Both the position numbers and the translations under genes were made by a program. A DNA stretch of 44,059 nt from Acetobacter cerevisiae (lineage in GTDB: Bacteria > Pseudomonadota > Alphaproteobacteria > Acetobacterales > Acetobacteraceae): assembly GCF_001580535.1 (NCBI RefSeq), contig NZ_LHZA01000135.1, forward strand, positions 1 through 44,059. The letters run 5' to 3'. Below the pieces are notes generated by a model. That model was given only the letters and a program-made list of their open reading frames with translations, had not been told where the DNA came from and did not search any database. Of the stretch, positions 1 to 44,059 are shown one piece after another (positions within the stretch are counted from its first letter, which is position 1; each line of letters opens with the position of its first letter).

Positions 1-293
1 GCTTTGCCAAGCCGATTGATACCGCTTTGGTGGAAAATCTGGCCCGCAACCATGCGGTGCTGATCACGCTGGAAGAAGGCGCGATTGGCGGGTTTGGCGC
101 ACAGGTGGGCCAGCATCTGGCCAATACCGGCCTGCTGGACCATGTCCGCTTCCGCCCCATGACCCTGCCCGATATCTTCATCGACCATAACACGCAGGAC
201 GCTCAGTACGAGCAGGCCGGCCTCACCGCCCCCCACATCGTCAAAACCGCTCTCAGCGCGCTGGGTGTGGCGCTGACGGAGCAGACGGCCTGA
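1..293 (+). CDS. dxs: 1-deoxy-D-xylulose-5-phosphate synthase, C-terminal end (partial)
   Basis: This is the last ~97 codons of a gene that begins before the window, read in the frame starting at base 3. The visible segment contains the ending typical of DXS, including FAKPIDTALVENLA and the ITLEEGAIGGFGAQV stretch, which belongs to the C-terminal transketolase-like domain. The enzyme condenses pyruvate and glyceraldehyde 3-phosphate to DXP, the first step of the MEP isoprenoid pathway, in the cytoplasm. The TGA stop lies 4 bases before the ATG of tlyA, so the two are probably one operon, a pairing common in Alphaproteobacteria. The catalytic N-terminal part is outside the window and cannot be judged. 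Confidence 0.93.
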   Translation, partial: FAKPIDTALVENLARNHAVLITLEEGAIGGFGAQVGQHLANTGLLDHVRFRPMTLPDIFIDHNTQDAQYEQAGLTAPHIVKTALSALGVALTEQTA

Positions 294-297
294 TCTG

Positions 298-1047
298 ATG
301 GCGCGCCGTCGTGTTGACCAGATGCTTGTTGACCGGGGGCTGGTTGAAAGCAGGACAAAAGCTCAGGCCCTGATTATGGCCGGGCTAGTGTTCACCGGAG
401 AAAAACGCGTTGCCAAGGCAGGTGATCAGCTTGCCGAGGACGCGCCTCTGGACGTGCGTGGCCAGCAGCATCCGTGGGTTTCCCGCGGCGGCTGCAAGCT
501 GGCTCACGCCGTCACTCATTTTGATCTTTCCCCGCAGGACCGCGTGTGTCTGGATGTCGGTGCTTCTACTGGTGGCTTTACCGATGTGCTGCTCACCAAC
601 GGGGCACGGCATGTCTATGCTGTGGATGTTGGACACGGGCAGCTGGCATGGAAGTTACGGTCTGACGCCCGCGTGACCGTGATGGAAAAGTGCAATGCCC
701 GGCATCTGGACAGCACGCAGATCCCGGAAGCCCCGTCTGTCATTGTCTGCGATGCCAGCTTTATCGGCCTTCGGACAGTGCTGCCTGCCGCCCTGTCTCT
801 GGCAACAGATGACGCCTGGGCCGTCGCTCTCATCAAACCGCAGTTTGAAGCAGGCCGTGACCAGATCGGGGCCAAAGGCGTTGTGCGTGACCCAGCGGTG
901 CATGAAAGCGTGTGCCAGATGATCCATGACTGGTGGAGCGCTCTGCCCGGCTGGTCTGTGCTGGGGATCGAAGCGAGCCCCATTACGGGGCCGGAAGGCA
1001 ACCGGGAATTCCTGATTGCGGCCAAACGGGTTCCGCTCGTCGGTTAA
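298..1047 (+). CDS. tlyA: TlyA family rRNA (cytidine-2'-O)-methyltransferase
   Basis: The 249-residue protein has an N-terminal S4 RNA-binding domain (about residues 2-60, starting RRRVDQMLVDRGLVESR) followed by an FtsJ-type Rossmann methyltransferase domain. The SAM-binding motif DVGASTGGFTDVLL lies near residue 86, and the conserved ALIKPQFE segment is near residue 179. Proteins of this family methylate 2'-OH groups of cytidines in 16S and 23S rRNA and are often annotated as hemolysin A; the haemolysin label should not be taken literally. The length matches the family. It follows dxs by 4 bases and is followed by a hairpin at 1057-1084 that may end the transcript. Confidence 0.93.
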   Translation: MARRRVDQMLVDRGLVESRTKAQALIMAGLVFTGEKRVAKAGDQLAEDAPLDVRGQQHPWVSRGGCKLAHAVTHFDLSPQDRVCLDVGASTGGFTDVLLTNGARHVYAVDVGHGQLAWKLRSDARVTVMEKCNARHLDSTQIPEAPSVIVCDASFIGLRTVLPAALSLATDDAWAVALIKPQFEAGRDQIGAKGVVRDPAVHESVCQMIHDWWSALPGWSVLGIEASPITGPEGNREFLIAAKRVPLVG

Positions 1048-1056
1048 AACAGTCCG

Positions 1057-1084
1057 GCAGGACTGCTTCCTCAAGCAGTCTTGC
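1057..1084 (+). terminator. Stem-loop after tlyA, possible terminator
   Basis: A 12-bp stem (GCAGGACTGCTT paired with AAGCAGTCTTGC, one G-T pair) encloses a 4-base loop, ten bases after the tlyA stop. No clean run of T follows, so it may act as a weak terminator or an RNA 3'-end stabiliser. Confidence 0.5.
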
Positions 1085-1227
1085 TGCCCGTTCTTGTAAA
1101 AACACTTCCTTAAAAGATTTTTTATTACTGCCTGCTCGGCAAATACGTGGCGAAAGATCACTTTTTCTGCCACATTCTCCAAGTAATAAAATCTTCTCAC
1201 AGCATAGTTTAAGGAAGTCTGTCGCTT

Positions 1228-1851
1228 ATGCGCAAAATCATCATGATGCTTGGCGTTGCAACCGGCCTGCTCGGCATCACTGGTGGTGCCCAGGCTGCCC
1301 CTCGCCCGTATAATGCTGCCGCCAATGCCCCTGCCCCGCAGGACAGCGTGACGGAAGCGGGCAGCTCTCTGCTCCGTGGCTACGAGCAGGACGGACTCAC
1401 GCTCCAGGATGATCTGAAAAATCAGACACTGGTGATTTCAACAGATCCGGCGACACTGCATGCCCGCGCGCTCCCATCCGATGGAAATAACCGGTATCGC
1501 ATCGCCATGCGGGATGTGCTTTCTGCCGCGGCCTCTTACGCCTATCTGTATTTTGGCCTGCATCAGGATGCGGACCACCTTTCTGTAGTGGCCAACATCC
1601 AGTCTGACGGCCTCCAGCAGGCTAGCATGGCAGGCAGCACAGCAGAGGCGGAACAGCCAGCGATGACGTTTGATATTCCGCGCCCTTCCTTCCCGATCTC
1701 TCCGGACACGACGCCAGACGCCTATTCCGCGCAGACAATCAGCGCGATTCTGGGCGGGATTGATCCGGCCAAAACCAATATCGCGGCATGGCTGCGCTCG
1801 GGTTTGCAGGCTTCCCCGCAACCGTCCGGCGCCCCCACGCACACGCCGTAA
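1228..1851 (+). CDS. Secreted protein of unknown function
   Basis: I do not recognise this 207-residue protein. It starts with a clear Sec signal peptide: a basic start (MRKII), a hydrophobic core and a likely cleavage after AQA at about residue 23. The mature part is mixed alpha/beta in appearance, rich in Ala, Pro and Ser, and ends in a Pro-rich tail (residues ~193-207). No cysteine or repeated motif stands out. The start is supported by AAGGAAG about 12 bases upstream of the ATG. It stands alone between hairpins at 1057-1084 and 1960-1985, so it is probably transcribed by itself and exported to the periplasm. Confidence 0.72.
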   Translation: MRKIIMMLGVATGLLGITGGAQAAPRPYNAAANAPAPQDSVTEAGSSLLRGYEQDGLTLQDDLKNQTLVISTDPATLHARALPSDGNNRYRIAMRDVLSAAASYAYLYFGLHQDADHLSVVANIQSDGLQQASMAGSTAEAEQPAMTFDIPRPSFPISPDTTPDAYSAQTISAILGGIDPAKTNIAAWLRSGLQASPQPSGAPTHTP

Positions 1852-1959
1852 GGAAACCTTCTGGCCCTGAACGCTGAACGCGCGAGCGGTTTGGCTGCAG
1901 GACCAGCTCCTAAACAGCTGATCCAACGGCTTTGCGCAGAAAGATCAGGATAATTTATC

Positions 1960-1985
1960 AAGGGTCCGGTGCTTGCCGGGCCCTT
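1960..1985 (+). terminator. Stem-loop between the secreted protein and rlmN
   Basis: AAGGGTCCGG pairs with CCGGGCCCTT (10 bp, one T-G pair) around a 6-base loop, followed by CTCTGTT. It lies about 110 bases after the preceding stop and 48 bases before the rlmN ATG, so it could end the upstream transcript. Confidence 0.5.
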
Positions 1986-2032
1986 CTCTGTTATAAGGGC
2001 TCCTTTCCTCCCTTCCAGTAGTGGCGCCGTTC

Positions 2033-3247
2033 ATGTCTTCAGGTAATTCTGCTCATCCCACACCATCGCACGATGCAGAGGCCGCAGCCTCGCTCAATGC
2101 GGATGAACGGGCCCGTATTCTGGCAAAAGCCGCCCTGTTCAGCCCGCCTCCGGCCACTCTGCCGGATGGGCGACGCGATCTGGTGGGGCTGACGCGTGAG
2201 GAAATTACCGACATTCTGGTCGAAATCGGGGAAAAGCCGTTTCGGACCAAACAGCTCTGGCACTGGATCTACCATCAGGGCGTGACCGATTTCACGCAGA
2301 TGAGCAGCATTGCCAAACCGCTCCAGCAAAAGCTGGCGGAACGGTTTGTTGTTGGTCGCCCGGAAGCCGCAACAGTCCAGACGTCCTCGGACGAAACCCG
2401 TAAATTCCTTTTCCGGTTCCGTGACGGGCAGGAAGCTGAAACTGTCTATATCCCGGACCGTCGGGAAGACCGGGGGGCTGTGTGCATTTCCTCGCAGGTT
2501 GGCTGTACGCTGTCCTGCACCTTCTGCCATACCGGCACCCAAAAACTGGTGCGCAACCTTGGCGCTGCGGAAATTGTCGGCCAGTTCATGGCGGCGCGGG
2601 ATTCCTATAACGAATGGCCCAGCCCCAAGGGTGACACGCCCCGCCTGCTCTCCACCATCGTACTGATGGGCATGGGTGAGCCGCTCTATAATTACGAAAA
2701 CATCGCCAAGGCCATGCGGATTATCATGGATGGTGAAGGCATTGGCCTCTCCCGCCGCCGCATTACGCTCTCCACTTCTGGCGTTGTACCGCTGATGGAC
2801 CGTTGCGGGGATGAACTAGGCATCAACCTCGCTGTCTCCCTGCATGCGGTACGGAATGACCTGCGGGACGAGATTGTGCCGCTCAACCGCAAATACCCCA
2901 TTGAGGAAGTCCTGGCCGCCTGCCGCCGCTACCCGGCTGCCAGCAATGCCCGCCGCATCACGTTTGAATACATCATGCTGCGCGGCGTGAATGACAGTGA
3001 GGCCGACGCGCGGGAACTGGTCCGGCTGATTTCCGGCATTCCCGCCAAGGTCAACCTGATCCCCTTCAACCCCTGGCCGGGCAGCGCCTACCGCCCCTCC
3101 ACGCGGGAACAGCAGAACAAATTTGCGGATATCGTCATGGCCGCAGGCTTTGCCTCCCCCATCCGTACACCGCGCGGGCGCGATATTCTGGCCGCCTGTG
3201 GGCAGCTGAAAACCGAAAGTGAGCGCATCCGCACTTCTCAAAGCTGA
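2033..3247 (+). CDS. rlmN: 23S rRNA (adenine-2503-C2)-methyltransferase (radical SAM)
   Basis: RlmN installs the C2-methyl group on A2503 of 23S rRNA (and A37 of some tRNAs) by a radical SAM mechanism. The 404-residue product shows the radical-SAM cluster motif CxxxCxxC (CTLSCTFC, residues ~158-165), the upstream [14 protein letters not shown] segment of the N-terminal domain, the [13 protein letters not shown] motif that binds SAM, the [12 protein letters not shown] segment and the C-terminal cysteine in AACGQL (near residue 389) that carries the methyl intermediate. I chose the ATG at 2033; a GTG at 2021 is in frame and would add four residues, and neither has a good Shine-Dalgarno. The N-terminal ~30 residues are low in conservation. 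Confidence 0.95.
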
Positions 3248-3269
3248 TTTTTCTGCATCAGACCACGCT

Positions 3270-3305
3270 CAGCGGGGGTTGGGCTCTGGCTCCCTTCCCC
3301 CGCTG
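3270..3305 (+). terminator. Hairpin between rlmN and argG
   Basis: CAGCGGGGG pairs perfectly with CCCCCGCTG across an 18-base loop that can itself pair partly (GGG with CCC). It begins 22 bases after the rlmN stop. There is no strong T tract, so it is a probable but not certain terminator. Confidence 0.5.
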
Positions 3306-3361
3306 GTGCTAGGACACTCTTCGGACTTTATTCATTTTATCAGATTCAGGAGACCTGCCTC

Positions 3362-4603
3362 ATGGCCGCTACTGCCGCCAGAAAAGATGTCAAAAAGGTT
3401 GTGCTGGCCTATTCCGGCGGCCTTGATACGTCCGTCATCCTGCGCTGGCTGCAGAAGACTTACGGGTGTGAGGTTGTCACCTTTACGGCTGACCTTGGTC
3501 AGGGTGAGGAACTGGAACCGGCCCGCAAGAAAGCTGAGATGTTCGGCGTGAAGGAAATCTTCGTCGAAGATCTGCGCGAGACCTTCGTCAAAGACTTCGT
3601 GTTCCCCATGTTCCGGGCCAACACGCTGTATGAAGGCCAGTATCTGCTGGGCACCTCCATTGCCCGCCCGCTGATTGCTCAGCGCCAGATCGAGATTGCC
3701 CGCGCTGTTGGGGCCGACGCTGTTGCCCACGGCGCAACCGGCAAAGGGAACGATCAGGTTCGCTTCGAGCTGGCCTATTACGCCCTGCAGCCCGACATCA
3801 CGGTTATCGCACCCTGGCGTGAGTGGGATCTGACCTCCCGCACCCGCCTGCTGTCCTTCGCTGAAGAAAACCAGATCCCCATTGCGAAGGACAAACGCGG
3901 CGAAGCGCCGTTCTCCGTCGATGCCAACCTTCTGCACTCCTCCTCTGAGGGCAAGCTGCTGGAAGATCCGGCCATTGGCCCGGAAGAAATCGTTTTCCAG
4001 CGCACCATTTCTCCGGAAGCAGCCCCGGATGTAGCGACGGAAATCACCATTGATTTCGTCAGCGGTGACCCGGTTGCCATCAATGGCGAAGCCATGTCTC
4101 CGGCCACCCTGCTCACCCGCCTGAACGAGCTGGGCAAAGCCAACGGCATTGGCCGTCTGGATCTGGTGGAAAACCGCTTTGTGGGCATGAAATCCCGCGG
4201 CATTTATGAAACACCGGGCGGCACCATCCTGCTGACGGCACATCGCAGCATTGAGTCCATTACGCTGGACCGTGAAGCCATGCACCTGAAAGACAGCCTG
4301 ATGCCGCGCTACGCCGCCATCCTGTATAACGGGCTGTGGTTCTCCCCGGAACGCCGTATGCTGCAGGCGCTGATTGATGCGTCTCAGCATTCCGTTTCAG
4401 GCCGCGTGCGTCTTAAACTCTATAAGGGTAATGTCATCTGCGTTGGTCGCGAAAGCCCCAATAGCCTGTATGATACCCGTGTCGTGACGTTTGAGGATGA
4501 TGAAGGTGCGTATAATCAGGCTGACGCACAGGGCTTCATCAAACTGAACGCGCTGCGTCTGAGACTGGGAGCACAGATTGGCCGCAATGGCGGCGCTCTC
4601 TGA
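3362..4603 (+). CDS. argG: Argininosuccinate synthase
   Basis: ArgG joins citrulline and aspartate with ATP to give argininosuccinate, the penultimate step of arginine synthesis, in the cytoplasm. The 413-residue protein has the ATP pyrophosphatase loop ([12 protein letters not shown], residues ~14-25), the [14 protein letters not shown] segment that binds citrulline and aspartate, and the [19 protein letters not shown] region typical of the family. Length is as expected. A CAGGAG Shine-Dalgarno stands 9-10 bases before the ATG. It is preceded by the hairpin at 3270-3305 and followed after 43 bases by the FKBP lipoprotein gene on the same strand. Confidence 0.97.
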
Positions 4604-4646
4604 GCTTTTGGACATCTGCCATTCTTTCTAGATTGCCGAGAGGACC

Positions 4647-5138
4647 ATGACCCGTCGTTTCAACATCATCCCCTATCTGCTTGCGGCCAGCATGGCCGTT
4701 TCTCTTACGGCCTGTGGCTCCCACAAGCAGGAAGAACCCGAGCTGACCCCCATGCAGCAGCTGGACAAGCTGCGAAGCCAGCCTGGTGTGACGGTGCTGA
4801 AGGACGGGCTGGCCTATAAGGTTCTGCAGTCTGGCAAGAAAGACGCCGACCAGCCGCGTCCGGGTGACGTCATGATGCTGATCTATGAAGGCCGTCTGCC
4901 TGATGGATCCATTTTTGACAGTTCAGAACAGCATGGTGACGGCGCTTATATGCAGATGCCGCTGGAAGGCCTTGTGAAAGGCTGGATGGAAGCCCTGCCG
5001 ATGATGCGCGTAGGCGATACATGGATGCTCTATGTGCCGCCTGAGCTGGGTTATGGCCACAAAGCCATGGGCGTTATCCCGTCCGACAGCCCGCTTATCT
5101 TCCGTATCCAGCTGCTGGGTGTGACGCACACGCGCTAA
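4647..5138 (+). CDS. FKBP-type peptidyl-prolyl cis-trans isomerase, lipoprotein
   Basis: The 163-residue product starts with a lipoprotein signal peptide ending in the lipobox LTAC (Cys23), so it is probably anchored to a membrane facing the periplasm. Residues ~65-160 form an FKBP domain: GDVMMLIYEGRLPDGSIFDSS, then LEGLVKGWMEALPMMRVGDTWMLYVPPELGYG, then the closing FRIQLLGV. Such proteins speed proline isomerisation during folding of exported proteins. A GAGAGG ribosome site stands just before the ATG. It is closed by the strong terminator at 5157-5194. FKBP lipoproteins of this size resemble the FklB/Mip group without the long N-terminal dimerisation helix. Confidence 0.9.
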   Translation: MTRRFNIIPYLLAASMAVSLTACGSHKQEEPELTPMQQLDKLRSQPGVTVLKDGLAYKVLQSGKKDADQPRPGDVMMLIYEGRLPDGSIFDSSEQHGDGAYMQMPLEGLVKGWMEALPMMRVGDTWMLYVPPELGYGHKAMGVIPSDSPLIFRIQLLGVTHTR

Positions 5139-5156
5139 CCCCGGCATGTTGCCAAA

Positions 5157-5194
5157 GCTGGCTCCGCCCATGTGGAGCCAGCAGGTCTTTTTAG
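5157..5194 (+). terminator. Strong rho-independent terminator after the FKBP gene
   Basis: A perfect 9-bp stem (GCTGGCTCC with GGAGCCAGC) with an 8-base loop is followed by AGGTCTTTTT. It starts 18 bases after the FKBP stop. The T run ends only four bases before the ATG of the cytochrome gene. Confidence 0.82.
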
Positions 5195-5198
5195 TCTC

Positions 5199-5669
5199 AT
5201 GACGTTTTTCAAACGGCTTCGCCCCGCTCTTCTTGCCGCAAGCGGGGCTGCTCTCTTCCTGACAGCCTGCACCCCTAAAAGCGGGGCTGGCCTGTACGGG
5301 ACAAACTGCGGCATCTGCCACCATGGTGGCGACGGAATGCCCGGCGCGGTCCCCCCGCTTGTCGGACGGATTGACCGCATTGCCAGCACACCGGAAGGCC
5401 GGAAATATCTGGCTGATGTGCTGATGAATGGCGTCAGCGGTCCCATCAAAGCCAACGGGCAGCCTTACGAGGCCGAAATGCCGCCTTTCCGCTACCTGCA
5501 GGATGAACAGGTGGCGCAGATTCTGACGTGGCTGTCTTCCCGCGGGCAGACCAGCCCCACACCGCAAATTACCACAGCAGACATTGCAGCCGCTCGCACC
5601 ACCCGCAAATCGGCTGGCATGGTCGCGCTGGAGCGGGAAGAGCTGGACCATAAAGCCCCCCTTCCCTGA
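5199..5669 (+). CDS. Small lipoprotein cytochrome c
   Basis: The 156-residue product has a lipoprotein signal (lipobox LTAC, Cys24) and a single class I cytochrome c domain. The haem motif CGICHH is at residues 37-42 and the likely sixth ligand is Met94 in EMPPF. It is thus a membrane-anchored periplasmic electron carrier with one haem; its partner is not shown by the neighbours. A charged C-terminal tail (residues ~125-156) follows the domain. I chose the ATG at 5199 because the in-frame ATG at 5172 lies inside the terminator hairpin and would spoil the signal peptide. No clear Shine-Dalgarno precedes 5199. Confidence 0.88.
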
Positions 5670-5704
5670 CCCTTCCTTTTCCTGACGCAGGCACTGGTAT
5701 CCTT

Positions 5705-6700
5705 ATGCAACGTATTTTTTCCGGCATTCAGCCCTCCGGCATTCCGCAGCTTGGCAATTATCTGGGAGCCATCCGCAACTGGGTAAGCCTGCAGGCCGAC
5801 CATGAGTGCGTTTTTTGCCTTGTGGACATGCATGCCATCACGGTGTGGCAGGACCCGGAAAAACTGCGCAACCAGACGTTGACGCAGACCGCGATCCTGC
5901 TGGCCGCCGGGATTGATACGGACAAGCACATTCTGTTCAACCAGTCTGCCGTATCCGCCCATGCGCGGCTGGCGTGGATTTTCAACTGTGTAACCCGCCT
6001 TGGCTGGCTGAACCGCATGACGCAGTTCAAGGACAAGGCCGGCAAGGACCGGGAAAACCATTCCGCTGGCCTGTATGTCTATCCCAGCCTGATGGCGGCC
6101 GACATTCTGGCCTACAAAGCTACCCGCGTGCCGGTTGGGGAAGACCAGAAGCAGCATCTGGAACTGACGAACGACATCGCCCAGAAGTTCAACCATGACT
6201 ACGGCGTTGAATTCTTCCCGGAAGTCGAAGCGCTGATCCCGCCCGCAGCAGCACGTGTGATGAGCCTGCGCGACGGCACCAAGAAGATGTCCAAGTCGGA
6301 CCCATCTGCCCAGAGCCGTATTGAGCTGACGGATGATGCCGACACAATTGCCCTGAAGCTCCGTCGCGCCAAAACGGATGCCGATGTGCTGCCCGCAGAG
6401 CCTGCCGGACTGGCAGACCGCCCGGAAGCCAAAAATCTGGTGACCATTTACGCGGCTCTGGCTGACCTGAGCGTGGAAGAGGTTCTGGCGCGCCATCAGG
6501 GCGAAGGCTTTGGCCCCTTCAAAAAGGCGCTGACCGACGTTGTGGTCAACGCCATTGCCCCCATTGCGCAGGAAACCACGCGCCTGATGCAGGATGAAAC
6601 CCATCTGGCCAACGTGCTGCGCTTCGGCGCTCAGCGCGCACAGGCGATTGCAGAGCCGATTGTTTCTGAAGCTGAAAAAATTGTCGGCTTTCTGAAGTAA
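5705..6700 (+). CDS. trpS: Tryptophanyl-tRNA synthetase
   Basis: TrpRS charges tRNA-Trp with tryptophan. The 331-residue protein is a typical bacterial class I enzyme: the HIGH-equivalent region [18 protein letters not shown] is at residues ~5-22, the tryptophan and ATP-binding [15 protein letters not shown] segment is near residue 143, and the KMSKS loop ([10 protein letters not shown]) is at residues ~194-203. The gene begins 35 bases after the cytochrome gene and ends at a hairpin with a T run (6713-6769). Confidence 0.97.
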
Positions 6701-6712
6701 ACCGCTCCCGCG

Positions 6713-6769
6713 GCATCTGTCAGCAAGAAGGCCACTTCAAGAAACTGCTTTCTTGCTGGATGCTTTTTC
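6713..6769 (+). terminator. Rho-independent terminator of trpS
   Basis: GCATC and CAGCAAGAA on the left pair with TTCTTGCTG and GATGC on the right, with a 3-base bulge, and TTTTTCT follows. The loop is about 20 bases. It sits 12 bases after the trpS stop and just before the end of the convergent DUF1275 gene. Confidence 0.75.
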
Positions 6770-7534
6770 TCAGAGAGACGGCGGGGGCGTTGTATTCCGC
6801 TCTGTCTGACCAGACGATACTGGAAACGCGTTCGCCAGAATACCTGGCAGCGCCAGAGCAATGACGACACAGGCCACGCCCATCAGAAAAAAGCGTGGCC
6901 ATGTGGTGTAGCCAAAAGCTCCTACCGCCCCGCCTGCGATAAAACAGGCAATAATTTTGCTATGCAGCCGCAGGCGTAGCACCGTTTTTGCATGGTGTTC
7001 CGGATCAACAGGATGCCGGAAGGCATCGACCCAGTCTGCCAGTTCAATTCCCAGATCGGTAATCATTCCGGTCACATGCGTTGTGCGCACGACTGAGCCG
7101 GAAATCCGGGTGACTGTGGCGTTTTGTAACCCCATCAGAAAGCTCAGCCCCAGCGGTGGCAAAATATGGTGCCCGGATGGGGGAAGCCAGAAAAACTGTG
7201 CCAGATTGATCGTGGCGAGAAGTAAACCTTCCAGCAGAATACTATAGGCATAAATCGCCTTCTGCCCGCGCCTGCGACCGCCATTGACCAGAAACGTGCA
7301 CATCATCGCGCCGAGAAAAAAGCTGGCAATCAGGGCAACGCAGGTCAACACCTCCTCGGCCTGCCCTTTTTGCAGACCGATGGCAAAGGCTGTGACATTG
7401 CCGGTCATGTTCGCGCAATAAGACCCAACACTCAGAAACCCGGCAACGTTCACTGCTCCCGCCACAAGGGCCAGAGAGCACCCTAACTGCCGGTCATGCA
7501 GAAAGCTGCGGCTTCCTTTTTCAAGAAAAAGCAT
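6770..7534 (-). CDS. DUF1275 (YoaK-like) integral membrane protein
   Basis: The 254-residue protein has about six hydrophobic segments and the pattern of the DUF1275 family: an early AGAVNVAGFLSVGSYCANMTGNVT motif (a variant of the usual GxxD...F..F.sfMTGN), GLQNATVTRISGSVVRTTHVTGMITDLG in the middle, and a helical C-terminus. The family is widespread and its substrate is unknown, although a transport role is often assumed. It is convergent with trpS. No obvious partner gene lies next to it; the MliC-like gene follows on the same strand upstream, 65 bases away. Confidence 0.88.
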   Translation of the reverse strand: MLFLEKGSRSFLHDRQLGCSLALVAGAVNVAGFLSVGSYCANMTGNVTAFAIGLQKGQAEEVLTCVALIASFFLGAMMCTFLVNGGRRRGQKAIYAYSILLEGLLLATINLAQFFWLPPSGHHILPPLGLSFLMGLQNATVTRISGSVVRTTHVTGMITDLGIELADWVDAFRHPVDPEHHAKTVLRLRLHSKIIACFIAGGAVGAFGYTTWPRFFLMGVACVVIALALPGILANAFPVSSGQTERNTTPPPSL

Positions 7535-7599
7535 AGGTCAGCTCAAAACCTCAGGAGCCAGCGCACGTATGCCTGCCTCTTTTTCCCGGCTCGCATCAC

Positions 7600-8067
7600 T
7601 CAACGCCCTTTGCGCGAAGCTGCTTTATCCGTTTCCTGACAGGTTAAAGGCTTCGTGTCCTCCGCCCCCACTTCCGAGAAAAAAGCCGTGTCGCCCTTGC
7701 TCCACCATTCAAACCGATTGGCCGTATAGCGGGCGCCAGAGGCGGAAATGACATTAGAGAAAACCTGTGTTTCTCCTTCCACCGGCAGCACAGCCAGACT
7801 GACCGCCCCGGCATTGAGATAGGTGACGGAGACGAGCGGTTTTGCGAGTTTATCGAGCAGTTCCTGAGAACCGGAACAGCGATACGTTGTGCTGATTTTC
7901 TGCACCTGGCTTGCAGGTGTAAGCGGAATATTCAACGTGCTTGCCGCAGCGGATTTGGCTGCCAAACAGGTATTTGCGCCTGCGCCACCCAGCACACCAA
8001 AGGCAGCAGCCAATCCGGCCAGCACTTTTAATGTCAGGCCTTTCTTGCCAGCATTTCTGACGTTCAC
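7600..8067 (-). CDS. MliC-family lysozyme inhibitor-like secreted protein
   Basis: The 155-residue product begins at a GTG preceded by TTGGAGAG and carries a signal peptide (basic start, hydrophobic residues ~13-32). The mature part has the MliC signature: YRCSGSQ near residue 62, VSVTYLNAG with short strands, the SGARYTANRFEWWSKGDTAFFSE block (about residues 109-131) and a late cysteine (TCQ) that could pair with the first. MliC proteins block C-type lysozymes by inserting the conserved Ser/Gly-Ala-Arg-Tyr region into the enzyme active site. Here the lipobox cysteine found in many members is absent, so the protein is more likely soluble and periplasmic. An insect or animal host with lysozyme would be a sensible setting, but that is inference. 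Confidence 0.78.
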   Translation of the reverse strand: MNVRNAGKKGLTLKVLAGLAAAFGVLGGAGANTCLAAKSAAASTLNIPLTPASQVQKISTTYRCSGSQELLDKLAKPLVSVTYLNAGAVSLAVLPVEGETQVFSNVISASGARYTANRFEWWSKGDTAFFSEVGAEDTKPLTCQETDKAASRKGR

Positions 8068-8220
8068 GAGGGCTCTCCAATCTTACCAGCGGGATACTCT
8101 GGCCGGAAAACTACACCCGGTTTGCCGTTTTACAAAAATTCCCTGATCCAAAACCACTCATGCAGCGGGAAAAACTCCCCCATCCCAAAAAAAGAAAGAC
8201 CTCACAGAAGCCGATTTTCT

Positions 8221-10155
8221 TCAGGACAGCACATCCTCTGGCCGTTCAGCTGCCAGAATACGCAGGCTGATAGCCGCTTTCTGCAGGGTTTCCTGCACCT
8301 CAAACGGCTTACCGTGCATCTGCCGCAACAGCCATCCTTCCGTCATCCCGGCCCATGCCGTGGCGTCTGTACCCGTCTGCACCCATTTACGCAGAAAGAC
8401 CTGAATGCCGCGTCGGGCGCTGAGCGGCAGAACCGGGTCCTTCGCCACATCCCGCAGGAAAACAATGTGCATGCCCATGGTCATGGCGCGAAACTGCGTT
8501 TGCATATAGGCCAGCCGGACAGGTTGCGGCACGCCCTGCGCATTCCGCAAAATCCGCACAAGGCTGGAGGCACTTTCTGCAAGCCATTGATGCACTGTCA
8601 CCCGGCTACCCGGTGCCCCCAGAGCCTTCAGCCTGCGCTCCACCCAACGGGCCGTGCGCCGCATGTGAGAGTCCACCCGGAATGGCAGGACGAGGCGATA
8701 CGTCCAGCCAACAAAGGTCACGGCGACCAGAAAGGCCATGGCGTTGTTGAAAAAGGCTTCTTCTGAAAAGCGGCTCTGGTTCCCCGGCCCGATCAGAACG
8801 GGCAAGAACATATTAAAAGAAAAGGCATACCCCGCAGTAGCCGGCTTCCGCGCAGCCAGACCACCAATTGTCATGACGATCATCAGCATGACAATCAGCA
8901 CCTCGGGGGCTGTGACCGCAGGCATGATCCAGAATGCATAAATGGCGGCAGCAAACGCACACCAGAGCGCCCCTTTCAAAAAAGGGGTGGAAGCCACAAT
9001 GGGATTTTCCCGCGTCGCCAGCAGACCATAAACCAACGCCACAAAAGAGATAAAGCCAGCCCCCGCAGGCCAGCCCGTCACCTCCCACACCAGCCAGCCA
9101 GCCAGAATGCCCGCGCAGGAACGGATACCGTTTTCAACCGCTTCCAGCGCATGGCGACGGGAGGTCATTTTAAAACGGAAGCGATCTCCGCGTTTTGGGT
9201 GCGCGCAGGCCTCAATATGCTGCCGGGCAATATCATAATCCGCGTAAAGGGAGGCCGGGAGCGGGACATCTGCCTGCGCTCCCTCATTTTTCGGCTCCAG
9301 TAACAACGCCATACCCCGCGCACGGGCCAACACCATAATCATGGCCGCGAGGGCCGCATGGGCGTGGTCTGCTGCGTGGGTGCGAGGCCCCATTTCCAGC
9401 GCATCAAACTCAATGCGGGCGTTAGCCGCCATCAGGTCTGTCAGAACCTGCCCTTGCGTCTGGGCATCCGCCCGCCCGCTGACCAGATCTGACACCACAT
9501 GCCGCACCGTCTGGAAAGCGCCGTTCAGCCGGTCAAGCAGGCGTTTGCGGGCCTGCGTCTGCAAGGTGGGCATAAAAAGGACAGCCAGAAGGGCTTCACA
9601 CACCACACCCAGAATAATGTAGGTGCCGCGCGCAATGGCGATATCAAAAACCTGATCAGGCTGCGCAATGGCACCCGTGGCGACAATGGCTGAGGTAAAG
9701 CCTGTGAGCACCAGACCATACGCCCGATAGCTTTCCAGAAAGGTCGCTCCGCCACAGCACAGGCCAATCCATACAGCAAGGCAGCAGAAAAACAGAGCGG
9801 AGGCCTGCGGGAAAGCGGCAATCAGCGCCACCCCAATACAGCAGCCCAGCACCGTCCCGGCGATACGCCAGCGCGCCTTGGACAGACTTTCCCCGCGCGA
9901 GGATTGCGCCACCACCCAGACTGTCAGCGGAGCCCACTGGGGGCTGTCCAGTTCCATGCCCATGGCAATCAGCAAGGACAGGACAGCTGCCAGGGAGGAG
10001 CGGACGGCAAAGATCACGTCCATGACCGAGGGCTCAAGCAGCCAGCTCAGCTTACTGCGCCAGGACGTGCGCGGACCACCGAAGAAGAGCCTGCCCAGCA
10101 AGCCTCCATCAGGTCTGACCATGCTCTGACCTGTCATGATAGTATCCCGGCGCAT
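8221..10155 (-). CDS. FUSC-family (aromatic acid exporter-like) inner membrane protein
   Basis: The 644-residue protein has the duplicated architecture of the FUSC/AaeB/YccS group: a first block of about six membrane segments (residues ~45-200), a soluble alpha-helical stretch, a second membrane block (~345-490), then a helical cytoplasmic tail. The motif WAPLTVWVVAQSSRGESLSKARWRIAGTVLG is the typical first-block signature. Such proteins pump aromatic carboxylic acids or similar toxic weak acids out of the cell, usually with a membrane fusion partner that I do not see here. The start at 10155 has an excellent AGGAGGGGG site. The LysR gene lies 90 bases upstream on the same strand and is the likely regulator. 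Confidence 0.88.
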   Translation of the reverse strand: MRRDTIMTGQSMVRPDGGLLGRLFFGGPRTSWRSKLSWLLEPSVMDVIFAVRSSLAAVLSLLIAMGMELDSPQWAPLTVWVVAQSSRGESLSKARWRIAGTVLGCCIGVALIAAFPQASALFFCCLAVWIGLCCGGATFLESYRAYGLVLTGFTSAIVATGAIAQPDQVFDIAIARGTYIILGVVCEALLAVLFMPTLQTQARKRLLDRLNGAFQTVRHVVSDLVSGRADAQTQGQVLTDLMAANARIEFDALEMGPRTHAADHAHAALAAMIMVLARARGMALLLEPKNEGAQADVPLPASLYADYDIARQHIEACAHPKRGDRFRFKMTSRRHALEAVENGIRSCAGILAGWLVWEVTGWPAGAGFISFVALVYGLLATRENPIVASTPFLKGALWCAFAAAIYAFWIMPAVTAPEVLIVMLMIVMTIGGLAARKPATAGYAFSFNMFLPVLIGPGNQSRFSEEAFFNNAMAFLVAVTFVGWTYRLVLPFRVDSHMRRTARWVERRLKALGAPGSRVTVHQWLAESASSLVRILRNAQGVPQPVRLAYMQTQFRAMTMGMHIVFLRDVAKDPVLPLSARRGIQVFLRKWVQTGTDATAWAGMTEGWLLRQMHGKPFEVQETLQKAAISLRILAAERPEDVLS

Positions 10156-10245
10156 GGCACCCCCTCCTGCACGAAGCGGGACAATGCGAAAAACCGAGGG
10201 CCTTCGTCCAAATGTTTGTAATGATCAGGTGATAAAGCCTGCTTA

Positions 10246-11148
10246 TCAGACTGAATAAATGTCTGCCACGTTCAGGGTCTGCGCCACATCCCACAGGCGC
10301 GTCAGCAACATGCTTGTGTTGGGTTGGGTGAGCCGCACAAGCCCGACATCGGGCGATGCACATCCGTTAATGCGTCTGAGCTGAAGGCCGGAAAGCCCGA
10401 CCCGCTCCGGCAACGCCGCCACCGGCAGGATACTGGCCAGACGGCCGCCGAGCAGTTCCGCATGCAACAGTTCCAGCGCATCGGTTTCCAGCATCACGGT
10501 CGGGGTCACGTCAGCGTCTCTGAATCCGGCATCCACCAGTTGCCGGCTGCGCATATTGCGGCTGAGCAGACACAGCGGCAGTGAGGCAATCTCCGCCCAG
10601 GAGCAGTGCTTACCGGCAGGAAGCTGGACCGAAGCCGCCGCAGCCAGCACATGCTGTTCCGCATACAAAGGCCGCGCCTCAAACACGCCGTCACCCGGCA
10701 ACTGGTCCAGATACATGATGCCCAGTTGCAAGTGATGCTCCCGGAGCATCCGGGTAATGTCTGCGCTGGAATAAACCTTCACTTCCACATGCAGAGCCGG
10801 AACAGCCGCGCGAAAACATTCCAGCAGCAGCGGGACAACCTGTATGGCGGGCGGCATAACGCCAATGGAGAGCGAGCCTCCGGCAATATCCTGCGCAAAA
10901 GCAGCTTCCTGCTTCAACCCGTCCAGCGCGGCCAGTGTCTGGCGCGCCCAGACCAGCACACGCTTGCCCTCTTCCGTCAGGCCATAAAAGCGCCGGTTCC
11001 GCTGGATGATGGTAATCCCAAGCTCGTTTTCAAGCTGGCGAATACCCGCAGACAAAGCAGGCTGAGAGACGCCACAGCTTTCCGCTGCACGGGAGAAATG
11101 ACGGCACCGGTCCAGCGCAATCAGATAAGTCAGTTGCCGCAGAAACAC
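10246..11148 (-). CDS. LysR-family transcriptional regulator (upstream of FUSC)
   Basis: This 300-residue protein has an N-terminal winged helix-turn-helix (FLRQLTYLIALDRCRHFSRAAESCGVSQPALSAGIRQLENELG, residues 2-44) and a periplasmic-binding-like effector domain from about residue 90. It resembles the CynR/OxyR-like group only in general layout. The start is GTG at 11148. It is on the same strand as, and 90 bases upstream of, the FUSC exporter gene, which suggests control of that exporter in response to an aromatic acid; this is inference from position. Confidence 0.9.
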   Translation of the reverse strand: MFLRQLTYLIALDRCRHFSRAAESCGVSQPALSAGIRQLENELGITIIQRNRRFYGLTEEGKRVLVWARQTLAALDGLKQEAAFAQDIAGGSLSIGVMPPAIQVVPLLLECFRAAVPALHVEVKVYSSADITRMLREHHLQLGIMYLDQLPGDGVFEARPLYAEQHVLAAAASVQLPAGKHCSWAEIASLPLCLLSRNMRSRQLVDAGFRDADVTPTVMLETDALELLHAELLGGRLASILPVAALPERVGLSGLQLRRINGCASPDVGLVRLTQPNTSMLLTRLWDVAQTLNVADIYSV

Positions 11149-11181
11149 CGTATACCTCGCACAATCGGCTCTTTAAAATGC

Positions 11182-12096
11182 TTACTGTGCATCCGTATGC
11201 GCCTGTAGGGCACTCTGGTCAAAAACCTGATGCGCCCCGGCAGGCGCGCAGAGATGGCCTTTAAAAGCGGCCCGTTGCTCCCCCTGCCCGACCTTCAGCA
11301 CAAGCCATGCGGGCTGCACACAATTATGGCTGTCATCAAACACCTCACCGGAAACCCAGTGCAGTGTGGCCTCACGCACAGCGCCGGGTTCTATAAGGGC
11401 AGGCTCAACATGCTGCGTGGCTTTGGCCCCATGAGGACCGGGCTGACGCGCCCGAACAGGTGAGCGCCTGAAAACAGACAGCTTAGCCCCACTTTTGTCT
11501 TCAAACTGCACAAGCGGGACTGGCGGCAGGGTGCAGGCTTCCGCCCCTGTATTACGCACGGTGAGCACGGTGCCGGACTGGGACATACCATCAAACGCGC
11601 CGTTCCGGTCATCCAGCGTCACGTTCAGATGCGCGGCCTGACAGGCGACCGGGGTATGCCGGGCAGCGGACGACGCTGACACGCCAGCCGCACCAGCGCC
11701 CGCAAGAGGCGTTGCTTCAAAGCTCTTCACGCTGCCCGTGGCGGGGTCCAGATGGCAGGACCACTGGAAGGGCGTCCAGCTTATGCCATCTGCCGCCTGC
11801 CGGAACTGCCCCCGCCCCTGCAACAAAGAGGAACTGACCAGCACCTGACTACCGGACTGATCATCCTGCAAAAAAAACCGATCATCTGCTCCCAGACGCG
11901 TCAGCGGTGCGCGTGCAGCGCTCTGGCAGAGGAAGGTCGTCATCTTCCAGACCAGACTCTGGTTCTGCACCGCAGCACGATCCTGCGGGTTCTGAATGGC
12001 CGCAACCTGGCGATTGATGCTGTCCATCTCGGCTTTGGACGGCTGGCTCTCACGGCCCTCCGCCGCAAAAACGGGCGCACTGAACAGAAGCGCCAT
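11182..12096 (-). CDS. Secreted protein with DUF4232-like C-terminal domain; 5' end uncertain
   Basis: The 304-residue reading has a C-terminal domain (about residues 145-295) like DUF4232: CQAAHLNVTLDD, LTVRNTGAEACTLPPVPLVQFED and late paired cysteines (CVQPAWLVLKV, GHLC), a beta-sandwich of unknown role. The N-terminal half begins with PVFAAEG and holds two cysteines. From the ATG at 12096 only about 12 residues precede the apparent signal-peptidase site (VFAA), too short and uncharged for a signal peptide. The same frame stays open upstream to a TGA near 12190 without ATG, GTG or TTG. A GTG at 12145 in another frame would give a good signal peptide if one G were lost from the G4 at 12114-12117. 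See the finding. Confidence 0.7.
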   Translation of the reverse strand: MALLFSAPVFAAEGRESQPSKAEMDSINRQVAAIQNPQDRAAVQNQSLVWKMTTFLCQSAARAPLTRLGADDRFFLQDDQSGSQVLVSSSLLQGRGQFRQAADGISWTPFQWSCHLDPATGSVKSFEATPLAGAGAAGVSASSAARHTPVACQAAHLNVTLDDRNGAFDGMSQSGTVLTVRNTGAEACTLPPVPLVQFEDKSGAKLSVFRRSPVRARQPGPHGAKATQHVEPALIEPGAVREATLHWVSGEVFDDSHNCVQPAWLVLKVGQGEQRAAFKGHLCAPAGAHQVFDQSALQAHTDAQ

Positions 12097-12248
12097 AAGG
12101 CTAACGCCTGCGGCCCCGACCTTGTAAAAGCTTGATATGCTGCACGTTTTTAGATGATGCGTGAGAGTTGGGAGCAGATCAAGCCATCATCCCCGCAGAG
12201 GCCTGATGCATTTCTCATAATAAATCAAAAAATAAGTCTTGAAATCTA

Positions 12249-12272
12249 TCTTAAGATATTTATATCGTAAGA
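12249..12272. promoter_or_regulatory. Inverted repeat at the PadR start, probable autoregulatory operator
   Basis: TCTTAAGATA and TATCGTAAGA form a 10+4+10 inverted repeat with one mismatch, ending just before the PadR start codon. The left half also contains the perfect 12-base palindrome TATCTTAAGATA (12247-12258). PadR proteins usually repress their own promoters through such elements. Confidence 0.7.
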
Positions 12273-12273
12273 C

Positions 12274-12915
12274 ATGATGAAAACACAGAAACACGATCGT
12301 CCCTCCCGTCATCCTCACCACGCCGCCGGACCGCGCGGCGAACGCCACGGCGGAGGCCGGGGCTTTGGCCGCGGTTTTGGAGGGGGCTTCGGACGAGGCC
12401 CCGGCAGAGGAGAATTCCCCAAAGGCCGCAAACTCAGCTCGGAGGAACTCCAGCTCATCCTGCTCGCCCTGCTCGCTGAACAGCCTGCACATGGTTACGA
12501 ACTGATCCGCCTGCTGGAAGAAAAATCCGGCGGCTTCTATGCGCCCAGCCCCGGCATGGTCTACCCGGCTCTCACCTATCTGGAAGAAATTGGCCACACC
12601 TCCGTCACTCAGCAGGGCAACCGCAAGCTATATAGCCTGACGGACGAAGGCCGGGCTTTTCTGGAAGAAAACCGCGAGCAGGCAGACCGTATTCTGGAAA
12701 CCCTCGCTCGCATTGGCAGCCGCATGAGCGAAGTGCGGGAAGCCTTTGCCGGGGTCAACGCGGTTGATCCGGAAGCCGCTGATGCCCTGCATCAGGCGCG
12801 CCACGCCCTCAAACAGGCCATGATGCGCAAACGCGGCTGCTCCCCGGATGCTCTTAAGCGCATTACGCAGATCCTCACCGCGGCGGCTGAGGAAATCTCA
12901 AAAATCCCGGAGTAA
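12274..12915 (+). CDS. PadR-family regulator resembling YqjI
   Basis: The 213-residue protein has a low-complexity N-terminus rich in His, Gly and Arg (residues ~1-50, with HPHH, ERHGGGRGFGRGFGGGFGRG) followed by a PadR winged helix: ELQLILLALLAEQPAHGYELIRLLEEKSGGFYAPSPGMVYPALTYLEE (about 57-105), then a helical dimerisation tail. This layout matches E. coli YqjI, a nickel-responsive repressor that controls the ferric reductase gene yqjH, whose His/Cys/Gly-rich start binds metal. Here there are several His but no Cys in that region, so metal response is possible but unproven. No yqjH-like gene is next to it. An inverted repeat overlaps the start region, suggesting autorepression. Confidence 0.9.
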   Translation: MMKTQKHDRPSRHPHHAAGPRGERHGGGRGFGRGFGGGFGRGPGRGEFPKGRKLSSEELQLILLALLAEQPAHGYELIRLLEEKSGGFYAPSPGMVYPALTYLEEIGHTSVTQQGNRKLYSLTDEGRAFLEENREQADRILETLARIGSRMSEVREAFAGVNAVDPEAADALHQARHALKQAMMRKRGCSPDALKRITQILTAAAEEISKIPE

Positions 12916-12930
12916 AATCCCGGATTTTTT
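12900..12930 (+). terminator. Possible terminator overlapping the PadR stop
   Basis: AAAAATCC can pair with GGATTTTT across a 14-base loop containing the stop codon, ending in a T run. The sequence also contains AAAATCCCGGA twice in direct orientation. The stem is AT-rich, so termination would be weak. Confidence 0.35.
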
Positions 12931-13045
12931 CCTGACAGGTCTGGCCGCAGTGTATGCTGCCGCCAGATGAGACCTCTGGCAGAGACCGTCTGCTCATGGC
13001 ATGAAGGCTCTCGTGTCAGACGCCTGCCCCTGAAAAGAGATCCGC

Positions 13046-13327
13046 ATGACGCACAGTAAACCACGCATCACCATCCACTACTGCACGCAATGCAACTGGC
13101 TTTTGCGGGCTGCGTGGATGGCGCAGGAATTGCTTTCCACGTTTGGAGAAACGCTGGGCGGCGTGACACTGGTGCCGGATAGCGGTGGCCGGTTTGAAAT
13201 CCATGTGGATGATCAGCTGGCCTGGGAGCGCAAGCGAGATGGCGGCTTCCCCGGCCCGAAAGAGCTGAAGCAGAGAGTGCGGGATATCATTTCCCCTCAG
13301 CAGGACCTCGGCCATATCGACCGCTAG
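13046..13327 (+). CDS. SelT/SelW/SelH (Rdx) family CxxC protein
   Basis: This 93-residue protein fits the bacterial SelW-like Rdx family: an N-terminal beta strand followed by the redox motif CTQC (Cys13, Cys16) in ITIHYCTQCNWLLRAAWMAQELL, then the family segment LVPDSGGRFEIHVDD and the ending GFPGPKELKQRVRDII. In many eukaryotic members the second Cys position is selenocysteine; here both are cysteine. The fold is thioredoxin-like, and the bacterial function is unknown, thought to be thiol redox. It stands 130 bases after the PadR gene and 50 before the reductase gene. Confidence 0.88.
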   Translation: MTHSKPRITIHYCTQCNWLLRAAWMAQELLSTFGETLGGVTLVPDSGGRFEIHVDDQLAWERKRDGGFPGPKELKQRVRDIISPQQDLGHIDR

Positions 13328-13377
13328 CGGCGGTTTAAAACGCGCTTTCCCTGCCCTTTTCTGGCATAATCCCGCGC

Positions 13378-14268
13378 ATGAAACACTATTCCGCCGCCCA
13401 GACCCGTGACGCCCTCCCCTTTCCGGCTCTGGTAGACGCTCTGGCCCTGACGGCTCAGGCCTATGCAGAGGGCTCCATTGTGTGCCCCGAACGCAGCGTC
13501 GTCCCCGTCCCCGGCGGCTCCACGCTCCTGATGACCATGCCTTCGGTCAGTCAGGATCTTCTTGTCACCAAGCTACTGACAATCTGCCCGGACAATGCCG
13601 GCACTGACCGCCCCACCATTCAGGGCCAGGTCACCTGTGCCGACGCCCATACCGGCGAGCTCCTCTTCTCACTGGACGGTCCAACCGTAACCATGCGCCG
13701 CACCTCAGCCATCAGTCTGCTGGGCGTTCAGCTTCTGGCGCGTGGGCCCGTGCGACGCGTGCTGATAATTGGCACCGGCACGCAGGCCCGCGCCCATTGT
13801 GAAGCCTTTGCCGCCCTGTATCCTGACGCCACGCTTGTGGTACGCGCCCGCACGCCGGAGCGCGCGACCACCTTCTGCCAGCAACAGGCCGACCTGCCTT
13901 TACATATCCGCCCCGAACGCCCTGACGAAGAGCGCTTTGATGTCGTCCTGACCGTCACCAGCAGCCGGGAGGTTTTGTATGACGGACCACCTGATCCAGA
14001 CTGTCTGGTGGTTGGTGTCGGGGCCTTCCAGCCCGACATGATTGAAGTTGGCCCGCAAATTGTGCGGAACAGCACCCTCTATGTGGATGACCCGATTGGC
14101 GCCCCAAGCGAGGCCGGCGATCTCATTCAGGCAGGCGTCAACTGGGCAGATGTGCGGGCACTTGCTTCTGCCCTACACACCTCGCCCCCGAAAGACCGTC
14201 CCATCTTTTTCAAATCCGTCGGCTGTGCCGCGTGGGATCTGGCGGCTTGCCGGGTGCTGGCGCCTTAA
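13378..14268 (+). CDS. Ornithine cyclodeaminase/mu-crystallin family protein, probable delta1-pyrroline-2-carboxylate reductase
   Basis: The 296-residue product has the OCD/mu-crystallin fold: an N-terminal dimerisation half with the conserved VPGGSTLLMTMPSVSQDLLVTKLLTI segment and the GPTVTMRRTSAISLLG block (near residue 100), then a Rossmann NAD(P) site VLIIGTGTQARAHCEAF (residues ~123-140). Members of this branch that are about 300 residues long often reduce delta1-pyrroline-2-carboxylate or delta1-piperideine-2-carboxylate to L-proline or L-pipecolate, and salvage the product of D-proline or cis-3-hydroxyproline catabolism. Alternatives are ornithine cyclodeaminase or an alanine dehydrogenase. 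It is convergent with the nuclease gene (24-base gap) and far from the hydroxyproline cluster, so a link to it is possible only by theme. Confidence 0.78.
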   Translation: MKHYSAAQTRDALPFPALVDALALTAQAYAEGSIVCPERSVVPVPGGSTLLMTMPSVSQDLLVTKLLTICPDNAGTDRPTIQGQVTCADAHTGELLFSLDGPTVTMRRTSAISLLGVQLLARGPVRRVLIIGTGTQARAHCEAFAALYPDATLVVRARTPERATTFCQQQADLPLHIRPERPDEERFDVVLTVTSSREVLYDGPPDPDCLVVGVGAFQPDMIEVGPQIVRNSTLYVDDPIGAPSEAGDLIQAGVNWADVRALASALHTSPPKDRPIFFKSVGCAAWDLAACRVLAP

Positions 14269-14292
14269 ACGGCCCTCGGCTCTCCGCCAGCG

Positions 14293-15174
14293 TTACGGCA
14301 CCAGAGACTTCACCAGAGCGCGCAGGGCTTTCTGTGCGGCCTTCTTACCCCATTCTTTCAGCAACTTGCGGGTCCGGTCCTGTTTAGCCAGCGCATAGGG
14401 GCTTTCCCGAATAGGCGGCATGCCTGAAACGTGATCCTTCATGGATGCAGGCAGTGCCGGAAACGGATCAATATTCACCAGCCGGATCAGCATCGCGACA
14501 CTGGTAATCCGGCAGGACGGTCGCGCGGTATTCAGGCAGACATACGCGCCCGTGCCATTCCCGGCCGGGTCATACACAGCTTTCCATGTCACGGTCGGGA
14601 CGGGAATGTGATGGGAGCCGATAGTTCTGAACTGGTCCGGATCATAACCCGGTCCGGTCACCACAAAAATCTCCCCTTCCTCCCGCGCCCAGCCGCGCAC
14701 GGCACTTTCCACCCCTTCCCACGGGCCACGATTAAGCTCCGGCGTTTGCGGCACAATGTTGGAAAGCAGAAAGCTTTGTTTCTGGGCCGCCGCCCCGGCC
14801 TCATCCCCGCTGGGCGTCATGTGCCCACGGTCGTAATGAGAGCGGGTATAATCAGCGGTTAATGCCTGCATGGTGGAAGGCAAGCGCGTGTCCGGCTGAA
14901 AATTGTCATGCCGCTGCATCTTGTCGGCAATTTCCAGATTTTCTTCCGTCAGATCTTCCGCAGACCAAAGCGGGCCGCGCGTCTGTTCTGAGGCCAACAC
15001 GGCATACTGGTCATTACACAGCATAACAGTCCCGATCCGTGCCGTCTCGGACAGGACGGCTGGCGGGACACCTTTGGCAAACAGATCTGGGCAACTTGCA
15101 GCATTGGCAACGGGAGCCACTGCTACGGAAGACAAGCACAGCAGTCCCGCTGCACCAAAGAAAACTTTCAGCAC
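14293..15174 (-). CDS. Secreted DNA/RNA non-specific endonuclease (DRGH family)
   Basis: The product (about 293 residues from the GTG at 15174) is exported: the start VLKVFFGAAGLLCLSSVAVA is a signal peptide with cleavage near ANA-A. The mature domain has the NUC1-type active-site motif DRGHMTPSGD (near residue 120) with the catalytic His, the metal-binding Asn in LLSNIVPQTPELNRGPWE, and the GEIFVVTGPGYDP strand. These enzymes cut DNA and RNA with Mg2+, here in the periplasm or outside. A longer ATG start at 15222 would overlap the exonuclease gene by 41 bases; the GTG has AGGA upstream and lies 7 bases after that gene's stop, suggesting an operon. Confidence 0.9.
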   Translation of the reverse strand: MLKVFFGAAGLLCLSSVAVAPVANAASCPDLFAKGVPPAVLSETARIGTVMLCNDQYAVLASEQTRGPLWSAEDLTEENLEIADKMQRHDNFQPDTRLPSTMQALTADYTRSHYDRGHMTPSGDEAGAAAQKQSFLLSNIVPQTPELNRGPWEGVESAVRGWAREEGEIFVVTGPGYDPDQFRTIGSHHIPVPTVTWKAVYDPAGNGTGAYVCLNTARPSCRITSVAMLIRLVNIDPFPALPASMKDHVSGMPPIRESPYALAKQDRTRKLLKEWGKKAAQKALRALVKSLVP

Positions 15175-15181
15175 GTTTGTC

Positions 15182-16063
15182 CTAAACCCGGCTCGTAAAG
15201 CGGTCTGTGGCTTTAATCTCACTGACAGTCAGCTCAACACCCCGCCGGTAAATCTCATCCCGCAAAAAGGTCTCTTCCTCCTCCCGTTTTTCAGGAGGCA
15301 GGTCGATAAACCATGCCTTAGGCCGCCCGTCCATGCCGTCATTCCAGCGATAGCCACGGGCCTTCAGAACGTCCTTGCTTTCAAAGGGTGCCTGCGTTGC
15401 CCAGATCCGCACCCAGACCGAGCGGGCGCGATCCAGCAAATAGGAGAGCGCACTTCGCCCCTCCGGGAAGCCGCAATAGCCCAGCAGCGCAAGGCTCGCC
15501 AGACAGTCATCCGTGGCGCGATGACCGTCAAAAAAGAACCCGGCCTGTGTTGCCAGATAGCCCAGTTTCCGCCCCTCGAAGCCAGCCTCGTCCCACGGCA
15601 CATCTGCCATGGAACAAGCCCACGGTTTTTCCGCAAAGGCGGGGCAAAAGGCTTCAATAAACGGACGGTCAAATGCGGCGTTATGCGCAATCACCAGAGA
15701 GGCATCGGCCGCAAAATCGGCCACCTCATCCGGCGCAATGCTGTGCCCGGCCAGCATGTCCTGCGTCAGCCCGGTCAGCTCCGTGATACGCTGCGGCACG
15801 GGCACGGAGGGTTCACGCAGGCGGCTGAAAGCCGGCAAGACGCCAATCAGGCCGCCATCCAGCGTATAGGCAAACGGCACCATGCCAATTTCGATAATTT
15901 CATCAAGGGCTGCATCCAGCCCTGTGGTCTCAAGGTCCAGAAACAGACCTTTGCGCACTCTGCGCCCCTGCGGCATGGCCTCCAGCCAATGCGGCCGCAG
16001 GCGGCGCAGCACACGATAATCGCCTGAGCGCTCCAGCGTTCGGGCAAGATTTTCCAAAGACAT
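15182..16063 (-). CDS. DnaQ-like DEDDh 3'-5' exonuclease
   Basis: This 293-residue cytoplasmic protein carries the exonuclease motifs of the DEDDh group: ExoI FLDLETTGLD (Asp and Glu, near residue 42), ExoII HNAAFDRPFIE, and ExoIII HRATDDCLA with the His and Asp. The C-terminal third (SKDVLKARGYRWNDGMDGRPKAWFIDL) is typical of the proteobacterial 3'-5' exonuclease proteins related to DNA polymerase III epsilon but not part of the polymerase. The start at 16063 is supported by CAGGAG 7 bases upstream; an ATG at 16087 is weaker. It is followed closely by the secreted nuclease gene on the same strand. Its substrate is unknown. Confidence 0.9.
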   Translation of the reverse strand: MSLENLARTLERSGDYRVLRRLRPHWLEAMPQGRRVRKGLFLDLETTGLDAALDEIIEIGMVPFAYTLDGGLIGVLPAFSRLREPSVPVPQRITELTGLTQDMLAGHSIAPDEVADFAADASLVIAHNAAFDRPFIEAFCPAFAEKPWACSMADVPWDEAGFEGRKLGYLATQAGFFFDGHRATDDCLASLALLGYCGFPEGRSALSYLLDRARSVWVRIWATQAPFESKDVLKARGYRWNDGMDGRPKAWFIDLPPEKREEEETFLRDEIYRRGVELTVSEIKATDRFTSRV

Positions 16064-16150
16064 GTCAGCTCCTGAACCTGCGCGCAACTTATGCAGCGTT
16101 GCGCGCAGAGGCCAGAAGATTTTTCCCCCTCCCCCTCAGAAATTCAGGAC

Positions 16151-18676
16151 TCAGAACGAGGTGGAGACCGTCCCGATCATGGAAAAGGACGGCAGCGGCG
16201 CATACGTGGGGGAAGAGTCCGCCGCAATCTTATGCCCATAGACCCCAACCGTGGGTTTGGCGTTGTTGGAGAAGGAATACACACTTCCCAGCTTGTTCTG
16301 CCCCGTCACGTTGGAGAAGTTCAGGCGGAACGTGGGAGACTGCGCAATCCACACCTTGGGGAAATGGTAGCCCAGCGCGATCGTATTGGTGAAGTAATAC
16401 GGCATCGCCTGATCGTTCATGAAGGTGGAATACTGCTTGGCCGTAAAATGCAGGCTGGCGTTCAGGAAGAACGGGCCTTCATTGTAGGTCAGCCCCACGC
16501 TCGCCATGTATTTCGGCGTCATGACAGGCGTTTTGCCCTTGGTCCGCAGGTAATCCACCACACCGCTGCTCGAAGTTGTCGGCAGGTTGTTGTCCATGGT
16601 CGCGTGCAGATATTCAAACGACACATACGGGCGGAAACGGTGCAGCAACGGCCGGGTAGACAGCATAACGTCCACACCCCGAATGGTCTCACCACCCGCG
16701 TTCATGGTCTGGCTCACCTGCACATCGTTACTATAGGTGTTCAGTGACAGCAGACGGTTGGACACATTGAAGTTAAAGGCGCTGATATCCGCCACCAGCA
16801 GATTGCCGGAATAGCGATAGCCGATTTCTTCCTTGATGGAATATTGCGGCTTTGCCCCGGCCCCGGAGGTCGTCATCTTGCCGGTTGTGGTGCTGTAACG
16901 CGTGATCAGCCCCACCGGAGACGGCGCACGGAAATCCCCCTCCGCGTTGATGTAAACCTGATTGCGCTTATCAATGTCATAGGACCACGCAACACGAGGC
17001 GTCGGCGAGACGAACGTCTGAGACGTCTTGCCTGCCCCACCCGGCAGATAATCCTGCCCGCGCAGGGTCATGGCCGTCACCTTGATGCCAGCCCGCAGGC
17101 TCATCTTGTGGTTCAGGAAATACTGCGTGTCTTCCAGAAAGCCGGAATTCAGGCTGTAGGACCCAAGATAGTTGGTGGAATAATAAATATTGCCCGCCGT
17201 GGTGCGCAGATAAGCCGATTTATCCGTATCGGAAGGCCGCGCGCCGGTGGTCTGGTTCATGCGCATCATGGGCGTCAGCAAAGAATAGCTGTTCTCTTCA
17301 TGCCAGTAACCAACCTGCCCTGAATTGTCCTTCAGGTTCCAGTGCAGGGCCGCCACAACGCCCCCCTGCTGGTTGAGGGATTGCGCAGCACTGGCCGCGT
17401 TATAATACGTGCCCTTTTTGACCTTACCGTCCCCGTCCAGATCAATCTGCTCAAGCGTGGTCCCGGCATAGGTGTAGCCTTCACGCATGCGCGTCGCACT
17501 ATCCAGCGTAATGGCGGCCCGCTGGTAATATGGCACCACACTCACACTGAAAACGTGGTTCAACGCCAGTTTTATTGGCAAAGAGGCGTAGAACTGGTCC
17601 TTGTTTGTGCCACGCTCCGCGTAATAGGTGCTGGGCGACGTCTGGCTATACGTCGCCAAATAGCTCAGCGGCAGGGAAACAGGCCGGTCATGCTTGTCGT
17701 TAAGGAAGTTCGCCATCGTCGGATAGCGGTTCAGGTAGGACTCATAGTGGTTGTAGCCCACAAACAGATCGACCGAACTGTTCTGCCCGAATGTTTTCTG
17801 GGCGCGGAAATCCATATGTTTCCGGTCACTATTGCCCGACCCGCGCCAGGCATCCGCACGGGTGTGCGAAAACGAGGCATAGCTCTTGATGCCCGAATTC
17901 CCCAACAGGCCCGTATCCAGACGGATAAATTCCTTGGACGTATTGAAGGAGCCGTAACTGCCGGAAATCGTACCCCCGAATTTGTCAGACGGCTTGCGGG
18001 TTGTAATGGAGAGCGAGCCTGCGGCGGCAGACGTCAGCGGATCTTCCACCGAAATGGAACCCGGCGTCATGGATTCAACCGAGATATTCTGGGAATCAAT
18101 ATAGTTCTGAATAAAGCTGGCCCCGGAGGTGGAGGAGCCATTGGCAATCGGCATGCCGTTCAGCAGGAAGCCGATATCCACGTCATTCAGGCCGCGGCTG
18201 GTGATTGAGCTGCCATCAATACCGCTGGGGTCTGAGGAAGACACATTCACACTCGGCAGATTGGCAATCAGATCCAGCGGCGCGCTGGTCGGGCTTTGCA
18301 TGCCAATATAGGTGCTGGTAACGGACTGCGTGGCGCGCGCATCATGCTCCACGCGCATCATCCCGCCGCCGGGGGCATTCCGCCTGCTGCCACGAATATC
18401 GAGGCTTTCAGACTCACTGGACTCACGGTCGGCAGAGCGGGCCGGGCGCGCCTGTTTCCGCGCGGGACCAGCCTTGCCTTTCCCCGCATTTGCAGGGGCT
18501 ACGGCACCGTTGGACCGGCCTGTTGTGGACGGGCTGGAGACAGTCTGCGCAGAGGCAGACTCACCCAGCACAAAAGCGCCAAGAACAGTTGCCGCCATCA
18601 GGTGCCGCTTGCGGCGCATGGAACGCAGCAGAGCATTGGAGGGACCGGCAACAGTGCAAATCTTCTGACGAGACAT
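16151..18676 (-). CDS. TonB-dependent outer membrane receptor 1
   Basis: The protein (about 841 residues from the ATG at 18676) has a signal peptide preceded by a basic stretch (MRRKRHLMAATVLGAFVLGE, cleavage near SAQ), a Ser/Ala-rich linker, a plug domain (SAPLDLIANLPSVNVSSSDPSG, ITSRGLNDVDIGFLLNGMP, the ISVEDPLTSAAAGSLSITTRKPSD ending) and a 22-strand type barrel with Tyr-rich strands ending in the terminal Phe (STSF). It takes up an unknown substrate with TonB energy. The ATG at 18676 has AGGAAA 12 bases upstream; the longer frame to 18733 starts with TTG and gives no signal peptide. A promoter-like CTGTCA-16-TATAAT lies at 18760-18787. Confidence 0.93.
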   Translation of the reverse strand: MSRQKICTVAGPSNALLRSMRRKRHLMAATVLGAFVLGESASAQTVSSPSTTGRSNGAVAPANAGKGKAGPARKQARPARSADRESSESESLDIRGSRRNAPGGGMMRVEHDARATQSVTSTYIGMQSPTSAPLDLIANLPSVNVSSSDPSGIDGSSITSRGLNDVDIGFLLNGMPIANGSSTSGASFIQNYIDSQNISVESMTPGSISVEDPLTSAAAGSLSITTRKPSDKFGGTISGSYGSFNTSKEFIRLDTGLLGNSGIKSYASFSHTRADAWRGSGNSDRKHMDFRAQKTFGQNSSVDLFVGYNHYESYLNRYPTMANFLNDKHDRPVSLPLSYLATYSQTSPSTYYAERGTNKDQFYASLPIKLALNHVFSVSVVPYYQRAAITLDSATRMREGYTYAGTTLEQIDLDGDGKVKKGTYYNAASAAQSLNQQGGVVAALHWNLKDNSGQVGYWHEENSYSLLTPMMRMNQTTGARPSDTDKSAYLRTTAGNIYYSTNYLGSYSLNSGFLEDTQYFLNHKMSLRAGIKVTAMTLRGQDYLPGGAGKTSQTFVSPTPRVAWSYDIDKRNQVYINAEGDFRAPSPVGLITRYSTTTGKMTTSGAGAKPQYSIKEEIGYRYSGNLLVADISAFNFNVSNRLLSLNTYSNDVQVSQTMNAGGETIRGVDVMLSTRPLLHRFRPYVSFEYLHATMDNNLPTTSSSGVVDYLRTKGKTPVMTPKYMASVGLTYNEGPFFLNASLHFTAKQYSTFMNDQAMPYYFTNTIALGYHFPKVWIAQSPTFRLNFSNVTGQNKLGSVYSFSNNAKPTVGVYGHKIAADSSPTYAPLPSFSMIGTVSTSF

Positions 18677-18759
18677 GAGGCGGAGTTTCCTGAAAGAGCA
18701 TGACGCCTGACAATCGTTACGAATCTTCTCCAAAAGATAAATCGCTTAATCGTGGCGAC

Positions 18760-18787
18760 ATTATAAATCTGAGCTTGATAATGACAG
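18760..18787 (-). promoter_or_regulatory. Sigma-70-like promoter for TonB receptor 1
   Basis: On the minus strand CTGTCA (-35) and TATAAT (-10) are separated by 16 bases. They sit about 84 bases upstream of the receptor ATG and downstream of the hairpin at the end of the transporter gene. This is a pattern match only. Confidence 0.5.
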
Positions 18788-18802
18788 TTTTGAGGCACCC
18801 TC

Positions 18803-18833
18803 GCCTGCCGCCTCAGCACCCTGAGGGTCAGGC
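18803..18833 (-). terminator. Hairpin at the end of the transporter gene
   Basis: GCCTG/CAGGC and CCTCAG/CTGAGG form a two-part stem with a 4-base loop, overlapping the TGA of the MFS gene. No strong T run follows on the minus strand, so terminator activity is uncertain. Confidence 0.4.
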
Positions 18834-20097
18834 AGACTCTCGCTCTTTCAGGAAACTGACCCCCAGCCTGACGGCCAGCGCTGCAAGGCATGCTGTGAAC
18901 ATAACGTAATAAAGTGGCGCGCTCTGATAGCCGGAAAACTGGATAATCGCGCCATTGACCAAGGGAGCCAGCCCCCCAAACGTCGCCACGCCCAGAGAAT
19001 AGCCGACTGAAAGGCCACGCCCCCGGTGCGCCTTGCCAAACAGCAGGCCCATATATCCATCCAGCGACGCAAAATAGAACAGCCCCAGCACGTTCAGGAG
19101 CAGCGGGCACAGCATCACCATAACCGGCGTCCACGGCATCCATCCGGCCATGAGGGCTGGCAGCAGAACCAGTCCGCCGCAGGAACAGAGCATGGGATAA
19201 ATGCGCTTTGTTCTGTCAAAATACTCCGCCAGCCGCCAGCGCACCGGGGTCAGCAGGAGTTGGCCAGCATAGGTCGCAAACGCGGCCCAGTAGGTCTGGC
19301 GCGGCGAGACATGAAAAACGCTCTGCGCAAAATGGGGCATGTAAAACCCCAGATACGTAATGCCGCTGCCAAGACTGACCATGCCCATCACCAGCATGAT
19401 GCGCAGACCGGTATAGCGTTCCGTGCTGACAGGCTTTGGGGCCACAACCACCTGCGGTGCCACTTCACGCGGCCCTAGAGATGCCCGGAGCGCCAGCCTC
19501 ACCAGTCCGCCGCATGAGCCAAGAACAGCCGCAATGCGGAATCCATAGGCGGCATAAGCCTGCTCACTCAGCAGCCCCCCCAGCGTCAGCACAACGCTAC
19601 AGGCGCATAGTGACGCCAAAATCTGGCCAATCGCCTGCCAGCTCGCCCGCTTTGCTTCCTGATGGGGGGATTGTTCAATCAGGAAGGATGTCGCCACCCC
19701 AAACTCCCCCCCCCAGAGAAAAGCCCTGCATCAGGCGCCCGAGCACGATCAGCCTCGGCGCAAAGGAGCCCAGCACCGCGTAACCGGGGCAGAAGGCAAT
19801 CAGCGCACTGCCCGTTGCCATCAGCGCCATACAGACTGTCAGCCCCGGCAGGCGACCTTTTCTGTCCGCATAGCCGCCCAGGACATATGCCCCCACGGGC
19901 CGCGCCAGCAGAGAAAGACCGAACGTGGCAAGAGCCAGCGCGATCTGGGAAAAGCGCAAATCTGCCGGGAAAAACGTCCGGGCGATAAAGGCGGAAAAGT
20001 ACGAATAAATGACCAGATCATAATATTCGACAACATTGCCGATAATTGCCGTCAGAATATACCGCTTGCGCTGGAAGGCAGACAGGGATGCTGTCAT
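18828..20097 (-). pseudogene. MHS-family MFS transporter broken by a +1 frameshift in a G9 tract
   Basis: Two overlapping frames together make one transporter of the metabolite:H+ symporter (ProP/ShiA/KgtP-like) group. Frame one (19675-20097) gives IGNVVEYYDLVIYSYFSAF and ADRKGRLPGLTV, then QGFSLGG and junk to a TGA. Frame two (18828-19697) resumes with GVATSFLIEQSPHQEAKRAS. The join is a run of nine G on the minus strand (C at 19706-19714). Eight G would give SLGGEFGVATSFLIE, the exact family motif, and a protein of 422 residues, the normal length with 12 membrane segments. Substrates of the group include proline/betaine, dicarboxylates and shikimate. Its ATG overlaps the LysR stop as ATGA. 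It could be a pseudogene, a phase-variable gene or a sequencing error. Confidence 0.85.
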
Positions 20098-21017
20098 CGG
20101 CCCTGCGTCGCAATGCCGCCCAGAGCACTGACCACAAAGTTGATGAACGAGCGCAGCGTGGGCGAGCTGAAACGGTCCTTATGATACAAAAGGTAAACCG
20201 GCCGCGACGGCAAACGGTATTCCGGCAAAACAGCCTTCAGCCGCCCGGCCCGCAAATCTTCCCGCACAAGATCCGCCGGCAGCATGGCAAGGCCCATCCC
20301 GGCCAGCACAGCTTTCCGCAACGCCTGCGTGTTGTTCATGACGGCCCGTGTGCGCAGAATTTCCACCACAACCTTCCCTTTCGGTCCTTCCAGCTGCCAT
20401 TCCCGCCCTGCCCAGTGCATGGGAGAACTGGCCGGATAAGGGAAAGACAACGCGTCATGCGCCTGAAGTTGCGCGGGCGTAAAAGGTTCTCCCCGCCGCT
20501 CCAGATAATCCGGCGCAGCACACAGCGTCATCTGATAATCGCCCAGACGCCGACAGATCAGCGTGGAGGGCCCCGGCAGACCAAGGCGGATAGCGGCATC
20601 AAATTTTTCTTCCGTCAGATCCACGCTGCGTTCCGTCAGCACCACTTCCACATCCACCGTGGGGTGTTGTTGCAGATAGTCCACCATCCGGGGTGTGAGG
20701 CTTTCCGTCCCATACGTAACGGGCGCTGTAATGCGCAGCTTGCCGCCCGGCACCGTCTGCGCGGCCTGCGCCATCCGGTCGGTTTCCTCCAGCATCGCAA
20801 TAATTTCACGACACTTCTCAAAATAGACCGCGCCAAACGGCGTCAGGCTTTGCCGGCGCGTTGTGCGGCGCAGCAGGCTGGCCCCAACCCGTTCTTCCAG
20901 CAAACGAATGTAATTGCCCACCATGGTGGAAGACATGCTGCATCGTTCAGCCGCCGCAGCCATGCTGCCGGTTTCCACGACAGCCACAAAGGTCGTCATT
21001 GCCTGAAAAACGTTCAT
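20094..21017 (-). CDS. LysR-family transcriptional regulator, coupled to the MFS transporter
   Basis: The 307-residue protein has the LysR winged helix (FQAMTTFVAVVETGSMAAAAERCSMSSTMVGNYIRLLEERVGASLLRRTTRRQSLTPFG, residues ~4-62) and an effector domain of the large CrgA/DsdC-like group, with the RRLGDYQMTLCAAPDYLERRGEP segment near residue 165. It starts at 21017, 117 bases from the divergent ggt start at 21135. Its stop overlaps the start of the transporter gene by 4 bases (ATGA), so the two are translationally coupled. It may control both the transporter and the ggt-lipase pair. Longer readings toward 21803 run antisense through ggt and are spurious. Confidence 0.92.
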   Translation of the reverse strand: MNVFQAMTTFVAVVETGSMAAAAERCSMSSTMVGNYIRLLEERVGASLLRRTTRRQSLTPFGAVYFEKCREIIAMLEETDRMAQAAQTVPGGKLRITAPVTYGTESLTPRMVDYLQQHPTVDVEVVLTERSVDLTEEKFDAAIRLGLPGPSTLICRRLGDYQMTLCAAPDYLERRGEPFTPAQLQAHDALSFPYPASSPMHWAGREWQLEGPKGKVVVEILRTRAVMNNTQALRKAVLAGMGLAMLPADLVREDLRAGRLKAVLPEYRLPSRPVYLLYHKDRFSSPTLRSFINFVVSALGGIATQGR

Positions 21018-21134
21018 TCCGCACCCTGGGTTTCTAATCTTCCCATAATCAGCACGTTTATTGTTTTGATTAAAGACCGTAACCTTTTTCCCAGAGATAT
21101 TTTCGTGCGGTGCAGCAAAGGTTCTTGTTTCAGG

Positions 21135-22880
21135 ATGAGCATTAAAACAGATCACCGAGCCCTTCCCCTGTCTCCTCGCAAGCGCGCTGGCCTCAAGGCC
21201 ATGCTTGGCGCTTCGGCCCTGCTGCTCTCCGCCTGCGCGACCCAGCAACCACAAAAAGCACCCGTCATGGCTCAAAGTTATATGGCCGCCACGGCCAACC
21301 CCATGGCCTCCACTGTTGCGTCCGACATCCTCGCACGCGGCGGCAATGCCGTGGATGCCGCCATTGCCGGGCAGATGATGCTGGCGGTGGTGGAACCACA
21401 GGCTTCCGGTCTGGGCGGCGGCTCCGCCGTGCTCTTCTGGGAAAAGCAGACCGGCCAGCTCAGCTTTTATGACGGTCTGGCCAGCGCCCCGGCCTCTGTC
21501 CCGGAGGATTATACCAAAGACGCACAGGGCAAGCAGATCCCCCATACTGTGCTGGAACGCACCGGGCGCGTTGTGGCCGTGCCGGGCACGCTGCGCACCC
21601 TGGCACTGCTCCATAAACGCTATGGTAAACTCCCCTGGGCAGACCTGTTTACTCAGGCCATTGCTACGGCCCGCAACGGCTTCCCCATGCCGGGCTACCT
21701 GCATCTGGTGCTGACGGAACGCCCGGACCTCGCAAAGCTGCCGGATTTTGCCTCCTACTTTGATGCCAGCCAGCACCCGCTGCCACAGGGCACCCTTCTG
21801 CATAATGCGGCTTTAGCAGACACCCTCACCCGCATTGCCCAAAACGGGGCAGAAACCTTTTACGCACCAGAAAATGCCAAGCGCATTGGGCAGGCTGTCG
21901 CGGAGGGCCCATACCCGGGCCACATCACACCAGCAGATTTCGCAGCCTATAAAGTGCGGGAACGCGCCCCGCTCTGCATTCACGCCTTTGGCCGCCGCAT
22001 CTGCACAGCCGCACCGCCAGTAGCCGGTGGCCTCGCTGTGCTGCAACAGCTGGCCCTGCTCGACCGGATGCAGATTGGCCGTTACGCGCCCGGCAGTGTT
22101 CAGGCTGCGCATCTGCTGCTTGAGGCCTCCCGTCTGGCCGAAGCCGACCGCCGCAAATATGCGGCAGACCCCGATTTTGTGCCGGTCGCCACGTCTTACC
22201 TCCTGAGCCCGGACTATCTGGAAAGCCGCGCCCGCCAGATTGATGAGACCACTGCCGCGCCCAAAGTCTCCCCCGGCGTCATCCCGGCTGATCAGACCTC
22301 TCTCCCCGCGTCTGACGCCATGACGGTTCCGGCCACCACGCACCTGTCCATTCATGACAGCTTTGGCAATGCACTGTCCTTCACCACCACCATCAACCTG
22401 AACTTCGGCGCGGATATTATGGTGGACGGCATGGTGCTGAACGACGCCATTACCAACTTCGCCACGCATCCGGTTGTCGATGGTCAGCGCGTCGCCAACG
22501 CCATTGCACCGGGCAAACGGCCGATCACCACCATGGCCCCGACCATTGTGTTTGGTGCGGATAACACGCCGGAAGTCATTATCGGTGCAGGCGGTGGCGC
22601 CCGGATTATTGATTCCGTCGTGCAGTCACTGGTGGGCTATCTGGCATGGGGTCAGAACATTCGCACCGCCATTGAACAACCCCGCATTGGCGCACAGAAC
22701 CGTGCGGAAGAACTGGAACACGGCACCGCCGCCGCAGCCCTTGCCCCGGCCCTGCGCAAAATGGGGCATAACCCCAAAAGCGCAGTCATGAATGCTGCCG
22801 TGCAGGGCATTACGCGCGGTCCGTCCGGCCTTGAAGGCTGGGGCGATCCGCACCGCGATGGCGTTGCTGTCGGCCACTGA
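21135..22880 (+). CDS. ggt: Gamma-glutamyltransferase, lipoprotein form
   Basis: GGT cleaves the gamma-glutamyl bond of glutathione and gamma-glutamyl peptides in the periplasm and matures by self-cleavage. The 581-residue product starts with a lipoprotein signal (lipobox LSAC, Cys34), followed by the large-subunit start ASTVASDILARGGNAVDAAIAGQMMLAVVEPQASGLGGGS. The self-processing and catalytic Thr is Thr401 in PATTHLSIHD, followed by the small subunit with TTTINLNFGADIMVDGMVLND and the glycine loop PITTMAPTIVF and GAGGGARI. The start was chosen for the signal peptide; upstream codons in this frame are antisense to LysR. The secretory lipase follows 17 bases later, so the pair is an operon. 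Confidence 0.94.
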   Translation: MSIKTDHRALPLSPRKRAGLKAMLGASALLLSACATQQPQKAPVMAQSYMAATANPMASTVASDILARGGNAVDAAIAGQMMLAVVEPQASGLGGGSAVLFWEKQTGQLSFYDGLASAPASVPEDYTKDAQGKQIPHTVLERTGRVVAVPGTLRTLALLHKRYGKLPWADLFTQAIATARNGFPMPGYLHLVLTERPDLAKLPDFASYFDASQHPLPQGTLLHNAALADTLTRIAQNGAETFYAPENAKRIGQAVAEGPYPGHITPADFAAYKVRERAPLCIHAFGRRICTAAPPVAGGLAVLQQLALLDRMQIGRYAPGSVQAAHLLLEASRLAEADRRKYAADPDFVPVATSYLLSPDYLESRARQIDETTAAPKVSPGVIPADQTSLPASDAMTVPATTHLSIHDSFGNALSFTTTINLNFGADIMVDGMVLNDAITNFATHPVVDGQRVANAIAPGKRPITTMAPTIVFGADNTPEVIIGAGGGARIIDSVVQSLVGYLAWGQNIRTAIEQPRIGAQNRAEELEHGTAAAALAPALRKMGHNPKSAVMNAAVQGITRGPSGLEGWGDPHRDGVAVGH

Positions 22881-22897
22881 TTTTACCGGAGACTGTC

Positions 22898-24205
22898 ATG
22901 ACCCGCTCATTCCGTGCCTTCCTGTGTGCCTCCACTCTCGCCTCTCTGGCAGCCTGCGCGGCCCCTTCCCCCGCAACGCCACCTGCTCCGCCGCCGGTGC
23001 CTGATCGCCCGCTGGGTGATGGCGGCGTGAGCCCGTTCTACCAGCCGCCCGCCGCGGTACCCGCGGAAGCTGGCCAGATGATCCGCACAGAAACCATTCA
23101 GGGCCTCAAACTCCCTGACAATGCGGATCATGCCGAGCGCATCCTCTACACCTCCATCAGCGGTGTGGGGAAAGAAGAGCCGGTGTCCGTGTCCGGTCAG
23201 ATCATTTTCCCCAAAGGCACCCCGCCTAAAGGCGGCTGGCCGGTGATTGCGTGGGAACATGGCACCACGGGCATTGCGGATGTCTGTGCTCCCTCATGGC
23301 GCGGCTATTTCTCGCGGGATCGCGCCTTTCTGGACCACTGGCTAGGGGCGGGCTTTGCCATTGTCTCCAGTGATTATCAGGGACTGGGTACACCGGGACC
23401 GCACCCTTACCTGATGTACAAGCCAGAAGCGTATAGCGTGCTGAATGCGCTGCGTGCCGCGCTCAAACACTATCCGGACGAACTGCGCAACCGCATTGTT
23501 CTGGTCGGGCAGTCTCAGGGCGGCGGTGCGGCTCTGGGTACCGGCTGGATGGCCCCGCGCTATGCGCCGGACCTGCATATTCTGGGTGTTGTCGCCACCG
23601 GCGTTGTGACGGACTTTGCGCCCACGGCCCACCCCAAGCATCCGCCCATGACCCGCAGCAATACGGAATCTCCGCACATGGCCGCAGGGTTTGAAATCCT
23701 GACGGATGAAGGCTCCAAACAAAGCCTGCACCCCGGTCAGGACATGGATGCGGGCATGACGGAAAAAGGCCATGACCTTTCTCGTCAGGCACGCCAGTCC
23801 TGCCTGGAGGATCTGTTCCGCTACACAGACAGCCACGACATCACCTCAGCCAACATGTTTACCGCGGGCGCGGCACCGGAAGATCCCGCTTATATTCAGG
23901 CCTTCACCATTCCGAACGCCCATTTCTCTGTGCCGGTTCTGGTCGGCACCGGTCTGGCCGATGGAGAAGCCGGTATCAGCCAGCAGTATAATGCCGTCGC
24001 CGCCATGTGTGACGCCGGAACGCATGTGACATGGGTGCAGTATCACGGCCTGACCCATAACGGCGCTGTTAACCCGTCTGCCAATGACTCTGTGCCATTC
24101 GCTCTGGGCCTCCTGAAAGGCAAAGCACCGAAAAGCACGTGCAGCATGCTCAAGCCCCTCGGGCATGAAGAAGAGCCGACACCGGGCATCAAGTGGAATA
24201 ACTAA
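22898..24205 (+). CDS. Secretory lipase-family lipoprotein
   Basis: This 435-residue protein has a lipoprotein signal (lipobox LAAC, Cys20), a Pro-rich spacer (residues ~22-50) and an alpha/beta-hydrolase domain of the secretory lipase family known from Candida LIP proteins: GGWPVIAWEHGTTGIADVCAPS, FAIVSSDYQGLGTPG, the nucleophile elbow VGQSQGGGAAL with Ser206, and a late Asp/His pair (VLVGTGLADGEAG and YHGLTHNGAV). It probably hydrolyses esters in the periplasm or at the cell surface. It is cotranscribed with ggt (GGAG site 9 bases upstream of the ATG) and ends at a bidirectional terminator at 24264-24299. Confidence 0.88.
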   Translation: MTRSFRAFLCASTLASLAACAAPSPATPPAPPPVPDRPLGDGGVSPFYQPPAAVPAEAGQMIRTETIQGLKLPDNADHAERILYTSISGVGKEEPVSVSGQIIFPKGTPPKGGWPVIAWEHGTTGIADVCAPSWRGYFSRDRAFLDHWLGAGFAIVSSDYQGLGTPGPHPYLMYKPEAYSVLNALRAALKHYPDELRNRIVLVGQSQGGGAALGTGWMAPRYAPDLHILGVVATGVVTDFAPTAHPKHPPMTRSNTESPHMAAGFEILTDEGSKQSLHPGQDMDAGMTEKGHDLSRQARQSCLEDLFRYTDSHDITSANMFTAGAAPEDPAYIQAFTIPNAHFSVPVLVGTGLADGEAGISQQYNAVAAMCDAGTHVTWVQYHGLTHNGAVNPSANDSVPFALGLLKGKAPKSTCSMLKPLGHEEEPTPGIKWNN

Positions 24206-24263
24206 GGCGCGAAATTTTCTTTTGGGAAAACACCTTTCCCGCAGAGGCCATAGCAAGTCCCAC

Positions 24264-24299
24264 AAAAAACGGCATAGGAGACGATCCTGTGCCGTTTTT
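24264..24299. terminator. Bidirectional rho-independent terminator
   Basis: AAAAACGGCATAGG pairs with CCTGTGCCGTTTTT (one G-T pair) around a 7-base loop. The A run on one side and the T run on the other allow it to end both the lipase transcript (+) and the DUF885 peptidase transcript (-), which converge here. Confidence 0.85.
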
Positions 24300-24325
24300 G
24301 CTGTCTTCTCAAAGCGTTTGAAGCG

Positions 24326-26125
24326 TTAACCGGCTTTGGTTTTTGCAATCCACTGATCAACGAGATCAGACATCAGATCCAGCGGCATGGCGCCGTTCCC
24401 CAGAATAACATCATGGAACGCCTTGATATCGAACTTGTCACCCAGTTCGGTTCTGGCTTTTTCACGCAGTTTCAGAATGGTCTGCTGGCCCAGCATATAG
24501 CCCAGCGCCTGCCCCGGCCATGCAACGTAGCGGTCTGTTTCCGCCTGCATATCCGGCTCACTGGTGGGCGGATGCGCGTGGAAGAAGTCGCTCATCTGCT
24601 GGCGCGTCCAGTGTTTGTAATGCACACCGGTATCCAGAACCAGACGATCAGCCCGCAGCAGTGCCCCGTTCAGGCGGCCATAATCGCTGTAGAGATCCTG
24701 ATAAAAGCCCAGTTCTTTCCCCAGACCTTCCGCATACAGCGCCCAGCCTTCCACATAGGAATTATAAGCCCCCTGCTGGCGGAAAGCGGGCAGCGGCATG
24801 TCCTGCGCCAGAGAAATCTGGAAGTGATGCCCCGGCACGCCTTCATGATACGCCGTGTCTTCAATCGTATAGAGGTCGCGCTTGTCGTAATCCCCCGTAT
24901 TGACGAACACGATCCCCGGACGAGCCCCATCCGGTGTACCCTGATGATACTCCGCACCGGCTGCATCCGCCTCGCGGTAGGCCTCAACAGACCGAACTTC
25001 CAGCTTCGTCTTGGGAATCTTGTTGAAAATGCGCGGTAACGCAGGCCACATCTGCGCAATATAACCGCGATATTTCTCCAGAATTTCTTCACGAGACTTC
25101 GCATACAGCTTCGGGTCATGATCCACGGATGCCCGCAGTGCGGCAAGATCAGCAAACCCAAGCTTGTGGGCAATCTCAGTCATCTGCCCTTCAATCCTGC
25201 TCACCTGCTGCAAGCCAAGCTGATGAATTTTTTCCGGAGCCATAGGGCTGGTTGTCTGCACGCGGATTGCGTAGCGATACAGGGCATCACCATTCGGCAG
25301 GGACCAGATCCCTTCATGCACGCGGCCATGCGGGGCGTAGTCCGTTTTTACAAACTGGGCAAAACTGGCGAAGGCGGAGCGAACTTCCGTATCCACCGCT
25401 TTCAGAATAGCCTGCCTTAACCGGGCCTGCTGCGCGGAGGAAATTCCCTTGGGGAAATTTTCAACCGGCTGGCCAAAGACGTTTTTAACGCCTGCGGGTT
25501 CTGCAACCTGCTCCAGCTGCGTCACAACTTTTTCAAGCAGATAGCGCGGGGGAACCAGACCGTCCTTCATCCCCTGCTCCGCCAGAACCTTCAACTGCGC
25601 CAGCACAGCAGGCAGCGCATGCAGGCGGTCCAGATAATCCTGATACTGGCCCGCTGTTTCAAACGGAATGGAGGATACAAAGCCCGGCAGCATCAGTTGC
25701 ACGCCCTGCACCTGATCAATCGGCAGCTCGTAGGTTTTGAGCGCAAAGCCGTCCAGCTTGTCCTGAAGCTGGCGGATCATCATCGCACGGCTGATCTGCT
25801 CCTGCCCCGTCAGGGTCGCAGGATCAACAGCTTCAAAGCGTTTGAGAAACCATGCTGTGGTAACTTTATCTCTTGCAATCTGCTCCAGAGAATAATCGGT
25901 CCACTGCTTGTTGTAGCGATAATCACCAATGGTGGTCGCAAGCTCGGGGGAAGACCGGAGCTGATACTGCCATTCCTCATCCAGCAGGGCTGCAAAAGCC
26001 GTGCTGGCAGACGGTGCTGCCGGGGCAGCCTGCGTCGTTTTTTCCGGGGCTGGCGCAGCCAGTGCCGTGCCGCTGGCCAGCACACAGGCCAGCCCTAATC
26101 CTGCCAGACGATGGGGTGCAAACAC
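24326..26125 (-). CDS. Exported DUF885 metallopeptidase 1
   Basis: The product (about 599 residues from the GTG at 26125) has a signal peptide (FAPHRLAGLGLACVLASGTA then LAAPAPE) and a DUF885 domain. The zinc-binding signature HEGVPGHHFQISLAQD is near residue 426, followed by YVEGWALYAEGLG with the third ligand Glu, and the C-terminal ETDRYVAWPGQALGYMLGQ block. DUF885 proteins are secreted dipeptidyl or oligopeptidase-like enzymes of poorly known specificity. The GTG has AGGGAG upstream; the longer ATG start at 26188 would read through a hairpin and lose the signal peptide. It follows the TonB receptor 2 gene by 104 bases, so the two are probably one unit; peptide import is the likely joint task. 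Confidence 0.9.
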   Translation of the reverse strand: MFAPHRLAGLGLACVLASGTALAAPAPEKTTQAAPAAPSASTAFAALLDEEWQYQLRSSPELATTIGDYRYNKQWTDYSLEQIARDKVTTAWFLKRFEAVDPATLTGQEQISRAMMIRQLQDKLDGFALKTYELPIDQVQGVQLMLPGFVSSIPFETAGQYQDYLDRLHALPAVLAQLKVLAEQGMKDGLVPPRYLLEKVVTQLEQVAEPAGVKNVFGQPVENFPKGISSAQQARLRQAILKAVDTEVRSAFASFAQFVKTDYAPHGRVHEGIWSLPNGDALYRYAIRVQTTSPMAPEKIHQLGLQQVSRIEGQMTEIAHKLGFADLAALRASVDHDPKLYAKSREEILEKYRGYIAQMWPALPRIFNKIPKTKLEVRSVEAYREADAAGAEYHQGTPDGARPGIVFVNTGDYDKRDLYTIEDTAYHEGVPGHHFQISLAQDMPLPAFRQQGAYNSYVEGWALYAEGLGKELGFYQDLYSDYGRLNGALLRADRLVLDTGVHYKHWTRQQMSDFFHAHPPTSEPDMQAETDRYVAWPGQALGYMLGQQTILKLREKARTELGDKFDIKAFHDVILGNGAMPLDLMSDLVDQWIAKTKAG

Positions 26126-26156
26126 GCTGATACTCTCCCTGCCAATCATACAAACA

Positions 26157-26185
26157 ATTATGCCTGGCACGGGGCCAGGCATAAT
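26157..26185 (-). terminator. Strong stem-loop between TonB receptor 2 and the DUF885 gene
   Basis: A perfect 12-bp stem (ATTATGCCTGGC with GCCAGGCATAAT) with a 5-base loop. On the minus strand it is followed by TGTTTGT, not a clean T run, so it may attenuate or process the mRNA rather than end it fully. Confidence 0.6.
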
Positions 26186-26229
26186 CACGTCGTCTTGTGT
26201 TTTTAAGTCGTTACGGTCTTCATTACAAA

Positions 26230-29121
26230 TCAGAACTGAACACCGGCCTGAAGGAAGACATAGCGACCGATAATCTCATCAGAATACATCGCCAGAGCCG
26301 TATTGGTGCCGCCATCGGGCACAAACGGGGGCTTCTTATCCAGAATGTTGTTCACGCCACCTTCAAAGTTCCAGCGGCCCAGACGGTAGCTGGCCGTGAT
26401 GTCATGCGAGAAGATCCCCGGCACTTTGCAGTAAACGTAAGCCTTGCAGGACAGATCGCTCGAACCATCGGTAAACTTCATCCCGCCAGTGTAGTGCATC
26501 ATGTAACGCAGGCTGAAGTCGTTATGGTGCCAGGTCACCGTAGCATAATCACGCACGCGGGGCATGCCGTAACCGCTTTGATAGAACAGACGGCCTGCAT
26601 AGTTGTTCCACTCGCCATTCGGTTCGTTCTGCTGCAGGTACCCCACCAGCTGCTGGAAGTTGTTTTCCAGCGTGAAGGAATCCTGCGGCGTCACCTGAAT
26701 ATGGTAGCTCAGGTCAAAGTCGATCCCGTTCGTGCGCAGGCCGCCAACGTTGGCATACAGATCACTCACCTGCGTCAGCTGCCCGGCGGTGGAGCGCTGC
26801 TGCACCTGAGAACAGTAGGACGGGTCCGCCCCGGTATAGCACTGGTCCGCCACATACTGCACAGGCAGCGTGCTGATCATGTGCTGCACAGTGTAGTGCC
26901 AGTATTCAACAGACGCCATCAGCCCCGGCACCCAGCGCGGCGTAATAACCGTGCCAACCGTATAGGTCCGGCCGATTTCCGGCTGGAGGTTCGGGTTGCC
27001 GCCCGTCAGCGTCGGGATCTGCCCGCTGTTGACGTTCACAAAGTTTGCGGGGTTCACACCCTGAGTAAGACACTTGGACGTCACCGCCGCGCTGGCCGCA
27101 CCATAGCTTCCGGCCTGTGCACAGGGGTCCGTGCCCGGGTTGTAGGAAATGGACTGACCACCGAACATTTCAGACATATTCGGCGCACGGAAGGACGTGC
27201 CCAGCGTGGCGCGGAAGCGGATATCCTGCACCGGAGCCCAGTTGATGCCGACCTTCCAGTTTTCGGCGCTGCCAAACGTATTGTAGTGCGAATACCGGCC
27301 CTGCCCATCAATGGTCAGATCCTTGGCGAGGAAAGCATTCTGGAGCAGCGGAATTTTGCCTTCCAGATACACTTCCGTCACGTTGTAGCCACCACCGGTG
27401 TAGGTCGCGCCCCCACCAAGGTCACCGTTCGCAGCCAGCGCATCCGGGCTGTAGCTTGCCTGCTCACTCCGGTGCTCAATGCCGCCTGCAATCCCGATAT
27501 TCCCGCCGTGCTCATACGGCAGTTTGACAACCTTGTTGTTAAAGACGCGGAAGTTGAAATCACGCATCTGGTAGTAGCTGTGGTCGTTCTGGGTGTAGCC
27601 GATATAGTTTTTTGCCTGCTGGGACAGCGGCTCAAACGGATTGATCAGCGTACAGCCGGGGGACGATGTACAGACTGAGGGGTTATAAACCACCGCACTG
27701 TTCGGATCAGACGGATCAACCTGCTGCTGGCCCAGAACATTCATCGCATTGCGATAGTTCGTCATGTTGTTGGTGGTCATGGTCGCAACGGACGAACCAT
27801 ACGTCATGGACGCATCATACTGCCAGTTGCCGGCAATCTCGCCCTTCATGCCGCCCATCACCTGATAGGTATCGACACCTTCCTTGTATTCACGGTTCCC
27901 GATATCGGCCATCCGCTTATACAGGGATACATCTTCCCCCCACGTGTTGTAAGGGTTGCCCGCCGGCAGGATCCAGGACGTGCTGAGCGTTGACGGATAA
28001 GACGAACCCGTCAGCGGGTTCGGCGCCATTTCGTTCATGGCATCCTTGTGGGTGTACCGAACGTTGGCATACAGCTGGAAATGCTTGTTGATGTCATAAT
28101 GCATATCCCCAGACAGGTTCCCGCTTTGCAGGTAGTTTGTCATGGAGGCATCACGCGCAAAGTTATAGCGGTCCGCATTACCAAACGTATGGAAGCCACC
28201 GCCTGAACTGTTGGCCACAAGGTTGGTTGTGCTGCCATCGGCATTGGGCACCATCACGCGTGTGGCGGTGGACACCGAACTGCCGTACGGGACCGCTTCA
28301 CCCGGCGCCACGTCCGCATTCCACGGCAGGCGGGACCATTTGCGGTCACGCTGGTAGATCGGGCTGGTGGTCATATACTGACCAAAGATGCTGATATTCC
28401 CGCGGTCCTGGTCAAAATTGAAGCCTTTGAAGCCTGAAATTTTGCCAGACTGCCCATCACCATAGCTGCTGATCCCGCCGCGCACCTGAATGCTGCCGGT
28501 TGTCAGGTTATGCTTGAGCTTGATGTTGATAACGCCCGAGACTGCATCCGCACCATAGAGTTCGGACCCACCGTCTTTCAGAATTTCCACAGAGGAAATC
28601 TGGTCAACCGGGATGGAGTTCAGATCCACGCAGGAGCTGCCCTGCCCCATGGTTTCAACCTGACGCTTGCCGTCCACCAGCACCAGCACACGGCTGGGGC
28701 CAAGGTTGCGCAGGTCAGGGCAGGACATACCCAGACCACCATTGGTGGTTGTGTTGCCTGCGCCCTGAGAACCCATGGAGGGCAGACGCTGCAGATAATC
28801 GCCCAGTGTGACAGCAGACGTTTGCTGAATATCTTTGGCGCTGATGATCTGAACAGGATTGGGGTCCTGATGCTTACCAGAAGACAGTGCGGAACCGGTT
28901 ACGGTAAGCACTTCCGGCTGTGCTGCGGCACTCTTCGCTGTGCGGCGCACAACGCGGGCTGACTCGTTTTTCTTCTTCACAGACGCAGCAGTGGATTGAT
29001 CCTGACGCGGTGACGCCTCTGCGGTGGCTGCCACAGACTGAGCATAGGCACTTGACCCAATTGCCAGGGACAATGACGACGAAAAAGCGAGGAGCGTGAG
29101 GCGATGGGGTAAATACGACAT
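26230..29121 (-). CDS. TonB-dependent outer membrane receptor 2 (hydroxyproline cluster)
   Basis: This 963-residue receptor has a signal peptide (LTLLAFSSSLSLAIGSSAYA), a linker, a plug domain (EVLTVTGSALSSGKHQDPNP, VTLGDYLQRLPSMGSQGAG, GPSRVLVLVDGKRQVETMG, then IPVDQISSVEILKDGGSELYG) and a large barrel ending in LQAGVQF with the terminal Phe. The plug has the pattern seen in TonB receptors for peptides and carbohydrates of the Caulobacter/Xanthomonas type rather than siderophore receptors. The start has AAGGAACGCTGAAGG upstream. A copy of the cluster operator at 29198-29209 and a TTGACA (29210-29215) lie in its promoter region. With the DUF885 peptidase downstream it probably imports oligopeptides or glycopeptides. 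Confidence 0.94.
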   Translation of the reverse strand: MSYLPHRLTLLAFSSSLSLAIGSSAYAQSVAATAEASPRQDQSTAASVKKKNESARVVRRTAKSAAAQPEVLTVTGSALSSGKHQDPNPVQIISAKDIQQTSAVTLGDYLQRLPSMGSQGAGNTTTNGGLGMSCPDLRNLGPSRVLVLVDGKRQVETMGQGSSCVDLNSIPVDQISSVEILKDGGSELYGADAVSGVINIKLKHNLTTGSIQVRGGISSYGDGQSGKISGFKGFNFDQDRGNISIFGQYMTTSPIYQRDRKWSRLPWNADVAPGEAVPYGSSVSTATRVMVPNADGSTTNLVANSSGGGFHTFGNADRYNFARDASMTNYLQSGNLSGDMHYDINKHFQLYANVRYTHKDAMNEMAPNPLTGSSYPSTLSTSWILPAGNPYNTWGEDVSLYKRMADIGNREYKEGVDTYQVMGGMKGEIAGNWQYDASMTYGSSVATMTTNNMTNYRNAMNVLGQQQVDPSDPNSAVVYNPSVCTSSPGCTLINPFEPLSQQAKNYIGYTQNDHSYYQMRDFNFRVFNNKVVKLPYEHGGNIGIAGGIEHRSEQASYSPDALAANGDLGGGATYTGGGYNVTEVYLEGKIPLLQNAFLAKDLTIDGQGRYSHYNTFGSAENWKVGINWAPVQDIRFRATLGTSFRAPNMSEMFGGQSISYNPGTDPCAQAGSYGAASAAVTSKCLTQGVNPANFVNVNSGQIPTLTGGNPNLQPEIGRTYTVGTVITPRWVPGLMASVEYWHYTVQHMISTLPVQYVADQCYTGADPSYCSQVQQRSTAGQLTQVSDLYANVGGLRTNGIDFDLSYHIQVTPQDSFTLENNFQQLVGYLQQNEPNGEWNNYAGRLFYQSGYGMPRVRDYATVTWHHNDFSLRYMMHYTGGMKFTDGSSDLSCKAYVYCKVPGIFSHDITASYRLGRWNFEGGVNNILDKKPPFVPDGGTNTALAMYSDEIIGRYVFLQAGVQF

Positions 29122-29197
29122 CCTTCAGCGTTCCTTAATTCCTGAGCGGTGATCCGCTAACTCTTGTGTGGTGAGGACATCAAAATCGCTATCAGAT

Positions 29198-29209
29198 ATC
29201 GTATACCAT
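29198..29209. promoter_or_regulatory. Operator copy A (TonB receptor 2 promoter)
   Basis: ATCGTATACCAT matches the half-site ATCGTATAC shared with the three other copies (30584, 35700, 35868). On the minus strand it lies directly after TTGACA (29210-29215), a consensus -35. A -10 at 17 bases would be ATAGCG, which is poor. A bound regulator would sit between -35 and -10. Confidence 0.75.
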
Positions 29210-29363
29210 TGTCAAAACGGAATTAGTTTTGGAATGCATTCTGTTGCAACCCCGGTGTTGCGCCACTTATGGCATGGAGACCAACGCAGGCCCGTCTGTG
29301 TCCATACCCCTCCGCCCCACCGTTCAATATCTTTTTGAAATTCCTATAAATTTCTCTTTAAAC

Positions 29364-29396
29364 AAAAAAAACGTGCAGAGTTGTTGGCTCTGCACG
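29364..29396 (-). terminator. Rho-independent terminator of the epimerase gene
   Basis: CGTGCAGAG pairs perfectly with CTCTGCACG around a 7-base loop. On the minus strand it is followed by an unbroken T run of eight. It lies about 120 bases after the epimerase stop. Confidence 0.85.
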
Positions 29397-29515
29397 CTTC
29401 AACCGGATTATGTTGCAACAGGCCAAACCTGTAACCCAAAATCCACAACCCGCTTTTTATTTTGATACCGTTATAAGGTTAAAATTTCTTTAGAAATCAA
29501 CAGAAACTTTCGTGA

Positions 29516-30511
29516 TCAGGAAACCTGGAATCCGCGGCAGAATCGATCCTCCTCATCAATCCAGATCGTGTTAAACCCGGTTGAGACCGCACTTCCCTCA
29601 ATCATAGGTACAATCGCCTTGTAGTCTCCCACAGTCGTTTCTTCCGCCACTGTCCCTTTGAACACACTGCGGATGTAACTTTCATGGGTGAAGGTATCCC
29701 CCACCTTCAAAGCACCTTTGTGATGCAGGTGCGCCAGCCGGGCGGACGTACCGGTGCCACACGGGCTACGATCAATCGCATGATCTCCATAAAAGACCGC
29801 GTTACGGCTCCGCTCAGCGGTTGTGCCTTTATCCACCCACAGAACGTGGCTAACCCCCTGAATACGACTATCCAGCGGATGAACCGGACAAACAGCCTCC
29901 CGCATCCGTTCCCGCACAAGCGGGCTTAACTCAAGAATACGACGGGCTCCGAGCTGATCCAGCCCTTCATACGCACCCTGTGGTTCGACAATAGCGTAGA
30001 AATTCCCGCCATAAGCCACATCCACCGTCAACGGCCCCAGACCGGGCACGTCAATCTGCACATCTGTCGCCGCGACATAGGCCGGCACATTACGGATCGC
30101 GACACTCCGCACACGGCCATTCTCTTCCGTGTAGGTGATGTCAATAATCCCGGCAGGCACCTCAAGTTTCAGTTTTCCAGGGGTGCGCGGGTTCAACAGA
30201 CCATGTTCCAGCCCGAACGTCACCAGCCCGATTGTGCCATGCCCGCACATAGGCAGGCATCCGCTGGTTTCAATAAACAAAATACCCGCATCAGTGTCAG
30301 GCTGCGTGGGCGGATACAGAAAACCGCCGGACATCATATCATGCCCGCGTGGTTCAAAGCACAGACCGGTGCGGATCCAGTCAAACCGTTCCAGAAAATC
30401 CTGACGGCGCTCCCCCATGGAATTCCCCCGCAGCAGAGGAGCGCCACCACTAATCAGGCGGACAGGGTTGCCAGCAGTATGACCATCAATACAGAAAAAT
30501 GTGTGACGCAT
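29516..30511 (-). CDS. lhpA: 4-hydroxyproline 2-epimerase (proline racemase family)
   Basis: This enzyme converts trans-4-hydroxy-L-proline to cis-4-hydroxy-D-proline, the first step of bacterial hydroxyproline breakdown. The 331-residue product has both catalytic cysteines of the family: Cys89 in MCGHGTIG and Cys251 in DRSPCGTGTSARLA. The pair Cys/Cys indicates an epimerase or racemase; a Thr at the second place would mark trans-3-hydroxyproline dehydratase. DGHTAGNPVRLI near the start is also typical. Proline racemase is the alternative, but the neighbours make hydroxyproline the likely substrate. I start it at 30511 (MRHTFFCIDG); the frame extends to 30550. It is divergent from the GH42 gene and both could be controlled through operator copy B. 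Confidence 0.9.
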   Translation of the reverse strand: MRHTFFCIDGHTAGNPVRLISGGAPLLRGNSMGERRQDFLERFDWIRTGLCFEPRGHDMMSGGFLYPPTQPDTDAGILFIETSGCLPMCGHGTIGLVTFGLEHGLLNPRTPGKLKLEVPAGIIDITYTEENGRVRSVAIRNVPAYVAATDVQIDVPGLGPLTVDVAYGGNFYAIVEPQGAYEGLDQLGARRILELSPLVRERMREAVCPVHPLDSRIQGVSHVLWVDKGTTAERSRNAVFYGDHAIDRSPCGTGTSARLAHLHHKGALKVGDTFTHESYIRSVFKGTVAEETTVGDYKAIVPMIEGSAVSTGFNTIWIDEEDRFCRGFQVS

Positions 30512-30583
30512 AGCTTTTAAAGTCCGTGCTTCGGGGTGCCGCAAGGGCACGATCCGGCTTTCTTTTTGGTGCGATTTTCGTCT

Positions 30584-30595
30584 ATCGTATACGTA
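30584..30595. promoter_or_regulatory. Operator copy B (epimerase / GH42 divergent region)
   Basis: ATCGTATACGTA, identical in all 12 bases to copies C and D. It lies 72 bases before the epimerase ATG and only 2 bases before the GH42 ATG at 30598. A possible -10 of the GH42 promoter, TATACG (30588-30593), with TTGGTG 16 bases upstream, is inside it. Confidence 0.8.
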
Positions 30596-30597
30596 TC

Positions 30598-32739
30598 ATG
30601 ACCGATATGACCCGTAAAGCCATCCCCCGTCCCGGCTCACCCGCCCCCTCTTTCGGCCAGACTCTCCGCCGTGTCAGGCGGTCCGTCTGGCAATTGGGGC
30701 TCTGCTTTGGCCTGTGCGGTGGCGCATCCTCCCTTGCTCTGGCAGCCCCCGCCTCATCAGAAGCACCAGCCCTCCTGCTGGGCGCGGCCTGGTATCCGGA
30801 GCAGTGGCCGGAAGACGTTTGGGAGCATGACCTCGCTTTGATGGAAGCGGCCCACATCCATCTGGTGCGCATCGGCGAATTTGCATGGAGCCGCATGGAA
30901 CCGCGTGAAGGCGAGTGGCAGTGGGACTGGCTGGACCACGCCATTACACTAGCAGCCAAACACCATATGAAAGTCCTGCTGGGCACCCCCAGCGCCGCCC
31001 CACCGGCATGGCTGACGCAAAAATATCCTGAGACCCTGCGCGTCTCTAATGCAGGCGTGCGGGATGAGCACGGAAACCGGCAGCAGTTTTCTTTTATCAG
31101 TACTCGCTACCGTGCCCTGACGCATGATCTGGCGGAACGCATGGCCGTGCGCTACGGCCATAACCCGCATGTTGTTGGCTGGCAGATTGATAATGAACTG
31201 GCCGAGCCGTCCTTTGACCCGGAAGCCCATAAAGCCTTCCACGCATGGCTCCAGCACAAATACGGTACAATTGAAAATCTGAACCAGAAATGGTGGACCA
31301 GCTACTGGTCCCAAACCTATTCCGATTTTGGCCAGATCCCGGTGCATGACGCGGAGGAAAACCCGGCCCTGCTCTTAAACTGGAAGCAGTTTGTGACCGA
31401 CACATGGGTGAGCTACGTCCGCAATCAGACGGCCCCCATCCGCCAGCACGCCCTGCCCTCCCAGTTCATCACCACCAACACCATGGGCTGGTTCGACGGG
31501 TTTGATGGCTACACCCTGCACCAGTCTCTCGATCTGGTCGGGTGGGATGATTATGAAACAGACTGGACAGATAACGCCGCCCGGCATGATCTGGCCCGCG
31601 GCTATAAAAACAAAAACTTCTGGGTGACGGAAACAGATCCCGGCTTTGTTAACTGGCGGCCCAATAATCTGGCGCATGACAAAGGCGAGGTCCGCGCGCT
31701 GGCATGGCAGGCTGTGGGACATGGCGCCGATGCCGTGGAATACTGGCAATGGCGCGCCGCCCTGAACGGGCAGGAACAATATCACGGCGTTATTGCGGGT
31801 GCGGATGGCAACCCCGCCCCTATTTATAGCGAAATCCAGACACTTGGCGCTGAGTTTGAAAAAGCCGCACCGGCTTTGCAGGGCACCTCTCCCCACGCAC
31901 AGGTCGCGCTGCTGCATGATATGCCCTCACGCTGGGCCATCACTTTTCAAAAACAGGTGGAAGATTTTAACCCGGTCAAAGCGCTGACAGCCTTTTACGG
32001 CCCCTTGCGCCATCGGGCTGGCACGGTGGATGTTATCTCGCCACGCCAAAATCTGGCGTCCTACAAGCTCATTGTCGCTCCCGGCCTGAATGTGCTGCCA
32101 CAGGAGACGGCTGAGCATCTTCTCGCATGGGTGCGACAAGGCGGCCACCTTCTGCTGGGGCCACGTTCCGGCATGAAAGACGCTGAAAATGCGCTTGACC
32201 CACACCTCCAGCCCGGCCCGCTCTCCCCTTTTCTAGGGGCGCACGTCTCACAGTTTTACGGGCTGGTGCAGCCTGTTCCCCTTTCTCTGGGGCAGACGCA
32301 GGGCACAGGCACCCTCTGGGCAGAAACACTGGTGCCAACAGACCCGGGCACGCAGACGGAAGGCAGCTATGCCCCTTCCAATGGCTGGCTTGATGGGCAG
32401 CCTGTGGCTATCAGTCATCAGGTCGGCAAAGGGAAAATCACCTATCTAAGCACAATCCCCGATGCTGCAACGCTGGACGCCTACATCACAACGCAGGTGC
32501 GGGACGCTGGCGTGCTCTCTCCTTTGGCGGATCTGCCTGCTGACATTGAGGCCTGCCTGCGCACTGGCAAGGACCATACGGTGCTGGTGCTCATCAATCA
32601 TGCCAGAACACCGGTTATGTTCACGCTCCCGCAAGCTATGGCGGGCACGGACCTGTTCGACCCCAAGCAGGCAGCCTCCGGCCAGATCACCCTGCCGGGC
32701 TATGGGCTTCGCGTTTTAACGCTCCCTAAGGCAGCTTGA
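30598..32739 (+). CDS. Exported GH42 beta-galactosidase
   Basis: The 713-residue protein has a basic start and a signal peptide (RRSVWQLGLCFGLCGGASSL then ALAAP), so it acts in the periplasm or outside, unusual for GH42 enzymes, which are mostly cytoplasmic. The TIM barrel begins LLGAAWYPEQWPEDVWEHDL, with VRIGEFAWSRMEPREG. The acid/base Glu200 is in WQIDNELAEP and the nucleophile Glu345 in WVTETDPGF. The glutamine-amidotransferase-like domain (LLAWVRQGGHLLLGPRSG) and a short beta domain follow. It would release galactose from beta-galactosides such as arabinogalactan side chains. Start is 30598 or 30607; neither has a Shine-Dalgarno, so the mRNA may be leaderless. Twin arginines (RRSVWQL) leave Tat export open. 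Confidence 0.92.
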   Translation: MTDMTRKAIPRPGSPAPSFGQTLRRVRRSVWQLGLCFGLCGGASSLALAAPASSEAPALLLGAAWYPEQWPEDVWEHDLALMEAAHIHLVRIGEFAWSRMEPREGEWQWDWLDHAITLAAKHHMKVLLGTPSAAPPAWLTQKYPETLRVSNAGVRDEHGNRQQFSFISTRYRALTHDLAERMAVRYGHNPHVVGWQIDNELAEPSFDPEAHKAFHAWLQHKYGTIENLNQKWWTSYWSQTYSDFGQIPVHDAEENPALLLNWKQFVTDTWVSYVRNQTAPIRQHALPSQFITTNTMGWFDGFDGYTLHQSLDLVGWDDYETDWTDNAARHDLARGYKNKNFWVTETDPGFVNWRPNNLAHDKGEVRALAWQAVGHGADAVEYWQWRAALNGQEQYHGVIAGADGNPAPIYSEIQTLGAEFEKAAPALQGTSPHAQVALLHDMPSRWAITFQKQVEDFNPVKALTAFYGPLRHRAGTVDVISPRQNLASYKLIVAPGLNVLPQETAEHLLAWVRQGGHLLLGPRSGMKDAENALDPHLQPGPLSPFLGAHVSQFYGLVQPVPLSLGQTQGTGTLWAETLVPTDPGTQTEGSYAPSNGWLDGQPVAISHQVGKGKITYLSTIPDAATLDAYITTQVRDAGVLSPLADLPADIEACLRTGKDHTVLVLINHARTPVMFTLPQAMAGTDLFDPKQAASGQITLPGYGLRVLTLPKAA

Positions 32740-32755
32740 GATAGCGCTCATCCAC

Positions 32756-32796
32756 AAAAAAGGCCTTCTTCCAGTTTACGGAAGAAGGCCTTTTTT
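32756..32796. terminator. Strong bidirectional terminator
   Basis: GGCCTTCTTCC pairs perfectly with GGAAGAAGGCC around a 7-base loop, flanked by six A and six T. It can end the GH42 transcript (+) and the DUF885 peptidase 2 transcript (-). Confidence 0.93.
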
Positions 32797-32853
32797 ATGA
32801 TCTCTTACAGCCTGAACGCTCAGGGAAAAAACTCAGCCCGAAAACGTCATGCG

Positions 32854-34641
32854 TTACTGCGCACTCTCAGCAGCATAAGGCGAACGCCCGCCTGTCTGAA
32901 TAAAGTGATCAATCGCACCATCAAGCACCGGCAGCGGGACAGAGCCTGTTGCCAGAACGGCATCATGGAACGCACGCAGATCAAACGCTTTCCCCAGCGC
33001 CTTTTCCGCCCGCGCACGGTTGCGGCGAATATCGGATTCACCAAGGTAATAAGAAAGCGCCTGACCCGGCCATGCAATATACCGATCAACCTCGGTATCA
33101 ATCTCATGCTCGGACAATGCCGTATTTTCACGCAGATAAGCCCGCGCCTGCTCCCGGCTCCAGTGGAGGTGGTGCAGCCCGGTATCGACCACCAGACGCG
33201 CCGCACGCCAGGCCTGATAAGAGAGATAGCCGAACCGGTCATACGCCGTTTCGTAAATCCCCATTTCATTGCCAAGATATTCACAATAGAGCGCCCAGCC
33301 TTCCCCATAGGCTGAAATATAGTTGAACCGGCGGTAAGGCGGCACTGCCGGCTGCTCTTCCGCCAGAGACAACTGCAGGGAATGCCCGGGCGATGATTCA
33401 TGCAGCGTCAAAGCCGGCAACGCATAGAGCGGGCGCGATGGCAGGTCATACGTATTCACCAGATAGATGTGCGGGCCACCGCGCCCTGCCGTATAAACCG
33501 GGGCCACGTCTGCAGGAACGGGCTCAATGGTAAAGCGCCCACGCGGCAGGCGGCCAATGATATCCCCCACCTTGCCATCAACCCGCTTGGCCAGCCATGC
33601 GGCATCTTTCAACAATTCATCGCCCGTTTTAGGGTAGAATTGCGGGTCCGTGCGCAGGAACTTCAGAAAGGCAGGGAAGTCTCCTTTAAAATGGGTCTCA
33701 GCCATCACACCCAGCATCTGCTTGTGCAGGCCCGCAACTTCCCTGATTCCAATTTTGTGGATTTCATCCGGGCTCATATCCAGCGTGGTATATTCCCGGA
33801 TCTGAGAGCGGTAATAGGCCTTTCCATCCGGCTGATCCTCCGCCGCCAGTGAGGCACGGGCGTGCGGCAGATACTCATCCTTCATGAAGGCATAAAGCGT
33901 TTTATAAGCCGGGATCACCGTCTCCCGAATGGCGTTCAGGCCATCCTGCCGCAGGGCCGCCTGCGTTTTGGCGGGGATATCATCAGGGAAATGCTTGAAG
34001 GGAGGTGCAAATGCGCTGTCTTCCGGCGTAACAGACGCCATTTTTTCCAGATCCTGCAACCGTTGCTCCACAATCAGCTTCGGCTGCACAAAACCACGCG
34101 CTATCCCGGCTTTCATGGCGGCAATTTCGTCTGCAAAATATCGCCCCGTCTCATTCAGGCGGCTAATGTAATTGCGGTAATCCTGCTCCTTGAGGAACGG
34201 CGTATCGGACGGAGGCAGATCACTCCAGAAGCCAGAATCCGCATCAAACGGAATTTGCCAGACCTGCATTTTCTGGTCATCCAGCAAAACCGTAAGCTGC
34301 TGTTTGTAAACCGCGTAATTCACCTGATCCTGCGCAGAAAGGCTCTGCACGGGAATGGCATTTAGGTCCGCCAGCGCTTTACGCCACGTTTCCTGACGCA
34401 CCTGCTGTGTTGCCGGGTCCGCTTTGGGGAGATGGGCTGAGGGTTTTCCATCAGGCAAACTGCCCTGAAGGTACATACGCCATGCCCACTCGCGCTGATA
34501 AAGGTCCTGAAAGGCTTTGGTTGCAGAGGGATCAACCGCCGCCTGCGCGTGCGTAAGCGGGCCATAACTCAGCAAGGCTGCCGTAGCCATAAGAGCCAGA
34601 CGTCTGACAACAGAAACACAGCGCGTGGAATGAACCTGCAT
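32854..34641 (-). CDS. Exported DUF885 metallopeptidase 2
   Basis: This 595-residue paralogue of the gene at 24326 has a signal peptide (RRLALMATAALLSYGPLTHA then QAA) and a DUF885 domain. The metal site reads HESSPGHSLQLSLAEEQ (near residue 413), with Ser where peptidase 1 has the second His of GHH. YGEGWALYCEYLGNEMG and the EVDRYIAWPGQALSYYLGE block follow. It is thus an exported peptidase of unproven specificity. GAGAAGGG stands 10 bases before the ATG. It lies downstream of the deaminase gene on the same strand but past that gene's terminator, and has no operator copy of its own, so it may depend on read-through or on its own promoter. Confidence 0.9.
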   Translation of the reverse strand: MQVHSTRCVSVVRRLALMATAALLSYGPLTHAQAAVDPSATKAFQDLYQREWAWRMYLQGSLPDGKPSAHLPKADPATQQVRQETWRKALADLNAIPVQSLSAQDQVNYAVYKQQLTVLLDDQKMQVWQIPFDADSGFWSDLPPSDTPFLKEQDYRNYISRLNETGRYFADEIAAMKAGIARGFVQPKLIVEQRLQDLEKMASVTPEDSAFAPPFKHFPDDIPAKTQAALRQDGLNAIRETVIPAYKTLYAFMKDEYLPHARASLAAEDQPDGKAYYRSQIREYTTLDMSPDEIHKIGIREVAGLHKQMLGVMAETHFKGDFPAFLKFLRTDPQFYPKTGDELLKDAAWLAKRVDGKVGDIIGRLPRGRFTIEPVPADVAPVYTAGRGGPHIYLVNTYDLPSRPLYALPALTLHESSPGHSLQLSLAEEQPAVPPYRRFNYISAYGEGWALYCEYLGNEMGIYETAYDRFGYLSYQAWRAARLVVDTGLHHLHWSREQARAYLRENTALSEHEIDTEVDRYIAWPGQALSYYLGESDIRRNRARAEKALGKAFDLRAFHDAVLATGSVPLPVLDGAIDHFIQTGGRSPYAAESAQ

Positions 34642-34711
34642 GATGCAAAACCCTTCTCGTCAATTGTGGTAATCTAAGCGCGCAATCCGCACCCCGAAAA
34701 GCAGACAGGGC

Positions 34712-34744
34712 AAAAAAAACGGCCCCCTTTGCAGGGAGCCGTTT
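34712..34744 (-). terminator. Rho-independent terminator of the deaminase gene
   Basis: AAACGGC pairs with GCCGTTT, with an inner CCCT/AGGG pairing and a TTGC loop. On the minus strand a run of eight T follows. It lies 15 bases after the deaminase stop. Confidence 0.88.
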
Positions 34745-34759
34745 AAGAGGGAAGCCGGA

Positions 34760-35665
34760 TCAGCCGAGTTTCGGGCGGCTGGCGGCAGCGGCTTCCACCA
34801 TGCCAATCACCTGCTTGCGGCGCTCGCCTTCCAGCGGCAGACGCGGAGAGCGAACCAGTTCACTGCCACGGCCCATCACCTGCTCAGCCAGTTTGATGGA
34901 CTGCACCAGATCATGCGCGGCATCCAGATGCAGCAGCGGCATGAACCAGCGGTAAATGCGCAGAGCCGTTTCAATGTCGCCACGCTGCAGGGCTTCCACC
35001 AAAGCTACAGATTCCTGCGGGAAGGCGCTGGTCAGACCAGAAATCCAGCCTTTTGCCCCCAGTGTCAGGCCTTCAAACGCCACGTCATCCAGACCCGCCA
35101 TCATCAGGAAGCGGTCACCAAAGCGGTTCGGCACATCCGTATAACGGCGTGTGTCGGAAGAACTTTCCTTCAGACCGACAATCGTTTTGCAATCTTCCAG
35201 TTCAGCCAGAACATCCAGTTCCACATTTACGCGGTAGGAAGTCGGGTTGTTGTAGATGATGATTGGCAGGTCGGTCGCTTTGGAAATTTCGCGGAAATGC
35301 GCAACCAGTTCATGCGGCTTGGGCACATAGACCATTGCCGGCAGAACCATCAGCGCATCTGCACCGCTTTTTGCAGCCTGTTTGGCAAACGCTACAGCAC
35401 GCGGGGTTGTCATTTCAGACACACCGACAAACAGCGGCGCGCGCGTTCCGGCCACTTCCCGCGCGGCTTCCAGAATCTGCACTTTTTCTGCGGGTTCGAG
35501 CGAATTGTTTTCGCCACACGTCCCCATCATCACCAGACCATGCACACCGTCATTGATCAGCGCGTCAATAACCTTCTGCGTGCCTTTCAGGTCTACGGCC
35601 AGGTCTTCATTAAACTGAGTGGTAACTGCGGGAAAAACACCTTTCCACGTCATTTCCAGTGCCAT
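34760..35665 (-). CDS. lhpC: DHDPS-family deaminase, probable 1-pyrroline-4-hydroxy-2-carboxylate deaminase
   Basis: The 301-residue protein has the dihydrodipicolinate synthase/N-acetylneuraminate lyase fold: GVFPAVTTQFNEDLAVDL at the start, the MGTCGENNSLEP loop, the catalytic Tyr138 in IIIYNNPTSYRV and Schiff-base Lys166 in VGLKESSSD. In the hydroxyproline pathway this family member turns 1-pyrroline-4-hydroxy-2-carboxylate into 2-oxoglutarate semialdehyde with release of ammonia. Fold alone would allow other aldolase reactions; the assignment uses the context of epimerase, dehydrogenase and semialdehyde dehydrogenase. AAGGAGG 9 bases upstream fixes the start at 35665, not the longer frame to 35758. 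It is divergent from the M24 operon, with an operator copy 35 bases upstream. Confidence 0.9.
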   Translation of the reverse strand: MALEMTWKGVFPAVTTQFNEDLAVDLKGTQKVIDALINDGVHGLVMMGTCGENNSLEPAEKVQILEAAREVAGTRAPLFVGVSEMTTPRAVAFAKQAAKSGADALMVLPAMVYVPKPHELVAHFREISKATDLPIIIYNNPTSYRVNVELDVLAELEDCKTIVGLKESSSDTRRYTDVPNRFGDRFLMMAGLDDVAFEGLTLGAKGWISGLTSAFPQESVALVEALQRGDIETALRIYRWFMPLLHLDAAHDLVQSIKLAEQVMGRGSELVRSPRLPLEGERRKQVIGMVEAAAASRPKLG

Positions 35666-35696
35666 GCGTGAGCCTCCTTGCTCTGCTCTCGTTTCG

Positions 35697-35712
35697 TTTA
35701 TCGTATACGTAA
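35697..35712. promoter_or_regulatory. Operator copy C (deaminase side)
   Basis: TTTATCGTATACGTAA, core ATCGTATACGTA at 35700-35711. It lies about 32 bases upstream of the deaminase start and shares a 20-base stretch (TTCGTTTATCGTATACGTAA) with copy D, in the same orientation although the genes diverge. Confidence 0.85.
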
Positions 35713-35864
35713 CACCATCGTAGTGACCCGTAAAGCATCCTCCGCACGCTCTTCGCAAAAAAGCATTCGCCGCCCCTCACGCTTCATGCTTTTGCTGTTA
35801 TAAACTACAACAAACGCCTTACGACGCAGGCAGAATGAGCTGCTTGCTCACGATCCACAATTCG

Positions 35865-35880
35865 TTTATCGTATACGTAA
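35865..35880. promoter_or_regulatory. Operator copy D (M24 operon side)
   Basis: TTTATCGTATACGTAA, core at 35868-35879, 33 bases before the ATG of the first M24 peptidase. TTGCTC (about 35842-35847) and TATCGT, 17 bases apart, could be its promoter, with the -10 inside the operator, which fits repression. The centre is 168 bases from that of copy C. Confidence 0.85.
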
Positions 35881-35912
35881 TACCTGCCTTTTTGAGTCTG
35901 GAGCCGCCTTCC

Positions 35913-37070
35913 ATGAGCACCACCGCCCCTCTGCCTGCACCGCCTGCGCCCATCAGCAGCGCCGCCTTCACACAGCGTATCCGCTCGGTGCAGGCACAGC
36001 TGGAAAAAGCCGGGCTGGACGCGCTCGCCGTGAATGCCGGCAATAGCCTGCGCTATTTCACCGGCGTACCATGGGATGCGACGGAACGACTGGTAACACT
36101 CATCGTCCCCCGCACCGGCACGCCTGTTGTGGTCTGCCCGCATTTTGAAACAGGCTCTCTTAAAGCCTGCCTCCGCACGGACGTGGAAATTGCAACCTGG
36201 CAGGAAGATGAAAACCCCGCCCTGTGCGCTTTGGCTCCCTATGCCGCAGGGGCACGCATTGCGCTGGACCCGGACTTCAGCTTTGGGTTTGTCACGGCCA
36301 TGCGCAAAGCGCGCCCTGACCTTGTTCTGGAAGATGACGCCGGCCTGATTTCCAACATGCGGGCCTGCAAATCTCCCGAAGAAATAGCACTCATCACGCA
36401 CGCCATGGCCATCACGCTACAGGTTCATAAAGAGGCTTATGCGTTCCTGAAACCGGGCCTTCTGGCCAGTGAGATCCGCCGTTTTATTGATATGCGCCAC
36501 CGTGCACTGGGTGCAGATAATGGTTCCTATTTCTGTGCCGTGCAGTTTGGGCATGCAACCGCCTACCCGCATGGCATTCCCGGGGATCAGCTTCTGACGG
36601 AAAACGACCTCGTTCTGATTGATACCGGCTGTCGTCTGGATGGATATCATTCCGATATCACGCGCACCTATGCCTTCGGCCAGCCTGACCCGGAGCAGGC
36701 GCGGATCTGGGCCATTGAAAAAGAAGCCCAGTATGCGGCCTTCAACGCCGCCCAAATTGGCGCGCCCTGCCATGTGGTGGATGATGCCGCCCGTGCCGTG
36801 CTGGGACGCCACAACCTTGGCCCGGATTACAAGCTGCCCGGCCTGCCCCACCGCACAGGGCATGGTATCGGCCTGTCCATTCACGAGGCCCCGTATCTGG
36901 TGCGCGGCAACACCACACCGCTCAAAGCCGGGCATTGCATGTCCAACGAGCCGATGATCGTCATCCCCGATACATTTGGCATCCGTCTGGAAGACCATTT
37001 CTACATGACGGACGACGGCCCGCGCTGGTTTACCGAACCCGCCCACAGCTTTACCGCCCCGTTCAACTGA
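35913..37070 (+). CDS. M24 family Xaa-Pro peptidase (prolidase-like)
   Basis: The 385-residue cytoplasmic protein has a creatinase-like N-terminal domain (AVNAGNSLRYFTGVPWDATER) and a pita-bread metallopeptidase domain. All five metal ligands are visible: Asp237 (LIDTGC), Asp248 (YHSDITRTY), His317 (HRTGHGIGLSIHE), Glu346 (SNEPMI) and Glu360 (IRLEDHF). M24 enzymes cut Xaa-Pro and some cut Xaa-Hyp bonds, which would release free hydroxyproline. The start at 35913 was chosen because it follows the operator and has a weak GGAG; the longer frame to 35835 reads through the operator. It is first in a five-gene operon with gaps of 30 bases or less before the permease. Confidence 0.92.
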   Translation: MSTTAPLPAPPAPISSAAFTQRIRSVQAQLEKAGLDALAVNAGNSLRYFTGVPWDATERLVTLIVPRTGTPVVVCPHFETGSLKACLRTDVEIATWQEDENPALCALAPYAAGARIALDPDFSFGFVTAMRKARPDLVLEDDAGLISNMRACKSPEEIALITHAMAITLQVHKEAYAFLKPGLLASEIRRFIDMRHRALGADNGSYFCAVQFGHATAYPHGIPGDQLLTENDLVLIDTGCRLDGYHSDITRTYAFGQPDPEQARIWAIEKEAQYAAFNAAQIGAPCHVVDDAARAVLGRHNLGPDYKLPGLPHRTGHGIGLSIHEAPYLVRGNTTPLKAGHCMSNEPMIVIPDTFGIRLEDHFYMTDDGPRWFTEPAHSFTAPFN

Positions 37071-37100
37071 ATATCTGATCAAGAAAGACGGACATCTCTC

Positions 37101-38867
37101 ATGCCCTCTCCCTCCCCCTCAGAGCGCCTGACGGCCCTTCGATCTGCTCTGTCCGGCCTTGGTGTAGACGGGTTCTTCCTGCCCCGAGGCGATGAACATC
37201 TTGGCGAATACGTGCCTGCCTGCGCTGAACGACTGGCCTGGCTGACCGGCTTTACCGGCAGCGCCGGCCTCGCGCTGGTTCTGCCGGACACAGCCGCCGT
37301 ATTTTCTGATGGGCGCTATCAGGTGCAGATGCGCCAGCAGGTGGACACGTCCCTCTGGCCTGTTGAGCATATGTATGAAACGCCCCCGCCTCTGTGGCTG
37401 GCCAAACATGCGCGCGGGAAAGCCATTGGGTATGACCCGCGCAGCGTGAGCGTTCGGGATATTGAGGCGCTGGAACAGGCCGGATGCCATATGGTCGCCC
37501 TCCCTTGCAATCCCGTCGATGGCATCTGGGCCGATCGACCCAAAGCGCCAGCCTCACCGGTCTGCATTCAGCCTCTGACACTCACGGGACGTGAAAATAG
37601 CGCAAAAATTCAGGATATTGCGGACACCCTGCGTCAAGCCGGACAGGATGCCGTCATTCTGCCTGACCCGACCAGCATTGCATGGCTTTTGAATATTCGT
37701 GGGCGAGACCTGCCCTTTTTGCCGGTCGCCCTCTGTTTTGCCATCCTGCATGCCGATGCCACGGTTGATCTGTTTATTAATATCGACCGCATTGATGATG
37801 CGGTGCGCAGCCACCTCGGCACCTCCGTCCGTGTCCATATGCCTGCGGACATGGAGCCGGTTTTGCAAACCATGCACGGAAAAACCGTGCGGCTGGACCC
37901 GGCCCGCTGCCCGATCTGGTTTGCAAGCACCCTTAAAGACGTAAAAGCCACACTGGCGGAAGACACAGACCCGTGCCTCATGCCCCGCGCCTGTAAAACC
38001 CCGGCGGAACTGGACAGCATGCGCCGCGCCCACCTGCTGGACGGCATTGCCCTGACCCGTTTCCTTTGCTGGGTGGAAACGCATGGCGTCGGCAAAACCG
38101 AGGCCGCCATCGCGGACCATCTTCTGACCCTACGCCGCGAGGCGGAAACCTGTATCGGCCCAAGTTTTCACACCATTGCAGGCTCTGGCCCGAACGCCGC
38201 CATCATGCACTACGCCCCCACGGCGGAGCAGTGCAGCCTGGTAAAGGCCGACGCCTTTCTACTGGTTGATAGCGGCGGCCAATATACCTGCGCCACCACC
38301 GACGTAACCCGGACTGTCTGGCTGGGTGCAGGCTCTCCGCCCGATAACTGGAAAAAGCAGTATACCTGCGTGCTTCAGGGGCTGATCGCGCTGGATCAGG
38401 CCGTCTTCCCGGCAGGCACGCATGGTTACCGGCTGGACCCTCTGGCCCGGCTGGCTTTGTGGAAAGAAGGACTGGATTTTGACCACGGCGCAGGGCACGG
38501 CGTCGGCAGTTGCCTGTCCGTGCATGAATGGCCGCTCGGCTTCACCCGCCGCCCCGTGCTGGACCCGCTCCATGAGCATATGGTGATGACGAACGAACCG
38601 GGCTTCTACGCCCCCGGCTCTCACGGCATGCGGCTGGAAAACCAGATGGAAACCTGCCTGGCCTACAAAACCGAAACAGGCGACTACCTCCGCTTTAAAA
38701 CGCTCACGCTGGCCCCCATTGATACGCGCGGCATCATTGTAGACCGCCTGACAGAGACGGAGCGCGACTGGCTGAACAGCTACCATGCCCGCGTGCTGGA
38801 GCAGATTGGCCCCCATCTGCCCCCGGAGGAGCGCGACTGGCTGCAATGCGCCTGTGCGGCGCTGTGA
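37101..38867 (+). CDS. Aminopeptidase P family protein (M24B)
   Basis: This 588-residue protein matches the long, three-domain aminopeptidase P layout: two creatinase-like N-terminal domains (LGVDGFFLPRGDEHLGEYVPA and SIAWLLNIRGRDLPFLPVAL), then the catalytic domain with Asp390 (LVDSGGQY), Asp401 (TDVTRTV), His466 (GAGHGVGSCLSVHEWP), Glu499 (MTNEPGFY) and Glu513 (RLENQME) as metal ligands. It removes N-terminal residues from Xaa-Pro peptides in the cytoplasm; Xaa-Hyp activity is inferred from the cluster. It begins 30 bases after the first M24 gene, and its stop overlaps the next gene. Confidence 0.94.
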   Translation: MPSPSPSERLTALRSALSGLGVDGFFLPRGDEHLGEYVPACAERLAWLTGFTGSAGLALVLPDTAAVFSDGRYQVQMRQQVDTSLWPVEHMYETPPPLWLAKHARGKAIGYDPRSVSVRDIEALEQAGCHMVALPCNPVDGIWADRPKAPASPVCIQPLTLTGRENSAKIQDIADTLRQAGQDAVILPDPTSIAWLLNIRGRDLPFLPVALCFAILHADATVDLFINIDRIDDAVRSHLGTSVRVHMPADMEPVLQTMHGKTVRLDPARCPIWFASTLKDVKATLAEDTDPCLMPRACKTPAELDSMRRAHLLDGIALTRFLCWVETHGVGKTEAAIADHLLTLRREAETCIGPSFHTIAGSGPNAAIMHYAPTAEQCSLVKADAFLLVDSGGQYTCATTDVTRTVWLGAGSPPDNWKKQYTCVLQGLIALDQAVFPAGTHGYRLDPLARLALWKEGLDFDHGAGHGVGSCLSVHEWPLGFTRRPVLDPLHEHMVMTNEPGFYAPGSHGMRLENQMETCLAYKTETGDYLRFKTLTLAPIDTRGIIVDRLTETERDWLNSYHARVLEQIGPHLPPEERDWLQCACAAL

Positions 38868-40117
38868 CAGCTCTGCTTCCTCCTCCTCGCTCCGTCCTTG
38901 TGCTGGGTGGCGGCATTATTGCACGCACCTGCGCCCTGCGCCTTCAGGAACAGGGGTGTGCCGTCACGCTGGTTGCTGAGCCCGACACGGCCCCGCCATC
39001 ATGGGGCAACGCCGGACATATTGCGACGGAGCAGGTGCAGGTTCTGGCACGCTTTGCCACGGTCACCCGTGTGCTGTCTGACCACTTCCCGCGCGGCCCT
39101 GTGGCGCTGGACTGGGGCTCTGCTCCCACGTGGCTCCCCTGGTCTTTCCGCTTTCTACGCGCCTGTCTGCCGGGCTCTGTGCGCCGGGGCGATGCCGCCT
39201 TGCGTGGCCTGATGCTCAACGCGCTGCCTGCATGGGAAAAACTCGCCCAAACACTAGAAAGACCAGACCTTCTGGACCTGCGCGGTGTGGTCAAACTGTG
39301 GGAAGGCTCAGACGCAGAGCAGAAGGCCACAAATGCGCTACAGGCCGACCATGGCCCTGCAACCACCACGCCGATGGGTGCCGCACAGATTGCTGCGTTC
39401 AATCAGGCCCTCGTCACCCCGGTCAAAGCCGGCGTGCATTTTGCAGGTACCGCCCACATCACCAACCCGCGTGACGTTCTGGATACGCTTCTGGCGCGAT
39501 TTGTTTCCGCCGGAGGCACGCATCTTGCGGCCCGTGCGGTGAAGATCTCCCCTGAGGCAGACACCGTCCGGGTGAGCACCACGCAAGGAGATCTCACCGC
39601 AGACCGCGTTGTCGTGGCCTGTGGCTTACGTTCCGGGGCTTTATTGCCAGACGTCGCCGTGCCGCTGGTGGCGGAACGCGGCTACCATGTGGAGTGGAAC
39701 CACGGCGGCCAGTGGACGCTGCCGAATGCAGTTTTTGAAGACCGCGCTGTGGTCGTCACCCGCTTTGGCAGCCGCCTGCGTGCCACATCCTTTGTTGAGT
39801 TCACGCGGGATGCCTCCGCGCCAGACCCGCGCAAGTGGGAACGGCTGGAAGCCCATGTGCGCGCATTGGGCTTACCCGTCGCCTCTCCCTTTGCCCGTTG
39901 GCATGGCTCCCGCCCCACCCTGCCGGATTACCTGCCTGCTCTGGGCTCGTTCCGCCATGCGCCGCGCATTGTTGCGGCCTATGGGCACAACCATCTGGGC
40001 CTGACCCTCGGGCCTGTCACCGCGGACGTGCTGAGCGCGCATATCCTGCGTGGCGCCCCCCTCCCTACAGCTTTCAGCCCGGACAGGTTCAGCCTGCGCT
40101 CCGGCTTTTCGAACTAA
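38846..40117 (+). CDS. FAD-dependent D-amino acid dehydrogenase, probable D-hydroxyproline dehydrogenase
   Basis: The 423-residue protein has a DadA-like fold: an FAD-binding Rossmann motif SVLVLGGGIIARTCALRL near the start, SWGNAGHIATEQVQ typical of DadA, a central substrate domain, and GHNHLGLTLGPVTADVLS near the C-terminus. It should oxidise cis-4-hydroxy-D-proline to 1-pyrroline-4-hydroxy-2-carboxylate, passing electrons to a quinone. Some bacteria use a multi-subunit enzyme for this step; here it is a single chain, as in the HypO type. Start is uncertain: ATG 38846 (22-base overlap, GGAGGAG 15 bases upstream) or GTG 38864 (GTGA overlap). Either way it is coupled to the aminopeptidase P gene. 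Confidence 0.87.
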   Translation: MRLCGAVTALLPPPRSVLVLGGGIIARTCALRLQEQGCAVTLVAEPDTAPPSWGNAGHIATEQVQVLARFATVTRVLSDHFPRGPVALDWGSAPTWLPWSFRFLRACLPGSVRRGDAALRGLMLNALPAWEKLAQTLERPDLLDLRGVVKLWEGSDAEQKATNALQADHGPATTTPMGAAQIAAFNQALVTPVKAGVHFAGTAHITNPRDVLDTLLARFVSAGGTHLAARAVKISPEADTVRVSTTQGDLTADRVVVACGLRSGALLPDVAVPLVAERGYHVEWNHGGQWTLPNAVFEDRAVVVTRFGSRLRATSFVEFTRDASAPDPRKWERLEAHVRALGLPVASPFARWHGSRPTLPDYLPALGSFRHAPRIVAAYGHNHLGLTLGPVTADVLSAHILRGAPLPTAFSPDRFSLRSGFSN

Positions 40118-40126
40118 GGAAACCTC

Positions 40127-41686
40127 ATGACTTTAACAGGCGCTCTTCTGATCGGACAGAACACGGTCACTCGTCCCGAAACCTTTCAGGCCCTCGATGC
40201 GACCACGGGTGAGACACTGGACACAGCGTTCTCCTGCGCAACAGCCGACGATGTCCGCACGGCCTGCACTCTGGCTGACGAAGCCTTTGACACCTTCCGC
40301 GCCACCACGCCGGAAGCCCGTGCGCAGTTTCTGGACTGCATTGCGGATGAAATTGAAGCCATTGGTCAGCCCCTGCTGGACCGTGCCCACGCAGAAACAG
40401 GCCTGCCCCTGCCGCGCCTGACAGGTGAGCGGGGCCGCACCATGGGCCAGCTCCGCATGTTTGCGCGGGAACTGCGGGCTGGGCGTTGCCTTGATGCCCG
40501 TATTGACGAAGCCCTGCCTGACCGCAAACCCATGCCCCGCGCAGACCTGCGCCAGATCCGTATTGGTGTTGGCCCGGTTGCTGTATTCGGAGCCAGTAAC
40601 TTCCCGCTGGCCTTCTCCGTCGCCGGGGGCGATACCGCCTCCGCTTTTGCGGCGGGCTGCCCGGTAGTCGTCAAGGCGCATCCGGCCCACCCCGGCACCA
40701 GTGAACTGGTTGGCCGCGCCATTCAGTCCGCCGTGAAGAAATGTGGCCTGCCGGAAGGCACATTCTCCCTCGTCGGTGGCCCGGATTATGCCTTGGGAGC
40801 CGAACTGGTCAAACACCCGGCCATTATGGCGGTCGGTTATACTGGCTCCCGCGCGGGCGGCCTTGCTCTCAGCCAGATTGCAGCGGGCCGCCCGGTCCCG
40901 GTGCCGGTTTATGCGGAAATGAGCAGCATCAACCCCGTCTATCTGCTACCGGATGCCCTGAAGAACAGCGCCGAGAGCCTTGGCGCGGCCTTCATCACCT
41001 CCCTCACCATGGGTGCCGGGCAGTTCTGCACCAATCCGGGTCTCATTCTGGCCCTGAGCGGCCCGGATCTGGAGCGTTTCTGCCAGAGCGTGCAGGAAGC
41101 TCTTAAAACCGCCCCAGCCCCCACCATGCTCACCCAGTCCATCCATGCCTCTTACGATGCAGGCGTGGAAAAACTGGCCGGGCGTCCGGGTGTGTCTCTG
41201 CTGGGCCGTGGGCCGAAGGGCGATGCCTCCAGCTGTCAGGCTGCCGTGTTCACCACGGACGCCGAAAGCTTCATGCAGGACCCGATCATGCAGCATGAGA
41301 TTTTTGGCTCCTGCTCCCTGATTGTAGCCTGTCCGGATCTGGACAGGCTGCTTGCCCTGACGCGCAGCCTTGAAGGCCAGCTGACAGGCACGCTGCATCT
41401 GGAAGACGGTGATATTGCCGTCGCCCAGACGCTGATACCGGTTCTGGAACGCAAGGTTGGCCGCATTCTCGCCAACGCCTGGCCGACGGGTGTGGAAGTT
41501 TGTGCCGCTATGGTGCATGGCGGCCCCTTCCCGGCCACAACGGACCCGCGCAGCACATCCGTCGGCACTGCGGCCATTGAGCGCTTCCTGCGCCCGGTGT
41601 GCTATCAGGACCTGCCTGATGCCCTTCTCCCCGCCGGCCTGCGCAGCACCAATCCCCTCGGCCTGCCGCGCCAGACCGACCAATAA
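40127..41686 (+). CDS. 2-oxoglutarate semialdehyde (2,5-dioxovalerate) dehydrogenase
   Basis: This 519-residue aldehyde dehydrogenase has the NAD(P) segment (GPVAVFGASNFPLAFSVAGGD), YTGSRAGGLALS, the general base Glu264 in VYAEMSSINP, and the catalytic Cys301 in GAGQFCTNPGL. These variants (AEMSSINP, GQFCTNPG) are those of the 2-oxoglutarate semialdehyde dehydrogenases of sugar-acid and hydroxyproline pathways. It would oxidise the semialdehyde to 2-oxoglutarate, which enters the TCA cycle, and so completes the pathway. AAGGAAAC precedes the ATG, and the gap to the previous gene is 9 bases. Confidence 0.93.
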   Translation: MTLTGALLIGQNTVTRPETFQALDATTGETLDTAFSCATADDVRTACTLADEAFDTFRATTPEARAQFLDCIADEIEAIGQPLLDRAHAETGLPLPRLTGERGRTMGQLRMFARELRAGRCLDARIDEALPDRKPMPRADLRQIRIGVGPVAVFGASNFPLAFSVAGGDTASAFAAGCPVVVKAHPAHPGTSELVGRAIQSAVKKCGLPEGTFSLVGGPDYALGAELVKHPAIMAVGYTGSRAGGLALSQIAAGRPVPVPVYAEMSSINPVYLLPDALKNSAESLGAAFITSLTMGAGQFCTNPGLILALSGPDLERFCQSVQEALKTAPAPTMLTQSIHASYDAGVEKLAGRPGVSLLGRGPKGDASSCQAAVFTTDAESFMQDPIMQHEIFGSCSLIVACPDLDRLLALTRSLEGQLTGTLHLEDGDIAVAQTLIPVLERKVGRILANAWPTGVEVCAAMVHGGPFPATTDPRSTSVGTAAIERFLRPVCYQDLPDALLPAGLRSTNPLGLPRQTDQ

Positions 41687-41730
41687 AGCCCTCTAACAGC
41701 CAGCCCTTCGACTGATGACAGGAGCCGTTC

Positions 41731-43290
41731 ATGGCGCATGATGAGTCAGGCCACTTCAAGCAACGCCTTGGTCTGTTTGACCTGACCATGATCGGCTTTG
41801 GGTCCATCTTCGGCTCAGGCTGGCTGTTTGCCGCCGCCCATGTGGCGGATATGGCCGGCCCGGCCAGCATCGTCTCATGGCTCATCGGCGGGGTCGCCGT
41901 TTTGCTGATCGGGCTGGTCTATTGCGAACTGGGCGCTGCCCTGCCGCTGGCAGGCAGCGTGGTGCGCTACCCGGAGCAGGCCCACGGCTCCACCGCCGCC
42001 TTCCTGACAGGGGCGATGACCACCATCGCTTTTTCCAGCCTGATTTCCATCGAGATTGTCGCCGCCCGCCAATACGCCGATGCGTGGATAGGCGGCCTGT
42101 CCCGCAATGCCAGTGGTGACCCTACGCTGGCTGGATGGCTGGTGCAGTTTGCAATTATGGTTGTGCTGTATGCCATCAACCGCCGTGGCATTGGCAGTTT
42201 TGCACTCGTCAATAACATCGTCACCGTCTTCAAGTTTCTGGTGCCGACACTGGTTATCGTGCTGCTGCTGGCCTATATGCACCCCGGCAATTTCAGCCTG
42301 CATGGCTTTGCACCGCACGGCTTTCAGGGCGTGGAGACAGCCATTTCCGCCGGGGGCGTCATTTTTGCCTATCTCGGCCTGACGCCTATCCTGTCCGTTG
42401 CCAGTGAAGTCCGAAACCCACAGCGCACCATCCCCATTGCGCTGGTGGCCTCCATCACGCTCGCCATGCTGGTTTACCTGCTGCTGCAAACAGCTTTTAT
42501 CGGCGCGCTTCCCGCTAACCTGCTGACGGAGGGCTGGAATGGCATTGCAACCCGCCTTGCCCTGCCGTTTCATGACATTGCGGTACAGCTCGGCCTGAGC
42601 TTTCTGGCTCTCATGGTGGTGACGGATGCCATTCTGTCCCCCACGGGCACCGGCAACATCTACATGTCGGCTACGGCCCGCGTGGTCTACGCCTGGTCCA
42701 AAAGCGGCACGTTCTTTCCGGTTTTCCAGCGCATGAACACCCAGCGCGGTGTGCCGGACAAAGCGCTGCTGCTCACCTTCGGTCTGGCCCTTTTCTGGAC
42801 GCTCCCGTTCCCCTCCTGGCAGGCGCTGATCGGCGTGGTCTCCTCCGCGCTCATGCTGAGCTATGCCATGGCGCCCACGTCTGCCGCAGCCCTGCGCCGC
42901 TCCCGGCCTGATTTGCATCGCCCCTTCCGTCTGCCCTACTTCAACCTGCTCTCACCGCTGGCTTTTGCGATTGCATCCCTGATTGTCATCTGGACCGGCT
43001 GGACCACCCTCTGCTGGCTGATGCCCGCCCTGCTGGTGCTGACAGCCATTTTCATGGCCGTTGCCCGGCGCAGCCTGTCCAATGCAGAATGGACGCGGGA
43101 ACTGCGTAGCAGCCTCTGGATGCCAGCTTATTTTGTGGGGCTTCTGGGTCTGTCCTGGTGTGGCCCGTTTCAGGGCACCGGTCTGCTGAACCATGTGTGG
43201 GACGATATCGCAGTGGTCGTGTTTGCGCTGATCATTCACCACTGGGCCGCAATCTGCGGCCTTCAGGATCAGGCAGAACACGCAGCCTGA
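41731..43290 (+). CDS. APC superfamily amino acid permease
   Basis: The 519-residue protein is a polytopic transporter with about 12-14 membrane segments. The start FDLTMIGFGSIFGSGWLFAA is the APC signature for TM1, with the GSGW break, and EVRNPQRTIP after TM6 is also typical. It is the last gene of the M24-dehydrogenase operon (44-base gap, ACAGGAG ribosome site), so hydroxyproline, proline or a small peptide are the likely substrates. Selectivity cannot be read from sequence. It converges with the GntR gene, 29 bases apart. Confidence 0.9.
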   Translation: MAHDESGHFKQRLGLFDLTMIGFGSIFGSGWLFAAAHVADMAGPASIVSWLIGGVAVLLIGLVYCELGAALPLAGSVVRYPEQAHGSTAAFLTGAMTTIAFSSLISIEIVAARQYADAWIGGLSRNASGDPTLAGWLVQFAIMVVLYAINRRGIGSFALVNNIVTVFKFLVPTLVIVLLLAYMHPGNFSLHGFAPHGFQGVETAISAGGVIFAYLGLTPILSVASEVRNPQRTIPIALVASITLAMLVYLLLQTAFIGALPANLLTEGWNGIATRLALPFHDIAVQLGLSFLALMVVTDAILSPTGTGNIYMSATARVVYAWSKSGTFFPVFQRMNTQRGVPDKALLLTFGLALFWTLPFPSWQALIGVVSSALMLSYAMAPTSAAALRRSRPDLHRPFRLPYFNLLSPLAFAIASLIVIWTGWTTLCWLMPALLVLTAIFMAVARRSLSNAEWTRELRSSLWMPAYFVGLLGLSWCGPFQGTGLLNHVWDDIAVVVFALIIHHWAAICGLQDQAEHAA

Positions 43291-43319
43291 CCCTTGCTTA
43301 AATCCTTACCGGGCGCACC

Positions 43320-43889
43320 TTATTTCAACGCGCCACGCAGATCATCCAGCGTGGTCTGGATATGTTTGCGCATCAGCTTTTCAATCTCACGCTTGTTCCC
43401 CGCCAGCCAGCACGCCATCAGGTCCCGATGTTCCTGATTAGCGCGGGTATCAATATCCTGCATGTGCATGTGAAAGCGCACGTAACGATCTGCCGTCACA
43501 TTCAGCAAGGTTAGCACATGGATGGTCGTGGGGCCTGCGGCAGGTTCCACAAGAGCCAGATGGAACAGCCGGTTATAAACCCCGCGTTGCGGGTCCTGCC
43601 GCGCCACCGCACTTTCCAGCTCTTCCAGACAGGCCTGCGCCTTCTTTGCATCCTCTTCCGTCGCACTCTGGGCACCAAGGGCCGTGGCCTCAGGCTCAAT
43701 CAGCAAACGCAGGTGGAAGACATCTTCTGCTTCCTTACGCGTCAGCGGGGTGACGAAAAACCCCCGTTTGGGGTGAAGGGAAACGAGGCCATCCTGTTGC
43801 AGGCGCACCAGCGCTTCACGCACCGGAATTTTGCTGATCTCAAATGCGGCAGCAATGCCGTCCTGCCGGATCGGCTCACCTTCCCCCAC
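43320..43889 (-). CDS. GntR/FCD-family regulator, probable regulator of the hydroxyproline cluster; 5' end abnormal
   Basis: The visible 189 residues contain most of a GntR winged helix (DGIAAAFEISKIPVREALVRLQQDGLVSLHPKRGFFV) and an all-helical FCD effector domain with Asp/His ligands (HLRLLIEPEA, YNRLFHLALV, EHRDLMACWLAG). FCD regulators bind small carboxylates or amino acids and commonly recognise GTATAC-like palindromes, which fits the four operators here. The GTG at 43889 cuts off helix 1, but the same frame upstream encodes the missing part (SRSISDQLYDVLREQILNGE, to about 43940). No ATG, GTG or TTG precedes it until an ATG at 44021, and a TGA lies between. Either a non-canonical start is used or the gene is damaged. 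Confidence 0.85.
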   Translation of the reverse strand: MGEGEPIRQDGIAAAFEISKIPVREALVRLQQDGLVSLHPKRGFFVTPLTRKEAEDVFHLRLLIEPEATALGAQSATEEDAKKAQACLEELESAVARQDPQRGVYNRLFHLALVEPAAGPTTIHVLTLLNVTADRYVRFHMHMQDIDTRANQEHRDLMACWLAGNKREIEKLMRKHIQTTLDDLRGALK

Positions 43890-44021
43890 CTCTCCGTTCA
43901 GGATTTGCTCCCGCAGAACGTCATAAAGCTGGTCAGAAATGGACCGCGAAACAAGCCGCGTCTTCTGCGCGGATTTCTCACACTTGGGGTAATTTCAGGT
44001 TATTTTGTAGAATTCAGTCAT
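43890..44021 (-). other. Coding-like 5' extension of the GntR gene with an in-frame TGA
   Basis: In the GntR frame, codons from 43994 to 43890 read as a natural GntR N-terminus, ending SISDQLYDVLREQILNGE. Upstream, TGA at 43997-43995 breaks the frame, and eight codons further an ATG (44021) starts MTEFYKIT. There is no other ordinary start codon. This is either a nonsense change at codon 9 or a rare start such as ATT. Confidence 0.6.
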
Positions 44022-44040
44022 CCCACAGGAGTCCGATCTG

Positions 44041-44057
44041 GAATATTGACGATATTC
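44041..44057. promoter_or_regulatory. Inverted repeat at the window edge
   Basis: GAATAT and ATATTC form a perfect 6+5+6 repeat about 20 bases upstream of the possible GntR ATG. It is unlike the four cluster operators. It could be an operator for the next gene or for GntR itself. Confidence 0.35.
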
Positions 44058-44059
44058 TG

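Follow-up and report, generated by a model that had tools for sequence, protein, structure and literature searches.

Plant walls commonly contain extensins and arabinogalactan proteins, whose use by bacteria has so far been described enzyme by enzyme in the literature searched. In Proteobacteria, HypR regulons place the genes of the hydroxyproline (Hyp) pathway under a GntR repressor, and the parts of the published account drawn on here list, for some taxa, a TonB receptor, a COG531 permease, AmpP, other proline peptidases, a di/tripeptide permease and secreted collagenases (Leyn et al. 2016, PMC5343134). The HypR regulon tabulated for Streptomyces coelicolor similarly comprises a GntR regulator, there of the FadR subfamily, the Hyp pathway and a secreted protease, a collagenase (PMC6608401). 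On the sugar side, the cited sections on HypAA, HypBA2 and HypBA1 of Xanthomonas euvesicatoria and Bifidobacterium longum describe GH146 members that free arabinose from the Hyp of Hyp-rich glycoproteins (PMC6085000, PMC10850190); a prolyl oligopeptidase gene, there a pseudogene, lies adjacent in Xanthomonas, and the same study asks why the Hyp-arabinosidases are kept though arabinose is unusable (PMC6085000). For Latescibacteria, an in silico account proposes, in the part cited, GH127 together with beta-galactosidases (GH2, GH42) for the degradation of extensin and arabinogalactan proteins (PMC4454575).

Here, we analyse a stretch of 44,059 nucleotides from Acetobacter cerevisiae (the window), in which an earlier note had read one gene cluster as a Hyp pathway combined with the uptake and trimming of plant Hyp-rich glycopeptides. 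Judged from sequence alone, the reading of these functions as a single regulon is supported by common operators and by other genomes in which different glycosidases lie in the same cluster. We consider it probable that the locus, as a HypR-type regulon, serves to feed on Hyp-rich plant glycopeptides (extensin and arabinogalactan-protein fragments); control of such genes by one operator type appears to extend to some plant-associated relatives of this acetic acid bacterium.

Genomes and search criteria

Gene distribution was examined in a family sample of 249 Acetobacteraceae genomes and a genus set of 49 Acetobacter genomes. The operator motif was trained on 19 deaminase, dehydrogenase and M24 sites, and the GH42-side site (30583..30595) was kept out of the training. 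How many genomes count as having GH127/146 varies with the cut, 15 of the 249 lying above the Pfam cut-off and nine having a full-length domain (at least 343 bits); a stricter cut gives six of six but was chosen after the data had been viewed and is not relied on. Genome G219 was counted as clustered on the strength of two contig ends between which the permease gene is split; for G000 the basis was synteny with A. malorum, across contigs.

Gene content of the locus

Pfam and NCBIfam searches recovered all the families named in the earlier note: two DUF885 proteins, the TonB receptor, the epimerase, GH42, a DHDPS fold, two M24 peptidases, a DAO-family FAD enzyme, an aldehyde dehydrogenase (ALDH) and an APC permease (Table 1). 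To these we add a GntR/FCD regulator gene, just behind which the contig (identical with the window) stops, within the system. Four ORF starts were revised by sequence reading (epimerase, likely 30511; GH42, 30598; M24 a, 35913; DHDPS, 35665).

Table 1. Features of the Hyp locus, in window coordinates.
Feature	Position	Strand	Evidence and remarks
DUF885 a, putative exported metallopeptidase	24326..26188	-	PF05960, 555 bits; HExxPGH motif as HEGVPGHH; gene downstream of receptor gene
TonB-dependent receptor	26230..29121	-	Pfam PF00593/PF07715
Operator copy upstream of receptor gene	29197..29209		motif score 13.3, weakest of the copies
trans-4-Hydroxyproline epimerase	29516..30511	-	NCBIfam PRK13971, 515.4 bits (cut-off 376); two Cys motifs, CGHG and CGTG
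Operator copy between epimerase and GH42 genes	30583..30595		motif score 24.3; ends 2 bases before GH42 ATG
GH42 beta-galactosidase-family enzyme	30598..32739	+	Pfam PF02449, PF08532; N-terminus signal-peptide-like by eye
DUF885 b, putative exported metallopeptidase	32854..34641	-	PF05960, 514 bits; HESSPGH; nearest solved 3o0y; gene behind deaminase gene
DHDPS-fold protein, probable deaminase	34760..35665	-	Pfam PF00701; 169.5 bits, under dapA cut-off of 206
Operator copy upstream of deaminase gene	35699..35711		motif search
Operator copy upstream of M24 a operon	35867..35879		motif search
M24 peptidase a, prolidase-like	35913..37070	+	Pfam PF00557, PF01321; by eye without signal peptide
M24 peptidase b, aminopeptidase P-like	37101..38867	+	Pfam PF00557, PF16188, PF16189
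FAD D-amino acid dehydrogenase family, probable D-Hyp dehydrogenase	38846..40117	+	Pfam PF01266
Aldehyde dehydrogenase, probable 2-oxoglutarate semialdehyde dehydrogenase	40127..41686	+	Pfam PF00171; nearest solved 3v4c, 485 bits
APC amino acid permease	41731..43290	+	Pfam PF13520
GntR/FCD regulator, probable HypR-type repressor	43320..about 43958	-	Pfam PF07729, PF00392; start uncertain, 43889 or further up

The epimerase, above the PRK13971 cut-off, has two Cys that we take to be catalytic. The FAD dehydrogenase, the deaminase and the ALDH, whose closest solved relative is an NADP+ aldehyde dehydrogenase, belong to superfamilies that fit the Hyp pathway; they reached no specific model and are assigned, from family plus context, as probable steps of the route. 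The deaminase recurs in 13 and a GntR/FCD match in 12 of the 14 Acetobacteraceae Hyp loci that were opened.

The receptor scored 22.4 bits for the SusC signature (cut-off 46.2) and none of the 18 window ORFs scanned matched SusD, on which grounds a Bacteroidetes-type SusC/D PUL was rejected; a collagen-type system was likewise rejected, with no collagenase family among the same ORFs. For DUF885 b, the structure predicted from eight sequences had a mean pLDDT of 47.5 and a pTM of 0.33, and it was therefore set aside and no fold search carried out.

Operator and regulator

Four places in the cluster carry one and the same operator type (TATCGTATAC...): at the receptor gene, between epimerase and GH42, at the deaminase gene and at the M24 genes. 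With up to two mismatches, ATCGTATACGWA gave five window matches at these four places against 1.26 expected, and a count of five was reached in none of 100 shuffles. In the whole 3.09 Mb genome, TATCGTATACNNW has five strict matches, four in the cluster and one on another contig, C110, and the reversed control pattern has none. The trained motif found 21 further distinct sites scoring at least 16 in 21 loci (465,129 bases), compared with 0.13 per pass in Markov controls and a single site in 14 non-Hyp loci (249,269 bases); the further sites include ones before GH42, GH146, DUF5695 and DUF885 genes and before genes of an unnamed 760-residue family, while those at receptor genes mostly score 13-15. 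A chance motif was rejected on the window shuffles, the genome-wide control pattern and the controls of the trained motif.

Two marks of a HypR regulon are thus present, a common palindromic operator ahead of the Hyp genes and a GntR/FCD regulator (PF07729 + PF00392) encoded alongside them; the NCBIfam hits of the window proteins included no HypR model. The regulator is probably a HypR-type repressor.

A probable glycosidase arm on a second contig

The lone strict match outside the cluster adjoins, on C110, genes for a GH127/GH146 beta-L-arabinofuranosidase-family protein (PF07944, 402.8 bits), a DUF5695 protein and a POT peptide permease; in A. malorum G262 and G263, genes of this type directly follow the regulator. 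The C110 GH146 protein has the conserved Glu and three Cys, its E-x-C-N and WCCVG aligning with 5opj, the nearest solved relative. We take these residues to have a functional role in GH146, and 5opj to be BT0349, an enzyme acting on arabinan-derived oligosaccharides. The role assumed for Glu and Cys agrees with the cited part of PMC10728902. Among characterised GH146 members, XeHypBA1 and Bll4HypBA1 are described in the sections cited as active on Araf-beta1-Hyp (PMC10850190; XeHypBA1 also PMC6085000), but the family is not uniformly Hyp-specific, Bll3HypBA1 having beta-1,3 specificity and almost no activity on Araf-beta-Hyp (PMC10850190). By sequence, the C110 protein is a candidate for the removal of Hyp-linked arabinose. 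GH121 was not seen among the proteins scanned.

For DUF5695 and the 760-residue family, sequence and profile searches gave no solved relative beyond chance hits, profile comparison did not support relatedness between the two, and the viral contigs scanned held relatives of neither. Their presumed roles would lie in Hyp-glycan removal.

GH42 as a lineage-limited member

The GH42 protein matches PF02449 with 382 bits and has NE at 199-200 and TE at 344-345, whose Glu are presumably the catalytic residues. Its dN/dS of 0.076-0.104 (three comparisons) indicates purifying selection. The earlier claim that GH42 belongs to the Hyp regulon holds in so far as the gene lies beside the epimerase gene in all five Acetobacter genomes having it; general co-conservation does not hold, since these are five of 49 genomes and four of the nine with a close epimerase lack it. 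GH42 is a lineage-limited addition to the system. The most telling enzyme is the GH127/146 on the next contig, and that GH42 strips galactose from Hyp is a guess from its sequence.

Outside Acetobacter, none of 14 GH42 loci had an epimerase, deaminase or GntR match in its flanks, some of them short, and the varied neighbourhoods (family scan of parts of Rhodanobacter L014 and Acidipila L010) do not support deriving a substrate from the neighbours. Distant GH42 proteins (at most 41%) occur in six other Acetobacteraceae sample genomes, with Hyp genes absent from the short flanks. Single observations were a partial match to DUF885 some 9 kb away in locus L012, an M24-like ORF before GH42 in Acidipila (E 4.7e-7), and GH43, alpha-L-fucosidase and aldose epimerase as Rhodanobacter neighbours.

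The absence of Hyp genes from these GH42 loci would suit a reading in which the true glycan arm consists of GH146 and DUF5695, and only GH42 has no part in it, being a general beta-galactosidase with its gene divergent at the epimerase promoter; the GH42-free Acetobacter G264 also retains most of the cluster. We give this reading no more than a modest chance. Against it stand the operator that abuts the GH42 ATG identically in 5/5 genomes and the beta-galactosidase place, which GH35 takes in three sampled Acetobacteraceae genomes and a LacZ-type GH2 takes in S. hankookensis.

Distribution of the system

Full-length GH127/146 genes lie inside the Hyp cluster in six of nine genomes and away from Hyp genes in the other three; the probability of such an association by chance is 1.2e-6 when genomes are counted and 0.0015 when genera are, with relatedness handled to genus level only. 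Among the 249 genomes, GH35-DUF5597 (3/3) and the 760-residue family (4/4) are inside the Hyp cluster wherever they occur. Receptor homologues, 56-67% identical, were found in four Hyp clusters of other genera. Within the stretches of the 14 opened loci, the receptor occurs in three, DUF885 b in three and M24 a in four, neighbouring stretches adding a few, so that many Acetobacteraceae clusters consist of the catabolic core only.

DUF5695 is present in four of 72,556 plasmid records, in each case with GH127/146 and DUF885 no more than about 7 kb away; the epimerase (72-73%) is on the same plasmid in three, and the fourth strain has it on another plasmid. DUF885 a has homologues (88-91%) in two Acetobacter genomes with neither an epimerase match nor operators. 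Related gene associations were seen in four sphingomonad strains and on one acidobacterial plasmid. On the Granulicella plasmid, the gene of the 760-residue family shares its neighbourhood with genes for DUF885, GntR, aminopeptidase P, DHDPS and FAD proteins, and the stretch contains no operator-type site (score at least 9). The system of Sphingomonas R1 is closely followed by a rhamnogalacturonan cluster.

Could the locus be no more than a HypR regulon of the usual kind, serving free Hyp and peptides of Pro and Hyp, as for collagen peptides in Alteromonadales, with glycosidases as passengers by regulated promoters? Such a view would accommodate the lineage-limited GH42, the nine of 15 close-epimerase Acetobacteraceae genomes in which a GH127/146 match is absent, and the published HypR members, which in the parts cited include peptidases, a dipeptide permease, a TonB receptor and a COG531 permease and no named glycosidase (PMC5343134). 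It is nevertheless unlikely, considering that GH127/146, GH42, GH35, GH2, the 760-residue family and DUF5695 are found in or beside clusters of Acetobacteraceae and Sphingomonadaceae, that several of these genes stand behind an operator or in an operator-led gene run, that the acidobacterial plasmid has the 760-residue family next to comparable genes, and that GH42 is under purifying selection.

Another reading is a locus that harvests sugar from arabinan, RG-II or galactan side chains and is regulated jointly with Hyp catabolism, since wall breakdown frees both. It appears highly improbable: the subset of ORFs scanned in the window and on C110 included no family for arabinose or galactose catabolism, the genes for catabolism are Hyp ones, and the operator is common to peptidase and peptide permease genes. 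The arabinan-type activity presumed for 5opj, the cluster beside the Sphingomonas R1 system and the Rhodanobacter GH42 neighbours would favour it.

Proposed mechanism and comparison with known systems

The gene families, common operators and co-localisation in several genera are direct observations; from these we infer all substrates, the export of each glycosidase, GntR repression and the order of steps in the feeding on Hyp-rich glycopeptides. The TonB receptor would bring Hyp-glycopeptides into the periplasm, where the GH127/146 enzyme, aided by DUF5695, or by the 760-residue family in other lineages, would take off Hyp-linked arabinose, and galactose would be removed by a beta-galactosidase, which is GH42 in this locus and GH35 or GH2 in others. 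DUF885 enzymes, joined in some relatives by a DPP IV-like S9 enzyme, would trim the peptides, the POT and APC permeases would bring in small peptides and free Hyp, and the two M24 enzymes would cleave X-Hyp bonds. Epimerase, FAD dehydrogenase, deaminase and ALDH would then convert Hyp to 2-oxoglutarate, and Hyp would release the GntR/FCD repressor. More tentatively, and short of what we would call likely, this may be a horizontally spread, cross-phylum system for the use of Hyp-rich glycoproteins of plants, whose sugars would be stripped chiefly to get at the amino acid, and DUF5695 and the 760-residue Tat-type family may be new Hyp-glycan glycosidase families, interchangeable between lineages.

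The regulon marks these two families as candidate Hyp-glycan enzymes, and its operator offers a handle for seeking further parts in fruit and rhizosphere bacteria. Hyp harvest would also be a testable answer to the question of the Xanthomonas arabinosidases.

The earlier note supposed that a glycosidase wired into a Hyp-catabolic regulon is undescribed, and a glycosidase arm was indeed absent from the literature searched; peptidases, receptor and permeases are published members of HypR regulons (PMC5343134). The sections cited of that account name no glycosidase, 'glycos' occurring 0 times in the main text, whereas the regulon here includes genes for an arabinosidase, a galactosidase, DUF5695 and DUF885. 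The S. coelicolor regulon has another operator sequence, concerns collagen and not plant glycoprotein, and includes no glycosidase among the tabulated proteins (PMC6608401). For the HypAA/HypBA2/HypBA1 systems, a tie to Hyp catabolism is not drawn in the parts cited, Bifidobacterium uses the sugar, and their GH121 has no counterpart among our scanned proteins (PMC6085000, PMC10850190). The Latescibacteria proposal, as far as cited, is without a common regulon and without the Hyp pathway (PMC4454575). What seems new is thus a glycosidase arm within a Hyp regulon, sugar stripping and Hyp burning having so far apparently been described apart.

Hydroxyproline cluster and operator sites of the source genome

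The source genome (3.09 Mb, 157 contigs) carries the hydroxyproline (Hyp) cluster on contig C108, which is the window. Family scans of the cluster bore out the gene set named in the earlier note; some starts were revised, namely to 30511 (epimerase), 30598 (GH42), 35913 (M24a) and 35665 (DHDPS-fold protein, the probable deaminase). Position 30598 is the likely GH42 start since the operator-proximal ATG is kept in 5/5 genomes with GH42 and the second Met is Ile in G285. The operator, a near-palindrome, ends two bases before this ATG and no Shine-Dalgarno sequence was visible by eye before GH42, so that the sequence makes a leaderless transcript possible.

Coordinates of the Hyp cluster, operator sites and associated genes on C108 (the window) and a second contig, C110
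Contig	Position	Strand	Feature	Remarks
C108	24326 to ~43958		Hyp cluster	DUF885a, TonB receptor, 4-hydroxyproline epimerase, GH42, DUF885b, DHDPS-fold protein, two M24 peptidases, DAO-family FAD enzyme, ALDH, APC permease, GntR/FCD regulator
C108	29197		Operator	Before receptor gene; weakest, score 13.3
C108	30583		Operator	Between epimerase and GH42
C108	35699		Operator	Before deaminase gene
C108	35867		Operator	Before M24a operon
C110	147-2543	minus	GH127/146 gene	Contig start
C110	2618-5461	minus	DUF5695 ORF	948 residues; PF18951, 1178 bits
C110	5483		Operator-type site	Score 18.0
C110	near 5616		Operator-type site	Score 23.8
C110	5715-7223	divergent	POT-family gene	TIGR00924, 264 bits, above cut-off

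Outside the window, the pattern TATCGTATACNNW had a single further match in the genome (C110:5483); its reversed control pattern had no match in the genome. No operator was seen in the window before the GntR gene, behind which C108 stops after ~100 bases. In A. malorum G262 and G263 the C110-type genes come after the regulator on the same contig; provided this synteny holds in the source genome, all five strict genome matches belong to one locus, and part of the system is hidden by the C108 contig edge and carried on C110. The DUF5695 ORF of G262 (L075:9411-11507) has 699 residues versus 947-948 in the source genome and G263, an internal shortening in which the frame stays open.

Gamma-glutamyltranspeptidase and secretory lipase genes (window 21200-24205), with no operator-type site near them, keep their place adjoining the cluster in A. 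malorum. A different, second TonB receptor gene lies upstream of the cluster (window 16151-18733), with no operator-type site of at least 13 nearby.

An operator matrix was built from 19 sites that precede deaminase, dehydrogenase or M24 genes; no glycosidase gene directly follows any of them. It was scanned over 21 loci (465,129 bases, some overlapping). This gave 21 further distinct sites scoring at least 16, some again before core genes; at this score the controls gave 0.13 sites per pass (Markov) and one site in 14 real non-Hyp loci (249,269 bases). The test speaks to operator placement and not to system frequency, as the loci were picked because they hold these genes.

Conservation within Acetobacter and history of GH42

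Of 49 genus genomes, 11 had an epimerase match, which in nine was full-length at 74% or higher; GH42 occurs in five of the 49, all within these nine and adjoining the epimerase. GH42 has relatives in A. malorum LMG 1746 (95%) and DsW_057 (93%) and in A. persici JCM 25330 (84%), which place the source genome in the genus Acetobacter. Three comparisons gave dN/dS values of 0.076, 0.081 and 0.104, the value of 0.104 coming from 482 codons of G285, where the gene is divided between two contigs. The frame break of GH42 in G275 is likely an assembly error since the deaminase gene is also broken in that record. The A. persici JCM 25330 record (L007, L061) has the deaminase across three frames and GH42 across two, probably through assembly errors. 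G264 has a cluster in the order DHDPS-DUF885b-epimerase-DUF885a without GH42 or a receptor match; near its operators are GH127/146 and an unnamed 760-residue family.

Outside the genus, the nearest GH42 relatives are acidobacterial (up to 61%) and from Rhodanobacter (57%). Their fetched flanks had no match to epimerase, deaminase or GntR, and one (L012) had a single partial DUF885 match. Judged by these sequence relationships, GH42 was likely gained late from an acidobacterial or Rhodanobacter-like source.

Conservation within Acetobacteraceae

Among 249 evenly drawn Acetobacteraceae genomes, source genome included, 84 had epimerase matches and 15 had matches of at least 71%, spread over 10 of 102 genera. 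Loci were opened in the 14 other close-epimerase genomes (up to ~20 kb each) and in six more distant ones, and no operator-type site was seen in the latter. Counts in the 14 loci were deaminase 13, DAO 13, APC 12, GntR 12, ALDH 8, M24a 4, M24b 2, receptor 3 and DUF885b 3; hence these clusters generally share the catabolic core, and a minority also have the arms for peptides and glycans. Further scans added a receptor (G056), M24a and M24b (G174) and DUF885b (G219).

PF07944 was above cut-off in 15/249 genomes, with a full-length domain in nine. GH127/146 lies within ~13 kb of the epimerase in G174, G192, G056 and G042, was counted as clustered in the source genome through synteny and in G219 through two contig ends each with part of the permease gene, and lies away from the Hyp cluster in G184, G014 and G129. 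GH35-DUF5597 (3/249) was located in the Hyp cluster in all three genomes; it also occurs in Caulobacter and a Bacteroides among 14 control genomes. The 760-residue family (4/249) was in the Hyp cluster in all four, though in one of them (L083; G079:C1:48635-48955) what lies between regulator and receptor is a remnant containing a stop codon, which suggests that this genome has lost the glycan arm. Within this sample, DUF5695 was confined to the source genome (1/249). The fullest set seen, in G174, comprises S9, M24b, GH127/146, M24a, POT, receptor, 760-residue family, DUF885b and GH35 besides epimerase, deaminase, FAD, ALDH, permease and regulator.

Plasmids beyond the family

DUF5695 matched four of 72,556 plasmid records, all from sphingomonads, whose sources were the rhizospheres of tomato and Rheum, Chinese cabbage and tap water. 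In all four, once opened, GH127/146 and a DUF885 gene lie within ~7 kb of DUF5695; three have an operator-type site at GH127/146 (scores 20.0, 19.3 and 13.9), and the remaining one has a weak site before the deaminase (11.3); a single pass over the 21 loci is expected to give ~2 sites scoring at least 9. An epimerase of 72-73% is on the same plasmid in three, ~14 kb off in Novosphingobium RL4, ~12 kb off in S. hankookensis (counted across the origin of the record) and ~57 kb off in Sphingomonas R1, where a site (13.3) precedes the deaminase in the Hyp core. In the fourth, deaminase, regulator and permease adjoin DUF5695 and an epimerase is on another plasmid of this strain.

Three sphingomonad plasmids (L100, L102, L103) carry, between DUF885 and GH127/146, a gene for an Ldh-family oxidoreductase, perhaps a pyrroline-carboxylate reductase. 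On Sphingomonas sp. R1 pR1a, a rhamnogalacturonan degradation cluster (L102:17876-26586) comes right after the GH127/146, DPP IV, DUF5695 and receptor genes. A LacZ-type GH2 adjoins the receptor in S. hankookensis. In RL4, the FAD, GntR and APC queries were unmatched in the opened stretch, and a GH43 gene lies between DUF885 and receptor (L095:14352-15932); the alpha-1,3-arabinosidase XeHypAA is a GH43 member (excerpt of PMC6085000). In Niveispirillum the core is accompanied by DUF885 and an M24 gene, with two GH43 genes at a greater distance. The 760-residue family matched one plasmid of the 72,556, Granulicella tundricola pACIX901, in a neighbourhood with DUF885, GH31, GntR, aminopeptidase P, DHDPS and FAD genes; neither an operator-type site nor an epimerase was found within the opened stretch.

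Proposed mechanism and identity of the GH127/146 enzyme

From the gene families and operator signals observed, we infer substrates, localisation, step order and repression. In the favoured reading, the receptor would take up Hyp-glycopeptides, exported glycosidases and DUF885 enzymes would trim them, POT and APC permeases would import the products, M24 enzymes would cleave inside the cell and Hyp would be converted to 2-oxoglutarate. DUF885 is a putative peptidase by its HExxPGH motif and family similarity to 3o0y, whose database listing is lipoprotein only. Arabinogalactan proteins have beta-galactose bound to Hyp and extensin has alpha-galactose on Ser; a beta-galactosidase therefore suits AGP-type rather than extensin-type linkages.

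The GH127/146 of the source genome scored 432 bits against 5opj, with an alignment spanning the catalytic part and E-x-C-N and WCCVG kept, and far lower against GH127 entries such as 3wkw. We take 5opj to be BT0349. In the available part of PMC10850190, BT0349 is the founder of GH146, the GH146 enzyme XeHypBA1 (classed under GH127 in that of PMC6085000) has Araf-beta1-Hyp as its main target, Bll4HypBA1 acts on Araf-beta1-Hyp on the glycoprotein backbone, and Bll3HypBA1, also GH146, has beta-1,3 specificity and hardly any activity on Araf-beta-Hyp. By sequence likeness, Araf-beta-Hyp is a plausible substrate of the enzyme of the source genome.

Comparison with known systems

Among the matches listed for openly licensed PMC papers (titles and abstract starts), none joined glycosidases to a Hyp regulon; DUF5695 was named in one paper of this literature. 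As far as the excerpts cited extend, published HypR regulons include a TonB receptor, a COG531 permease, proline peptidases including AmpP, a di/tripeptide permease and collagenases (PMC5343134), and a HypR regulon with collagenase has already been published for Streptomyces (PMC6608401). Likewise, Hyp-arabinoside enzymes have been published for Xanthomonas and Bifidobacterium (PMC6085000, PMC10850190), and HRGP degradation by Latescibacteria has been proposed in silico (PMC4454575).
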